Assembly (NCBI GenBank): GCA_009192285.1
Contig: WBVU01000010.1
Location: 990,111-1,054,110 of the forward strand
Reading direction: 5' to 3'
DNA from: Morchella semilibera
Lineage: Eukaryota > Ascomycota > Pezizomycetes > Pezizales > Morchellaceae
DNA length: 64,000 nt
Shown: piece after piece, positions 1-64,000 of the stretch
How the letters are laid out: each line of letters starts with the position of its first letter
Position numbering within the stretch: the stretch's first letter is position 1
Notes under the pieces: generated by a model
What the model was told of the DNA's origin: nothing
The model's input: the letters and a program-made list of their open reading frames with translations, nothing else
Databases searched by the model: none
Made by a program: the position numbers and the translations under genes

Positions 1-366
1 GAGCTTACAGATTGTATCAATCCCCTCCTCCTACATGATGATGGAAATATCCTTCATGCATATGGGAGGGAGGGGGCCATCGCAGTAGCAATGGCTGTTC
101 TTGTCGCTGGTTTCATTTGGGTAGCGGTTTGTGTTTGGTGATGGAGACGCAGGCGAGGAGGTTTTTTTTTTTGTGCGGCTTAAGTACCGACCCGCCAAGA
201 ACCCACCCACAAACCCATTGTCAGTCGGCTAAAAAGTTACCAGAGTCCATCCATCCCACATGGACCCACATTGCGGCTCAACTGCACCTGCAATCAGAAA
301 CCGCACCTCCGTCATTTCGCCGCCCCAAACACCACCGATAATCGACCCCCCCCCCCGAAGAACAGG
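1..366. other. Upstream region of COX16, no gene seen
   Basis: No recognisable coding sequence. Short open frames here contain T- and C-homopolymers and resemble no family. The segment probably holds the promoter and 5' leader of COX16, which begins at 367; a C-run lies at about 347-356, just before the start codon. Confidence 0.5.
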
Positions 367-833
367 ATGCCGACCTTCAGCTCAAAAAAATACCTCCCCG
401 CATCCGCCGCAAATACCATCGGGTCAAAATATCGTAAGCATCTTCAGCATTGCAGAGAAAGAACGGCTAACCATAGTCACGCCATAGGTACTGGTTTAAG
501 CCGACACCCATTCCTCCTGTTTGGGTTGCCATTTATTGGTACTATCCTCGCCGGATCCTTCTTTCTGACTCCCGCGACGGCGCTGCGATACGAAAACCAT
601 GATCGTAAGGTCAAGAAGGTATCACAAGAGGAAGCGATGGGGCTAGGAAAGGACCGGAGAAGGGTTGATCTGAATGAGGAATATTATGTAAGTTGTTGTG
701 CTAAGAGAGGAGGGCTGAGGAGCGATTGCTAATAATGGCGTGATGCGAACAGAGGTTGTCAATGAAGGATACCGACAACTGGGAGCAGAAAAGAGTCAAG
801 AGACTCAAAGGAGAACACGATGGCGTGTTGTAA
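367..833 (+). CDS. COX16: Cytochrome c oxidase assembly protein COX16 (3 exons)
   Basis: COX16 is a small single-pass mitochondrial inner-membrane protein needed for cytochrome c oxidase assembly. Inferred exons are 367-433, 488-687 and 753-833, giving 115 residues, within the family's usual size. The family core is plain: SRHPFLLFGLPFIGTILAG forms the start of the single membrane helix, followed by FLTPATALRYENHDRKV, a basic region ending VDLNEEYY, and the conserved tail DNWEQKRVKRLKGEHDGVL. The tail is reached only by splicing 688-752 (gtaagt...aacag, branch-like gctaat). Intron 1 (434-487, gtaagc...gctaac...catag) is inferred because removing it gives KYRTGLSRHPFLL, like the family; reading through is also open (18 extra residues). 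ATG at 367 is the first methionine fitting a family-like N terminus (MPTFSSKKY). The gene converges on the antiporter gene at 1436. Confidence 0.9.
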
Positions 834-1435
834 AGCACGAGGCCTTAGATACATAAAATATGGGTTAATTAGTTAGAGCGGCGTTTCGGTAATGGCATAT
901 CCTATCTTTACAGTTGTGAATACTAACATTGATACAACACACCATAAGCAGCTACAATTGATGATAACAGGTGAAATATAAAACGCTTTACTTTCATTCG
1001 TCTCCTTACACCTTCCAAAATAACCCGTCATTTATCTAAAAAAAAAAAGAAAAGAAAAAGAAAAGGGGGAGGGAAAAACGCTCTTTAGAACAGTGGATAG
1101 TTGATTCATCCACCATGCGAAGGGCAATGATAGAATTGAGGAAGGGGCATTCCTGCTAGAACTTGTGATAAATGAACAGAGAGGAGGTGATAATAACAAA
1201 GGGACATAGAAAAAGATAACACCGTTCACGGCATGCCCCCGCATCAGCATCTAAAGCAAACGGATGAAAGGTGGTATTTGGGATGGATGTAGAAAATATC
1301 TATGTAATCGCACACATGCTTATGCAAAATACGAATCGAGAAATTAGTTGGCCGCTGCAAGCTGCAGAATATTGGACGAAAAGGCAAAAAAAAAACACCA
1401 TAACAAGCTATTCCCATTCTTTTATAGTCCTAATT
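834..1435. other. Intergenic region between convergent genes
   Basis: About 600 bp separating the 3' ends of COX16 (+) and the VNX1-like gene (-). It is AT-rich with A-runs (about 1039-1073 and 1386-1395) and presumably holds both 3' UTRs and polyadenylation signals. No coding sequence was recognised. Confidence 0.5.
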
Positions 1436-4400
1436 TTAATAAGGATTCTCGCCGTAGAATGCCTTATTTCCAACTCCCAAAACCATTAATTCAGAGTGCG
1501 GCGCGTATGAGCTAAAATAAAAGCCCATCATAACAGTAAGATAACTCAAAATCAGAATAGAACCCTGGAGTGTTATGTTAGTAACTTGTTATACAGTCAG
1601 CACTAGAGTGGTGTTTGGCTTGCCTTGAAATAATTGCTCTTCCCTTCGCCGTACATGTACGATAGCAGGAATACGCAAAGAATAACGGTGACCAGATCCC
1701 ATTGTGGGAAGATCAAACTGAAAGTATGGTTGAAGAGTTCTTTCGGATCAAGAGAGATGGCAAAGAATGCGCTGAAAGCGACCAATGCAGGAATCTGCAG
1801 TAGACACACCTGTAATGCATATGCAGAACCAATTTCCATACTGAGCGCGATATTACCGTTCATGGCGAACGAAATAGCGTTCTACAGAACAATGGTTAGC
1901 AAGAGAAAGGAAACTCCAGAGACACGAAACATACCAAGAACTCAGTTGTATTTGGAACAAGCGCAAAGAGCGTAATACCCAGGAACTTCTCATCAATCTC
2001 AAAATTTTCCAATACAACATCGACAGTATCAACCAAAATCTCAGCGATAATGGCGTACAAGACAGTGGCCCCAAGCAGGATGATAGAACTCTTTGCTTTA
2101 CTCCAGTTAGGAGCATCATGTCCGCCCGCAGCATCATGGGGTGCGGTTGGGACACCCTCCTCTACAGTAGGCATAGATACCAAAACAGGTCTAGGCGTTG
2201 CACTAGTCTTTCTTCCACTATGGCGCTGGACATCCTGAACAGCCGCTGTAGCTGCAACAGCTGCCACTTCTGCAACCCCGCGGAATACTTCCTCACGGGT
2301 CAACCCTGAAATGTTGGACGCGTCCTGTGGCCTAGAGTCGCCTATAGAACCATACCCAGGAGCTGAAGTAGATAGCAGTTCATCACTGGCAGATCTGGGT
2401 GGAACCATGTGTAGAGTTTGGCCTGGCCCGCCAGCATCGCCTCGCAAACCAACACTGTTTTGTGTTTGCCCAAGGATACGTTTATATAGCCCAGTGTCCC
2501 TCAAAGAATTAGGATTCCTGACATCAGCAGAGGTTCCCTCATTTCCGCGTGATGATGCACGGACAGTGTCTATAGCTGCATGGCTAAGTTGGGTTTGAGG
2601 CTGAGCTGTAGATGCTGTCCAAATGACAGCAGCATGAGTCCTCAAAGTGAACCACAATCCAATGACGTATGAAATGAAAAGAAAAACTGCGCAAAGGTAT
2701 GTATATGGCTGAACAACATCTCTATAGAAATCATTGTTCGTAGTGGGGGGCGTTTGAGTAAATGAACATCGACGGCATTCCGCTTTGTCTACATGTGGTG
2801 AACATGCACGACAGCTGAGTTCGTACTATTTGGGGAGTCAATATGGGTGTTATGGGTCACAGAAGATTTAGGAGGTACCTACTGTTCCGTAAATTTGGTA
2901 GAAGAGAGTGGGGGCAAATGCACCAATAACAGCAAAAAGCAGCATGGTGGATGTAACACCGGCAGATCTGGCATTGAAACGTTGGGTCTTTCTTTTGATT
3001 GCGCCTGAGCACATACTCAATCCGGGCATGAAAACAACACCGACTAAGATGCTGCCTACAACACTGCCCTCCACCAATCTACCTTTCCCTTCAGTCAATG
3101 CGACACAGTATAGGTAAACTTCGACCACTGTCGAGAAGAACGCGTTGATAGTCGCACCCATCCCCATACTCGACTGAGCGGAGATAGAAGCCACAGCTTG
3201 TCCGATAAAGTACGCCAGTGGGATAACGGAAAACAAAGATAGGGTGAATACTGTGGCGGGTGAGGTCAGGGGATTAATAATTCCAAATGTCCCTCTTAAA
3301 ACGTAGTGGTCGGCAATAACGAAGATCACAATGGTCATAAGGTTAATAAAGAAAATATTGGTCCCATCTATAGTATACTTGTAGTATTTCCAGCCGACAG
3401 CGCGGTAGGTGCAAAGCAAGATGGATGTTGATGGGGTTCCGGGTCTCCTGGTATAGGTATGATCTGAATGGAATGAAAGCGCCAAAGGATGCCGCCGGAG
3501 GTGATCAAACAAGAGAGAGGTAACCTTGGCCATCGGGATAGTGAATACCAACAACCAGCAGATACCCGAAACTAAAATTAATAGAGGCGCTGCTGAATGT
3601 CAGCTTCCGGCTTTTGAAGACAGCAATCAGTAGCGGGAAACGTACCAATGATAAAGTAGAACCAGACGAAGAACAAGACTCTACCAATATTCCACTCGCC
3701 ACGACCAAAGAGTCGCCTTTTCTTCCCACGGTCCGCTGGAGCTCCACTCAAGAGTCCTGTTCTTTCGCCAGTCCCTAGAATCGAATCAACGTCTACCGAA
3801 TCAAGACTCTCCCTCCTTCTCCCGACCAATGTCCTGCTGGGCGGATGAGGCCCAAAGAATGTCCTTCCCTCCTCGATATCACCGGCCTGCCACTGTTCAT
3901 ACTCGCTTATACTTCTTCCTTCGCCCTCGTCTTCCTCCGCATAAGCATCATCTTGCTTAAGTTCCACGAAATGCCCAAAAGGATAAAACAAATATGCAGC
4001 CAGTCCAAGGAGAACCCGGCCGTATTCCCTAGCGCTCAGGGCAAAAAAGAAAATATAACAGGTCGCCGCAGCAACGCAGATTACTAGGGAAAGCCACCAT
4101 CCAAACAGCGCAACCCATAAGATATTTACCAGAAATAAGGCACCCCCGACACGCCCCCCTGGAGCTGAATGAATGTCGCCTTCTGCCGTACGCTGTACCG
4201 AACGATTTTTCTTGTAAAGTGCGGGTTTCCATATCCTAATACCGAACGGATGCGTGACATTTATTGCCTCTTGACGGTCCTGTGAAATGTTAAAATACGG
4301 CGCGAACATAGTACTCACGATCATAACATACTTTCAAGGTAAAAGATTCCACACTCCCGGCATCGCTGGCTTCGTAATCATCTGCCTTGACGGTACCCTC

Positions 4401-5414
4401 CTCCTCCCCATCTTCTTGCTGCTCTTCTTCATCTTCGCCGCTCTGTTCATCGATGGGGCCTGCAGTTTCGGTCCCATCGCCCTCGTCGTCTGTGCTATCA
4501 ACGTTCGCAAGGGGTTGTGTGCCCCTTCGTCGTAAGATATTTGAGTGTCGCCTCATCGCTGTATATCCTGTACCTCCGTGCCCACGTTGTTTTTGCTCCA
4601 AATCAACTTCTACCTCGTCAGTCTCATCATCCACACTGAACTCTTGCCTATTATTACGCAACGACATTAGTTCTGAAATCACCCCTTTTACGGCGTGGGT
4701 GTATATATGAGGGAGAGAGATTTAAAGGAGGGGGTTAAGGGGGACTCCACCCTTTATGAGGTTGAAATACGGTGGAGGCCCTGCGGGTGGCTGAGGGTCT
4801 TCGCTGCTTTTTATCTGATGACGAAAAACGCTCTCGAAGTGAGGAAGTGGCGGATGATGCCCTTGATAATCTACCTGTGCCGCCGGGGGTAAGATGATCC
4901 GTGTTCTGTGTCAGCTGCTCGTGCGGATTGTTCGACAGAGCAGATGTGAATGAATCAAGTGAGCCTGTAGATACAAAACACCACACCCACCGGGTGAGAA
5001 TGATATTACGATTAGTATGTTTCTAATTTTTTTTGGCAAAATTACAAAAAAAAAAAAATAAAGCAAAGTAGGCCAAAATAAAATATGGCTACGGTTCCCG
5101 AAGAGGGTAAGGGAACCAAAGGGAAAGGAACAAGATTGAACGGGGACAGAAGAAGAAAAAAATGTGGAGAGTTTATGCATACTAGGGACCTCAGTGCTTC
5201 CTTCGCCAGAGCCGTTGATGCGCCGTACGGTTCCAGCAGATTGGGCGCTCTCGGAATACGGACCCCCAGACTCGTAGCTAGACATCTGTGACAGTTGTGA
5301 TGCCTGTCGCTGCTGCGAACTAGGAACAGATCTAGGGTTCGACGATGGAGCGGCTTCAGCGGAATATGGATTTCCAGAAGAAGAGGCAGCAGAGGGATTT
5401 TTCTGACTGCTCAT
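1436..5414 (-). CDS. VNX1: Vacuolar monovalent cation/H+ antiporter, VNX1-like (CaCA family, 8 exons)
   Basis: VNX1-type proteins exchange Na+/K+ for H+ across the vacuolar membrane and belong to the Ca2+/cation antiporter superfamily. Inferred exons (minus): 5414-5183, 4964 to about 4746 or 4875, 4672-4332, 4279-3646, 3592-2883, 2825-1935, 1881-1624, 1564-1436; about 1095-1137 residues. The N terminus is a long Ser-rich, acidic hydrophilic domain. FTLK joins DRQEAINVTHPFGIRIWKPA across intron 3, a family hallmark. A first membrane block follows (NILWVALFGWWLSLVICVAA). Two exchanger repeats carry GMGATINAFFSTVVEVYLY and FLGITLFALVPNTTEFL-NAISFAMNGNIA, the acidic alpha-repeat motifs. A Cys-rich loop (CRACSPHVDKAECRRC) lies between the halves. 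The terminal exon completes SNYFK-GSILILSYLTVMMGFYF and is reached through a GC-AG intron. The exon 2/3 junction is the only uncertain join. The start at 5414 is the first internal-looking ATG (MSSQKN). Confidence 0.9.
1565..1623 (-). other. GC-AG intron, last intron of the VNX1-like gene
   Basis: On the minus strand the exon ends AAG and the intron begins gcaagc, then ends ttactaac...actccag before GGTTCT. With a GC donor the protein runs FKGSILILSY, as in family members; without splicing it ends after KASQTPL. The branch-like ctaac lies close to the acceptor. Confidence 0.8.
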
Positions 5415-8322
5415 AGTGCACCAGGAATGTACTATGTGGGTATCTATCTCCAGGAGAGAGCTCACGCAAGATATGGAGATAGAGAGAATGAACTCACGCC
5501 TGAGAAGAAACTAGGGTTTCCTCTTGGCTTGGTATGGCTGGTGTTTTGATTGCTGTGGTTATCGGACGGGCATAGCGAGAGGACAGGGATGACGCGATGC
5601 GACTAAACAGGAAAAAACAAATAAGTTTACCCCCCCCAGAGACGCAATTTCAGCAGTCGACATTTATTCCGGTTGGGCAACAACAGGCTGAGATTGGGTC
5701 AACACCAAAGGGTGGTTTTTTTTGCAGTGTGAGAAGGGAGTGGGTACATGAAGGAATCACAAAGATTGATATTTAGATAGTCTTACTACTACTATAGTGC
5801 ATACATCCCAACTGCTATGTTAATATGGGGAAGGGCGGGAAAACGACGGTTTGAGAAAAAGAAAACCAGGAAAGTTCAAAATAAACCGGGAAAAAAGCAA
5901 CTATCCACCAAGAGGAAAGGAATAGACTGAAGGATCAAAAAGAAAAGGAAGAAAAAAAAGAAAGGGGATAGCGACAAATGAGCGACAGCACAGCACGAGG
6001 TGAATTAAGGAAGATTCCTTGGTCGTTGAGGATATTCACTCTAGAAAAACTTATGTACCTCATGTCTACTCCTTTGGAGTACTTACATGACATAGAACTG
6101 TACCCACATGTAGCTCTCTACTTTGTCTCCCCACGCACACACATGGACGTTGAGGTAGACTCGTACCATGTTGACGTTTATGTACCCTCGATGTACTCTA
6201 CCTAGCAATTTCGCTTTAGATGCTTGTCTAGAGTACAAACAAGAAACCGGTGCAGTTCCATCGTCGGCAAGCTTAACTGTTTACCACTCGCAAGCCAGGG
6301 TTCACTTGCAGCATTTACGTACAGAGGTCCAGCAATGGAATCGCTCGCTCGCCGCGTGATGCGCAGATCCGCGGCTTAGTGCGTACAACTACGCAACTTC
6401 CGCAGCCAAGCAAGAGCCCAGGGTGTCCAACCGAAAACTCACGAACGCCCAAGTCACTGGATGCCCCCGACATCATAAACCAACGACATCCACCATGCGA
6501 GCTCCTCCATTTTTTTTTTCTTTCCTTCAAGATCCAAAGTAACAGTCGTCTTAGGTTCTGGAGAGGGAAAAAAAATTAGATTTCCCTCACGTCCTTGTCC
6601 TCTACCTAGTCCTAGTTCCCTCTCCTCTCTTTTTTTTTTTTTGTGCCCCACTCCTCCAATCCCATATTAACTTCAATGACCATGAACAGAACTGAATAAC
6701 AGACCGACAGACTAAACGGGGCGACTGACAGTCTGCACGAGGTCAAATAATCCCGGATAAGTGGCCGGATAACAATCACGCTGACAATCTTACCTCTTCA
6801 TGCCTGCCAACCCAACCCCAACTCACAAGCCGACCAGGCGACAGGTCAGAATGTTAGATATAAACTGAGGATACTCTATCTAAATAGTTCAAGGAGCACG
6901 GAACAATATGGTCACATTGCAGAATTAGATAACTACATGTAAGTAACTACGACAACCCAGACTGTTTAATGAATTTCTTTGGGGATCGGGGCAAACCCCG
7001 CAGGGTAAAAATAACGGGCAACATCCCCATGACTTTCTCGTTTCAGCCATGGATGCAGAGTAAAACCTTATGTACATACTTACTGTACTTCGTACATACA
7101 TGCGATACATGATCTTCATCTGAACTCTCCTCTAGCACAAGAAAGAAGGAAAGAAGGGGTGAAAAACGAACAAAAAACCACGATCGCAAGTACGATACTA
7201 CTCCCGCATCGGACAAAAACAAAAACATTCGACATGAGTGATGAAATTACTTGACGTCCCCGGGTGCGAGTGCGAGTGCGCGCGCGGTTAGTATCCCCAT
7301 TTTCTTTTTTTATAGCGATCCCCACCAAATGTGTCTCCAGGGTCGGGACACCCCACCGTTGACTGGTTCGGAAGCGATAATCGCCGCTGCCAAGGCTGCC
7401 AATATCAACCTCTACCTTATTTGAGCCTCCCCTTACCTCACCTATTTCAGGGAATAATAAGAGACTTGGCCATCCCAGGGATCATTAAAAAAAAAAAAAA
7501 AAATACGCCTTGCTAAACCCGATCATTGACCCTAATAGTAGAAATGGCCGAAATGGGCTAGAAAGAATCACCTTGCATGTATTCTAGCATCCCAGTATTC
7601 ATAATTCATCACTCGACATTGCACTGCAGGAGGCAAGCTGCAGTGGGGTGGCTATATGAACCCTCGCGTATGTTACATCCTTTCGTCCCATCATGCACGA
7701 AAGGCTACCTGCAGCGTGGAGAACACGTTCCGGGATCCTCCGAGAGTGTCTGGATCGTATGAGCCGCATGTAGAAACCGGGTATGTAGCATCTATGGGGC
7801 GAGAGCGGGCATCAAACCCGCCAATTCGTACAAAGATATGTGCTGCTTCCTGGAATCGGCTCTCGCTGTGACGGGTGAAGGAGATTTAGGGGTTTATGGT
7901 GTATCTTCGGGGCTAGATTATAGACCATATGACCGCGTATGTCACCCACATAGGTACAAATAGTAGCTATATAGCCGACGGATAGGGCGATAATTAATAG
8001 GAGGACAGGCTCTCTAGGGGAGGTAGCGAAAGGTTACATTAAAGTAAAATGACAATAGATAAATTATTTTTCGGAGATTTGCGCTTTTGGGGCGCGGCGG
8101 ATATGAAGAGCCGAGCGGTCTGTTGTGCTTAAGTCTTGGATTCTGCGTTTTGGCTTTAAACTTTAATTAGCGTGCTTCATCTATCACTCGAAATATTCAC
8201 GGAATATCACTCGGAGTAATCCACATTACCTAATCCAGCAGCCTCGTCTCATCTCCAAACACGTACTTGAGCCGTACCCACCACCACACTCATGATCTAT
8301 TATGGAGGTAACCTTGCCTTAT
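5415..8322. other. Gene-poor intergenic region
   Basis: No gene recognised. The first few hundred bases probably hold the promoter and leader of the VNX1-like gene (minus). The rest has scattered short open frames without family resemblance, A/T homopolymers (about 6508-6518, 6630-6643, 7488-7502), a GAGTGC/GCGCG-rich stretch near 7261-7290 and one TACATGTA palindrome at 6934. Confidence 0.5.
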
Positions 8323-8449
8323 TAGAGGCTTTTAGTCGGTTGCAATTTTCATTATTTGCACATACAAAAATGCGCCAAGATGCACCCACATCTGATAAAT
8401 TTGTGCAAATAATGAAAGTTGCAATTGCGTAACTGACTAAAAGCCTCTA
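8323..8449. mobile_element. MITE-like inverted-repeat element, 127 bp
   Basis: The arms are near-perfect inverted repeats of about 40 nt: the left begins TAGAGGCTTTTAGTCGG and continues to a tract reading cattatttgcaca; the right ends CTGACTAAAAGCCTCTA. A short unpaired centre of about 40 nt separates them. The TA at each end fits a Tc1/mariner-type TA target duplication. No coding capacity, so it would be non-autonomous. Confidence 0.8.
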
Positions 8450-11051
8450 TCCTACGACTTTCTGTCTCCACTTTGTTAGCGGTGGGGATAACCCTACCCT
8501 AGGATACAGAAGATTTCTTTGGTCTTCTCTTTATCCGATGTTTTTTCAGGGCCTGAAGAAGTCTTTCTCATTTCTCTACTTAGGTGCAGAGCTGGGATAA
8601 AGAAGTCATAAGAAATGAGCTACCCCCGTCACCGCTAAGGAACCGCTTTTGAAAGTGCTAATATCCGTGTGATTGCCTTTTTCACTTAGTGTTGATTTAG
8701 CTGTGCGTATCCCGATGCAGCCCTTGGCCAATCTATATACGTGGATCGGAAACTGACCCGCCTTGTTGGCGCCCGTCCCCTAATACATGCGTATAAGTCG
8801 ATACGCTTCACCAAGGATGATATTCACCAAGGGTGATATGATATTCGGGAAAGATGGGGGCCAGGTGGTTCTAATGGTTGTGACAGGGGAGTTGGGAGGG
8901 TTAGATAAGTATGACAAAGAACGCTAATGGGTAGACGATACGCCCGCGGTATTTTACATCTCCTGTTGATGAAATATCTCTAGGTGGCAAGATATTACAG
9001 CACGGGGAGTGTCTGGACTGGCATGAATTCAGTCATAATGGCTCTAGGCTTAGCATGTATGGGTGTCATGCATGGTTCACCAGTCAAGTCTACGTAGTAT
9101 TTAGAGCTCCATATACGATAATAAACCTAGTATAACCAATATTTTCTCCGCCCCGTATGAGCAGAATACTTTCTTTAGAGCAGACTCTCCTCATTTTACA
9201 TTAACAGATAAGGACTTAGGACGACACGTAAGGGCAGCATTCGGGGAAGAAGCACCTATAGGGTAATTATGAGTCTTTCAATATCACGCGGCCTCGAGTA
9301 TCGTAGCATCTATTGGGTCTACCTAGGTCGGGGGGTGGGGGGAGAGAAAAGAGGGTAGTCAATTGGAGAGGCAGGGTTTGCGGGGCTCTATGGGTGCCAT
9401 CATTAGTAGAGTCAACAGGTCTATTATCTCACGAACCCCAAGCAACAATGGGAGCAGTTGCGGGTTATGCCGGGCTTCGAGCTACTATCTTCAGGATGCT
9501 CAGGCTTTGATTGTTATCCATACCTTAAGGTGGTGGAGTGGCCATGGTTGGATACGTCGCTAACCTAGACTACCACAAGATGTATTGGCATGAAAGAAAT
9601 CCTTCGCTGTATAGCCACAGGAAAACTTCCACATGGGGAGCCAACTGCAGAGGCTAGACCCCAACAGTGCACCGTCCGCAACCCCCAAGGCCAATTGCCA
9701 AAGTTCCCCCAGCCTTTCCGGCTGTGGGACTTTCTTGGTATGCAATACCCTTCCCTGTCACAGAAAACTAGGCCTACCGCAGCTTTTCGGGGGGGGGGGA
9801 TATTGGGGGGAAGGGTGTATTTGAACAGTAAACCTCCGCCAAGACTCTGGGGAGCTGCATTCTGGGTGGATGGAGAAACCCTATTTCATTGGTGCGTTGG
9901 TAGACGCTTCGGCTGACCGGGGGTGGAATGACCGGGGGTAGGAGAGTTTTATAGATGGCGGTTAGAATAAGGCATTATCGAGAGAGGGTAGGAGTTTTGG
10001 GCGCATCATAAGTCATCACTCGGGGTTCTCCGCCTTTTCTCCCCACCTTTTTTTTTTGGGGGGGGGGGGGGGGTTGAGATCGTGCCAGCTAGGTCACCCA
10101 CAAGTTACTTTAGAGTTTTTTTTCTCTCTCTTTTGGGTACGGTAGATGTCTAGGTGCCATGTACTTCTGAGCCGCTCACCATGATAAAAAGAGGTGAGAC
10201 CTTTCGAGATTCGGGCGCCTTAACGCTCTAAGAGTAGAATGTGTAGTATGCTCTAAGAATTATGTGAAGTTCTAGCTCAGCTAATTACCTTGTGAATATT
10301 CGGAGTATTGGATTAAGTGCAGACATTAACCCGTAAGTAACAATACTGGAAACCCTAAAGTGCCTACACACGTAAAAAAAATAGATATACGTGACCCGAT
10401 AATCATATTATATTGATCCTTAAAGAGAAAAAAAAAGTTAGTCCACCAGGGGCAGGATCAACCCGCCCACACACACCACCCGTTCACCTGCCGACTTACC
10501 TAATAAAGCCGCAACCACCCGGCCCCGTTCCCCCATTAAATTGGAAGCCTTTACGAGTGATGTTTGGTGATCAAGATAAGAAGTCGCTCGGCAAACAACA
10601 CTGGGTCACCCAACCGGGGGAATGATGATTCATTACCGGACATGAACCCTTTTGCAAGGCCGGGAGCTCAGAATGCAAGTTTGACTATAGGCTTGGCTTT
10701 ACATGTATGTCCCCTGCACATATTCCCGCTGACAGTCGGGGTGATGGATGAGAGCTGTATCTTGGGCTAGTAGTCTCTGAGTTTTGATTAGGTAGACAGT
10801 TGGGATTCTTGGCCGCTTGTCTTGACAGGTGCATGATTTCCACAAGGAGATTGGGTAGCTGGGAATATGGGATGAACTCTGGGGAGATCTTCGTCGAGAA
10901 GGCTTCGAGAAGAGAAAGTAAGTTTCACGATAACATGAAGGCACTACTAATACCCTGCAATTGTATCTGCAATTACCAGTCATTACTAGTTATTACCTCC
11001 GCCACTTCACCTCTCGCTAATCTACACGTTCCACTTCTATCTTTTCATGCT
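8450..11051. other. Gene-poor intergenic region
   Basis: No gene recognised. It contains a long G-run near 10058-10073, poly-A tracts, one TACATGTA at 10700, and at 10391-10447 a copy of a dispersed repeat also seen at 17007 and 35481. Open frames such as those at 9590 and 10800 carry homopolymers or shadow the next gene. Confidence 0.45.
10391..10447. repeat. Dispersed repeat, copy A
   Basis: It reads GTGACCCGATAATC, then ATTATATTGATCCTTAAAG, an A-run and GTTAGTCC. The same order of blocks occurs at 35481-35541 (GACCCAATAGTT, ATTATATTGG, CCTTAAAGG, AAAAAGTTAGTCC) and, in shorter form, at 17007-17040. Probably remnants of one mobile element; class unknown. Confidence 0.6.
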
Positions 11052-12198
11052 TTATGGCATTGGGGTCTGTACGTCCTTCTTTGCTGTGGCATCCTCTTTT
11101 GGGGGTCTCGCTCCAAATATCGAAGTTCCGACTCTACATCTCATAGTTAGTATTCCTCTCCTAAGCTAAAGCACAAAGAAAACCCACCGGACGTTAGTAG
11201 CCCCAAGCCTAATGCCCTGCTCATAGTCGTCGCTCATCCCCATACTTAACTCGAGCTTGTTTGTTTCCCACCCTAAAGCCTTCGAGACGTCGTCCCTTGT
11301 CCTAGACAATAGGATAAAGTCCTCATTCGGCACCTCGCTCTCCTTTGAGCGGGCAATGTCACCAATAGTCATGAACCCCTGCAGCGTGAGATGGGGGCAC
11401 TTCTCAATGATATGTTTCGCCAGCTCCAGTGTCTCACTCGGCTCGCAGCCGGATTTCGATTCCTCGCCTATGGTGCGGTTAGTTTGGATCGGATCGGCAG
11501 GTTGGGTGGGTAGGGTAAGGTACCGGAGGTGTTGACCTGGATGTAGACGCGTAGTTTCTGGGCGTCAGGGTTCTTGTCAAGGAGCACGGCACGGCCCTTG
11601 TTGAGGGCGTCGGCCTTCTTGGAGGCGTCAACCGACTCAACGGCCCATAGGTTGGGAATAGAAGAGGCGAGCTGTTTGCACTTGTTTGTTTGGAGAGTAC
11701 CGATAAAGTGCCACTGGATGTCAGAAGGGAGGACGGGGGCCTTCTCGAACAGTTCTTTTGCGGAGATTAGCTGACAGAATGTCTCGACGGGATGTGATGT
11801 GATATTTGCATTGGGGGGATTGGGGGGGGAATTGTGCTCGGACTCGGGGATTAACAGGCACACATACCCTGCGAATAGTTCTCACCATAATGGGTGTGTT
11901 TTGTGGAACTATATAGAGCTAAGATATCGGAGGCCGGTTTTTTTTTCGACACGGCGACTAAACGTACCTATCCCATTCGGTTTTTGTTTTATATTAGTAT
12001 ACTTGATCTGCTTTAATTTCTATAGGACTAGACGCAAAAACTCAGATCTTCAACATAACATACAGAACGGCCCGGAGAGGCCACAGCATTGATACGGCTC
12101 ACAACACCATTAAAGCCATGAATGAGGGCTTGGGCACGAGCTGCCATTTCTGCTTCGGGTAGTTCGGGTGTTGGAGTAGAAGTAGGAGATGAGGACAT
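11052..12198 (-). CDS. PLPBP: Pyridoxal phosphate homeostasis protein, YggS/PROSC family (5 exons)
   Basis: Members bind PLP on a single alanine-racemase-like TIM barrel and buffer cellular vitamin B6; they have no known catalytic activity. Inferred exons (minus): 12198-12064, 11967-11868, 11754-11524, 11467-11188, 11133-11052, all closing in frame to 275 residues, close to the family's usual size. The PLP-lysine region reads VRLVAVSKKKPASDI (lysine about residue 53). Then come HYGENYSQ, the family signature IQWHFIGTLQTNK, VESVDASKKADALN, VYIQVNTSG-EESKSG, LQGFMTIGDIA, LELSMGMSDDYEQGIRLGATNVR, and a terminal exon giving VGTSIFGARPPK. The junctions restore conserved motifs (ENYSQ-ELFEKA, NVR-VGTSIFG), making the structure secure. 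The start at 12198 (MSSSPTSTPTPE) gives a short disordered extension usual in fungi. Likely cytosolic or mitochondrial. Confidence 0.92.
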
Positions 12199-13862
12199 GA
12201 TATGATGGGGTATGGATATGTGATGTTATTTAGAGTGGTGATGATGCTGATACTGGTGATATTGGAGGCGGCGGGACGCAATTTCGGCTTGCACTCGTCT
12301 ATCTCGCGGCCTAGGTCACTAGGGAGAGAGAGAGATGAGATTTTGACTGATCTGATCCTGTGTATTGCCCCCTTGTAGAGTTATTTCTTTGGGTTTAAAC
12401 TGAATCACCCAGCGACACAGCACTTTACCTTGTAAGTACTGTGGTTGATCGTCGTGAGGTTGTGACGTTATAGGTTGATCTCCCCCATCCTAACCCGTAT
12501 GCGTAATCCACGTCTCTTGGCAGGGGAGGGAAAAAAAAAGATTTTAGTAGTGTTTCTCCTCCACTTGCTATGGCGGCGACGGCGCCATGCGTGTTTCACG
12601 ATAGTGCGGGATACATAACATGCAAGCCACTATCACACCCGTTTCATTGCCTTCCAGAAGGGGGGGGGGGGCAGTTTCTGTCGGTTCCCACCGACCGAGG
12701 AAAGCAGGTTTCTGGTGATGGTGGTTTCTCGGGAGGGGGGGCTTCTAGACTACAGCCAGGAACGTCAGAGCTAATCCGAGACTCTGGGGGGGTGGGTGAT
12801 TGGGCCCTCTTTTTTCTTTTCCTCCTCCCGTTCCTGGCGTTGGTTACGGGTGGATTGCGTTCGTGGGTTTTGGGCCCTGATGACGGCATTGGCGGATTAA
12901 TGGATATTTGTGCCTGGGTTCTGTATCTGGCGAGTGCTTTACCTACAGGGTAGAGTAGAGATATATGTACCTGCGTATAAATGCTTTTACGTCTTCGATT
13001 TACCAGGTGGCTGGCCGAGCTGAATGAAGATCGATGGCACATGCAGCACTCTTATTTTCTTATATGCAGAACCCAATTCGTCGGATTCTAATTAACTTCT
13101 AACTCCAAGAGTAGATCCTTAGTAACAAACTCACATCATGCACCCACATTATGAAAGGAGAATTCTCTAAAGGCGCATCATAGATAGGGTGCAATTTGCG
13201 CCCCCCCCCCCCACCCTCTCTCTCTCTCTCGCCGCCACGCCGTCAGGGAATCATGTCCGGCCTACTACTTACTTACATGCATGTAGTTGGCTAGATGGAT
13301 TTGCTTTTTTGTTTTTTTGTCTGGGCCAAGAGAGTTTGCGCTTGGGCCGTCCCAGCAGCCAAAACTTGTCGCCATTATATATACCTATCAGATCAAGATC
13401 TTTCTTCTTGTGGAGTGATTCTTTTACCCCATCAGACTTCTTTTCCTCCCCCCCCCCGCCTCAGCCTCCTCCACCCCGAATTGATCTACTGGGTGTTGCC
13501 TAGGTATCACGATCTTTAAGGTTGTGGGATTATATTGGCTTGACGCATTCAGATTGTGGGTCTAGCCTTGCCAATTTGTGCACTTGGTTTGGGTCATCCG
13601 GAAGTCTTGACCATTCATTCACCCACTCGCTTTTACTTATTTCTGCATTTTTTTGCCTTATCTTTTTTTTATCGAGCACGCGGTCATTTGTCTGCTAAAT
13701 TAGTAACGGACGGATACTATTCGGGTGCATACTCACAGGATATATAATATCCTCAAGGGCCCTACACATATACCTACTCTAGAAACAACCCAAAAGCTCG
13801 AGGAGGACAGTGTCTAAAACAGACAAAGAAAACCCTTGCTTCCCACACATCCCCACTTCACA
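12199..13862. other. Intergenic region between divergent genes
   Basis: Separates the divergently transcribed PLP-binding protein gene (-) and MscS channel gene (+), so both promoters should lie here. It contains G-runs (about 12661-12671), a C-run followed by CT repeats (13201-13230) and poly-pyrimidine tracts. Two overlapping open frames at 12570-13042 on opposite strands are low-complexity and match nothing recognisable. Confidence 0.5.
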
Positions 13863-16600
13863 ATGAAATCGCCCACATCCCCACGCAGCGGCGGATTCGC
13901 CCCCCTCAGAACTAGGAGCCTTAGCCCTGACCACTCCCGCTCCCGCTCCCACTCTCCCTCCCGCGACCACATCGTCAACATCCAACTGACGCCCATCAAG
14001 ACCAACACCTCCAACATCACCTCTACTAGCGCCCGCAAGGAAGAACAGAATTTCGGGTTTGGCCGCGAGGACACGCAGGAGACGTTCGACGGCATCTTTC
14101 ACAAGCACAGGGGGCGGCGACGCAACCGCGGCTTGCAGACGGGCGGAGATGCGAGTCTGGTCGACGACGAGGGCGCACTCACGGCCATGGGCAGGTTTTA
14201 TGAGAGAGTGCTCAACTTCTCAATCGTCACGAGGTATATACTGTATATTATCCCGCTGTCGCTGTGCTTTGTTACGGTCATATTGGTGGGGCTGTATGTG
14301 GCGCCAGGGGCGAGTATTGGCGGGAATGATAAGCATAAGGGCGTGAGGATTGTGTGGTTTTTTGTGTGGGTATGTTTGTGATTCTCTTTCCCCCGCATTT
14401 CTTGTTTGTGGTTTGGTGCTGACAAAAATAGCTCAATATCGTCTGGTGCTCGCTCTGGGTGTCGAAACTTGTTGCAAAGGCACTGCCGGCAATCTTTCAG
14501 GCGCTGGTGGGCGTAGTTAGTAGCGGAGTTAAGAAATATGCTCTCGTCATTAAGGCCCTCGAGGTCCCGATATCTCTCGTCGGTTGGGCAATTGCGTCCC
14601 TTTGCTCGTTCCTTCCTGTAAGCCCGCATGTCAATGATAGAAAATGCGGGAAAGAACTGATCTGAAACCCCCCCACAGCTCATGACCCGAAACCCCGACC
14701 AACTCGCCTCGGGCGACACAGGAATCCGCGAATGGCAGCGCCGTCTTAACCTCGTCCTCATCGCCTGTCTCATATCCTCCCTCATCTACCTGGGTGAGAA
14801 ACTCATCATCCAGGCCGTCTCCGTCAACTACCATCGCAAGCAGTTCGCCCTACGCATCAAGGCCAATAAGGGGAACGTGCGCTTTCTCAGTCAGCTGTAT
14901 GAAGCCTCGCGCGCACTCTTCCCCGTATACACTGAGTTCGCCGAGGAGGACTACATCATCAGCCAGTCGCTCGCCTCCACGCTCATCGTGCCGTCAGGAA
15001 AGAGTGGAACCGCGGCGCCCGTGCGCACCATTCTAGGGAATATCAATGTAGTCCAGGACAAGGTTACCAGTGCATTTGGAAACATTGCGCAGGAGGTCAC
15101 GGGGAATAAGAACGTGTTTAATCCGAATAGTGCCTACTCGGTGGTCGTTAATGCGCTGCAGAGGAAGAGCAGCAGTGAGGCGTTGGCGAAGCGTATATGG
15201 ATGTCGTTTGTCGCAGAGGACAATACGTGCTTGGAGAGGGAGGATCTGCTCGAGGTGATGGGCAGCGAGCATGAGAAGGCAGCGCTCGAGTGCTTTGCGA
15301 GTCTGGACTCGGACGGGAATGGCGATGTCAGTCTGGACGAGATGATCATGCATGTCGTGCAGATTCACAATGAGCGCAAGGACGTGGGCAAGAGTATGCA
15401 GGACGTGGTAAGTATCTGCGTACAGAATTCACATTCTGATAAAGCACCTACCAGGGCAACTGCTAATCTGAATCTGATATGCACCAGGACAATGCCATCC
15501 GCGCCCTCGACAATGTCCTCGGCTTCATCGTCTTCATCGTCGTCGTCATGGTCTTCGTCGTCTGCCAGCAGTCCAGCGTCGGAACGACCCTGGCGGGCGC
15601 CGGAACCGTCCTCATCTCCCTCTCCTTCGTGTTTGCCATCACCGCGCAAGAAATCCTCGGCTCCTGCATCTTCTTGTTCATCAAACACCCATTCGACGTT
15701 GGCGACCGCGTGGACATTGAGGACCGGCGCTACGTCGTCGAGCACATCTCTCTCCTGTACACTGTCTTCAAATGCCTCGACAACCAAAAGATCACCCAGG
15801 TGCCCAACAACGTTCTCAACACGAAATGGGTCGAGAATATCTCGCGCTCAAAATACATGACCGAGTTTGTCAAGATCGGCGTCAGCTACGACACCAGCCT
15901 CGAGGACATCACGAAGCTGAAGGAGGAGCTGACGGTCTTTGTGCAAGAGAACAGCCGCGACTTTCAGCAGGACTTTGAGGTTGAGGTTGTGGGTGTCAAT
16001 GACCTCGACCGCCTCGTTGTTCGCCTGGAGATCCGCCATAAGAGTAACTGGGCCAACGAGCAGCTGACGCTGCAGCGAAGGAACAAGTTCTTCTGCGCGC
16101 TCGTGCTGATATTGAAGAAGATACCCATTTACGGCGCCGGAAGGGGAGATCCCAGCATTGGCGAGGAGGGCAAGCCGATGTACACCGTTGCCATACCCGA
16201 CGAGCTCGCACAGGTCAACATGAAGAAGGCGGCGGATACCAAGGCGAAGAAGCGGTGGGACGCCCCACCCACGCCGTCGCCTGAAGAGGAAGAAGGGGAG
16301 AAGGAGAAGGAACCCGGGTTCTTTAGCCCTACGGAGGGCACCCTGCACACGGGCGCGAGCTACAGCGCGTATGTGACGTCGCCGCCGGAGGAGCGGCGGG
16401 GACGCACCAGCGCGGAGAGTCGCAGGGATGATGTGGAGGAGATGAGGAATCTGCTGAAGAGGGGGAGCACGAGGGGGAGGAGGAGGAGGGCCGGGGCCGG
16501 GGCCGGGGCGACGCCGGGGGGCGGGTATGCGGGTAGTCCACCGCCGCCCATACCACAACAATATGTACAACAACAGTTGACAACGAACAATCCATACTAT

Positions 16601-16637
<37 letters not shown>

Positions 16638-16660
16638 GCGGCGGGCATGGGAAAGTGTAG
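13863..16660 (+). CDS. MscS-type mechanosensitive ion channel with EF hand (4 exons)
   Basis: Fungal relatives (S. pombe Msy1/Msy2) sit in the ER membrane and regulate Ca2+ and cell volume on hypo-osmotic shock. Inferred exons 13863-14369, 14432-14617, 14679-15407 and 15488-16660 give 864 residues. Order: Ser/Arg-rich cytosolic N terminus; membrane segments starting with YILYIIPLSLCFVTVILVGLY, more in exon 2 and LNLVLIACLISSLIYLGEK in exon 3; a canonical EF-hand loop DSDGNGDVSLDE near residue 440; then the MscS pore and beta domain (LGFIVFIVVVMVFV, FAITAQEILGSCIFLF, HPFDVGDRVDIED, VPNNVL, WVENISRS). The tail is low-complexity, with a GGCCGG-type repeat and a run of 12 glutamines coded by CAA and then 11 CAG (about 16600-16636). 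An in-frame extension upstream lacks an ATG, so 13863 (cacaATG) is preferred. Confidence 0.93.
16600..16637 (+). repeat. CAG microsatellite coding polyglutamine
   Basis: A CAG run near the 3' end of the MscS channel coding sequence, encoding about 12 consecutive Gln before GGGHGKV and the stop. Such a tract is likely to vary in length between strains. Confidence 0.85.
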
Positions 16661-19496
16661 ATAGGAACGTATGCTTTAGTGAATGGAGAGGGCTTTTGGG
16701 GGCGGGGTTTGAAGGGAAAGGATGTGGGGGGCTAACTGGCTGGGTCCAGTGGCGTTCATAGTATCATTATTATTACTTATTGTCATAGCATTAATGGCTA
16801 CTTCTTGTACACATATTTTTATATCTTTATCCCTAGGAACCTGGAGAAAAGAAAACTTGTCCCTAGATTATTCTGCTCTACTGGGTGCTCTGTTTGTGAC
16901 CGTGGACCAAAACCTCTTTCTCTCTAGAATTAATTAAAGACACGCCTACTAGATCTAGATTGCAGTATGTACAGCCTGGTAGAATTATTGCAAAAATGGG
17001 TCTTGCGTGACCCGGTAGTCGCCCTATTAGCCCTTAAAGGAGTTTTTTGCTGCAAGCATGGACTAAGAACATCATCATAAGGGTCATGTACCCAGGGTGT
17101 CGGAAAGTGATGCACATTCGGTGGTTTCATAGCCACACGGGAGTCAATTTCCACACTGGGCTATTTCAAGGTAGATATGAGTGTGCAGATACTCTTCATT
17201 AAATTACGCTTATATGGTAGAGAGGTTCTGAATATTTTTATATCGTGATAAAGTATTTGGGCGTTTTCTAGTTACATAAAATGTACATCACTTTTCGACA
17301 CCCTGTGTACACCTGTTGTTGTTGTGGAGGTGTTATGCAAATCAGGTTAAAACCGCAAAGAAGGTTACCACACCGTGCGTTGAGAGGCTGTGGTCTAGTG
17401 GTTGTGGAGGGATGGCTTTTGCAATAGCTCTACCAGGCTCTATAGGCACTAAGGCAGACCATCACTCGCCCCCCAGAGAAGGAGAGGGGGGGGTGGGGGG
17501 TCAAAGCACTACATACATGTATCTCCAACGAGCTGCGGCGGGAGCGGGATGTCGAGTCATGGTTTATCACTCGGCCGTCGCCTCACCAGGCGAACCCCTC
17601 GCTTTTTTTGTTTTTTGTTTAATTCATTACATGTATGAAAAAATCCCTCGCGTTGATTACATGTACTTACGTATTACTAGATGGGTATGGACACTATGGC
17701 TTCTAGACTAGATGTACGTGAAGAAGGAAGTCCTCTGGCTGGAGATGGCGGGGTTGGGGGGTGCATTTGTGTGTGTGTTTGTGCCGGGTGGAAAATAAGC
17801 TTTCTATCCCCTCCCGTGCCCTGCCCCACCACCAGCAGGGCCAGCCCTAACTGTGACTTACTTAGCAAAGCACTCAGCACGGGTCTGCGGCTTGGCCCAC
17901 GGGAGAGATTTTTCTCCCGCCATCTGCACCTCCAATAACGAACGCTCTACCTCCGTCGCCGCCCCACCGTCATGAAGGCTCCAACATCAGTGGGTCTGCG
18001 CCTTGGTCTACTCTAGACACCGTCCTCGGCTTTTGGGTAAGGGCACTTAGTGTGACGGGCTGATCTCTGGGCGTGGCCGAGGAATCGGGGCTTTTGGTTT
18101 CTTTGGGCTTTGGGGCATTATGCCGCTTGGGTGATTCCGGGCTGGTGTGTAGAACGTGGGCGTAATCTGGGGGCTATAGAGGGCTTTGTGGGGTGGGTGG
18201 GTGGTGGGGGTACTAGCTGCCTGGGTGGGGTTGCGTTTTTGCTTGCTGGATGGCGCCCGTGGGTTATGGTTTTCGGGGAGACTTGGGTGTGGGTTTGGCT
18301 CTGTCTGTGTGGTTTACTTTTTCCGTTGGGGGCTGGGGGGCTTTGGGGTCTTGAAGCTTGGGAGATTGCTTTCTCTGGGGGGTTTTTGGGTGGGCGGGGG
18401 TTATGGGGCCGTGGGGAATGTTCGTGGGATGATCTTGCGCTGTACCATAGAGCTAGCCTGGGAGATTGGGCAGTTCTCTATTGAAAGAACCAACTGAGAC
18501 AGAGGTATGGAAATTTTTATATATATCTAAGACGACATCGACTAGGGCCTGAGAGGGCAGTGGGGAAATTGGGCTGAGACAAGGAATGTATGGCCCTCTG
18601 GGAGACTGTGCCGGAGCCGTTATTCACTTTGGGGCTTTAAGTTTCCGCGGCTGGTGGCTATCGCTGTCCGTAAGGATCACGCAGAGGAGTATTTGCCATG
18701 ACTTGGCTAGGGGTATATTGTCCCACGAAGAGCTCGGGCATGGAGATAGAGAGATAGAGCGGAGAGAAGGCTGCCTTGTTATTTCTACCCTTTCTTACTG
18801 CCTCACCCGCCCCATGAATCAATGCACAAAATGCACACTTCCAGTTTGTCCGGTGCGCTTGGGGTCCTGATAGCGGGGGGTTATCCGCTAAGTTTTGTGG
18901 GAAAGTTCTACATATCCGTATAGTCGTTTTTTGCGAGCCCGGGTATGGTCGCTGGTGCGAGCTTTGCCAGTCTCCGCCAAAGCAGGTTACTGTGGCTCAG
19001 TGGTGTGATGTAGCCCAGCTACTATTAGGGTGATAGCCTACGGGGTTGAGGAAGCAAGGGTCGAGGGGGGAAACTTAGCATGTACCTCCGGCGGAGGTCT
19101 AGAGCTGGCTGTGAGATATCGGGGCTGGTTTGGCTGTCTGTATGACGTTACATACAAAGGGACAAGGCACATCGGGGGTTCAGGAGAGACGCCATAGTAG
19201 TCTCAGGGGAGAGAAAGCTTAAACGGAGGGTCGGGATAAGGTCGCTTGAGCAAACCCTCACTATCATGTGTAGATGGCGGGTCCCGCTTTACCTATGGGG
19301 CGAAGGCGCTTTAGTCTCTCGCTGTGTCGTGCCTGTTTCTGTGGGTTGGATGCTATAAGCTTGAGTTTGGTCTGTCTCCGTCGGGTTCACTAAGGGGCAT
19401 TGGGGATAGATGGTCTTGGGGATATATACATAGAGTTGGTGCACACGCATGAGAGAATAGGGAGTGAAGTCATAGTAGCATCCCTACCACGCCAGG
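16661..19496. other. Gene desert
   Basis: No gene recognised. It is G/T-rich on the plus strand in 18.1-18.5 kb, where overlapping frames rich in Gly and Trp are composition artefacts. Contains TACATGTA palindromes at 17514, 17628 and 17658, one TATCACTCGG at 17565, and at 17007-17040 a short copy of the dispersed repeat seen at 10391 and 35481. Confidence 0.45.
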
Positions 19497-19980
19497 GAAT
19501 GCATCATTTGATGCATTCTCGACACATTGCCCATATAAAATCGGACATGATAATGCATCCTTGATGCATTATCTGTCGAGGGCTCTCTTGAGAGATGTGC
19601 ATGATACATTTCATTAGGAAAGGGGAAGTCATCAGGAAATGTATCAGGAAAGGCATCAGGAAAGTCATCCAATAGCCATAGACTCGCTTGATAAGAGCTA
19701 TATCATATCATTATTATATCAGCTGATGGCCTAGCTGGTAAGACGTATGCGTGAAGTTTGTTAGTTGAACCATTCACGTTCAATTCCCGTACAGAATAGT
19801 ATTTTTTTCTGGATCATATACATTTACTGATCCTTTTACAGATCCCTTTACCCATTGGAAAGTCGTCAAATGAGACTAGGATGCATATGCCGATGCATTC
19901 GCCGATTCATATTAATACGAAGGATGCAATTCATGGTGCATTTTGAGATCCATTTTCGATGCATTACCTGGCGTAGTAGA
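19497..19980. repeat. Cluster of GATGCATT palindromes
   Basis: Two perfect short hairpins lie at 19497-19518 (GAATGCATCA, TT, TGATGCATTC) and 19549-19573 (GATAATGCATC, CTT, GATGCATTATC). More copies or variants of GATGCAT lie near 19880, 19893, 19920 and 19957, and short tandem 'catcaggaaa' units at about 19630-19670. A tRNA-like sequence sits in the middle. Function unknown. Confidence 0.6.
19720..19810 (+). ncRNA. tRNA-like sequence, possible SINE head or decayed tRNA
   Basis: TGGCCTAGCTGG at 19727-19738 fits the Pol III A-box consensus; GTTCAATTCC at 19778-19787 fits a B box about 40 nt downstream, a tRNA-like spacing; a T7 run at 19803-19809 could be a Pol III terminator. I cannot form a good acceptor stem or T stem, so this is not a functional tRNA by eye. 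A tRNA-derived SINE or pseudo-tRNA is more likely. Confidence 0.35.
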
Positions 19981-20719
19981 TATGCATGACATGTTGGATT
20001 TAGGGGAACATGTTCCGGATGGGCGCTAGACATTTCATGATCCCCGGACAAGGAATTTCTTAAAAAGGTGAGACTAATCTCGCCGTCCCAGTCACCTTAT
20101 ATATTTGGTGTGTGGGACATCCCAGTATACCGAGTGATAACATGTGATTGAAGGGCGAGAAACTGTTCTGTCCGGTAGGTTATAGCAGCAAAACCCAGAG
20201 CTCGAGAAATCTACTAAAATGAAGTGCTTTTAAAGATAGGGCCTGTAACCTCACCTGCGTGCAAGCGAAGAACTTCGGTAAGCCGTTTGAGACGCGGGAG
20301 GCTTGGGAGACCCTGGGGGAGACCTGGGAAATTTCAATTCTCCGGAGGCCGCCCGCTGACTCGAGAGTCTCCAGAGCCCCCACTAAACCTTCCAGAGCCC
20401 TCCGAACGACTCCGCAGAACCTCTACAAACCCCCCTTGAGGCCGTCTATTTTAGCGTAGCATCTGTAGGATCTATCAGTAGGTTCAAAGCGCCCTCCTAG
20501 CCTCTCCCTAGAAATAAATTATTTCCGTGAGACCCTCCCGCTGTAAGCATTTTCGCGCTTGAGATTTTCGATAAGGCCTATCTGTCTCCTGTTACTCTCC
20601 GGAGGGCTAAGCGGACCCTCCCGAGGTATCCTGAGACAAGAAGAAAGCTGATCTACCACCCGGTACCCTCCTGAGAGCCTATTAAGCTCTCCCAGAGTAT
20701 CCTGAGACAGTAGGATAGA

Positions 20720-21890
20720 TGTCACGCCTCCTGTGTTCTCCTGAGAGCTCCCTATGTTTCCTGTACTCTCCTGAGACCTCTCTGTGTCCCCTGTACTCTC
20801 TTGAGAACTCCTATGCTCTCCTGAGATCCCTTTGAAATTCTCTGTATCTCCCGCGCTCTCCCGAGCGCTCCCTGTGTCTCCTGTGCTCTCCTGTGATCCC
20901 TCTAAAACTCACCGTATCTCCTGTACTCTACCGAGAGAGCCCCGCACTCTCCTGAGAGTCCCCCGTATCTCCTGTGATCTCCTGAGAGCCCCCCGTATCT
21001 CCTGTGATCTCCTGTGATATCTCCGTATCTCCTGAGATCTCCTGAGATATCTCTGTATCTCCTGTGGTCTCCTGAGATATCTCCGTATCTCCTGTGTTCT
21101 CCCGAGCTATCTCCGTGTCTCCTGTACTCCCCTGAGAGCCCCCGTATCTCCTGTGGTCTCCTGAGATATCTCCGTATCTCCTGTACTCTCCTGAGATATC
21201 TCCGTATCTCCTGTACTCTCCTGAGATATCTCCGTATCTCCTGTACTCTCCCGAGAGCCCTCCAATGTCTCCTGTACTCTCCTGAGAGCTCTCCGTATCT
21301 CCTGTGGCCTCCTGAGAGCTGTCCGTATCTCCCATGGACTCCTGAGATATCTCCGTATCTCCTGTGATCTCCTGAGATCTCCCGAGATATCTCCGTATCT
21401 CCTGTGGTCTCCTGAGATATCTCTGCATCTCTTGTACTCTCCTGAGATATCCCCGTATCTCCTGTACTCTCCTGAGAGCTCTTCGTATCTCCAGTGGTCT
21501 CCTGAGATATCTCCGTATCTCCCGTGATCTCCTGAGATATCTCTGTATCTCCTGTGATCTCCTGTGATCTCCCGAGATATCCCCGTATCTCCTGTGGTCT
21601 CCTGAGATATCTCCGTATCTCCTGTGATCTCCTGTGATATCCCGAGATATCTCCGTATCTCCTATGCTCTCCCGAGAACCCTCGGATCTCCTATACTCTC
21701 CTGAGAACCCTCTGTGTCTCCTATACTCCCCTGAGAAGTCTCTGTGTCTCCTGTACTCTCCTGAGAGCTCTCTGTATCTCCTGTGCCCTCCTGAGAACTC
21801 CTATGCTCTCCTGAGATCCCTTTTAAATCTCTGTATCTCCCGAGATCCCTTTAAAACTCACCGTATCCCCTGTGCTCCCCTGAGAGCTCT
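20720..21890. repeat. Minisatellite, about 30-bp units, roughly 1.2 kb
   Basis: Tandem array of variants of TCTCCTGAGATATCTCCGTA followed by TCTCCTGTRNTC. The unit contains the palindrome GAGATATCTC. Because 30 is a multiple of three, long frames stay open on both strands (plus: a YLLYSPEISP-like 10-residue repeat; minus: GDTEISQEST-like). Centre units are most alike; outer units are more diverged. A variant block (CTCCTATGCTCTCCTGAGAT, then a CCCTTT and AAACTCACCGTAT segment) occurs near both edges (about 20806-20925 and 21797-21870). No convincing gene structure surrounds it. Confidence 0.9.
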
Positions 21891-22149
21891 CCAGAAACCA
21901 CTCAAATTTCCCGGAGCGGAACAATTATTCTCCGAGCAGGATGGCAGCTGAGCCGTTGCTAGGCCCTAGAGTTTAGGTGTTCCTTGGCGGGGCTGTGGGT
22001 ACGCACACATAGTTTCCCTTAGCCCCACATACAATTTCTATGGAAATCATAAACGACCACTCAGCACCATAAAAAAAATTCCACTCCACTCCGCCCCGCC
22101 CCACTTCCCCTCTTCCCTACCTTCCACAACCACAACCATGCTTTGCTCG

Positions 22150-22990
22150 CCCATCTTGAGATGGACGAGTTCGGTCCCTGGGCTACGGCCGAGGGACCGA
22201 GCACCACAGACTACTACTACTACTACTGATTTGCCTCGCTCGTTTGGGACGACGAGCCTCCTCTGGAGGTCACTGTCCTGAACGAGTCGGTCTCTGGGCT
22301 ACGGCCGAGGGATCGAGCAATTGAAGTTTGAATCACGGGCCTGGTCCGCCTTGCCCGCTTTAGAACTCGAGTATGAACCTTGAGAGCTGGGAGGAGTATG
22401 TTTCTCCCTAGACTAGGCTACAGCAGCTGAGGGGGTCTAGCAATAAGATTTGGGGTTTGGGATCCTGGGGGTAATTAGCCTTACTCGTCTGAGGGAATCC
22501 TGTTCTTGAATGAGGGAGAAGGATCGATCCGGACGAGTCGGCCTCTGGGCTATGGCCGAGGGGTCTGGCAGTACGATTTGGGGTTGGGATTTGGGATTTG
22601 GGATTTTTGGGGTGGTAGCCTTACTCGTCCAAACCGGGCTCCTCAATCATAGAGAAGCATCGATCTGGACGAGTGGGCCTCTGGGCTATGGCCGAGGGGT
22701 CTGGCAGTATGATTTGGGATTGGGATTTGGGATTTGGGATTTCTGGGGTGGTAGCCTTACTCGTCTGGACCGGGTTCCTGCATAGTGGAGGAGCATCGAT
22801 CTGGACGAGTCGGCCTCTGGGCTACGGCCGAGGGGTCTGGCAGTACGATTTGAAATTTGGGATTTTGGGGTTTGAGATTTTGGGGGTGGTAGCCTTACTC
22901 GTCCAGAGTGATCGGGTTCCTGCATGAGGGAGAAGCATCAAGCTGGACAAGTCGATCTCTGGGCTATAGCCGAGGGGTTGAGCGCTGTGT
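22150..22990. repeat. Tandem repeat of about 130-bp units (six or seven copies)
   Basis: The conserved core GACGAGTCGGCCTCTGGGCT, then AYGGCCGAGGGGTC, recurs at about 22162, 22279, 22531, 22667, 22803 and 22944, with a decayed copy near 22410. In the better copies it is followed by GGCAGTAYGATTTGG, a variable run of GGGATTTGGGATTT, a block ending GTAGCCTTACTCGTC, and GGGTTCCTGCAT. Spacing between copies is about 118-143 bp. CCTCTGG...CCGAGG could fold as a small hairpin. Frames across it shift between units, so it is not protein-coding. Confidence 0.85.
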
Positions 22991-23931
22991 ATATAACGCC
23001 CCTCCCAACAACAGTACGCCATCCGACCAACACAGGCAGCACCAAACCACTGGTGGATTTTGGGGGCGTGCTAGGCCGTACGTTCCCCCCCGACATGCAT
23101 TTCAATCCGTGGGGAGCAGCCTCTACGGACACCTTGACTTCAATTCTGGGGCGCTGGGAATTGGTGGCATGTACCTACAGCTAGCTAAGGCTCGGCGCGC
23201 GCAACGGTGCTTGTAGAGACCGCCTAGGTTTAATTGTCATTTGCCATGTACTGTATCTACTAGAGAAACGCCCAGGAGCGTAGAGAAACATAAAGGTTAT
23301 ATAGCGCCAAGACCGAGCCGTCGTAGCTAGGTCGTTGCATCACCCCCGCCCGGGGTACATACATGTACGTAGGAGGTCCGCCCCATCACAGAATATCACT
23401 CGGCGTGGAAATGATCGCAATTGCATGTGGTAGCTCTGATCTGTAACCTCCAGCTGAGTAAGTACATGTAAGTAGTTACACCGTCCCACCGGGAGCGGTG
23501 CACTGTAATACCCCCCCCCCCTTTTTTTTTCTTTCTTTTCTCTGATCACGCAAACATCGCCTCTGCCCTGCCCTGGGTGGTAGTGGTGGCGGGGGGGGGT
23601 GGAGGAATATCAAACCAAACCAAGCCTGTGTTGTCTGGTATAATTTTTGGGGCATTTCGAGACCCCATCCGCCCCCCCCCCCCGCCCCCAATCTTACATT
23701 TTATGTAGAAGTACAGCGGTGCAGAGCACTTATATATATATATACAACCAAGTATGATACAAAAAAAACAAAACAAAAAAAGAACTCTAGGAATATATAT
23801 GATATCTGGTATTTATTTACTTGTTAAGAAAAGAGACCGGAGTCAGCTAGCTAATGGTAGAGAGAAGGAAGGGAGGAGGAGGAGGAGGGGGGGGGGGGGG
23901 GGAATAAAGGGGAAACAAAATAGACTACCGT
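22991..23931. other. Intergenic region downstream of the helicase gene
   Basis: No gene recognised. Contains TACATGTA at 23360 and 23463, TATCACTCGG at 23394, homopolymer tracts (C at about 23511-23520, T at 23522-23531, C at 23673-23684), a TA repeat near 23732, and a GGA/G-rich stretch at about 23871-23901 just beyond the helicase stop codon. Confidence 0.5.
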
Positions 23932-26310
23932 CTATTTCCCCTCCTCAGCCTCAGCCTCGGCCTCCAACTTGTCCTCAGCCTCGGCCTCCAACTCGGCCTC
24001 AAACTCGTCCAGCAGTCCCATGGCCTCCATCAGAAAGTCCTTCTTACTCCCTCCCTCTTCCGCCGCCGGCGGGGAATTTCCCTCCTCCTCCGCCGCCACC
24101 GCCACCGGGTCTTTTCCCTCCTCGGCCGGCGATGGTGGTGGTGGTGATGGTGTTGGTGGTGATGGTGGTGGTGCGCCCTCGCCCTTCTCGCTCTCGCTCC
24201 CGCTCCGGTCCACAAAGTACGGCTCCACCCGGCACCCCAACTTCGCCAGCCTGATAGCCTCGGCCGACCACGCCTGCCTCTCCGTCTCACTGCCGTCCCT
24301 AGCGACCACCATGCTCTTGACATCAACCCCACCGCGCTTGAACATGATCGACTTCTTCGGCTTATTGGCGTGCTCGATCTCGTTGTCCTCGAGCACCACG
24401 CTCACCATCTTCCCCGCGGGCCTACGGTCCCGGCCCATGGCCCGCGGGTCCGCGAGCTCGACCGCGAGCTGCCCGTGCAGCCACGACGCCACGCGCCCGC
24501 TGTACGTGATGTACTCCCTGGGGCGCGTGATGCGGTGGAGGATGTAGAGGTGGTTGACGCCGGGCGTCTGGATGCCGCGGCTGTAGAAGCAGCTCGTGAG
24601 CCACACCGTTGTTACGCGCTTGTCGCCGCCGGCGGCCTCTCTCTGGAGGCTGGCGCACACCGAGGGCGTCAGCAGCATGTCTGTGCGGCCGAGGGGGAGC
24701 TTGCCGGTTTCCCTGCCCGATTGCCACTTGACGGCGGTGAGGTAGCGGCACTTTATCCCCCGTTCGCGGAAGGCGAGCTTGAAGGCTTCAAGGTCGGATT
24801 CGGGGGCGATGCCTACTATGACGTTGGTCGGGTAGTTGTCGTGTTCGAGGAGCTTCATGACGATTGGGACGACAACGTCCGGTGGGTAGCCGGGCACGTG
24901 GAGCTTGTTGGGGACGACATCCTCGTCCTGGATTTCGTCCTGGACCTGGTCCCTGAGTTGCCCGTTCATTTCCGTTTGCAAAATGATGTCCTCTTTGCTG
25001 AGATGGCGCATGGGGGGAAGCGGGGCATCGCGCAGGGTGCCGGTGCGGATGTCGTAGGCAAGAATGTGGTGACGGAGGTGGTCGGGGACGTACGGGGTGA
25101 TCTTTTCGCGGTCGAGTTGAGGGTCCTCGACGGAGATCAGGGAGTTGCTTCGTGCCCTGCGGCGCCAATCCTCTCCGGCCCTAAAGGTGTTGGGCGACAT
25201 TTCCATGTTGAGTTCCGACGCCTGCAGCCAGTCGCGGTGGTGATGAATCAGGAAGCGCTTCACCTGCGTTGAGGACAGCGTCGAGCTGGGGAAGACTAGC
25301 TGCGGCTGCCGCGGCGCTACACCGCGCCTGTGTGCGTCGGCCAGGCGGCACTTGATGATATAGTCGAGGAGAATTTGCAGCGGCACCTGTCTTGGATTGA
25401 ACCGCTCCATCAACGACTCACGGTACCGCCCTTTCTTCAGCCGCGAGTAGTAAGCCATCTGAGTGACGGCCGCGTCCACCTCCTCCATCACAATCACCTT
25501 TAGATGGTTGAGGTCGATCATTGACCTCACGCTCTCCTGGTTGTCCGCTAATATGTCCAGTATAATCGTCGGCGGCGCCAGAATGATATGCGGGTGCGGG
25601 AATTCCTTCAACTTCTGGAGCTGCCCCAGCTCCGCGTTGACCCCACGCCGATACAGCAGCTGCACAAACGCATCCGGATTGCTCCTGACCTTTTCGCTAT
25701 CACTGTTCTGCAGCATGGTCAGGATCATGTTGTAGTAGTGTGCCCCGAGATCCACATTCGGGACCAGCACAAGCGCACTCGTCGTCGGCTGCGTTATACC
25801 AGACTCTAGCGTCTTTAGCGACCTCTCGAGCCCCAGCAGCCACGCCGCAATCGCAAACGACTTTCCGGTCCCCGGGAGACCCCGTACAGAGAGCGAGTAC
25901 CCGTACGTCAACGCCGACAATATCTTCTTCTGCACCGGCGTGGGCCTCACTGCGTTGGGGAAGGCACGAAGTAGCGTATCAGCCACCACAGGCCGCAACC
26001 CTACTCTCTCCCAGGGCCTTGTGCTGGGCCCGAAACTTGCGCGGCGGAGATCGAGTTCCTCTTCGTAGCTGAGTACTTTGTCTGATGTCTGACCGTCCAC
26101 CGATGCCGGCGGTGGAGTCATGGGGTTTGGGTATGCATACGCGGTGGCGGTGACATAGGAACGGCGTAAGGCGGGAAAGGTCCGGGTCTGGCGGTGGCGG
26201 GTGGGGAGGAAGGCGGTTATGGGAATAGAGGGGGAGCGAGAGAGAAGATGTGTACGGCACCGGGTGCAGATGTAGGATGAGCGTGCTGTGCGAGAGACTG
26301 TAGAGAGCAT
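23932..26310 (-). CDS. Divergent DEAD-box-like helicase, probably mitochondrial (single exon)
   Basis: A 792-residue intronless frame. The basic N terminus (MLSTVSRTARSSYICTRCRT) looks like a fungal mitochondrial presequence with the CxxC often found there. A Q-motif-like FPNAVRPTPVQKKIL precedes a P-loop GLPGTGKS (about residues 144-151). LVLVPN and IILAPPTIILD resemble motifs Ia and Ib; VIVMEEVDAAV takes the place of DEAD; the C-terminal half has NVIVGIAPESDLEAF, TDMLLTPSV, SRGIQTPGVNHLYILHR and YITYSGRVASW, matching helicase motifs IV-VI only loosely. The tail is Pro/Glu/Ala-rich low complexity. An in-frame GTG upstream would add four residues, but the first ATG is at 26310. I do not recognise the exact family; RNA remodelling in mitochondria is inference. 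A 300-residue frame on the other strand is a GC-driven shadow. Confidence 0.8.
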   Translation of the reverse strand: MLSTVSRTARSSYICTRCRTHLLSRSPSIPITAFLPTRHRQTRTFPALRRSYVTATAYAYPNPMTPPPASVDGQTSDKVLSYEEELDLRRASFGPSTRPWERVGLRPVVADTLLRAFPNAVRPTPVQKKILSALTYGYSLSVRGLPGTGKSFAIAAWLLGLERSLKTLESGITQPTTSALVLVPNVDLGAHYYNMILTMLQNSDSEKVRSNPDAFVQLLYRRGVNAELGQLQKLKEFPHPHIILAPPTIILDILADNQESVRSMIDLNHLKVIVMEEVDAAVTQMAYYSRLKKGRYRESLMERFNPRQVPLQILLDYIIKCRLADAHRRGVAPRQPQLVFPSSTLSSTQVKRFLIHHHRDWLQASELNMEMSPNTFRAGEDWRRRARSNSLISVEDPQLDREKITPYVPDHLRHHILAYDIRTGTLRDAPLPPMRHLSKEDIILQTEMNGQLRDQVQDEIQDEDVVPNKLHVPGYPPDVVVPIVMKLLEHDNYPTNVIVGIAPESDLEAFKLAFRERGIKCRYLTAVKWQSGRETGKLPLGRTDMLLTPSVCASLQREAAGGDKRVTTVWLTSCFYSRGIQTPGVNHLYILHRITRPREYITYSGRVASWLHGQLAVELADPRAMGRDRRPAGKMVSVVLEDNEIEHANKPKKSIMFKRGGVDVKSMVVARDGSETERQAWSAEAIRLAKLGCRVEPYFVDRSGSESEKGEGAPPPSPPTPSPPPPSPAEEGKDPVAVAAEEEGNSPPAAEEGGSKKDFLMEAMGLLDEFEAELEAEAEDKLEAEAEAEEGK

Positions 26311-28384
26311 CTTTATATGCACTGGGATCCCAATGAAGAGGAGGGGAAGAAAGTGTGAATTGAATTAGTTATTCTAGGTGCGTGTAAAGAGTATGTGAGA
26401 GAGAAATGATTGCTCCGGCCTATAGTTTGTAGCAATAGTAATAGTAGTATAGTAGTAGTCTCATATCATGTAGTGCGTTCAATTGAATTGAATTGATGGG
26501 AGAATCTCATGGTGTTGTTTCTCGACTTTTTTTTTTTTCTTTCTTTCTTTCCCACCCCCACTAACAACTTAAAAATTATGGGTGGGGAGGGAGGGTAATG
26601 GGGCGGGGCGGGTTACCCGTACGGTCGGTGTGGATTATGTCATACTTTACCGCTAGTCCACATATTATTATCAGCTTGATATAGGGTTTAGTAGCTGATT
26701 TGGCGTTTCATATGATATTTTTATCATGCCTTGTTGAATCTAACTTTTGGCTCAGTCTGATATTTTGATCGTATGATATCATGCGAGAAGTCTTATATAA
26801 TGATGATTTTACTTGCTGAAAAATCTAGGTGCGCAGGTAGGCCAGTATTCGTGCTTATTCTGAGTCTTTACTGCAGCTGTCCACCTACCTGCCGACCTGC
26901 CTGCTTGTCCGCCCCACCTGCCCGCCTACATGTTTACCCGCCCACCAGCTTGCCAGCTTGCCTGCTTGCCTGCTTGCCTGCTTGCCTACTTTCCTTGCTT
27001 ACTTGCCTACGCCTGCCGTACCTGCTTGATTCGCTGCCTGTTCACGATTAGCCCATTCCAGCGGGGTTGGGGGCGGGATAAAAGGAGGGGGCAGTGTAGG
27101 ATGGAAGGCATAGAGATGGTGTGTAGGGGTAAAGGTGCGGGAGGTGTAGAGACGGAAGGCATACTTGAGCGCTCGATTGGATGCTGGATTTGCTGCTTGA
27201 CTCCCCGATTAGCTCATATCCTGATTATGATAATGATGATTGATTGGAGAGGAGCGAACCGAGAGGGAGAGGTATCTGTATAGATGAGGCAGTAGAGACG
27301 AAGGTGTAGTGATGAAGGTGTAGAGATGAAGGTGTAGAGATGAAGGTGTAGAGGCGAGGGTGTAGGGAAGGTATAGAAGGAAGGGTGAACGTGATATATG
27401 TCCCCAACCCTAACCCTTATTTTTCCGTGAATGATTCACTCCAAATTAAAAGGACTCCTAATTGAACCTGATTGGGATCTGAATAGGCGGCAAATATCAA
27501 GGCCATCGCCCAACCAGGGTGATTCTACATCTAAAGCTAAGCTCATATTATGGTCAAATCATACCTCGGTCTCAAAATCAATCTGATATTTATACGGGCT
27601 GGCGGTAATGTAAATTATTAGTAGTAAATGAATTCCACCTCAAAACACAAGCATTTAATTAGTTTCCAGATTGATTATCCTCTATTATGGTGATTATGGG
27701 GTCTTCGTTTTTCGAAGGCTTTATGTCTGTTGCCATACGACACACTTCTAGGGTCAGACACGCATCTATTTTCTTTATTTCATCCATCTATAAAAATTGG
27801 GGCTTTACCCATAGACCGAATAACCAATTCACTACTCTTTTAGTAATCATATTACCTATTAAGGAAGTCCAAATCCCAACATCATCATTCATTACTCAGG
27901 TATTGATGTATGCAGTGTATGCAGATCTGCCTGTCAGACTACAGTACGTACTACGTTCTCTCTCCTCTCTCCACACACTATCACTCGGAGAGATTGGAAG
28001 AATCTTAATTGAATAGCAACGCAACACGGGTATCATAAACGAAAAGAAAAAGAAGAAAAAAACACAGCTTACTCCACTACCTCCTTTTTTTGTTCTTTTT
28101 TTTCTATCTTTTTTTCTCTTTTTTTTCTTTCTTCTATCCCTTCGTAAAGAGGGAAAATTTAAATAATGTAAAAAGAAACATCGACTTTAACAGGTACAGC
28201 ACAGGGGGGAAGTAATAAAAGAAAAATTAAAGGTGTAGTGTCCTCGGTGGGTATGAAATCAAGAGAATGTCAAAAAAGCAGGAAAGAAAAAAAGAATAAA
28301 CAGCACAGTTCTACAACATGAGATCCAAAAGAGGGAACAGAAGAAATAAATGAAACAACTGCTAACGTCTACTCCAGCCCCCAT
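26311..28384. other. Intergenic region
   Basis: Probably the helicase promoter (minus) at the left and the VIP1 3' UTR at the right. Contains a decayed CTTGCCTG/CCTGCCTG tandem at about 26885-27020, a GATGAAGGTGTAGA tandem at about 27295-27355, one TATCACTCGG at 27979 and T-rich tracts near 28085-28130. The CTTGCCTG repeat gives a Leu/Ala/Cys-rich frame that I do not regard as a gene. Confidence 0.5.
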
Positions 28385-31300
28385 CTAAGCAGCCATCATC
28401 ATCACACCAGACTCGTCCACTTCAGTCTCAACCTCAGCATCCATTCCTGCCCCCTCATCCTCATACTCCATCTCGACGGCCTCATCAATAGTCTCTTTAG
28501 CTACCGCCCCTCGGAAAGCATCATCCCTCTCATCATTTCCGCTGATGCCGTTCTTCGCGCCGCCGTTACGCTTCATACTCGCCTCGCCGAGGTTGATGGG
28601 GATAAACTTGCTGGGCAGCTTGACGCGGTGGAACTTTTCCCTCAACGTCTCGACAACGTATTTCCAGTCGAGATGACTGGTGAGACTCTTTCTCGGTGCG
28701 CAACCGATACAGTGCTTCGAGTCAAGGCTCATGTAGAGCGGGTCGTTGCTGTGGCAGCCGGGGGAGATAGAGACACGGATGCTGTAGCTGGAAACGTTCG
28801 GGTCATCGGGGTTCTCGCCGGGCTCTGTCTTGGTCTCGGACTCGTAGAGCTCGAAGCAGATCTGGGTCAAGTAGTCCAGCTCTGGGATGGTATTCCTTGC
28901 CATCTTTGTGGGGAGGCCGCCTTCGATGATGCAGTTGAGAAGAGTATATATGTGGGATTCTGCCCCGTGTTAGTGACCCATTATCCTGCTGACGACATAA
29001 AATGGGGACTGTACCTTTGGTGAAGTAGATAAAAGACTTTGCGTTCTCTGCCGCCTGGACATTCTCCAGATCCTTCACAATCTGCTTCAGCAGCGGAAGA
29101 CTGGTCAAGAGCCCAATCTCCAGTTTCTCTTCATCCCCGATACCGTACTCCTGGGGGGACACAAAGTCAAAAAGCGCTTTAGCGAGCCTGTAAAGCTCTC
29201 TCAGCTTTGAGAGCCTTGTGTCGCTCTTTGCCTTTACTTCTTCTCTGGTGGTGGCATAGCTCCTCCCTGCCTCCTCCTCGGGTACAATTACAGGTCTCAG
29301 GCCTGTGCCGAGCAAACTCCTGCGTCTCAGAGCACCACCGAGTCTTTCTCTCTTGCTTGTGGACACTGGGGGCATAGTTCTCTGCTCATCCACACTCAGG
29401 GTGAGTGAGCTCTTACGACCGTCATCCTCATCAATGATAGCGAACTCAGAGCTCTCGGCCTCAAGTATAACATCACTCGGCATAAAGATTGCCTCCAGGA
29501 ACTGACGATTATGGAGTGCGTCGTACTTCATAGTATCATAGAGCTCTGAGATCTTGCTAGGGTCAACCTTTTCAGGGTCACAAAACTCCGCAAACAATTT
29601 CTCCCAACGCTCTTTGAACAGCTCGGGGTCTTCGCCACAACACCAACGGGGTTGGATAGTTGCCGAGGCCGCAAGGGTATCTCTTCCAGCGGCGGCTGGA
29701 TCAGAAGATCCAAAGAGGCGTGAATAGTTCTGGATCATGACACGGCGGTGAAATTTCATGAGCGAAACCACTTGCTGGAGGACGACCGCAGGCTCGGGCA
29801 TATTCTCCTTGGGCCAGGTGAATTGCGGGGGAGGCTTGGATCCATGACGGAGAAGCGACTTCAACTCTTTCTTGACCTACGACCCAACCAAACTCCCGTT
29901 AGAATTGGAGAGAAACCTTGATTTTCAAAGGAGACAGCATACCCTATCCATATCATCCTTTGCTGCATTCGAGTCGTCGAGCAAATCTTTCCTGACACGA
30001 ACAAAATTATCCGGAACTTTCTGATCCAGGAAGCTCGCCGTCCAAATTTGCGCTATGTCAATTATTAGAGCCCGTCCACCCGCTGTCACTGTCATCTTTC
30101 ATTTAGGGAAACATACCACTAGTGGAAACTCGTCTCTCCGAGCTTGTAAACACACGAACATCATCTAGTGCCTCTTTGTTCATCAATAGAAGATCCTTGC
30201 GATAGCTCTCCCCAAGGTCTTGACTTTGATACCTCGCGCTGTGCGTAGGTTCACCTCCCCACTTAATAATTAGTTGCAGCTTCTCCACTGTCGGCTTCTG
30301 CCCCTCAGGATCGTTAGAGCTTGAACTCGAAACCCTCGTAAGATTGTCGCATTCACTGCTGTCTGGAAAAGTTCCGTTGATACCCGACTTATTCTCAGAA
30401 GCTTTTCCTTTACCTTTATCCTTCTTTTTGCCATCTTTCAAGAATAGTGGCTTGATTTGCACCTTTGTACCAGCAAACCCAACTTTTCTATCTAGCGCAT
30501 TCTTAAGGACAGCAAGTTTCTCCATATCTTCTGTCTTACCCTCTATGGCGATTCGGGTAGCTTCGATAACATCCTGGAGACCCTCTTCAATGAGCATTAC
30601 CTCTTCTGTGTGGCCCTTGAGAAGATCCACAAATGGTTTAGAATGAAATGTGAACTTGAATTTTTGTTTGGGCGTTCGGTCTGCATGTCTTAGAACAGCT
30701 ACCATTCCCTTCAGCTTCCAACTATGTTTTGGAGCCACAGGGAGGGCTTTTTCACGGTCTTCCTCGGTCATGTTCTCGAGGGCCACAACTACTGGAGTAG
30801 GCGCGGCAGCTGTAACTTCTGGAGTGGGTACCTGACCAGGAGTAGGATTTGTTGATGCGGAGGCAAGAGGTTGCTGTTGGTGGTGGTTTGACAACCTTGA
30901 AGCTGAGGGTGAGCGGGATAGGAGGCTTTGGAGGGTTGATCTGCGGTTCATATCACTCTTTTTCCCACCACTTCCACGACGGCTAGGGCTTCTCTCTGCT
31001 GTTGCAACAGCTGTCGCCATAGCTCCTGACTCTTTTAAACTATCTTTGAGTGTTTTATCTTGCATAGCTTTAATAAATATCTGACGAAGGATAGTCGAGC
31101 AGTTGTAGTAGTAGTCGTTATTATCCTTAACGAAGCTCCATCCATTGACATCGATAACATAGCTCTTACCATGCACCCTCAACAGGTCGAATCCGCAGAC
31201 GGCTTGTCCGAAGGTTTCGCAAATCCTCGTAGCCATTCCAGCCTCCTCCTTGGAGAGCTTGGTAACGAAGCGGATCTCCTTTCCGTATGTGTTTCTCCTC

Positions 31301-33789
31301 ACCAAGCCATCCACAACTGGACTCTTCCGCGTCTCTGCATGGCAGTACTCTGAGCCAACAGTATACGCCTTTACATCCTCGCTGTTGTCAACGTCCATGA
31401 ACTGCTCATAGATGAAGCTGCCCATCTTTCTAGGCTCGTTCATATTTGGATCGTACTCGCTGCTCTTGTTGCCGACCTTTCGGAAGAGCCTACGGCCTCC
31501 CTTACCATCCGCAAAATAGATATGAATGTTATGATCCTCACCATTCACTGGTTTCTCCACGTAGGGCTTCTTCAAAGTCTTTCCGTCCACCGTGAGGGTC
31601 TGTCCGTCTTCAGATAACTCTACCTTTTGGGGCATTTTCCATTCGCCTTGTGGGGGGACTTTGATGCTTGTTTTTAGCTCCATGTGATATGCAAGGTCGT
31701 TTGTAAGGTATGGACCGCCGTCTCTGGAAACCTCAAGACGTTTCGGGGTGGGAACCTTTATAGAGTCAAGAATTCGAAGCACCAGACGGCGATCCCAAAG
31801 GATCTTCTGCATACGCAGGTCATTGACGCAGAATGGCCGCCGAAGAGTCACGTACGAGATGGCCTTGTCGAGCGGGAAGCCCGATGAGAAGAATGAGATT
31901 AAGAAATCACTATTGGATGAGAAAGAGCCCTACCCCCCCACGAGATGGGGGGGAAAAATAAATAGTTAGTTAAACGCTGCTCCCTGGTTCAACAGGTGTA
32001 ACCCAAGAACCTCAAACTTGGGACCCAAACGACCCAACAACCCAATTAAGATGTGAATATGACAGACAAGCAACATGAGCAGGAGAAAAAAGGAAAAAAA
32101 GAATATTACAAATACCACGGGGTTTGCCAAGAAAGGAAATATAAGCTGAAGATCACCGGGGATAGAAACATGAAATAACCGCCAGAGATCAGAGGACCAC
32201 AAAACTGTCGTTCGCTCGATTTTAATGGCTGTATTCTTTTACCCTTTCTTTTTCTGACTTTCGGTTCACATGAAATGATAGCTGGCGCATCTAAGAAAAT
32301 ACATGTAGGTCCCCGCCATGTGTGTGGGGGAAAATAGCAAACGAAAAAATAGCCGAGATGAGTAAGAAATAGTAGGGAGAAATAGGGATGAGATATATAA
32401 GGAAAGTGCCCACATACCAGGTAGGCCAATTTTCAACGGCTTGAGTGATAGTCTGATGTTAGCATCGTGTGCTCTTATTCCCGATATGAAACCCAGGGCT
32501 TAATCCTATCGCAACAGGGTGTTTCCGGAACAAAAAAAATCGATGAACAATTCCAGCGTGGGGGACTTGGACATGATGCCCACGTGCTCACCATTGAGGA
32601 TGCGATTCATGGATGCGACAGGAAGTGGAAAGGTTTCTTACACAGGGGAAGAACCGTGCACAATTTCGGGTGGGGTACTCTAGGGAAGGATAACAAAACA
32701 GGACTGACCTTCATCAAGAATAACTTTATCCCCAAATATCACAGTCTCAAACTCTCCGTTTTCAATAAGCTTGTTCAAGATTGTTCTGCACGGCTTGCTC
32801 CTGGCTTTCGCATCCAATGCACAAACGCCAATTCGACCTACAACCTTCTTCTTCTCCGGTAGCCCTTCAGTAACATTAGTGGTACTGCTGCTCATTGACG
32901 ACCTTTTCGTACTCATCCCAGCACCCGACAGCGGTGATGTCTGTTGCTGTTGCTGTTGTGCCGCTGGTGGGGACGGAGAGGCCTGGACAGGTACGACGCC
33001 TTCAGGACGAGACATGGTGGACCTGGATCTCGATCTATGATGTTGCTGCTGTTGTTGTGGTATTGGTATCTGATGATAAGGATACTGTTGTTGTTGTAGT
33101 TGAGCAGAAGCAAGTTGAGATTGGATCTGCAGTCCCATGCCGTCACTAGTGGATGTATGGTTTGTATTTGGGTGAGAGCTCACGTGGACGGGAGAGGTGG
33201 CGGTGGTGGCAATGAACAGGCTAGCAATGGAGTCCCTTCTGCGATTGAGTACTACTTCGCCTTGAAAGGCTTCGGATACATTAGAGTTCGTTAGGCATAA
33301 TGTGTTCGGGGAGCTAATTGATGGAAGATTCAAGACAGATGACGGTCTTGATACGCTCGTGTCACTCCCGGAACCAATGCTAAATATACCACCACTAGCG
33401 TGTTCCGAGGGACTGAACGACGACCTCTTGTTCCCGCCGATGCTTGCAAACGAACCGGGGCTGAAATTAGACATTGAAGATGATGAGGCCATGGATTTCT
33501 GCACTGCCGCTCCAGCTGCCTGAGTAGAAATAGTTGCAGAGGCAGTTGAAAGGTCAGTAGTGGGCACAGATGAGCCCAGGGGGATGGAACGGGAAGCTGG
33601 AGACGGCCGCAAAAAACTGCTCGAAAAGGTGCTTGTTGATGACGACAAGGGGAAGTACGAAGAGTTCAGGAATGCTGATGTTGAGGAAGACAGCAGACCA
33701 TCCTCTCCTCTATAGTTTCTTCGAGAGGTACTCGGGGTGGGGATTGGGGGAGTTGGTACTGCCATTGTGGGCATATTCTGGGAATTCAT
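28385..33789 (-). CDS. VIP1: Inositol hexakisphosphate/diphosphoinositol kinase VIP1/Asp1 (PPIP5K, 6 exons)
   Basis: PPIP5Ks make 1-IP7 and IP8 with an ATP-grasp kinase domain and remove the same phosphate with a histidine-acid-phosphatase domain; in fungi they control phosphate signalling, polarity and microtubules. Inferred exons (minus): 33789-32709, 32439-32418, 31909-30117, 30052-29943, 29876-29015 and 28959-28385; all phases close, giving 1480 residues. A roughly 330-residue Ser/Gln-rich N-terminal region precedes the kinase start [20 protein letters not shown] and FGDKVILDE. Exon 2 is a 22-nt microexon supplying VENWPTC, joined to [17 protein letters not shown]. Then [20 protein letters not shown], the ATP-grasp region with [13 protein letters not shown] and [14 protein letters not shown], and the phosphatase motif [11 protein letters not shown] (about residue 785). 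C-terminal exons carry [12 protein letters not shown] and an acidic tail. Introns 1 (269 nt) and 2 (508 nt) are unusually long for this window. Confidence 0.95.
32418..32439 (-). other. 22-nt microexon of VIP1
   Basis: On the minus strand, actcaag precedes CCGTTGAAAATTGG..., which ends ACCTG before gtatgtgg. With the flanking exons (phase 1 in, phase 2 out) it encodes VENWPTC, matching the conserved kinase-domain sequence; no other place in the 777-nt gap supplies these residues. Confidence 0.85.
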
Positions 33790-35239
33790 TGTTCTAGTGT
33801 CGAATCTCCTCTATTCATTAATTCTTGTCCTCTATCTTTCTTTCTTCCTTTCTTTTTTTTTTATCCTTTTCTATCGTTGTTTTCCCCTTTAGCTTGACCT
33901 CGCTGGCAGAGTCGGTGAGCAACGATTTGCTCAAAATGCTGCCCCTCGTCGATCACAGGACCGTCAGCTACGAGAATCTGTAAAATACATGGCCGGCACA
34001 CACACATCTCGGGTATGAGGTAGTTCCAAAAAAAAATAACAATAAAGGAAAAAAAATACAGGCTATGTGAGAAGATGATGATGAAGACAACTATGCTGTT
34101 CTGCAGAAACTTACGTCTTCCGTTTCTCTCTCTCAGTGCAAAAGTCTTGGGTGCAGGTCTTGGACGACGACGACGTTGCTCCTCTGAGCAGTATGCAAGT
34201 TTTTTTTTCTTTCTCTTTCAACCGTTTTTTTCCTTTCCTGTTTCGTAGAAGCAGCGGCGAAGTCAAATAAACGGAATGACCTGCCGATGTCCTGATGAAA
34301 AAAATAGTCAAAATAAAGCAGCAAAACGAGAAGTATGTAGCAGAGCAGTCTCAGAGATACGGTTGTTTTTCACACAGTCCTGAAGCTGAGAGGAGCTCCA
34401 CCGGTCGTTGTTCGTTGCGTTGGCTGGCCTGTTGCAGCTTAGCGTGAAGAAACTGTATCCAGCCAAACAGCAGCCCCCTGCTGTTGATCCGCGGTCCTGG
34501 GCTTTTCTCAGACCCTGCTTTGGAAAACCTGAAGGTCCAGGGAAACAACTCATCGACACCTTTCACGAGCTTTTAAAGCATTTGGCCAACGAAAATCTCA
34601 ATATAAACTGTGTTGCTGGCCGGAAAAAAGCGAAATACGCATGTCTCTGCGCGACCCTAGAAAAAACCGCATTCCTTGGCTGCATGGAGAGACTTTGATA
34701 CATAGAGTGACTAAGCTTTTTCGATGACGTGCACCTATAGGGGCGGTCTCGTGCCTTACCACCGCTGTGGGGGACGCCAGCGAGTGGTGGAAACAATGAT
34801 TCGCAGTTTACAGAGCTCCACCAGGTAGCGTCGTGATAATCCAATTGTATCGAAAAAAGGACCTGGGTAATCAAGGTGTGCTGGGTTGGGTTGCACGTTG
34901 GGTTAAGGTTTTTGATATCTATTTAGGAAAAGTGAAGTTGAGATAGTATGATTCGGGAACAGAGGATGAGAGGCTGAAGTAACACCCTACCTTCTGGTCG
35001 GCCGAAAAATGCACTAAACCTACACGTAAGTATATCAAAAAACCAAAATATACGACGTACCATGTATCGTCATCTTCAACAAAAAAGCTTCATAAACGAA
35101 CAAGACAAGAATACTATTTCGACCAGCACCCAAATTCTCTAGCGGGTAAAGTTAACAGCTCAATTGTCTTTAAGGCTTAAATGAATTGAGCGGCGAGCCT
35201 GTATACGTATCCCCATTATCCAGCCGTTCTCATGGCATG

Positions 35240-35311
35240 TACTTAGGCGTTCAGTAAAAGGTCGTGAAAAATTGCCCCAGTTTTCACGACCTTTTACTAA
35301 ACGCCTAAGTA
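35240..35311. mobile_element. Short MITE-like palindromic element, 72 bp
   Basis: The arms are inverted repeats of about 31 nt: left TACTTAGGCGTTCAGTAAAA then ggtcgtgaaaa; right ttttcacgacc then TTTTACTAAACGCCTAAGTA, with one mismatch and a loop of about 10 nt. The ends are TA, as in the 8323 element, and the TIRs share AGGC(G/T)TTTAGT. Non-coding. Confidence 0.75.
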
Positions 35312-35406
35312 GTGTAGGAAGACAATTTGAAATACGGTTGATACATAAGGAAGGGAGAAAAGTCAATTAACTTACGAATCATGAGGTCTCACTCATGCCA
35401 AGCTCC

Positions 35407-35473
35407 GTAATAAGGCTTAAGAGGCTAGACTTATATAGTTGCCTTAGCGGGCTAAAACCCGGTGCCTTATTAC
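35407..35473. repeat. Short inverted repeat, 67 bp
   Basis: GTAATAAGGC at 35407-35416 and GCCTTATTAC at 35464-35473 form a perfect 10-bp terminal inverted repeat around an unpaired centre of 47 nt. It lies about 100 bp from the 35240 element. It may be a small non-autonomous element or chance. Confidence 0.45.
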
Positions 35474-35480
35474 AGATCTT

Positions 35481-35541
35481 GACCCAATAGTTCCATTATA
35501 TTGGTTCCTTAAAGGGGGGGGAAAAAGTTAGTCCTCCATAA
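35481..35541. repeat. Dispersed repeat, copy B
   Basis: GACCCAATAGTT, ATTATATTGG, CCTTAAAGG, a G-run and AAAAAGTTAGTCC occur in the same order as in the copy at 10391-10447, with a shorter relative at 17007-17040. Class unknown. Confidence 0.6.
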
Positions 35542-38116
35542 TAAAAACCACATGTGCAGATAACTTATGCAATCTAGCCTCCTATGACTGAACCCCGAGA
35601 TACTTTCATGTGGTAATATGTACGAAGCGTATCGTTATAACGAGGCTTAACCTCTCTTCTTGTGCCCAATATGTACCTCAGCAAGCCCCCCACAGCAGCG
35701 CCCCTCGCCCACACACACAGGCACTGGGGGCCAGGGCAAGCACCAAGGCCAGCTCGCCCCGGGGGCCGGCACCCAAGTCTGGTGGTTTGTACGGCTGTCC
35801 CATCAAAAACACTGGGGGGGGGGATCCATGGGACGACATGGGAGGGACAGTTATGCTTCTACCATTCAAATGTACAGAAAATAAAGTACATTTTGGTAAG
35901 AGTTTTAAGAATCCACATATCGTGTTGATACCGACTGGCCCCATCCCCAGTGTCTTCATATAGTATAGTCATGACACGGCCCATATACACCAATTCGACG
36001 ACGAGCAGGGAATGTACAAGGTTACTATAAGTCCCTATGGCCAAATACCGATATCACCAGCTTTCCGGATTCGGAGGGGAGGGGTGGTAGAGGAACTTGG
36101 CTCAGTTACCTCCGAGTAAAGTCTTTTGAATCTACGCCTACCCACCAACCAACAGAAATCAATACGTCGAGTGCTACACCAAGCTATGTGAGAGTGACTC
36201 CGAGTAGCGGGTATGGAGCACTTGGGGGAGGAGGGTCGCGGTGATTGATATACTGGCGGCACGCTTTCAACGGGGCCTACGATCACCCGAGCCCCAACTC
36301 TAAGAAGTACTGCCAGAAACCGGCTGTTATACTCGGCTTCATACTAGCCAACGCCATTCGAAGACATAGGGGCGCCCTTCGATGGGATGGTACAATTGCG
36401 AGGATAGTTGGTTAAAGACCTAAGGGTCGAGATTCAAGAGATTGGGAGAGAGGATGGGGAGACGTGGGCTTGGTGTGGGCTTAGAATTTGGCTTGCGCTT
36501 GGTGGATATTGTGTCTTATCTTCTTCTCTGTTCATCGGTGCTCGGAGTTGGGAGGAAGGGGGCGGGGTTAAAGGTCGGTTTGGGTCGCGGGGGATATACC
36601 TGTTTCTATTTCTGACCTGAAGAAGTAAACTGTGTGTAGTGTTACTTCATACCCCCATGTTCTACTTTGACAGGAAAGGTTTTTGGTTTCAGCCCCTAAG
36701 CATCTCATTAATAAGTGTAGTTACCCTAACCTTTTCTATGTTTTGAACAAAATTGTCATAGTTTTTCTTACGATGAGTTCATGTCTGGCCGTTCTGCACT
36801 CTATATGCAGTAAGATCAAGGTTTTCTCCATGAAGTATACAAGTTAACGGCTCCGGCTAACCAGTGATCGGACAACAGGGCGGCGGGCTTAAAAAGTTGG
36901 AGAAGTTTAAAGCCAATAAATCAAAGGCTATTTGCCGTAATATAAGTCTTGTAAAAGATAATTCTTGAATCTACAATATATATATTGTAAACGCCTAAAG
37001 GGGACATCGCATTTATTATACGTATCATGGGCATAACGCACGTGTATACATAAAACGATTAAATATATCCCCGCATTCACGCATGTCGGTGTATGTAGTA
37101 GCTACCACAAACCAACCATAAGTTAGATGCAGTTCCAAATCCCATCTGCTGGTAAAACAGTTTAAAATCCCCAAGTATTATCGAGGCTTCGGGGTTTAAG
37201 TACATGTAATATATCATTAGATCAGCCCGGTTAGCCACGAATATAGCAACACAGACTTTGCTGTCTAGCGCCATTGTACTTTTTATCTAATTAATAGAAG
37301 GTAGCAGAGCAAACCACACACGTATAATGTATGGGCAACTGGTGACCTCCTAACAAGATTATGTAGGGATGGGAACGAGCTTAGGGAAACTGCTTCCCCC
37401 GAGGTCTCCCATCCCTGCCAGCGTAAAGGGCAAATATTGAGTACATGTACTTAACGCCTTGTTAAGCACTGTCGACAACCGCACTGAATCATCCTCGGGC
37501 TTTTTGGGCGCCGCTTGGTGGTTGGCAGAGACCAGAACTAATCCCTGTCTTGCAAGCTGCAGGCGTTGGTACTATCTTTGAGGATGGACTCCTGTTGATG
37601 AATGCAGGGGATTATAAAATTGTAGTTAAAGCTCATAGTGAGGAGACGTAAGTACATGTACTTACATGTATGTACTTGTATGTATGTAATCAACAGAATG
37701 CCAAGTCCGAGTGACGAAATGTGACTCGCTTGGTCATCTTGCAAGTTCCTGCTGAATTCGGCATCAGTCAATTATCAAGCGTATGGATATTGTTTTTTTT
37801 TATCATTGAACATGTGTGCAGACAAGAACATGCATCTACTGACTGACATATTATTAATTTAAGAGATAAACATTCCCAATACGATGGAATCATCCTCTCA
37901 TCCTCCCCCCCCCCAGAAGAGTTGACTAAGCATGCATGTCATACCTGTGGCTTTTTCGCGCCTCGCGTTCCATCCAACAACACCATCAAGAGCCCCAGCC
38001 TTCTTCTTAACTTCTTAAGGTACACACTCGTTCCCTTATTATCCAGTAACCCATCCATTCACTATCCATCCCCAAATTTATCGGGGAAGTCCTGATAGCC
38101 TCACACACTCCCTACC

Positions 38117-39234
38117 ATGGACCGCTCCCGCTCGCGTTCTCCCTCTCGTGGCCGTTCCCGCACACGTTCAGTTTCACCACCACGCGGAGGCCGCTCCTTC
38201 TCTCCCCGGTCTCGAACTCGCTCAATTTCCCGGTCCCGCAGTAGGACCCGCTCACCCAGTCTAAGATCTAGGTCTCCGACTAGGAGTAGGAGTATCGGTA
38301 GCAGAAGGAGCTACACAAAGAGCCCTAGCCCAGGATTCCAGAGCTCTAAGGTGCGTTTACGTTTAATTGATGGGAAGGCCTTGACCGGCCTCGGTGGTGA
38401 GGTTGTTCACTAATTCGTCGGTGGTGCAGATTGTGATCGAGAAGTTGACAAAGAATGTCACCGAAGCCCACATCTCAGAGATCTTTTCGGCATACGGAGA
38501 AATCAAAGCGGTAGATATGCCTATCAACCGTCATTGTAAGCTATCTTATCTGTCTCTCACACCCCAAGAGTCATAATGCTAACTTTAATTCCCAACTAGT
38601 CATGACAAATCGTGGTGTTTGTTACCTCGTCTATAACTCCCCCTCCTCCGCCCAGGCTGCAATTGCACACATGCACGAAGGTCAGCTTGATGGAGCCATC
38701 ATCAACGTCTCCATAGTACTTCCTCGCCGCGCCGCAATCCCTCCAACTGCTGGCCCACCCCCCCGCCGCGGTGCCGGTAGCAATCGTTTCCGCTCACCCC
38801 CCCCTCCCCGCCGCAGTGGGGGCGCCCCCGCCGCTTCCGCGGCCCCTCGTGCCTTCCCGCGCGGCGGCGACTCCTACCGGGGTGCCGCAGCTGGGGATTC
38901 ATATCGACCCCGATCTAGATCTAGGTCGCCAACATACTCCAGCAGGAGTAGGAGCAGGAGCCCATCGAGAAGCCGCTCTAGGAGCCCCTACAGGAGACGC
39001 GGCGACAACAGCGGGAGAGCGAGGAGTCGCGGGAGGGGTGGTAGGGATTACAGCCCACCACCTAGATCTGGTGGGAGATATACTGGTGGCGGCGGTGGGA
39101 CAGCAAGAAGGAGAAGGAGCCCAAGCTATAGCTCATATAGCACCAGGAGCGATTCTCGGAGTAGAAGCCCAAGAAGGCGAAGGAGCAGGAGTCGTAGCCC
39201 CAGGGCTAGGGGTGGAGGCGGAAGAAGACGTTAG
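38117..39234 (+). CDS. RNPS1: RNPS1-like SR-rich RNA-binding protein (3 exons)
   Basis: RNPS1-type proteins join the exon-junction-associated ASAP/PSAP complex and act in splicing and mRNA quality control in the nucleus. Inferred exons 38117-38350, 38430-38535 and 38600-39234 give 324 residues. An N-terminal RS domain (repeated SRSRSRT, SPSRGR) precedes one RRM: IVIEKLTKNVTEAHISEIF, YGEIKAVDMPINRHF, then across the second intron MTNRGVCYLVYNSPSSAQAA and HMHEGQLDGAIINVSIVLPRR. The NVT...I.EIF...YG.IK..DMP pattern and HM..GQ.DG are typical of RNPS1 rather than other SR proteins. A Gly/Arg/Ser-rich C-terminal RS domain follows, ending GGRRR. The start context (ccctaccATGGac) is good, and AATAAA-like signals follow the stop. 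Confidence 0.9.
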
Positions 39235-40684
39235 AGTGGGCTAATCTGTCATAAACAATCAGGAATTTAAAATGGAAAAAATGGAGGGAAATAATGACTA
39301 GGCGAAGAATAAAATGTTTTTTTATCTCCTACTTTCTTGCTTTGCGTTTCGTTTTCCCGGGCTTTGGCTTTTTGTGAGCGCGGGTGTGTTCTTGGTATTT
39401 TCTTTTTACTAAGGCTTGATACTATTCCTCTACTATCTTCACTGCTGTATACTATGACCCAATAAATATCAATAAATTTGCACCTTCTAAGGGAATTACG
39501 GCCTTCTTAATTAATGCTAGGAATATGTAACAATTCTATACGCACTCGTCTTCTAACAGAAAATGGGGCTGCCGTCCGATCAATAAGGACTTGAAGGCCT
39601 CCGTCTAAAATGGCGACATGGCAAATCTACGGTCCTCTTATAAGAGGGATGAGTTCGAAATTAACATGCCTTCAGATTGGTGACTGGCATTTGATTCCAA
39701 GATGGACCAAATGCCCTATATATACGGGGAGAAGAGGTCAGCTTGGACCCCAGCGGTTTTTCAGGGCGGGACATCGATCTAACTATATGACTAATATGTA
39801 TTTAATTCTAGGCTTTCTACTAAACTTCCGTTTCTTTATATGTACAACCTCCATTGGCTCTGGATATTCCAGCTAGGATTGAAGGAGTATCGTATGAAGG
39901 ATGGAATCTACATGTACCTAGATGTGGTTTCCGTATGCGAGTCACCGGGACCCATGAGAGATCACCAAAAAACTGCACTATAAAATATCTGACGGCGTAA
40001 TATTAGCTTACGATGCAGACAGAAGCTATAGTTATCTATAAGGCCCGACCCGACCTGAGACTCAATGGGCAGCCACGACTAAGTATTGGGTTCCCAGGCG
40101 CATAGCCCTCAGTGTTTATTTGGATGGATGATATACCAAGTGGTATAATTCGATGGGTTTCCCAACTACATGTACTTATGGTCCTGTGGTAATGAAAGGG
40201 TTAATTGGATGTGGACGAGAGAGCACTGTGGGCCGCATTAAAGCCGCGCTAGTGGTCTTGGCAAAGAGTCAATGATTGATATGGTATTCGACCATAATTC
40301 GCTCCCAGACATCAAAAGCAACGTCTCCAGGTCTACTGAGGACGTTTTAAATCAACATCGAGGCCCCTAATGTCTCTGCTACTGCATCCTCGAGTGACCA
40401 CTCATGTCTCCCTCCCACGCTCCCTGTGGTCCGGGTAATTCCATGCACGGGCTGTCTTGGTTACATCATAGCGTGTGCCGTGGTCGTCGTATCACCACTA
40501 AGCACATGCTGGTTTCACCATACAAGGAAAATCCGGGAAACTCTCAGCTTCTAATAGACGGCCAGATTGCACTTTCTTTCCCGTTTCCTTTCCATCCTTT
40601 CTCTACTTTTTATCACTCAGTTGCAAGAATAGAGGGAAACCATCATACACCAGAATTTAGAAAGGATAGAGAATACAAGCAATT
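39235..40684. other. Intergenic region
   Basis: Between two plus-strand genes. AATAAA-like motifs near 39306 and 39460-39475 may serve the SR-protein gene. TACATGTA palindromes occur at 39909 and 40167. The last roughly 100 bp is pyrimidine-rich and probably the TMEM16 promoter and leader. No gene recognised. Confidence 0.5.
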
Positions 40685-42998
40685 ATGGCGGACACGGACG
40701 ATGTACAGCTCTCGGACGCAGTCGCTGCTGTTTCTGATAACTTGGGCGTGGAATACGTCATCTCTTTTAGTTTCAACGGTGCAGGTAACCCAATCCAACT
40801 TACTCTTTGGCTTTGAACGGATGAGGCTAATTGTTTGAATAGATAAAGAGAAAGCTGAGGCCCAGTTCGAGAAGCTTATTGCAGCCCTCGACTCCGTAGG
40901 ACTCCGTACCGAGGTCCGGGACGGTGCGAATGGCAATGTGTTGGTATTCGTGAGGGTCCGGTCGGAACAGAAGCTTGTTGGCGAGGTCTACCGATCTAGG
41001 TATGTGTGATAGTAGTAGTAGTCTATTTATGGCTGAACGAGTGTTAACGAAACGGGTGTAGGGTGAAGGATTGGCTTCACGGTGTTAGATCAGCTGCCCC
41101 TGATAAGGAGACCCAGAGATCTTTAGATAAGGAGCCATTGACGGAAGCGGAACGGCTGAGGATTGTCTGGCAACTTATCACCTTGCCCAATAGTGAGGGA
41201 GGTGCAGGGATCACTCCGGGGCAGGGTGAGTGGGACTTGGTGGAGAGCATATTCCCACTTCATGATCATGAGTTCAATAAGGTTAGAGGTGCAGCTTTAT
41301 TTCTATAGCGATACCGGGGCTAATGACCGATGGTAGGCATGGATGAAACGTTGGTCAACAACTTGGACCGTCGGCCCGGAGGAATTGGGGAAGCTTCGTG
41401 ATAGGTTTGGTGAGAAGGTGGCATTCTACTTTGCCTTTCTTCAATCCTACCTTTCATTTCTTATTATCGCTGCAGCTATCGGCGCGGGCGCATTCTTTCT
41501 TTTGCCTGCATATTCTCTCACATTTGCGATCACAAACTGCCTTTGGAGTGTGATTTTTGTTGAGTACTGGAAGCGCCAAGAAGTCGACCTCGCAGTCCGC
41601 TGGGGTGTCCGCAATGTCTCATCTCTCCAGAACCGCCGTGCCCAGTTCAAACATCACAAGGAGATTGAGGATCCCATCACTGGGGAAGTTGTCAAGTTTT
41701 TCCCTGCCTGGCACAGACTCGCCCGCCAGGCCCTCCAGATCCCATTCGCCCTTGGGGCGAGCGCCCTGCTATCTGCACTCTATGCATGCGTCTTTGCGAT
41801 CGAGATCTTCCTCACGGAAGTGTATAATGGCCCCTTCAAGGCGGTTCTCGTCTTCCTGCCCACTGTCCTTCTCTCCGTTTTCGTACCGGTACTTACTTCG
41901 GTTCTCACCGGTATTGCAACAAAGCTCACCGAGTACGAGAATTATGAGAACCAGAGCGGGTATGAAGCGGCTATGACGCAGAAGACCTTTGTCTTTAACT
42001 TCATCTGCTCATACGTTCCACTATTTCTGACCGCGTTTGTCTATGTGCCATTCGGGAATTTTATTGTTCCTCATCTTGACGTGTTCAACCTTACAGAACC
42101 AGAAATTTCTACCGAAAGTTTCCTGGACGACAAGCCTATCAATGCCTTCCAAATCAACCCAGATCGTCTCAAGAAACAAGTGATATACTTCACTGTGACT
42201 GCGCAGATTGTCAACCTCGCACTCGAAACCATTGTCCCCTTTGCAAAGCGCAAGGTCTTCCACAAAGTCAAGAAGTACCAGAACGCCCGAAACGGAGTTT
42301 CTAAAAGGTCTAGCACCGATAACCCCGCCGAAGTCGCATTTCTCAAGCGTGTCCGTCATGAGTCTGAGCTCGAACATTACGACGTACACACTGATCTCCG
42401 TGAGATGGTTATGCAGTTCGGCTACCTTACTCTCTTCTCCCCTGTCTGGCCGCTTGCAAGTGTCTCCTTCCTCATCAACAACTGGATCGAGCTTCGCTCC
42501 GATGCTGCCAAGATCTGCGTTGAGATGAAGCGCCCTGTTCCTCACCGTGCTGATACTATCGGACCGTGGCTCAACAATCTCGGGTTTTTGGCATGGATGG
42601 GTTCCATTTCTTCTGCCGCCCTTATTTACCTCTTTTCTGACTCTACCGACGGAACTCCACACTCACTTACCCTATATGGTGTCCTTGCGGCCATCCTCTT
42701 CAGTGAACATGTCTACTTTGCCACTGCCTATGCCGTAAGACTAGCAATGAACAAACTAGAGTCTCCCGGCTTGCTGCAGGAGCGCCGCGAAAGATTCATG
42801 GTCAGACGCAGGTTCTTGCAGGAGAGTTTGGGTGTCGACGAAGAGTCCAAGGCCAATGAGAAGGTTGAGTTTGGAAAGAGAGCTACGGGTGGGTCAGCTG
42901 AGGAGAATATGTTTTGGAATGAGCAGGATGGGCCTACAGAGTGCATAGATGCGGGCAAGGAGATTATTAGGGGTGTTCTGGAGAAGAAGGATCAGTAG
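40685..42998 (+). CDS. TMEM16/anoctamin family protein, IST2-like (4 exons)
   Basis: Fungal TMEM16 proteins are Ca2+-activated lipid scramblases or, in yeast Ist2, ER-plasma membrane tethers. Inferred exons 40685-40784, 40843-40999, 41062-41281 and 41337-42998 give 712 residues, close to the filamentous-fungal scramblases. A soluble N-terminal alpha/beta domain (VEYVISFSFNGADKEKAEAQ, LRTEVRDG) leads to HDHEFNK-AWMKRWSTTW, the conserved entry to the membrane domain. Transmembrane segments include FYFAFLQSYLSFLIIAAAIG, ITNCLWSVIFVEYWKRQE, VLVFLPTVLLSVFVPVLTSV, TFVFNFICSYVPLFLTAFVY and the segment after MQFGYLTLFSPVWPLA. NNWIELRSDA and EHVYFA carry acidic residues at positions typical of the Ca2+ site. 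The C terminus is short and lacks a long basic Ist2-type tail, favouring a scramblase over a tether. Intron 1 has a ggctaat branch-like site. Confidence 0.93.
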
Positions 42999-44139
42999 TG
43001 CCGTCGAAGCGTGAATGTGTTTTTGTACACTAGGGCTATGGGGGTGATGCTGACCTAGGTACATTTTTTGGCCCGTTCTCTTTTTTCTTCATGTGGGTGG
43101 TTTGGTTAAGATGGGTACGGGGCGGTGCTTAGCAAGAGGATTTCCTCCTCCGTACAAACGTTATGGTAAAAGAACAAAAGATCCTATTATATTCCTAGTT
43201 ATATCAGAAAACCCGTTTAGTGGTTAAGTGCCGAATAAATTGACTCATCTGTGCGGTTATGAACGACCTGATGTGCTCCAACATGTAAACCGCAAGTATG
43301 CGTAGTTAGTCTACGATACAAAGGCAGCGCGCGCAGAAGTTAGCTGCAGCTAGACCAGAGCGCGCAGAGGGTTGGCGGGGTATGGGTGTTTGGGCATTTG
43401 TTGGTGGGGGGGGGATTGAGTGGGAGGGTGGAGAGGTGGCCAAGAAGGGCAGAGACGCCCAACCAAACACCCAGAAAACTCAATCCGCAACCCTCAGGCC
43501 TACCCGAGCCAAGTCACCGAGTGACACCCAATGATCCAACCCTTTACCAACCCCACCCCACCCCACCCACCCCACCCCACCCCGCCCCTTCATTGAAACA
43601 CCTAGTGTCTCTAGTTTTGCGCGGTTGGCCCACGGCTACCGATACCGCTCGGATTTGAGACCTTGCCGTCTGTGCCCGCCGAGTGACGCCACGTGCGCCA
43701 AGGCTCGCTCAGCACCCACCACCGCCTGCCCCACGCCGTTCCGTCTGCTGTGCGCTTGGTGTTTTATACCGCTCTGCCTGGGGCTGATTGTACGGTGGTA
43801 GGTAGCCGGCAATTACATGCCAATGCAGGTTGATTATTCACTCAGTCCAAGAACTCCGCTCCGCAGTGGTTATTATAGAGGTAGTAGTATATTTTGTTTT
43901 ATCTAGGGCCAAGTTATAGCTATGTAGCTACGTGTAAAAAATAATGCGCTATAAACGATCGTGCAACGACAGTCCAAATCCGAGTCCAAAAACAATTAAC
44001 TACTCCGGTACAAAGAACCCGCCTTACACATACTCGCAAGACATGCCGTCTATCTTTGCGCAGCAAAGTATATACAAAAGGAAAAACACCACAATGCAAA
44101 AACAAAGGAGAAGAAAAGAAGGAACGGAAGAAAGACGGA
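42999..44139. other. Intergenic region between convergent genes
   Basis: Between the TMEM16 gene (+) and the LPMO gene (-). Contains a CCCCA/CCCAC tandem at about 43551-43589, CCGAGTGA motifs near 43518 and 43678, and a purine-rich tract at 44090-44140. No gene recognised. Confidence 0.5.
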
Positions 44140-45187
44140 CTAAGCACAGACGCCACTCTTGCACGTCAGGTCGTCCGAGCAATCATCCATAGACGAGCAG
44201 CTAGCACCCGCACAATGTCCTGGCCACGAGCAACTAGTAGAGGCACCGCCTGTTGGAGCCGCCTTTCGTGTAGACGTCGCAAAAGTCGTGCGTGCCGGCG
44301 CCGCTGAGGAGGCAGGGGTGGATGGGGAAGGAGCCGATGATGAGCCTTCAAAGATGTCGTTCTGCGCGCCGTTCGAGAAACCCCATGCGGAGTTGTAAGA
44401 GGGCTTATGTGTGTACACGCCGTCATAATCGACATTTGCGTTGTCGTTCGCCCAGTACATTGGCTGCTTGGGACCCGAGACACATCCGCCGTTGGGGCAG
44501 TACTTAGGAGGCTGAGCGGCGCCGATAGATTTTGTGGAGCTAGAGCCGGTAACGGTGCAGTCGAAGCCGGTCATGTACATCTCATCCGCACTGGCTTGTC
44601 CCTGCCAGAACCATGCGCAGACACACTTTCCGTTCGGGCACTCGGGCATGCCTGATGGGACCTCGAAGGAGGTGTGAAGGTTGTCGACGCAGTCGGTGTT
44701 GACGGAGAAGATAGTGAAGTCGCTGGGGGTGACTGAGGCGGCGTCGGACTTGTAGGCGATTGCGAGGCCACAGCCGAGGATCTCGGAGTTGCGGATTGGG
44801 GTACCAGCGTGGTAGGAAGGAATGTCATCGGGGCAGGCGGTGGTGCCGTCACCATCGCTGCCATAGGAGGTGAAGCGCTTGTTGCAGGAGAGTTCGAGGG
44901 AGACGGAACCACCGGCGGGGAGTTCCATTGGGGTGCCGGAACCGGCTTTTCCAAGGTTGCCTGCATGGATATATGTTAGGTTTCTTGGAACTTATATATT
45001 TAAATTAATGATATTGTGTGGGGTGCATATGCGTACCATGGAACCACCAGTCGTTGAATGAGAGGCCGCTCAAGGGTGTGACAAGGCTGTAACCATCACC
45101 GTCGAAATCATAGCCGGAGGGGTGGAAAAGTCCCATATGACAGAACGCAGTCGGGACCAAGGCAAGAAGAAGTGCTTTGCTGAACAT
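44140..45187 (-). CDS. Secreted lytic polysaccharide monooxygenase, AA14-like (2 exons)
   Basis: LPMOs are copper enzymes that oxidatively cleave polysaccharides outside the cell; AA14 members act on xylan-coated cellulose. Inferred exons (minus) 45187-45037 and 44960-44140 give 323 residues. A signal peptide (MFSKALLLALVPTAFC) is followed by His17, which would be the N-terminal copper-binding His. HMGLFHPSGYDF, LSGLSFNDWWFHG, LPAGGSVSLELSCNK, GCGLAIAYKSD, DFTIFSVNTDCV and CVCAWFWQGQ resemble AA14 in order and spacing as I know the family. Candidate second His is about residue 101 (SYHAGT) and axial Tyr about 179 (DEMYMTGF). A Ser/Thr/Ala-rich linker leads to a small Cys-rich C-terminal module (CSWPGHCAGASCSSMDDCSD...), perhaps binding carbohydrate. 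Family assignment is from memory of motifs; substrate is not determined. Confidence 0.8.
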
Positions 45188-48100
45188 TTTGAAGAGTATT
45201 GTTGTTTGTTGCGGCGGTAGTTGTGGTAGTTTATCAAAAGCGGCTTGAAGCGATTGGAAGTAAAAAACGTCCGGCGAATGCTTTTTGTTTGAAAAAGAAT
45301 GAAGATATCAAGATATCAAAGAAAGAATGACTGACTTGCAGTTCGATAGTAGAAGGAGTAGAGTACTGGCTGGCTGGCTGGCTGGCTGGTGGTAGAGTCG
45401 AGGGGATAGAAGGAAAGAGGGTTCTTATATCATAGTAGGAAGGGAAAAAAAAAGAAGACATGCTGATAGGTCCAATAGTATATGCATACCTGCGCGGTCC
45501 TCTCAAGTGCAGTTTAGCGCCCCTGAAATCTAGATTTTAAGAAACATAAAGTTTTGCCTCCTGCATATCAGCGGTTACAAGACATTGGGCAGGTTATCTG
45601 ATCACGAAAGCCCCAACCATAGGGATCATTACCGACATGGACGGTGCCAGGATGCCAGCTAGCCAGCCAAACTCGGAAGGATGTCAACCAGCTGAGTGAC
45701 TGAAATGCGGGTGCCACAGAAAAAGTGAAAAAAATCCCCCGAGGCCAGACATTCCCTGCTGACGCAGTCAACGTGCAACCTTCTTGGCCTTTCCCTTCTC
45801 TGGGTTATCGCACTCTCCAAGTGCACGTCCCCCATCCATGAAATCTCCGGGAGCTGAGATTGATTTTTTTTTCCCTTTGCTCAGTAATTTCGCAAGGATG
45901 GGATCACTGGCTTCGAGGTTTGATGGTCGGCGCCTATCCACCCCAAATTTGACTAACTGACTTTCCTACTCCTAGAACATAGTAGACCATTCCGAGTAAA
46001 ATTCAAGCTTAAAGAATAGGACATCATCTCCATACGGGACGGGAAGTCTAACCCTGGCTATGGCTATGTGATGTGATTAAGCGGTACCTGAATTATCCTG
46101 CACTTGGACGGCGGCGGCCACCACCCTGGAAAATCCGCAGCCTGTTATTTGTTAGCGGGGCCAATGACGATGCAGGAACAGAGGCTCTTGACATATGCAC
46201 TCAAAGGAGCTTCTCGCTTCCTGAAACGGATTGCCTTTTTCGTGAGTCTTTTCGCCCAAAAGGGTTCTCTGTGAAAAGGCGCAAAAAAAGTAAGCCTGCA
46301 TGCATACATCTCGTAATCCATAAAGAATTCAGGTACCGTTTCACCTACCCTCTACGAATAGGTAGAGAATGCATGCTTTCTTTCCCGACCCGTCATACTG
46401 GCACCTACATACTGTAAGTGCTCTAGAGTAAATTTCCTCTTCTCCCGAATTACCGAAACCAAAGGCGTTTAATCCTGGTGTTTCAAAACCCCCTGGAGCT
46501 TCCTTGTATTCTATGTACCTACATAGGTACATAGGTACATAGGTACATAAGTCGATACGAGCGCGCGGCCACGTTAATAATCCAGCCCTATCTACTCGCC
46601 CTCGGCAGCATCCGACGACCATGGGAGAAGAAGGAGGAAGTCAGATCCGCCGGGCTTTCTGCAGGAAAGATGGACTGTGGTGGCGATATGTTAGGTGGGA
46701 GGGCTTTAGATCTAAAAGTTGATCATACCCGCGCGCGCGAAGAGTTGCTGCTGATTTCTTCTTGCGTGATGCACCTGCAACCAGATAAAAAAAAATCTAG
46801 CTCGGCCTAGCTGCTTTTTTGGTCGGCTGAGACATGCAGTTTTTCCTCTTTTGTGAAGAGATGGGCAGAAATGTTGTGCCGCGTGGAATTGGAGTGAGTA
46901 GGTAGAGTTGGGGAGTGCTTTTCTGCTGCCGTACCACACTGGGGTGAAGGCTTCCAGATCAGGAAGATGGTCGCTACTAATCAACAAGAGTAGGAAGTCT
47001 CTGGGCGGCACCGTACGTAGTCAGAATAAACTTAGGCTCTTGGACGTTGGTACAGAGTTATCAGTGATTAACTCTATTCACTCGTCAGTTTTCGGCTTCC
47101 GGCAGGGCAGACAGGACCTCAGGGACCAACTACATGAATGTACTGACCCGGCAATACCTTCCTCCCACCCAGCCAGCTGGTGAATCACGGTGCGTCACTC
47201 GATCTACATGCAACAAGGTCAGTTAGTTGCGTGCAAACGAAACAGTTCTTAAACCATCTGGCTGATTGGCGGGGTTGGTATGTATGTACCTACATACTTC
47301 TGTCGACAGTGGGGGAATTCAAGCGAGCGAGCTGCCGCCCAGGGCCTTATTTTTCTCCACGGATCCTTTTCGTTACCAGTGGATGGAATCCAAATCCGGG
47401 ATATTGTAGGTACATTCATAGCTACATGTAGCTATGAATGCCAGTGAAACATATATCATGTAGCATTAAGTATAAGTATAAAGTGCAAGAAGCCCAATGG
47501 CATTTGACACGCCCACACGACTCACTCCCAATTCAATTCAATTCAATTCTGTGTGACGTGGTGCTCTGTCTGTCGCAAGTATCGCAGGGGGTGATTGGTG
47601 GGGGGACGAAATTAGAAAGGGTTCAGATTATTATAATAAACCTCCCGATGATCTGGGACAGCCACGTATCCCTTCTTAATAAAGAGCCACATGGCGGTTA
47701 TCCTGGTTGTGATTTGGTGGAGCAGAAGAGCAGCATGAGTTTAAATGTTGCAGGATTAACGTTTGTTACCGCTTTGGGAAGGGGGAATGGATTTGAATAA
47801 GGTTATCCCCAGGACCAGGGCGAGTCAGTCTGCGGTCGAGTATGTAACCACATCTTAATCTATCAAATTGTTTCCCACCCCACCCCACCATGCCCTCTCC
47901 CCCAAGATGGGGCATGCATGCCTTCGTTCCTGGTTGTATGTTGGGTAGGTATTCCAGTACTCTACTTAGAGTACCATGTGCTTAGATCTAGAGTGTCCCT
48001 GCATGCATCTCAGTAGAGTAGATAGATACACACGGGAAGAACAATCAAGACCTCACCAATGTTAATCCACATCAATCCAATTCAGGTATCCTCAACGGAC

Positions 48101-51100
48101 ACATCACGAAGGTGGGGCGTTCAATTGAGCATAACAACACCAACCGCACCAATGACTTATATCCAGGTCCGAATTGAGAACCTGTTCTCTCAGCCCCAGC
48201 TTCAAGAAGTGTTACTACTGGTGGGGGGTAATGTCTATGAAACCCCCATACGGACTTCTTATTCTTATCTCATCCCGCGCGCGACAACGTATGTAGATAC
48301 ACGTACCTACATACATAACATCATCATCGCCAGGCCAGTCAGTTCCTCGCTCGCCTGCTCAGCCAAATATCTTCCACATAGCTCTCGTTACCAGACCTTG
48401 GATCCAACCTGCAGGGAGCGTTCACCTAGAGTAGGAAGAGTAAGCACCAAGAAAAGTACTTCCCCGGCGGCGGCGGGTGCAGGTACTGTAGTCCGCACGG
48501 CTACCCAACCAGTGAGAGGGAGGCATCGATCGCATCACAGCATCAGCACGCCCCCGCCGTCAAAAACAACACACGGCCAACCGCTACGTGGAGAGTATCT
48601 AAATATGTAGGTACGCCCACATGTGCATCAATCTTCTACGGAGCCGAGCAGCGCGTTCCTGGCGAGCGGGCGTATGAGCAGCCTACACGTCGGTCGGACG
48701 GGAAGAAAAGCTGCACCTCATCGATATACCACCGCGCGGTGTGGACTGAGGAGCTGGAGTGCACATGGACGGGCCGTCTACTCCTCAGCTTTGGAGTTCG
48801 ATTGGGGTATCATCTTGAGATGTCTTTCCCATTATGGGTGATCTATTGCGGTGGATTGGGGATTTGGAAAAAGAGTTACTATTTGGGCTTGTTACACTTC
48901 CGGGACAGTGAAGAAACCTTTTTGCGCGCGGAAAGGAAAGCTGGGGATGGGTCTTAGAAACTGAATTGGCCAGCGCCTTGCCATCTGTCAGTCGCGATGA
49001 ACACCCCGTTGGAGGAGGAAGAAGGTTATCAGCAGATACTAGCCAGCTCTGGACCTTGAAAGCCCTCACTTATATCAGTTGATCTTAAGTGATCATTTGC
49101 TTTTGACACTCAACTCCCGCTATCGAAGTTGCAATGTCTTTCGGGCGCGGTCAAACGTGGCCTTCAGTACTGCCTGGATTGACTACTTGTCTTGACAGCG
49201 AAAATCATCCTACATAGAGAAGAAACCTTTAGGCATTCGTTCATACCCGACATTGTTCCTCTAGCTCTCTTCCCTATTCTCACCATCACCCCAGAATTTT
49301 ATCCCTCCACTCTCTCTACTACAACCTCTTAATTCGCACTCTGCATGCCATGACTACATGTATCTCTCCTTCATACCACAAACACCGTCTACGATCTCAA
49401 TAACAGCAGTGAGGAGGTTGCGCGCAAAAAGAGTTTTCAGAAAGCATAACATGTATCTGGGCTGCCATTCCTTCACAAGATATCACTCACCAATTATGAA
49501 GGAGTCTCTAGTATGATTCCGGGATATCGTGGGGTAACGGTTCCCGAACCCCACACCACTAACCGAGGATTTGCCTGCCATTTTTGACGGCTATCTGCTG
49601 CGGTCTCGCGGGCCGCTCCTGCTTTGTGGGGTCGAGTGAGAGATGTTGTCTGCTGGTGTTGGCTGGCCATGGGTTGAGTCGGGCTTGAGCTGAGCTGAGC
49701 TGAGCTGAGCTGACCTCGAGTTACAAAGAGGAACAGCTGGATCAGTGTCCGGAGATGTCCTCATGGTTGTTGCATGTGCTTGAGATGGCCGTACGGGGGC
49801 GACTAGCCCCGGGGCAAAGCACATTACCTAGCAATTTGCTTTGGGCTTACACGGGATGCAGGGCCCCGGGAAGAAGGAATTGCACTTAGACAGGCCCTGA
49901 CTCGGGAGCTTACTGTATAACTGGCTCGGCTACAACTGTGGAGATTACGGTGGAATTAAATGCATGTATTTTAGGTTCTGCCGGTGTTACTGGCTGTGTA
50001 GATGGCCCGTGTAGTCAGTCAATCAGTCGGGCGTGTCCGTAATCTTCTCTACTATCCGGAACTTACATGTAAGATCATGGGCCAATGGTAGTAATATTAC
50101 ACGTAGAGTACAACGGTGCTGGTGGCCACGAATAAGACCCAACCATCGACTGTAACATAGCACCCTGCACCTATAGAATCTGGCAAGCTTGCGGTTGGCC
50201 GCTGGGGTGCCTTATATAATTATGGCAATATGTCAAAGGAGTGACTGATTGGGTCAATTAACTTGGCATCGCAATTAGAGAGCTTAAGCGCCGGGTGTCG
50301 TCTAGTTTATGGCCACTGACTGGCCCTCTGTGTGGTGCTGGGCCCTCTGCCAGTTGTATTACGAGCTTGGGTCGACTTCTACCGTTAGTATGGGTCGAGA
50401 GCGGGAGGTAAATAGCTGATACCGGAAATAAAAATCCCCACATGTGCTCCTCTCGTTTCTCACGCCCAATCGTTGTCAACACGCAGCATGGCGAGTGACA
50501 TTTTATGAACCCGAATTACTCGGTCGATCAAGTAGTATCGTCTTGGAGGGTGGGGTGCTTCTGCCTCTGGCACTGATGATCTAGGGGTATATAGCGAAAG
50601 GCCCAAACAAAGTAGTTGAAGCACCGCAGCAGCAGCTCGGAGGTATAAGTAGGACCTTTGCTTTGAAATCACCAGGGTTTAATTTCTGAGCGGCATCGGC
50701 AATCATGAGGGTTCAACCCCTAATATAATAGGGACCCGAAGGCTCTAGCGGGTTGACGGGGCGGTAGGTGTTTTTCTTGCGCCGGGAAGTAAGTGTCCGT
50801 TATCAAGGCGTTTGTGCAGCGCCGGTCTGGCCGTGGGTGTCCCGTCTCGGTCCCTCCTCTGTCGGTCTTTGTGTGCCCCCGGCCCGTTCCTCCCGCTTCA
50901 GGGTCGGTTCACATACCAAGACGACTAACGACTCGCGTTGCGTGCGGTGTCGCCTTGTCTCAGGCCCGGGTGTGGCGGGTGGTTTTGCGGGGGATCTGGA
51001 CATGGGGTCGGTTTGTTGGTCAATCGCACCAGAAACGCTCTCTCCCCATACATATGCTTAGATGTATGCTTCACTTGGCGCACAGCCACTCACTCGGCCT

Positions 51101-52518
51101 GTTTCGACATACACAAGCTGTTTGATAATCCATTGATTAACAAGTTTCGGTCTGCTGGTGATCTGACGGGCCATCTGGAGGCTTATGCTTATATGTGACG
51201 CGATGTTTCTGTCAGTTCAAGCTGGTTCTAGTGATGTTGATGGTGATGGTGTCGTTACAGGACGCCGTTTCAAGGACCAAGGCCTAACAAAAGAAATCGT
51301 TGAAAAGAAGTTTACAAGCGTGCAGACTCCGTTGTGGCCTGTTGCTAGACGGCCCTGAAGGTCTCAAGCTTTAGATGGAGTCCAGGAACGATAACATGGG
51401 ACGTTTTAATCTTAATAGAACCACCGGGAATCAACACCATGAACCGGTAGGCCCAAACTCATTCGCGGGTCTGATTCTACAAAGAATGATAGGTACTAAC
51501 TATAATTATATGAGATAAATCCCACCGTCCCCAACAAGGATATCAACAGCCAGGAGGGGGAAAAAGAAGAAACCCCTACATAAAACACTATCCACATATT
51601 ACATATTGAAGCCTGCGATACGGCTATGCGGCTTTAACCGACAGCTCTCTGCGTCACGTCACGGAATGTCTTATTCCTACAAGCGAGGCGAGATGGGGAC
51701 ATTCTGACAGTGTGGGGCATGGATATGAGGTGCCCACAGTGAGATACATACAATTATGACCATGGATAGGGCACTTTATGTACCCCTGAGTCGAGTTGGG
51801 GCCCGACTTTAGGCGCAAGCGCGCAAGTTCAAGTGGGAAGTATTGCCCTTCTCGCGGATACCGGGATGGTTAGAAAAACCCAATATATGGTTGTAGGCGT
51901 GCGATTGAGCGGCAAGGGACTCCACCCCGGGCTTTAGCTTAGTTCTAGGCTCGGTTTATGTTTGAATGATCCTTTAGGTAAGTGTGGGTATCCTTGTGTG
52001 CAGGCCATAGCTTCATTTGCACCGATATTGGCACTGAATAACTTACTGGGTATAAGATGCTTGATACGGATGTGCGGGATATTACAGCTATCCTGTACGT
52101 AGCTACCCAGTAGAGACGCCGATCATTGAACTCAACCCCTCAACAATCGTGTAGTTTCGTGTGAGAGACGGTTTTGAAAATAGTTTATGCCCATACTTCC
52201 CAGGCTCAATACCTCGTAAGTATATGTAAACTCTCTTGTCTCTGGGGCGTAATGCGCTAAAGCCTATTCGAGTACAGGGAAATTCACACATATCGGCCCG
52301 CAATCCATCTGACCGATAAACCCCAGAGTTCAGGCTTTTATATACTCTATACCCCGATGGAGACGGCATCTAGATCGGTACATAGTGGCAACAAAGCCAA
52401 ATTCTCCGCATGCCCCTGCTGAGAATATGGATTGTTTTTTCCCAGTTTTAGCCACAAGTGCTAGTTGTGATGTACCTGCAGGTTATATTATATTACGCTT
52501 TTGTTTTTTTCATATATA
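45188..52518. other. Gene desert of about 7.3 kb
   Basis: No gene recognised. Simple repeats: GGCT at about 45367-45390, GGTACATA at about 46515-46550, CAATT at about 47529-47548, GAGCT at about 49687-49712. TACATGTA occurs at 47423, 49355 and 50064, the first inside a perfect 28-nt palindrome. Open frames are short and unlike known proteins; the first few hundred bases are probably the LPMO promoter. Confidence 0.45.
47413..47440. repeat. Perfect 28-nt palindrome
   Basis: Each half reads CATTCATAGCTACA towards the centre, so the whole is a perfect palindrome centred on TACATGTA (47423-47430). No loop. It lies in a gene desert. Confidence 0.9.
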
Positions 52519-52910
52519 TATGGTGCGGCGCGTCTTAAAGGTGACATGTCTGTATTTCAGCTGGAACAATCTTGGCTGCTCCGAACCAATTAGAGCATGG
52601 TAATCCAGCCACCTTATGGCTGGAAATCACATCTTAGCCGCAATTCGCATGAAAGAGGGTATAAAGGGTAATAATACTGTTCACTTCAACCAAGTCTTGG
52701 CACTTTTAGCATAAAAATAGATAGGTAAAAAGGCATCGTGAAATAGCTTTTCAAACAGGCAACGAATATCAAATAATCTTATGAATCAAAAAATCTTTAA
52801 ACCATACCCTTTACCTAACAAATCTGATCTCATAGATTTTTGATATCTTGTCTGGTTGAAAAGTTATTCGCACTGCAATTTCTGTCACCTTTAAGCTGCG
52901 CCGCACCATA
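52519..52910. mobile_element. Foldback/MITE-like element 1 (about 390 bp)
   Basis: Left end TATGGTGCGGCGCG then tcttaaaggtgacat; right end tgtcacctttaag then CTGCGCCGCACCATA. The ends are inverted repeats of about 27 nt with TA at the borders. Internal blocks include GGAACAATCTTGG near the left and GATATCTTGTCTGG near the right; both recur in inverted order in the neighbouring element. No coding capacity. Confidence 0.8.
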
Positions 52911-52931
52911 TTCTGGGCCTAATAGGTTAGC

Positions 52932-53324
52932 TACGGTGCCGCGCACGCTAAAGGTGACATAAATTGCATCGCTTATAACTCTCTAACCAGACAAGATATC
53001 AAAAATCTAACAGACAAAATTGTAGGTATACCTAATATGAAGAATTTGGTCTGTTAGATTTTTGATATCTTGTCTGCCATTTACCTATTTTTGTATGTAA
53101 AAAGTGCCAAGACTTGGCGAAGTGGAACAGTATTATATGTATGTACCCATCTTTTTTTTTTTTTTTTTAACTCATAATTTCATTGTTTTCTAGAGTATTA
53201 TATGTACCCATCTATAGCCCTACATTACAGGTTTTCAGCCATAGCATGGCTCTTATTGGTTCATAAGCAATCGGAGTGGCCAAGATTGTTCCAACATGCC
53301 ATCTTTAAGGCCCGCCGCACCATA
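52932..53324. mobile_element. Foldback/MITE-like element 2, inverted copy
   Basis: Left end TACGGTGCCGCGCACGCTAA then aggtgacat; right end catctttaag then GCCCGCCGCACCATA. Its left half (CCAGACAAGATATC) matches the reverse complement of element 1's right half, and its right half (CCAAGATTGTTCC, CCAAGACTTGGC nearby) matches element 1's left half. So the two are inverted copies separated by about 21 bp. Its right end is about 210 bp from the alpha-galactosidase start codon. Confidence 0.8.
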
Positions 53325-53455
53325 CATAATTAGAACTAACTGCCTTTTGCCCGAGCTACATACCATACTTTATAGTGAGAGAACGGGTCAGAATATCCCG
53401 TAACCCTGACCAGACAGATACACGGCCTTGAAGTGCCCAGAAGCTGTATTCACAT

Positions 53456-53462
53456 TATAAAA
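53456..53462 (+). promoter_or_regulatory. Possible TATA box of the alpha-galactosidase gene
   Basis: TATAAAA lies 71 bp upstream of the chosen ATG, a usual distance in filamentous fungi. Single short motif, so tentative. Confidence 0.4.
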
Positions 53463-53532
53463 CCAGCCGCATCTCCTGCCTCTGATGGGGGTCCTGTCCC
53501 ACTTGCCGCGTATCGTCGCAGGATTTGCAAAG

Positions 53533-55244
53533 ATGGGGATCTTGAGAGTACTATCGGCTTCAGCAGTTGCCATTGGAGTTGCCCAGGCACTCGTCACAAA
53601 AGATGGAAAGACCGGAAGGTTACCCGCAATGGGTTTCAACTCATGGAATGCTTTCAGGTGTAACATCTCCGAGGATGTCTTTCTCACTGCAGCAGAGGAG
53701 ATTGTTAGTCTAGGACTCAAGGACGCGGGCTACGAGTATGTCAATATCGATGGTATGATTATAGTTACCTCTTGTGCTTATGGAAAGCTCTCTGACTTCT
53801 GGCATCTGTAGATTGTTGGGCAGATCTAACTCTCTGGAGAGACAACTCCACTGGCCAAATTGTTCCAGACTATAAAAAGTTTCCGGATGGCATCAATGGT
53901 ACTGCGGCCAAGGTTCATGGCATGGGGTTGAAGATGGGCATCTACTCAGATGCTGGGGAGAAAACCTGTGCCGGATATCCGGGCTCTCTTTACCACGAGG
54001 AGGTCGATGCAGCAACGTTCGCTGAATGGGGAATTGACTGTAAATTCCGCCCTTACAGCGCCGGGGAGGCTTTAACCGACTAACCCGTATCCTAGACCTG
54101 AAGTACGACAATTGCAATGTTCCCGATAACTGGACAGATACCTATTATTGGGTAATTGGCCCTTGCAAGGGAATTCATATATATTCATAGCACTAACACC
54201 GATTAGGAAGCGCCCTACGAGAATGCTCCGGCAGATTGGGATTGGAGCGCTACTAATACAGCAAAGCGCTACTACCGCATGAGGGATGCCCTAGCAAAGG
54301 TAGACCGTGTTATAAACTACGGCCTCTGTAACTGGGGTCAAGCTCTTGTTGAGACGTGGGGTAACGCAACCGGCCAGAGTTGGAGATTGACTGGGTAAGA
54401 CCTTGTTTTTGCAAAGGTTTTAGTAGATAGTAGAATACAGTACTGATACTGTGGTAGTGATATTGGGCCATACTGGCATATGCTTATGCCAATTGTGAGC
54501 CTTACGAGTTATAAGCTTGAGTATGGCAACTTCTTTGGTCACAATGATATGGATATGCTGGAAGTTGGAAACGGAAACTTGACTGAGGTGATTTTTCCCT
54601 CCTCAATACGCAACTATCATTTCTAACATTTCACAATATAGGCCGAGACAAGAGCGCACTTTGGGCTATGGGCTGCTATGAAATCCCCCCTATTGATTGG
54701 AACTCCAGTAAGACGATTTTCCTTGACATCTGGATGACCCGGGCGCTAACAGAGTTCGATATAGCTTGATTTAATTGGCGAGACAGATCTTGCGGTCCTT
54801 AAAAACTGGGAATTCATTCAGTTCAATCAAGACCCAGTGTTTGGAGAATCGGTTAAGCTCTTCAAATGGGGCAATGGCCAAGACCGCGGTTGGAAGTGGT
54901 AAGTTCTCTCTTTCCCCTCTTCGTATCCCCTTTACTCAATCTCTTATCCCCTCAGGAACGAGACCATGCCAGCAGAATACTATGCCGGCCCTTCGGTCCG
55001 TGGCATCCACGTCTTCATCCTTAACGTCCTCGACACCACGAAGGTGAAGTCCTTCGACTTCAGCGAGGTGCCAGGATTAGACCCAAAGAAGAAGTACAAG
55101 GTGCATGATATGTGGACCCATAAGGATCTTCCCGGAACATACTCCAAGAAGTTTTCAATCAAGGTTGACAGCCATGACCTAGCAGGGCTGCTGTTTACGG
55201 AGGCAAAGAAAGGGAAGAGGAGTTTGCTTGATGGGTGGTTTTAG
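53533..55244 (+). CDS. Alpha-galactosidase, GH27, secreted (8 exons)
   Basis: GH27 alpha-galactosidases release terminal alpha-galactose from oligosaccharides and galactomannans with retention. Inferred exons 53533-53752, 53812-54039, 54096-54151, 54207-54394, 54458-54587, 54642-54707, 54765-54898 and 54956-55244 close in frame to 436 residues. A signal peptide ([19 protein letters not shown]) precedes [23 protein letters not shown] (across intron 1), [20 protein letters not shown], and YLKYDNC, whose Asp (about 154) is the expected nucleophile. The expected acid/base Asp is in SWRLTGDIGP (about 232), across intron 4. [34 protein letters not shown] and QDPVFGES follow, then the C-terminal beta domain ([17 protein letters not shown]). 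An in-frame upstream ATG at 53485 would bury the signal peptide, so 53533 is preferred. The promoter abuts two foldback elements. Confidence 0.95.
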
Positions 55245-56339
55245 GTGTGCTTGGCGCTGGAAAAAAAATAATGTTGATTATGACGTATATATAAGTTGAA
55301 TGTGGCTCGCCTTAGGCCATTGCTAAGATCTTGGACCCGTTAATTGCACGCGTCCTCATCAATCGGGAGGGTACTCCTTGTACTCTATGATAGGTTGTCT
55401 ATATATCTTTTTAGGAGTCTTGAGTACCAGTAGTGATTAGTTGCCATTATGAATTGCGGTGAGGAATGGGGTTTACTGGCTATGCGTGGCATTGGAGGTC
55501 GTGATAATGTTTGTCTCTTGTTGTTTTAACTTCCGGCAATGCTATCTGCTACTGCATGGCGCGGGGAGTAGGGCTGCAAACTATATGTGGCCGATTATAC
55601 CTTATACCTTATACCGGGGAGGAAAATATTACCCTGCCTCCGGAGAGTGGGAGGAAAGGGTTTGTCATTGCCTTCGGGCTGCATACATATGAAGTATCAA
55701 TACCTTATACCACCACCTGTGCCCGTTCCGCAGGACTAGATCGTGGTTAAAGCCTGGGGTAGTGCTGAGGTACACATGTGTTTATACTCCGTCACCATTT
55801 TCATAACTTCTATCAGATTACATATACAGTCCAATCGCCCTATAAGAGCTAGAGTACCTTTTATAAGGGTACATGTAGTCGCTTTATAAGAGTATGGGTT
55901 CTCGGGCTAAATAGCCTTTGTACACACAAACTCTCCCTGTATACAAGGGTACATGCCCTGTAAGGCTACGACTTCGCGCCACTTTTGTACCCTTATAGGG
56001 CGATTCGAACAGTACTATTTGTCCTTAGCGTAATTTGTGCTCGGGAATTTGTTGTTTCATTAAAAAAACACCTGGTCATGAAACCTAATTGTGAAGGAGG
56101 GAAGCAGGGTTGTGGGCCGATTGAAAATAGCAGACTCTTAAGTCATTGAATGTATTCATAGAAACTACAAACCATAGATACCCAGTTCCGAAAAGGAACT
56201 CTAAGATATTGTAACAACCAAGTACTCCTTTCCTTTTGCACCGTATAATATATATACATTGTTTAACAAAAATTGAAATAAAAGAAAAATAGACATGCAT
56301 AACATATGTACTCCCAAGAAAACTCCGCTCAAACAATCA
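55245..56339. other. Intergenic region between convergent genes
   Basis: Between the alpha-galactosidase (+) and the membrane-protein gene (-). Contains the inverted-repeat element at 55833-56005 and a TACATGTA at 55870 inside it. No gene recognised. Confidence 0.5.
55833..56005. mobile_element. MITE-like inverted-repeat element, about 173 bp
   Basis: AATCGCCCTATAAG at 55833-55846 and its reverse complement CTTATAGGGCGATT at 55992-56005. Inside each arm the motif recurs in part (tataagggtaca on the left, tgtaccctta on the right). Non-coding; boundaries and target duplication are uncertain. Confidence 0.55.
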
Positions 56340-58682
56340 TTATATACGGCTCGTCATAGCACGTATCCTCGCACGCGGCCCTCCAGGCGACGGCGACTTC
56401 ATAGGGGGAGCAACATACTTGTCGTCGAGTGTCAAACCAAGAGCTCCATGTGGCAGCTCTGCAAACTTGATCTTGACGTTTTGCACACTGACCTCGTCTG
56501 GGTACTTGTCAGCCAGAGGAGTCGACCGGCCACCCAAGTCAAGTCCACCCTGACTGCTAGCAACCAGGAGACTGGTGGTACTTGTTGGGTTAAACTCATA
56601 TAACTCCCCACCAGCGCGCAACCCATACCACAGGTATGCAAAAGCCATGAATACAACACATATCAAGGGCACTAGGGCATATAGGGCCACAATCGCGCCA
56701 TTATATCCCATACGGTAATGCGTCAAGTTTCCAGTAATGTTCCTGGATCCTGGTGCATGACTTGCTGAGTAGTACAGCCGTAGAGAAGTCATTTCCATCT
56801 CGTAGAATCCCCTGATAATATTCTCAAAGCTTGTAGCCATATCCTGCTTCTCGTCATCACCCGTCTGGTGACGAAGTGATAGGATGCTGTCGGCAATCAT
56901 GTTTCCACCGATTGAAATACCGTACCAGAATATCTGGAAGATAGCGTCAATGGCTTCAAAGTCGGTAGGAGTCATCCCAGGTGTATCGAATGTTTCCACA
57001 ACACGGGATGTAAAGTCATTGGTGACACTTGAGTACGTTACATTATTAATTGTGACGCGTGGTTCGAGGCGGCAAGTAAGGTTTTGAAATTTCTTGTAAG
57101 GGTCTGTTTCGTAAACCCCAAAAGGACGGACAAAGATGTAATAGCCAGGTCCATATGATGGCATACTAGGGCAATGAATGGTCATGACATTTCCAGCCTC
57201 TGGGACCATAAGTTCGAAGTTATAGTCGTATTGACATCTTATAGCCATTGTTAGAATAATCCATGTGTATGGTGAAAAGGGGGGATATAAAATTTACCTT
57301 CCATAGGTATAAGTTTGGTTAAAATCATATCTGGTGTGTGTATAATTACGGATACTATTCTCCCCGATAACGGGACCCGACGTAATCTTGGTCGGAGTAG
57401 TGCTCATTATGAACTGAGATATCGGCGATGTGGTGTTCTGCTCACAGGTGACGTCTACGGTGGAACCTTGAAGCAACATGGAGTAGTTGTAGGTAGACGG
57501 GAATGGCTTCTCGTCCAGGAAATAGTTGAGATTATCAAAGGCTTTGAAGCCATTTCTTCCTACAGGAAGTGTTCCACCAGTCGTACCGTTAAAATTGACA
57601 TCCCCAATCTTTGTAATAGCCTTCAGACCAAGACCCTGTTCCACAGCTGCACGCCCGCCCTGAAGAATCATAGAGGTATCATCTCTCTAATTTTGATCAG
57701 TAGGTGAATTACCAATAACCGTAAGCACTGATACTTACATAAGGGCATGTCGAAAACATATAACTAGAATTTGTGATATTATTTTTATACGGCCACCAAG
57801 TACAACCTACAACAGTCCTGTTATTCGTATCCGCATACTAAACACACATCAACTGTTAGGAAGAAACTTCAATAAATGAAATACAGATATTCGACTTACC
57901 CAATCAAAGAAAGATGACTTCGTCATATCGAGTTCGGTTGCAAATAGGGGGTTCGTTTTTATTAGCGAGATTGGGGTCAATAAACCCGCAAAGCCCACTG
58001 TGAGTGCAGCTGTCACTAGTGCTGAAATTACAGTATATAGCGACAACCAAGGGCGGCGCTTGTCAAACATTGAACCCTGATGTGATAATTTCACCCAACC
58101 TTTTTCATACAATGTTAGCTCAACCGTTATAAAGCGGAGAGAAGGATGTTCTCACTCTCAATAGTGGAGATTTTGGCCCCCTTGACAATGAGCTTTCGGG
58201 CCATCAGACTGATGGTGCATGCGTATACCCATAGTGTAATCCATGCAATTATAGATGCAATCGCAGTCCACAGAATGGTATTCGTCTTTGGATTCGCGAA
58301 CATCCATTTTGTATCCTTTAGCGAGAAGAAAATAGGTTTCCTCCGTCCCTGGATCCAGAACCCCAAGCTTCCAAAAAATATCGCTAGTAGAATAAAACCG
58401 TAAACTACGAATGGTGTAATTCGGGGTTTGGGTATTTTGATTTTTCTACATAGGAACCCCGCTGTTAGTTTCCATCATTCAGAAAGGCTACATGAATAAA
58501 CATAGGAGGGAAGGCTCTTACCTAGAACCCACGAGTCCCTCATGTGAAGTCTTCCTAAAACCTTCCGGGTCATATTCCGTCGCCCTCTGGACCCCGGTTG
58601 TTTTGTGAGTATCGATATCGTCCGCGCCGCTAATTTCGTTATGAGTGTCGTTCTGCATGACTGGATTATATTGTCGCTCCAT
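56340..58682 (-). CDS. Uncharacterised fungal multi-spanning membrane protein (6 exons)
   Basis: I do not recognise a named family. Inferred exons (minus): 58682-58522, 58445-58156, 58099-57900, 57837-57739, 57686-57298 and 57237-56340; every intron is GT-AG and the phases close, giving 678 residues. After a hydrophilic N terminus come three likely membrane helices: TPFVVYGFILLAIFFGSLGF, ILWTAIASIIAWITLWVYA and SLYTVISALVTAALTVGFAG. A long domain with many N-glycosylation sequons (NRT, NIT, NSS, NGT, NTT, NQT) and several Cys follows, presumably lumenal or extracellular. One more helix (ALVPLICVVFMAFAYLWYGL) precedes a cytosolic tail of about 80 residues. This layout resembles hypothetical membrane proteins common in Pezizomycotina; function is not inferred. 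Confidence 0.8.
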
Positions 58683-61600
58683 GCCGAAGATTGAAATCGA
58701 AAAAAGATTTTGGGAAGGGCGAAGATGTGGAGACTTTATGAAGGTATTTTCATGGTCTGTTGGAAGGATCTGCGCTTATGACGGTGGGAGGGATTGGTAT
58801 AAATACGTGTGTAGCTGTACGGCACAAACCCAGCATGGGTGGATGGGTGTAGGCCTTGGTAATAAGCACTTGACTTACATGTCGGGCGATGATAAACCAC
58901 CTCAGCAACGACACATATTACTTGTGCTTCTACTCCATAGGTGGACTTACTTGGAATTTTGTGATTTACCTACATGTGTCCCGGTTTTGTCCTATATCTC
59001 GATTACTGGACCATTTTCATATAACATGGTATCAAGAAATTCCCTGTTTAATGAAAAGGTTCAACAGACATGTCAAGTGCTATTCTTTTTAAAGCACCCC
59101 AATTGCAACGTTATTGTAGCGGGCATGTACGGGGAGGAGGAGGAGGAGGAGTAAAAATTAGTGCACCGCCGCCTTGGCTTCAATCAGATCTGGTAAGGTG
59201 TGGTAGAGCTGAGATTGCTGCTAAACACAAGCCAAAGTTGTCTGTCCTGTCTTGGCAGGTGTTGGATAATCTGTTTACGCCGCAAAAAAGGTCAAATGGG
59301 TAATTGTAGAGCAGAACATTATCTCGTGCATGTTCAGCCCCCGACAGGGTTTTATTTATGGCAGCTCGTACGAAAACCAAGTTAATTACCTAACTCGATT
59401 CGGCCGGAGGCTCTGCTAGGAATTACATGTAATTAAAGGTTGGAATGTTACTAGTCTAGGAGACCGAGATACATGTAATCGACCCTGTTAAAATAATATG
59501 TATATCCTTTTGAGACGGATCGGCAGGAGCCTTTCACAACTCTAGACAGCTGTGTGATCTACCCGCTGCTTAACCGTTATCAAGTACATGTACGTACCCA
59601 TTGCCGAAAAACTTGCACTTTGTGTAGCCCTGTGCTTCCTCGCCCCAAAGGCCGTAGGCTCATCAAATGATCGATATTGTATACAGATGTGCTTTTACGA
59701 TTGCGATACCCGTGGCCGCCATATTAGGCTACGTACCTGAAGACTTGTTTTTTTCTTTAACGCCAATGTATGGACCTCGGTTGTGATACACTTTGGATAC
59801 TCGTACCTATGTACCTACTCCAGACCCTTGGATCACCTCAGGCTATTAAGTCCCTTTAATCGTGTTACCTTGAGTGATAGTTAAGAATTTAATTCTACGA
59901 TGCATGTTAACCTTGTAGAAAAATTAAGATTCTATCTTATCCGCACAGCTTGAAACGCCAAAAGCTTAATCTTACACGTGGTGCTGCGCCCCAGACTGAC
60001 TGTCAAATTTCGGAAACAATTCCCTTCAGGTACTCTGACGTGACAGAGATCAATGTTCTACAATATAAAGTAGAGTGCAGTTAAATGTAGGATAGAGAGC
60101 ACCTACAGTGCGCCCGGGCAGTGTAAAGTTACTTTACCTTTCTTGCCTTCAGCCGTCTTTTCCTGCCTCTTCCAGACATAAGATGTATGGGTTTGTGCCA
60201 TAAGCCCATTAACCCATCCGGGACTTCTCCCAAGCTGCGGTTGGAACCAAACCCAGGACTAAGTCCTAGCTTCATCAATTACTAAGCTTGGTGCAGTTGA
60301 GTACATGTAAGCACCAGCCAAACCAACTCACAGACCATGTATCTTTAGGGGTAGGGCTGAAGTTAAGTTGCTCTCATCTCCTTAGCATGGGATGCGATTG
60401 ATCATTCGACCGCTAAATGGTCCTATTGGTAACCAGCAACACCCGGAGGTTGTGGCCAGATCGGAGCAATGAGAGTACGTCCCCTTGCACGGGAATAAAT
60501 CTCCTGGCTGGGTCCTAGGAGCACAAGCACCGAACAAAAGCTGTTACCCACTCTGCCAGAGGGATGAATGTCAACTGTCGGGGTACAGTAGAAGTGTATG
60601 TGTGGCCTACCGATCAAATCGGAAATCAAGTGCTGACTACATGTAGCTATATGCACGATACAGATAGCTCAGCCTCTATTAAGCACTTCGCTAATTCGAA
60701 AGCTGTGGCGATTCGGGCTCCGCCTTGGCAACCATTTCACTCTGCTAAGCCTGAACCTTAAATGGGTACATAGCAAGTGTTCGGTCGCCGGAACCAGGAA
60801 ATCTTTTGTCTGGGGTATTCTTCTACAACCCTCCAGAAGGCCAAACTTGTGGTCAGTGTGATACAGCAGGATGCCCATGAACTGCTGCACAGTATCTATA
60901 CATGTACCTATTCAAAGGTTAGGTATAGTTCCCTGAAGGTAGGGTATATAGCGGGGCATCGATATTTGGATCATAATTAGAACACCGGGAAGGAAGCTCT
61001 TAATGTTTACAATTAGGACACTAAAAACACACGTACCCGATTGTGCGCCTCGTGGGGCTCACTTACTTCACTTTCGAAAAACTTGCATCGGAAAGTGCCC
61101 ATCTGACGAAATGGTGGGTTATTACTATGGATGAACTGACGTACACCGATTACTCCACACATCTCTTCACCAAGACCCATCGGAGACGTGGTACTCTCTA
61201 TTGGCCCGACAGAACCGACATTCCACGCCAAGTGTATAAGCACACGCTTGGAATCATGTAGGGTAAGCAGGGCTTCCTGATGAGACATGACTGGAAGGCC
61301 TAAAGTAAGGCGGGAAAATACCTGCTCTGCACTCAATTATCTTTGGAAACTTTTAACTGGGTCCACCTATTATTTACTGCTGTCGCTCAATCACAACTTA
61401 TCACTCTAAACAGTTTGCCACAGCTATATATACATGAGGGTTTGTAGACTTGAGCAGTACTCAAAAGTGCAGATAGTAGCCCTAGCGGACCGAACATTTC
61501 CCCAAGTCATTCAACCCCAGTTTTTATTTATGTTCCCAGCGGGGCCGCGAATCCTTTGAGTCTCAAGAGTTCCATCGGAATTAAGGTCTTGTCTACATAT

Positions 61601-64000
61601 TCACATTGTTGGCTACAAAACACAAACCGCCAGGCTATAACGGTATTTCTCTCGGCATCACTAGGATTTTAGATCGGACCCTTCAAGGCATTCACAAAGC
61701 TTATAAAACCAACGTCATCGGCCACACGTATGGTTTTATTGGAAGAGAGATTGTGATTCAGCGAAAATCGCACGCGGGGGATAATCCTGGGTTCGATCGT
61801 TTTTATGACATCTACACCCATGTTTTGTCGGTGGGACCGGCAAGAGTCATCCTGGGGACGTGATAGCTGGTGGCAGGGATGATCTTTCTATCTTTTCGGC
61901 GTTTTGTTCCCGGATCTGCTTATCTGCCCTACGTCGTGAGATGTTAGTGATCAATATCAAAGAAGAAGGAAAAGTAAAAAAAAACAGGTAAAATGGGAAT
62001 TATTTCCACATTAGCATTTAGATAATTCTATGAGCATCTATATGAGGTTCTCTAGATCTATAGGCAAAGATGTCTCTGATAACTGAAGATCACAGTCGTC
62101 GAGTTTCAAAACAGGGTCGAGTCTTGTTGGTGCTCAAGTGATGGTCTATGTCGGATGGGAATTTTGTGTTAAAAGTTTGATGCGTTTATCCGCCCGCCCT
62201 TTAGCTAAATCCCGACTGGTTAGTAAATCTTGACCTGCGAAAGTGTGGCAATTCGTTGCTGGTTCACCGCCGCTCACTCGACTTGGCCTTGGGCCTGCCT
62301 GTGGAAAGTATCCTATGACCTAGATGAGCCGGAAAGAAAGACGAGCGAAGATATAGGGGCAGTAGCAAGCTCTAGAGCTCATTAGGCGGGCGCTCAACAT
62401 TCCAGGGAGCTGTTTCTCAAGCCGAGTGATATTGCATGACCCATAAATCTCCACCTTGCAATGTAATGTAGTTTAGCTTATAGAGGGGTTCGAGAAACGA
62501 GTCCTCTCTAGTCGAGCTTCACTATCATTGTAAAGAGATTTGTGGCGATAATAGTCGAAATCTGGTCAGGCAGTTTCCCCCCGAATGATTGATGTGTTGT
62601 AATTGATTGAGTAGTGCTGTAGCCTTCCGGCCATGGAACTTGGTAGCTGGATAAAACCAGTAAGCTTTTGCGTGTCTATTCAAGTAGAGGTATATAGCCG
62701 CTGAATTTCGCCGACCTTCAACAAGGACTGGCAAAACAGGCATGTGGCGGTCTATGCCGCGCTTTAGCTACACCTATATGCACAGTAATCCAATATTCAT
62801 GTAGATCAGTGGCCGTATGGACTTATGAGTACCACTTTTTCCCTACATATAGATACCTTGGACATAAGTCGTCTGGCGTCATGCATGAGAGTATAACTAA
62901 CTATGGTTTAACTGTTTTGTTCAGTTCTTGGGCTAGTACTGTTTAGTATATCCGGTTTGAACCAAATGGTAGCCACATTAATATAATATAATTATATAAA
63001 TGAGGCCATGCGGTCGAAATTACTCTCCCTTTCGAGGACAGGAGTAGGACCTGGGTTGATCACCAGGTTATGTCAAGCGGACGAGTTACAGCACTGCATG
63101 TGCTTCTAGCTCTAACGCTCTCTGTGCTTCGGACCAAACTAGCCCGACATATCCTTCCTTGACCATGTGTGCACTGTGCATGCCTTGATATTGCCTTTCT
63201 ACAATGATTACTACTGGTGCAAGGAGGGGCTTCAGTTGTATTCCCGATTGTTTTGGCAACATTCCTGAGAATCCCGAGTGCCAACTGCCCCAGGGTTGTG
63301 TTTTGGTTATGGGGAACCCTGATATTCCTGAACCCTGGACTGTGCCGTCGTCGCTGGGGAGTTGGGATGTCTATGTCGAGTGTATTGTGTTGAAGTGAAC
63401 ATGCCGTGGCGGATGTACGACACGGGACTAGGTCGGATGTAGTCGTAGTCCTTCAGCACTGAGATCAGTTATATACTATTGCGAAGCGTTTTAACATAAC
63501 GCCTCTGAGTGTCCAAACGGTTACTGTGTCGCTACACCATGTGGGTGTTAGGGCATGCAGTCGGAAAGTCCCCTGCCTGAAGCTGGCATTTTCTTCCTGC
63601 TACACGTAGTTATCTTAACCCCTCCTTTTTGATGTGATTTTAGTTTTCGTTTTTGGATGCACAATCGACTAGCACAAAGCCGCATGCGCAACAATAGTCG
63701 TAATATCGTGGTAGAGTGCGATTCTCGAAGCGTAGCTACATGCTCGTAGGGGGGCCAGGGGAGAAGAATTCAACGTGGAAGTATAAGTTGGCCTACTACT
63801 GTAGTTGGGCAACGGAAGTGGAAAGGTTAGTTTTATACTAACAGGCAGGTATTATATGGTGTTAGCACCGGAGGGACTGTCAGCCACATGCCTTAAGGTT
63901 CGGTGCCCTAAATACATGCAGGTACATACATACATGTATTTACCCGTTGGCATCCCCCACGATATCTGCACAGGTGCACTCTTCTCTCCGTTGAATCATG
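58683..64000. other. Gene desert to the end of the window
   Basis: About 5.3 kb with no recognisable gene; the left edge should hold the promoter of the membrane-protein gene. TACATGTA is dense here (59424, 59470, 59585, 60302, 60638, 60899, 63931) and TATCACTCGG occurs at 62422. Open frames at 61043-61261 and 61606-61863 have an ordinary composition but match no family I know and lack neighbouring exons. Confidence 0.45.

Follow-up and report, generated by a model that had tools for sequence, protein, structure and literature searches.

A highly iterated palindrome in the non-coding DNA of Morchella semilibera forms the core of a longer symmetric motif, putatively a protein-binding site

Results

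The 64-kb window, by which we mean the whole stretch of Morchella DNA analysed here, contains 26 exact copies of the palindrome TACATGTA. A first-pass annotation had counted the same 26, and every coordinate it gave is correct. Across 100 dinucleotide-preserving shuffles of the window, the word appeared 0.70 times on average and at most 4 times. At least one of the 26 copies is coding: the reading frame bears out the assignment of the copy at 1652 to an exon, where it reads ...FLLSYMYGEGKSNYFK... The copy at 32300 had been placed in a VIP1 intron, and its position fits the gap between the VIP1 ORFs (31929-32680), which makes an intron plausible rather than proved. The copies are as follows, with no strand assigned to the palindrome itself.

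1652..1659, TACATGTA without TA flank, in a coding exon of a Na/Ca exchanger-type gene on the minus strand (frame, Pfam)
6930..6945, full 16-bp form TANNTACATGTANNTA, copy 6934
10700..10707, TACATGTA without TA flank
17510..17521, TANNTACATGTA, copy 17514
17628..17635, TACATGTA without TA flank
17658..17669, TACATGTANNTA, copy 17658
23356..23371, full 16-bp form TANNTACATGTANNTA, copy 23360
23459..23474, full 16-bp form TANNTACATGTANNTA, copy 23463
32300..32307, TACATGTA without TA flank, between VIP1 (PPIP5K) ORFs (Pfam)
37197..37208, TANNTACATGTA, copy 37201
37442..37453, TACATGTANNTA, copy 37442
37649..37664, full 16-bp form, copy 37653, within GTAAGTACATGTACTTAC
37659..37674, full 16-bp form, copy 37663, ten bases from copy 37653
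39909..39920, TACATGTANNTA, copy 39909
40167..40178, TACATGTANNTA, copy 40167
47413..47440, perfect 28-bp palindrome containing the 16-bp form, centred on copy 47423 (arms compared by eye)
49355..49362, TACATGTA without TA flank
50064..50071, TACATGTA without TA flank
55870..55877, TACATGTA without TA flank
59424..59435, TACATGTANNTA, copy 59424
59470..59477, TACATGTA without TA flank
59585..59596, TACATGTANNTA, copy 59585
60302..60309, TACATGTA without TA flank
60638..60649, TACATGTANNTA, copy 60638
60899..60910, TACATGTANNTA, copy 60899
63927..63942, full 16-bp form TANNTACATGTANNTA, copy 63931

The abundance seen in the window extends to the genome. An exact count over the whole 56.8-Mb assembly gave 22,206 copies, about one per 2.6 kb, a figure perhaps a tenth too high because some contigs appear duplicated (C9 and C10 are identical across the 10 kb compared; C12/C13 and C21/C22 seem to be near-duplicates, to judge from matching hits). 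The reversed-letter control ATGTACAT, counted in the same way, is six times rarer at 3,723, although it too exceeds chance. The first-pass annotation had suggested a highly iterated genome-wide motif, an idea to be dropped if the genome-wide count fell near expectation; the count lies far above it, and TACATGTA is what such a motif should be, one palindromic 8-mer far over expectation genome-wide. In a 188-kb sample it led all 256 palindromic 8-mers by far (77 copies against 3.2 expected). This sample retained the transposon loci L022, L023 and L026-L030 and left out L001-L004, L009, L011, L014, L016, L017, L020, L024 and L025. Across sixteen 10-kb loci, counted without L014 but with the copy-poor loci, 45 copies were seen.

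A new result is that the site extends past its eight-base core. TA recurs two bases beyond either end of the core, giving the 16-bp form TANNTACATGTANNTA, and both TAs are present in 3,317 of the 22,206 copies (15%), compared with 251 of 3,723 for the control word. In the 188-kb sample an outer TA occupies 57 of 154 TACATGTA flanks but only 192 of 1,934 flanks of other TANNNNTA words; the twelve single-mismatch word classes, pooled, carry a diluted signal (47 of 237 flanks, 20%). Counted per copy (n = 78), 28 have no outer TA, 38 have one and 12 have both, a split suggesting that each TA occurs without regard to the other, as two half-sites would predict. The flank sample excluded L014, which is identical to the window, and the repeat-rich loci L009, L011, L016, L017 and L020; it kept L001-L004, chosen for holding TACATGTA, which brings a small upward bias. 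Within it, A stands at -3 in 66% of flanks, and G at -1 is mildly raised (33% against a 23% background).

The flanks had been described as often extending the palindrome, with GTAAGTACATGTACTTAC at 37648, which is indeed present, as an example. What extends is a shared consensus, the TA two bases out, rather than arms complementary site by site: beyond the consensus, the arms are about as complementary as expected, with distance five the one exception (29 against 19.8 expected). We accordingly rejected hairpin or cruciform arms as an explanation.

In the sample, copies lie in non-coding DNA. None of 70 fell in high-scoring ORFs, which cover 42.3 of 174 kb and would hold 17 if copies were evenly spread. 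The claim that the word is almost confined to intergenic DNA thus holds for the sample, but most of the shortfall in ORFs can be put down to composition: ORF composition alone predicts only 0.48 copies there, and near-identical control words are likewise rare (8 of 138). The enrichment thus belongs to the non-coding DNA. Copies occur on either side of ORFs, 35 in 50.5 kb upstream and 23 in 47 kb downstream, where ORFs are exon pieces and introns are therefore mixed in; a promoter bias is not clearly apparent. In five repeat-rich loci, together about 41 kb, there is 1 copy where the sample rate predicts about 17, but this scarcity supports little, since the ORF-dense ordinary loci L010 and L019 are also poor, with 1 copy each. 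Gypsy-type ORFs are clear by eye in just one of the repeat-rich loci, L020, and L016 and L017 contain masked N, their readable part being 45-47% GC.

The copies also cluster. Genome-wide, 1,133 pairs are spaced 101-131 bp apart and 1,040 are spaced 180-210 bp apart, where uniform density predicts about 269 per bin by simple arithmetic, a roughly four-fold excess. Part of this merely reflects confinement to non-coding DNA. Compared with each other, these two genome-wide bins show no nucleosome-length peak, and we rejected such spacing, for which a small sample had shown a bump at 146-230 bp.

Could the word have arisen without any binding protein, as (TACA)(TGTA) or TACATG units spread by slippage or template switching? 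Several features fit this mutational origin. The copies cluster; TACA/TGTA units flank the core more often than chance predicts, TACA preceding it in 7 of 78 cases and TGTA following it in 5 of 78; GTACAT repeats occur (C1:1259571-1259592); and the density of GTACAT and of GTACGT within 300 bp of a copy is two to three times that farther off. In the 188-kb sample two further GT/AC palindromes exceed expectation four- to five-fold (GTACGTAC, 8 against 1.5 expected; GTAGCTAC, 9 against 2.0), and ATGTACAT itself exceeds chance. Yet slippage of TACATG would lift ATGTACAT as much as TACATGTA, and the six-fold inequality of these repeat registers led us to reject a tandem TACATG microsatellite. The outer TANN units are mostly other than TACA (TACA in 12 of 62), and complementarity of the arms past the consensus is, distance five apart, close to what chance predicts. 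A general period-4 TA texture was also rejected: once the sites and the simple repeats were masked, the value for TA pairs at lag 4 (1.35-1.37) barely exceeded that at lag 6 (1.32). On balance we regard a repeat-born origin as unlikely.

A single dispersed repeat carrying the word was rejected as well. The 20-base flanks differ by eye, and a coordinate check placed no copy inside a repeat common to several of the compared loci, duplicate loci aside in both cases. Containment of all copies in one transposon family, which the first-pass annotation had named as fatal to its proposal, is therefore not what we find.

Transposons could still have written the word by leaving. When a CA...TG-ended Tc1-type element inserted at TA excises and leaves two bases of each end, the product is TA-CA-TG-TA, which is TACATGTA. 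Thousands of past excisions could thus have scattered footprints across non-coding DNA, and the C. elegans Tc1 footprint, mentioned in PMC3520976, has these same eight letters. Possible sources are present: 69 DDE_3 matches, Tc1-like elements that end in CA...TG and are flanked by TA duplications, and numerous MITE candidates that duplicate TA. TACATGTA is a sharp word, and its over-represented single-mismatch forms in the 188-kb sample are chiefly transitions (TATATGTA, CACATGTA, TACGTGTA), as in decay. Footprint palindromes predicted for GA- and TC-ended MITEs are raised about two-fold (TAGATCTA, 7 against 3.2; TATCGATA, 7 against 2.9). A at -3 is common to targets of the CAGCG family (62% of 90 termini, among the matches listed) and to TACATGTA flanks, and G at -1 is slightly up in the latter.

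Where the tested elements insert points the other way. CAGCG elements target G-TA-C, with G at -1 in 94% of the 90 termini among the matches listed (90 of 100 listed flanks from 291 hits, contigs C10, C13 and C22 dropped, by a pattern unable to list G at -4). About 89% of their footprints should consequently read GTACATGTAC. That word accounts for 1,486 of the 22,206 copies (6.7%), where base composition predicts 5.5%; its own reversed control occurs 788 times. Judged by the listed termini, such a low share caps the contribution of the family near 1.4% of copies, and we rejected CAGCG-type Tc1/MITE footprints as the main source. A second CA...TG family (L029 and L030, two insertions) likewise sits at G-TA-C targets, and a CC...GG-ended family (L024/L025) was rejected because its predicted footprint TACCGGTA is not raised (2 against 2.4 expected). 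Within a MITE family, none of 20 copies, mostly divergent ones from the 40 scored, carried an internal TACATGTA or, by eye, CATGTA inserted at TA, where only one or two could be expected. The twin contigs C9 and C10, identical over the compared 10 kb, yielded no TA versus TACATGTA alleles. Excision by some Tc1-type element is in our judgement unlikely as the source.

The first-pass annotation had also raised a preferred transposon target, which holds in a small way. Of 38 hits with CAGCG-ended Tc1/MITE termini (twin contigs counted), 26 adjoin a TACATGTA that is intact, and in L006 a MITE (7842-8066) occupies the first TA of a copy. Targeting does not create the word, however, and these cases number a few dozen against 22,206 sites and some 290 CAGCG termini. 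The counts thus refute landing as the main cause and leave it as a side effect; that abundance is tied to transposition through a preferred MITE landing site is very improbable.

Discussion

A protein-binding or chromatin site, putative as it is, is the best remaining reading of this sequence pattern. Tentatively, we propose that TACATGTA lies at the heart of a site of about 16 bp with two-fold symmetry, TANNTACATGTANNTA, for an abundant, general and probably dimeric DNA-binding protein. The motif looks more like a landing site for such a putative protein than debris of the tested transposon family. A sequence-specific protein would recognise TANNTACATGTANNTA with TACATGTA as its invariant core, probably binding as a dimer, each half of the site reading TGTANNTA. 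Some sites stand alone and others form loose groups, in non-coding DNA to either side of genes. The wide spread, about one site per 2.6 kb, makes a general or architectural factor likelier than a switch for one pathway. Beyond binding and dimerisation, we infer that selection may keep the sites and that their occupancy may have an effect. The transition-type excess among single-mismatch forms also fits neutral decay.

Irx proteins carry WFANARRR. The only KN homeodomain match found here, one PF05920 match from a search run exon by exon in which split domains could be missed, has WFINARRR and is not Irx-like, although the preferred 8-mer of the Irx (Iroquois) homeodomain, mentioned in PMC3520976, has letters identical to TACATGTA. 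We therefore rejected an Irx-type TALE homeodomain as the binder, none having been found in this exon-by-exon search, which yielded no candidate protein.

The closest precedent lies in an oomycete. Phytophthora motif-1 (PMC3520976), or M93 (PMC3597505), is an abundant promoter palindrome with the consensus TACATGTA. These two papers place it upstream of 12,070 Phytophthora genes, count it 4,150 times in the promoters of P. infestans, read its inverted repeat as a hint of a homodimer, and give no known binder. The 8-bp palindrome and its high abundance are the same in Morchella. The Phytophthora motif, however, is promoter-based and expression-linked, whereas the copies described here are in a fungus, lie on either side of ORFs and have a 16-bp extension. 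That expression-based motif searches found the same 8-mer independently was counted towards a binding site. Among the titles and abstract openings listed in literature searches, none reported TACATGTA abundance in a fungus.

A second comparison is HIP1 of cyanobacteria, GCGATCGC (PMC4390886), a sharp 8-bp palindrome iterated genome-wide and associated with methyltransferases recognising its core. The Morchella word shares the sharpness and the genome-wide iteration but has other letters, belongs to a eukaryote and is scarce in coding DNA. More speculatively, and we consider it doubtful, TACATGTA could be a eukaryotic counterpart of HIP1, the non-coding DNA of a fungal lineage having filled with the exact 16-bp site of a dimeric protein, present in abundance, by which intergenic chromatin is marked or organised.

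Either origin would make the word useful. If another element left it as a footprint, the genome would preserve an exceptionally full archive of past DNA-transposon excisions. If instead a protein binds there, upwards of 20,000 identical sites would serve as direct bait for a general DNA-binding protein and would already chart, genome-wide, the places where that protein acts. Because the core is common to Phytophthora, a shared recognition principle becomes testable; were the HIP1 parallel true, oomycetes and this fungus would either have converged on a single recognition fold or have kept a common factor of ancient origin.

A palindrome in excess across the genome

The genome-wide excess of the 8-bp palindrome TACATGTA is real, strong and specific. 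All 26 copies counted in the window (G000:C9:990111-1054110) by the first-pass annotation lie at exactly the positions it gave, whereas 100 dinucleotide shuffles averaged 0.70 copies and never exceeded 4. Counting the whole 56.76-Mb assembly (23 contigs) against a Markov background bore out the claimed over-representation. We found 22,206 copies, an excess of about 22-fold over the ~1,000 expected when the second-order background of our sample of loci (3.2 per 187.6 kb) is scaled arithmetically; the control word made of the same letters reversed, ATGTACAT, occurs 3,723 times. Among all 256 palindromic 8-mers in the sample, TACATGTA ranks far first (77 versus 3.2 expected), followed by TATATATA (31 versus 7.2), ATATATAT (28 versus 8.2), and then GTACGTAC (8 versus 1.5) and GTAGCTAC (9 versus 2.0).

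Some contigs of the assembly may be duplicates, or may represent two haplotypes that are nearly the same. C9 and C10 show no difference across the 10 kb compared (window 10049-20048 versus locus L014, G000:C10:1000001-1010000), and C12/C13 and C21/C22, judged by their matching hits, also appear nearly duplicated, with small offsets.

The site exceeds eight bases

Symmetrised flanks of 78 copies carry T at -4 in 52% and A at -3 in 66%. TA stands two bases out from the core in 62 of 156 flanks, versus 8 to 18 flanks at each other distance up to 19, save for a secondary peak at distance six (26 flanks). The site extends beyond its 8-bp core, and this 16-bp form, TANNTACATGTANNTA, is a new structural feature. 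It occurs 3,317 times genome-wide (14.9% of TACATGTA copies), compared with 251 of 3,723 (6.7%) for the reversed word with both outer TAs. The two outer TAs appear to be independent (none in 28 copies, one in 38, both in 12); by eye, the window's 26 copies include 7 with both, 10 with one and 9 with none.

Flanks had also been described as extending the palindrome. The extension is present, but because arm complementarity beyond the consensus is near expectation, except at distance five (29 versus 19.8), it mostly reflects the consensus that copies share. One site goes further:

Window 47413-47440: TACATGTA copy at the centre of a perfect 28-bp palindrome

Copies cluster in non-coding DNA

Near-confinement to intergenic DNA holds in the sample: 38 high-scoring ORFs, which cover 42.3 of 174 kb, contain none of 70 copies, although an even spread would give 17. 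However, the composition of those ORFs by itself predicts 0.48 copies, and control words are likewise scarce there (8 of 138). The copy at 1652, called coding by the first-pass annotation, is truly so, though it lies outside the 38 ORFs. Gene content (among others a VIP1/PPIP5K gene and the AA14 enzyme below), introns and genome size suggest a fungal source. Two further stretches of the window were noted:

Window 44143-44991, minus strand: AA14-family lytic polysaccharide monooxygenase (PF22810, E 5.3e-57)
Window 20728-22978: putative gene or repeat, with degenerate tandem repeats and long stop-free minus-strand frames reading ETGDTEIS-like repeats

Beside ORFs, we saw no clear promoter bias: upstream DNA has 35 copies in 50.5 kb and downstream DNA 23 in 47 kb. 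The map is rough, since each ORF is a fragment of exon and adjacent stretches may share sequence. The first 250 bp hold no copies upstream and two downstream. Five repeat-rich loci (L009, L011, L016, L017 and L020, the last with Gypsy-type ORFs by eye) yielded one copy in about 41 kb readable; three of them, totalling 30 kb, hold 1 where the sample rate predicts 12.6 (P about 5e-5). Much of this scarcity may come from coding-like composition, since two ordinary ORF-dense loci, L010 and L019, are also poor, with one copy each.

Copies lie near one another: 1,133 pairs are 101-131 bp apart and 1,040 are 180-210 bp apart, where the control word gives 34 and 24 pairs. This is about four-fold over uniform density (about 269 expected per bin, by arithmetic), and part of it follows from the confinement to non-coding DNA. 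Comparison of these two bins genome-wide gave no nucleosome-length spacing peak.

Mismatched words

With perfect copies masked, the twelve single-mismatch classes total 119, versus about 77 under second- or third-order models and 88 under a fourth-order model. Their surplus, some 30 to 42 words, falls short of that of perfect copies (about 74) and consists mainly of transitions, namely TATATGTA (21 versus 9.7), CACATGTA (17 versus 6.3) and TACGTGTA (10 versus 3.5). The transition class TGCATGTA is little raised (8 versus 5.8), and TACTTGTA is also in excess (15 versus 6.5). TA occupies 20% of the flanks of the pooled mismatch words (47/237). The share is 10% at control TANNNNTA words and rises to 37% (57/154) at perfect copies. 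The pattern fits the expected look of decaying copies but also that of weaker binding sites, and favours neither.

Transposon footprints as a source

It is tempting to read TACATGTA as the excision footprint of a Tc1-type element that starts CA and ends TG. There are 69 DDE_3 matches in the genome, along with two CA...TG families that duplicate TA and many candidate MITEs; the element at L022 sits in the context TATG-TA-CCTA, sharing the A at -3 common to TACATGTA flanks, and G at -1 is mildly raised at TACATGTA copies (33%, sample). The CAGCG family, however, makes the idea testable and largely removes it there. G adjoins TA in 94% of 90 of its termini among the matches listed, which predicts GTACATGTAC at some 89% of its footprints, a form found in only 1,486 of 22,206 copies (6.7%), near the 5.5% given by base composition. 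From this share the family can account for about 1.4% of copies, and we rejected it as the main source. The palindromes that excision of GA- and TC-ended MITE types would leave are only about two-fold in excess. Twenty copies of one MITE family (about 4 kb) contain no TACATGTA, nor by eye any CATGTA insertion at TA, weak absences because one or two would be expected. An extinct or unseen transposon family with other target habits is a possible source.

The palindrome had also been proposed as a preferred transposon target. TACATGTA is indeed intact at 26 of 38 CAGCG-family hits, but with some 290 termini overall this is a side effect. The family (L022 449-2136, L023, L026, L027/L028) has CAGCGGTAGG-type ends and a strict G-TA-C target preference, CATG often preceding the TA. 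Its two full copies, L022 and L023, are 98% alike and have an open frame of 366 aa where DDE_3 matches; relatives are about 72% alike, and end-like hits number 291 in all. At L038 (G000:C13:419210-419491), a few bases separate a TCCCTTG-ended MITE from a TACATGTA copy. Candidate MITEs of several unrelated families, their terminal inverted repeats adjoining TA at both sides, lie in the window:

8323-8449
16970-17442
17089-17309
35240-35311
52833-53009

A putative dimeric binding site

The same word is known from Phytophthora. It is motif-1, upstream of 12,070 genes, for which the authors do not expect a Tc1 footprint and guess an Irx-like KN homeodomain as binder (PMC3520976), and M93 in P. infestans promoters, with 4,150 occurrences and a suggested association with general growth (PMC3597505). 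By contrast, the sole KN homeodomain match of an exon-by-exon search here reads WFINARRR. We take this recognition helix to be MEIS-type, not Irx-type, and our search identified no protein that binds TACATGTA. Among the matches listed, the open-access literature gave no fungal report of the word; the nearest phenomenon in kind is cyanobacterial HIP1.

An exact short core with weaker symmetric contacts two bases outside would suit recognition by a dimeric protein. Together with the clustered spread over non-coding DNA, these features make the site of a putative dimeric DNA-binding protein the best available reading of TACATGTA with its 16-bp form.
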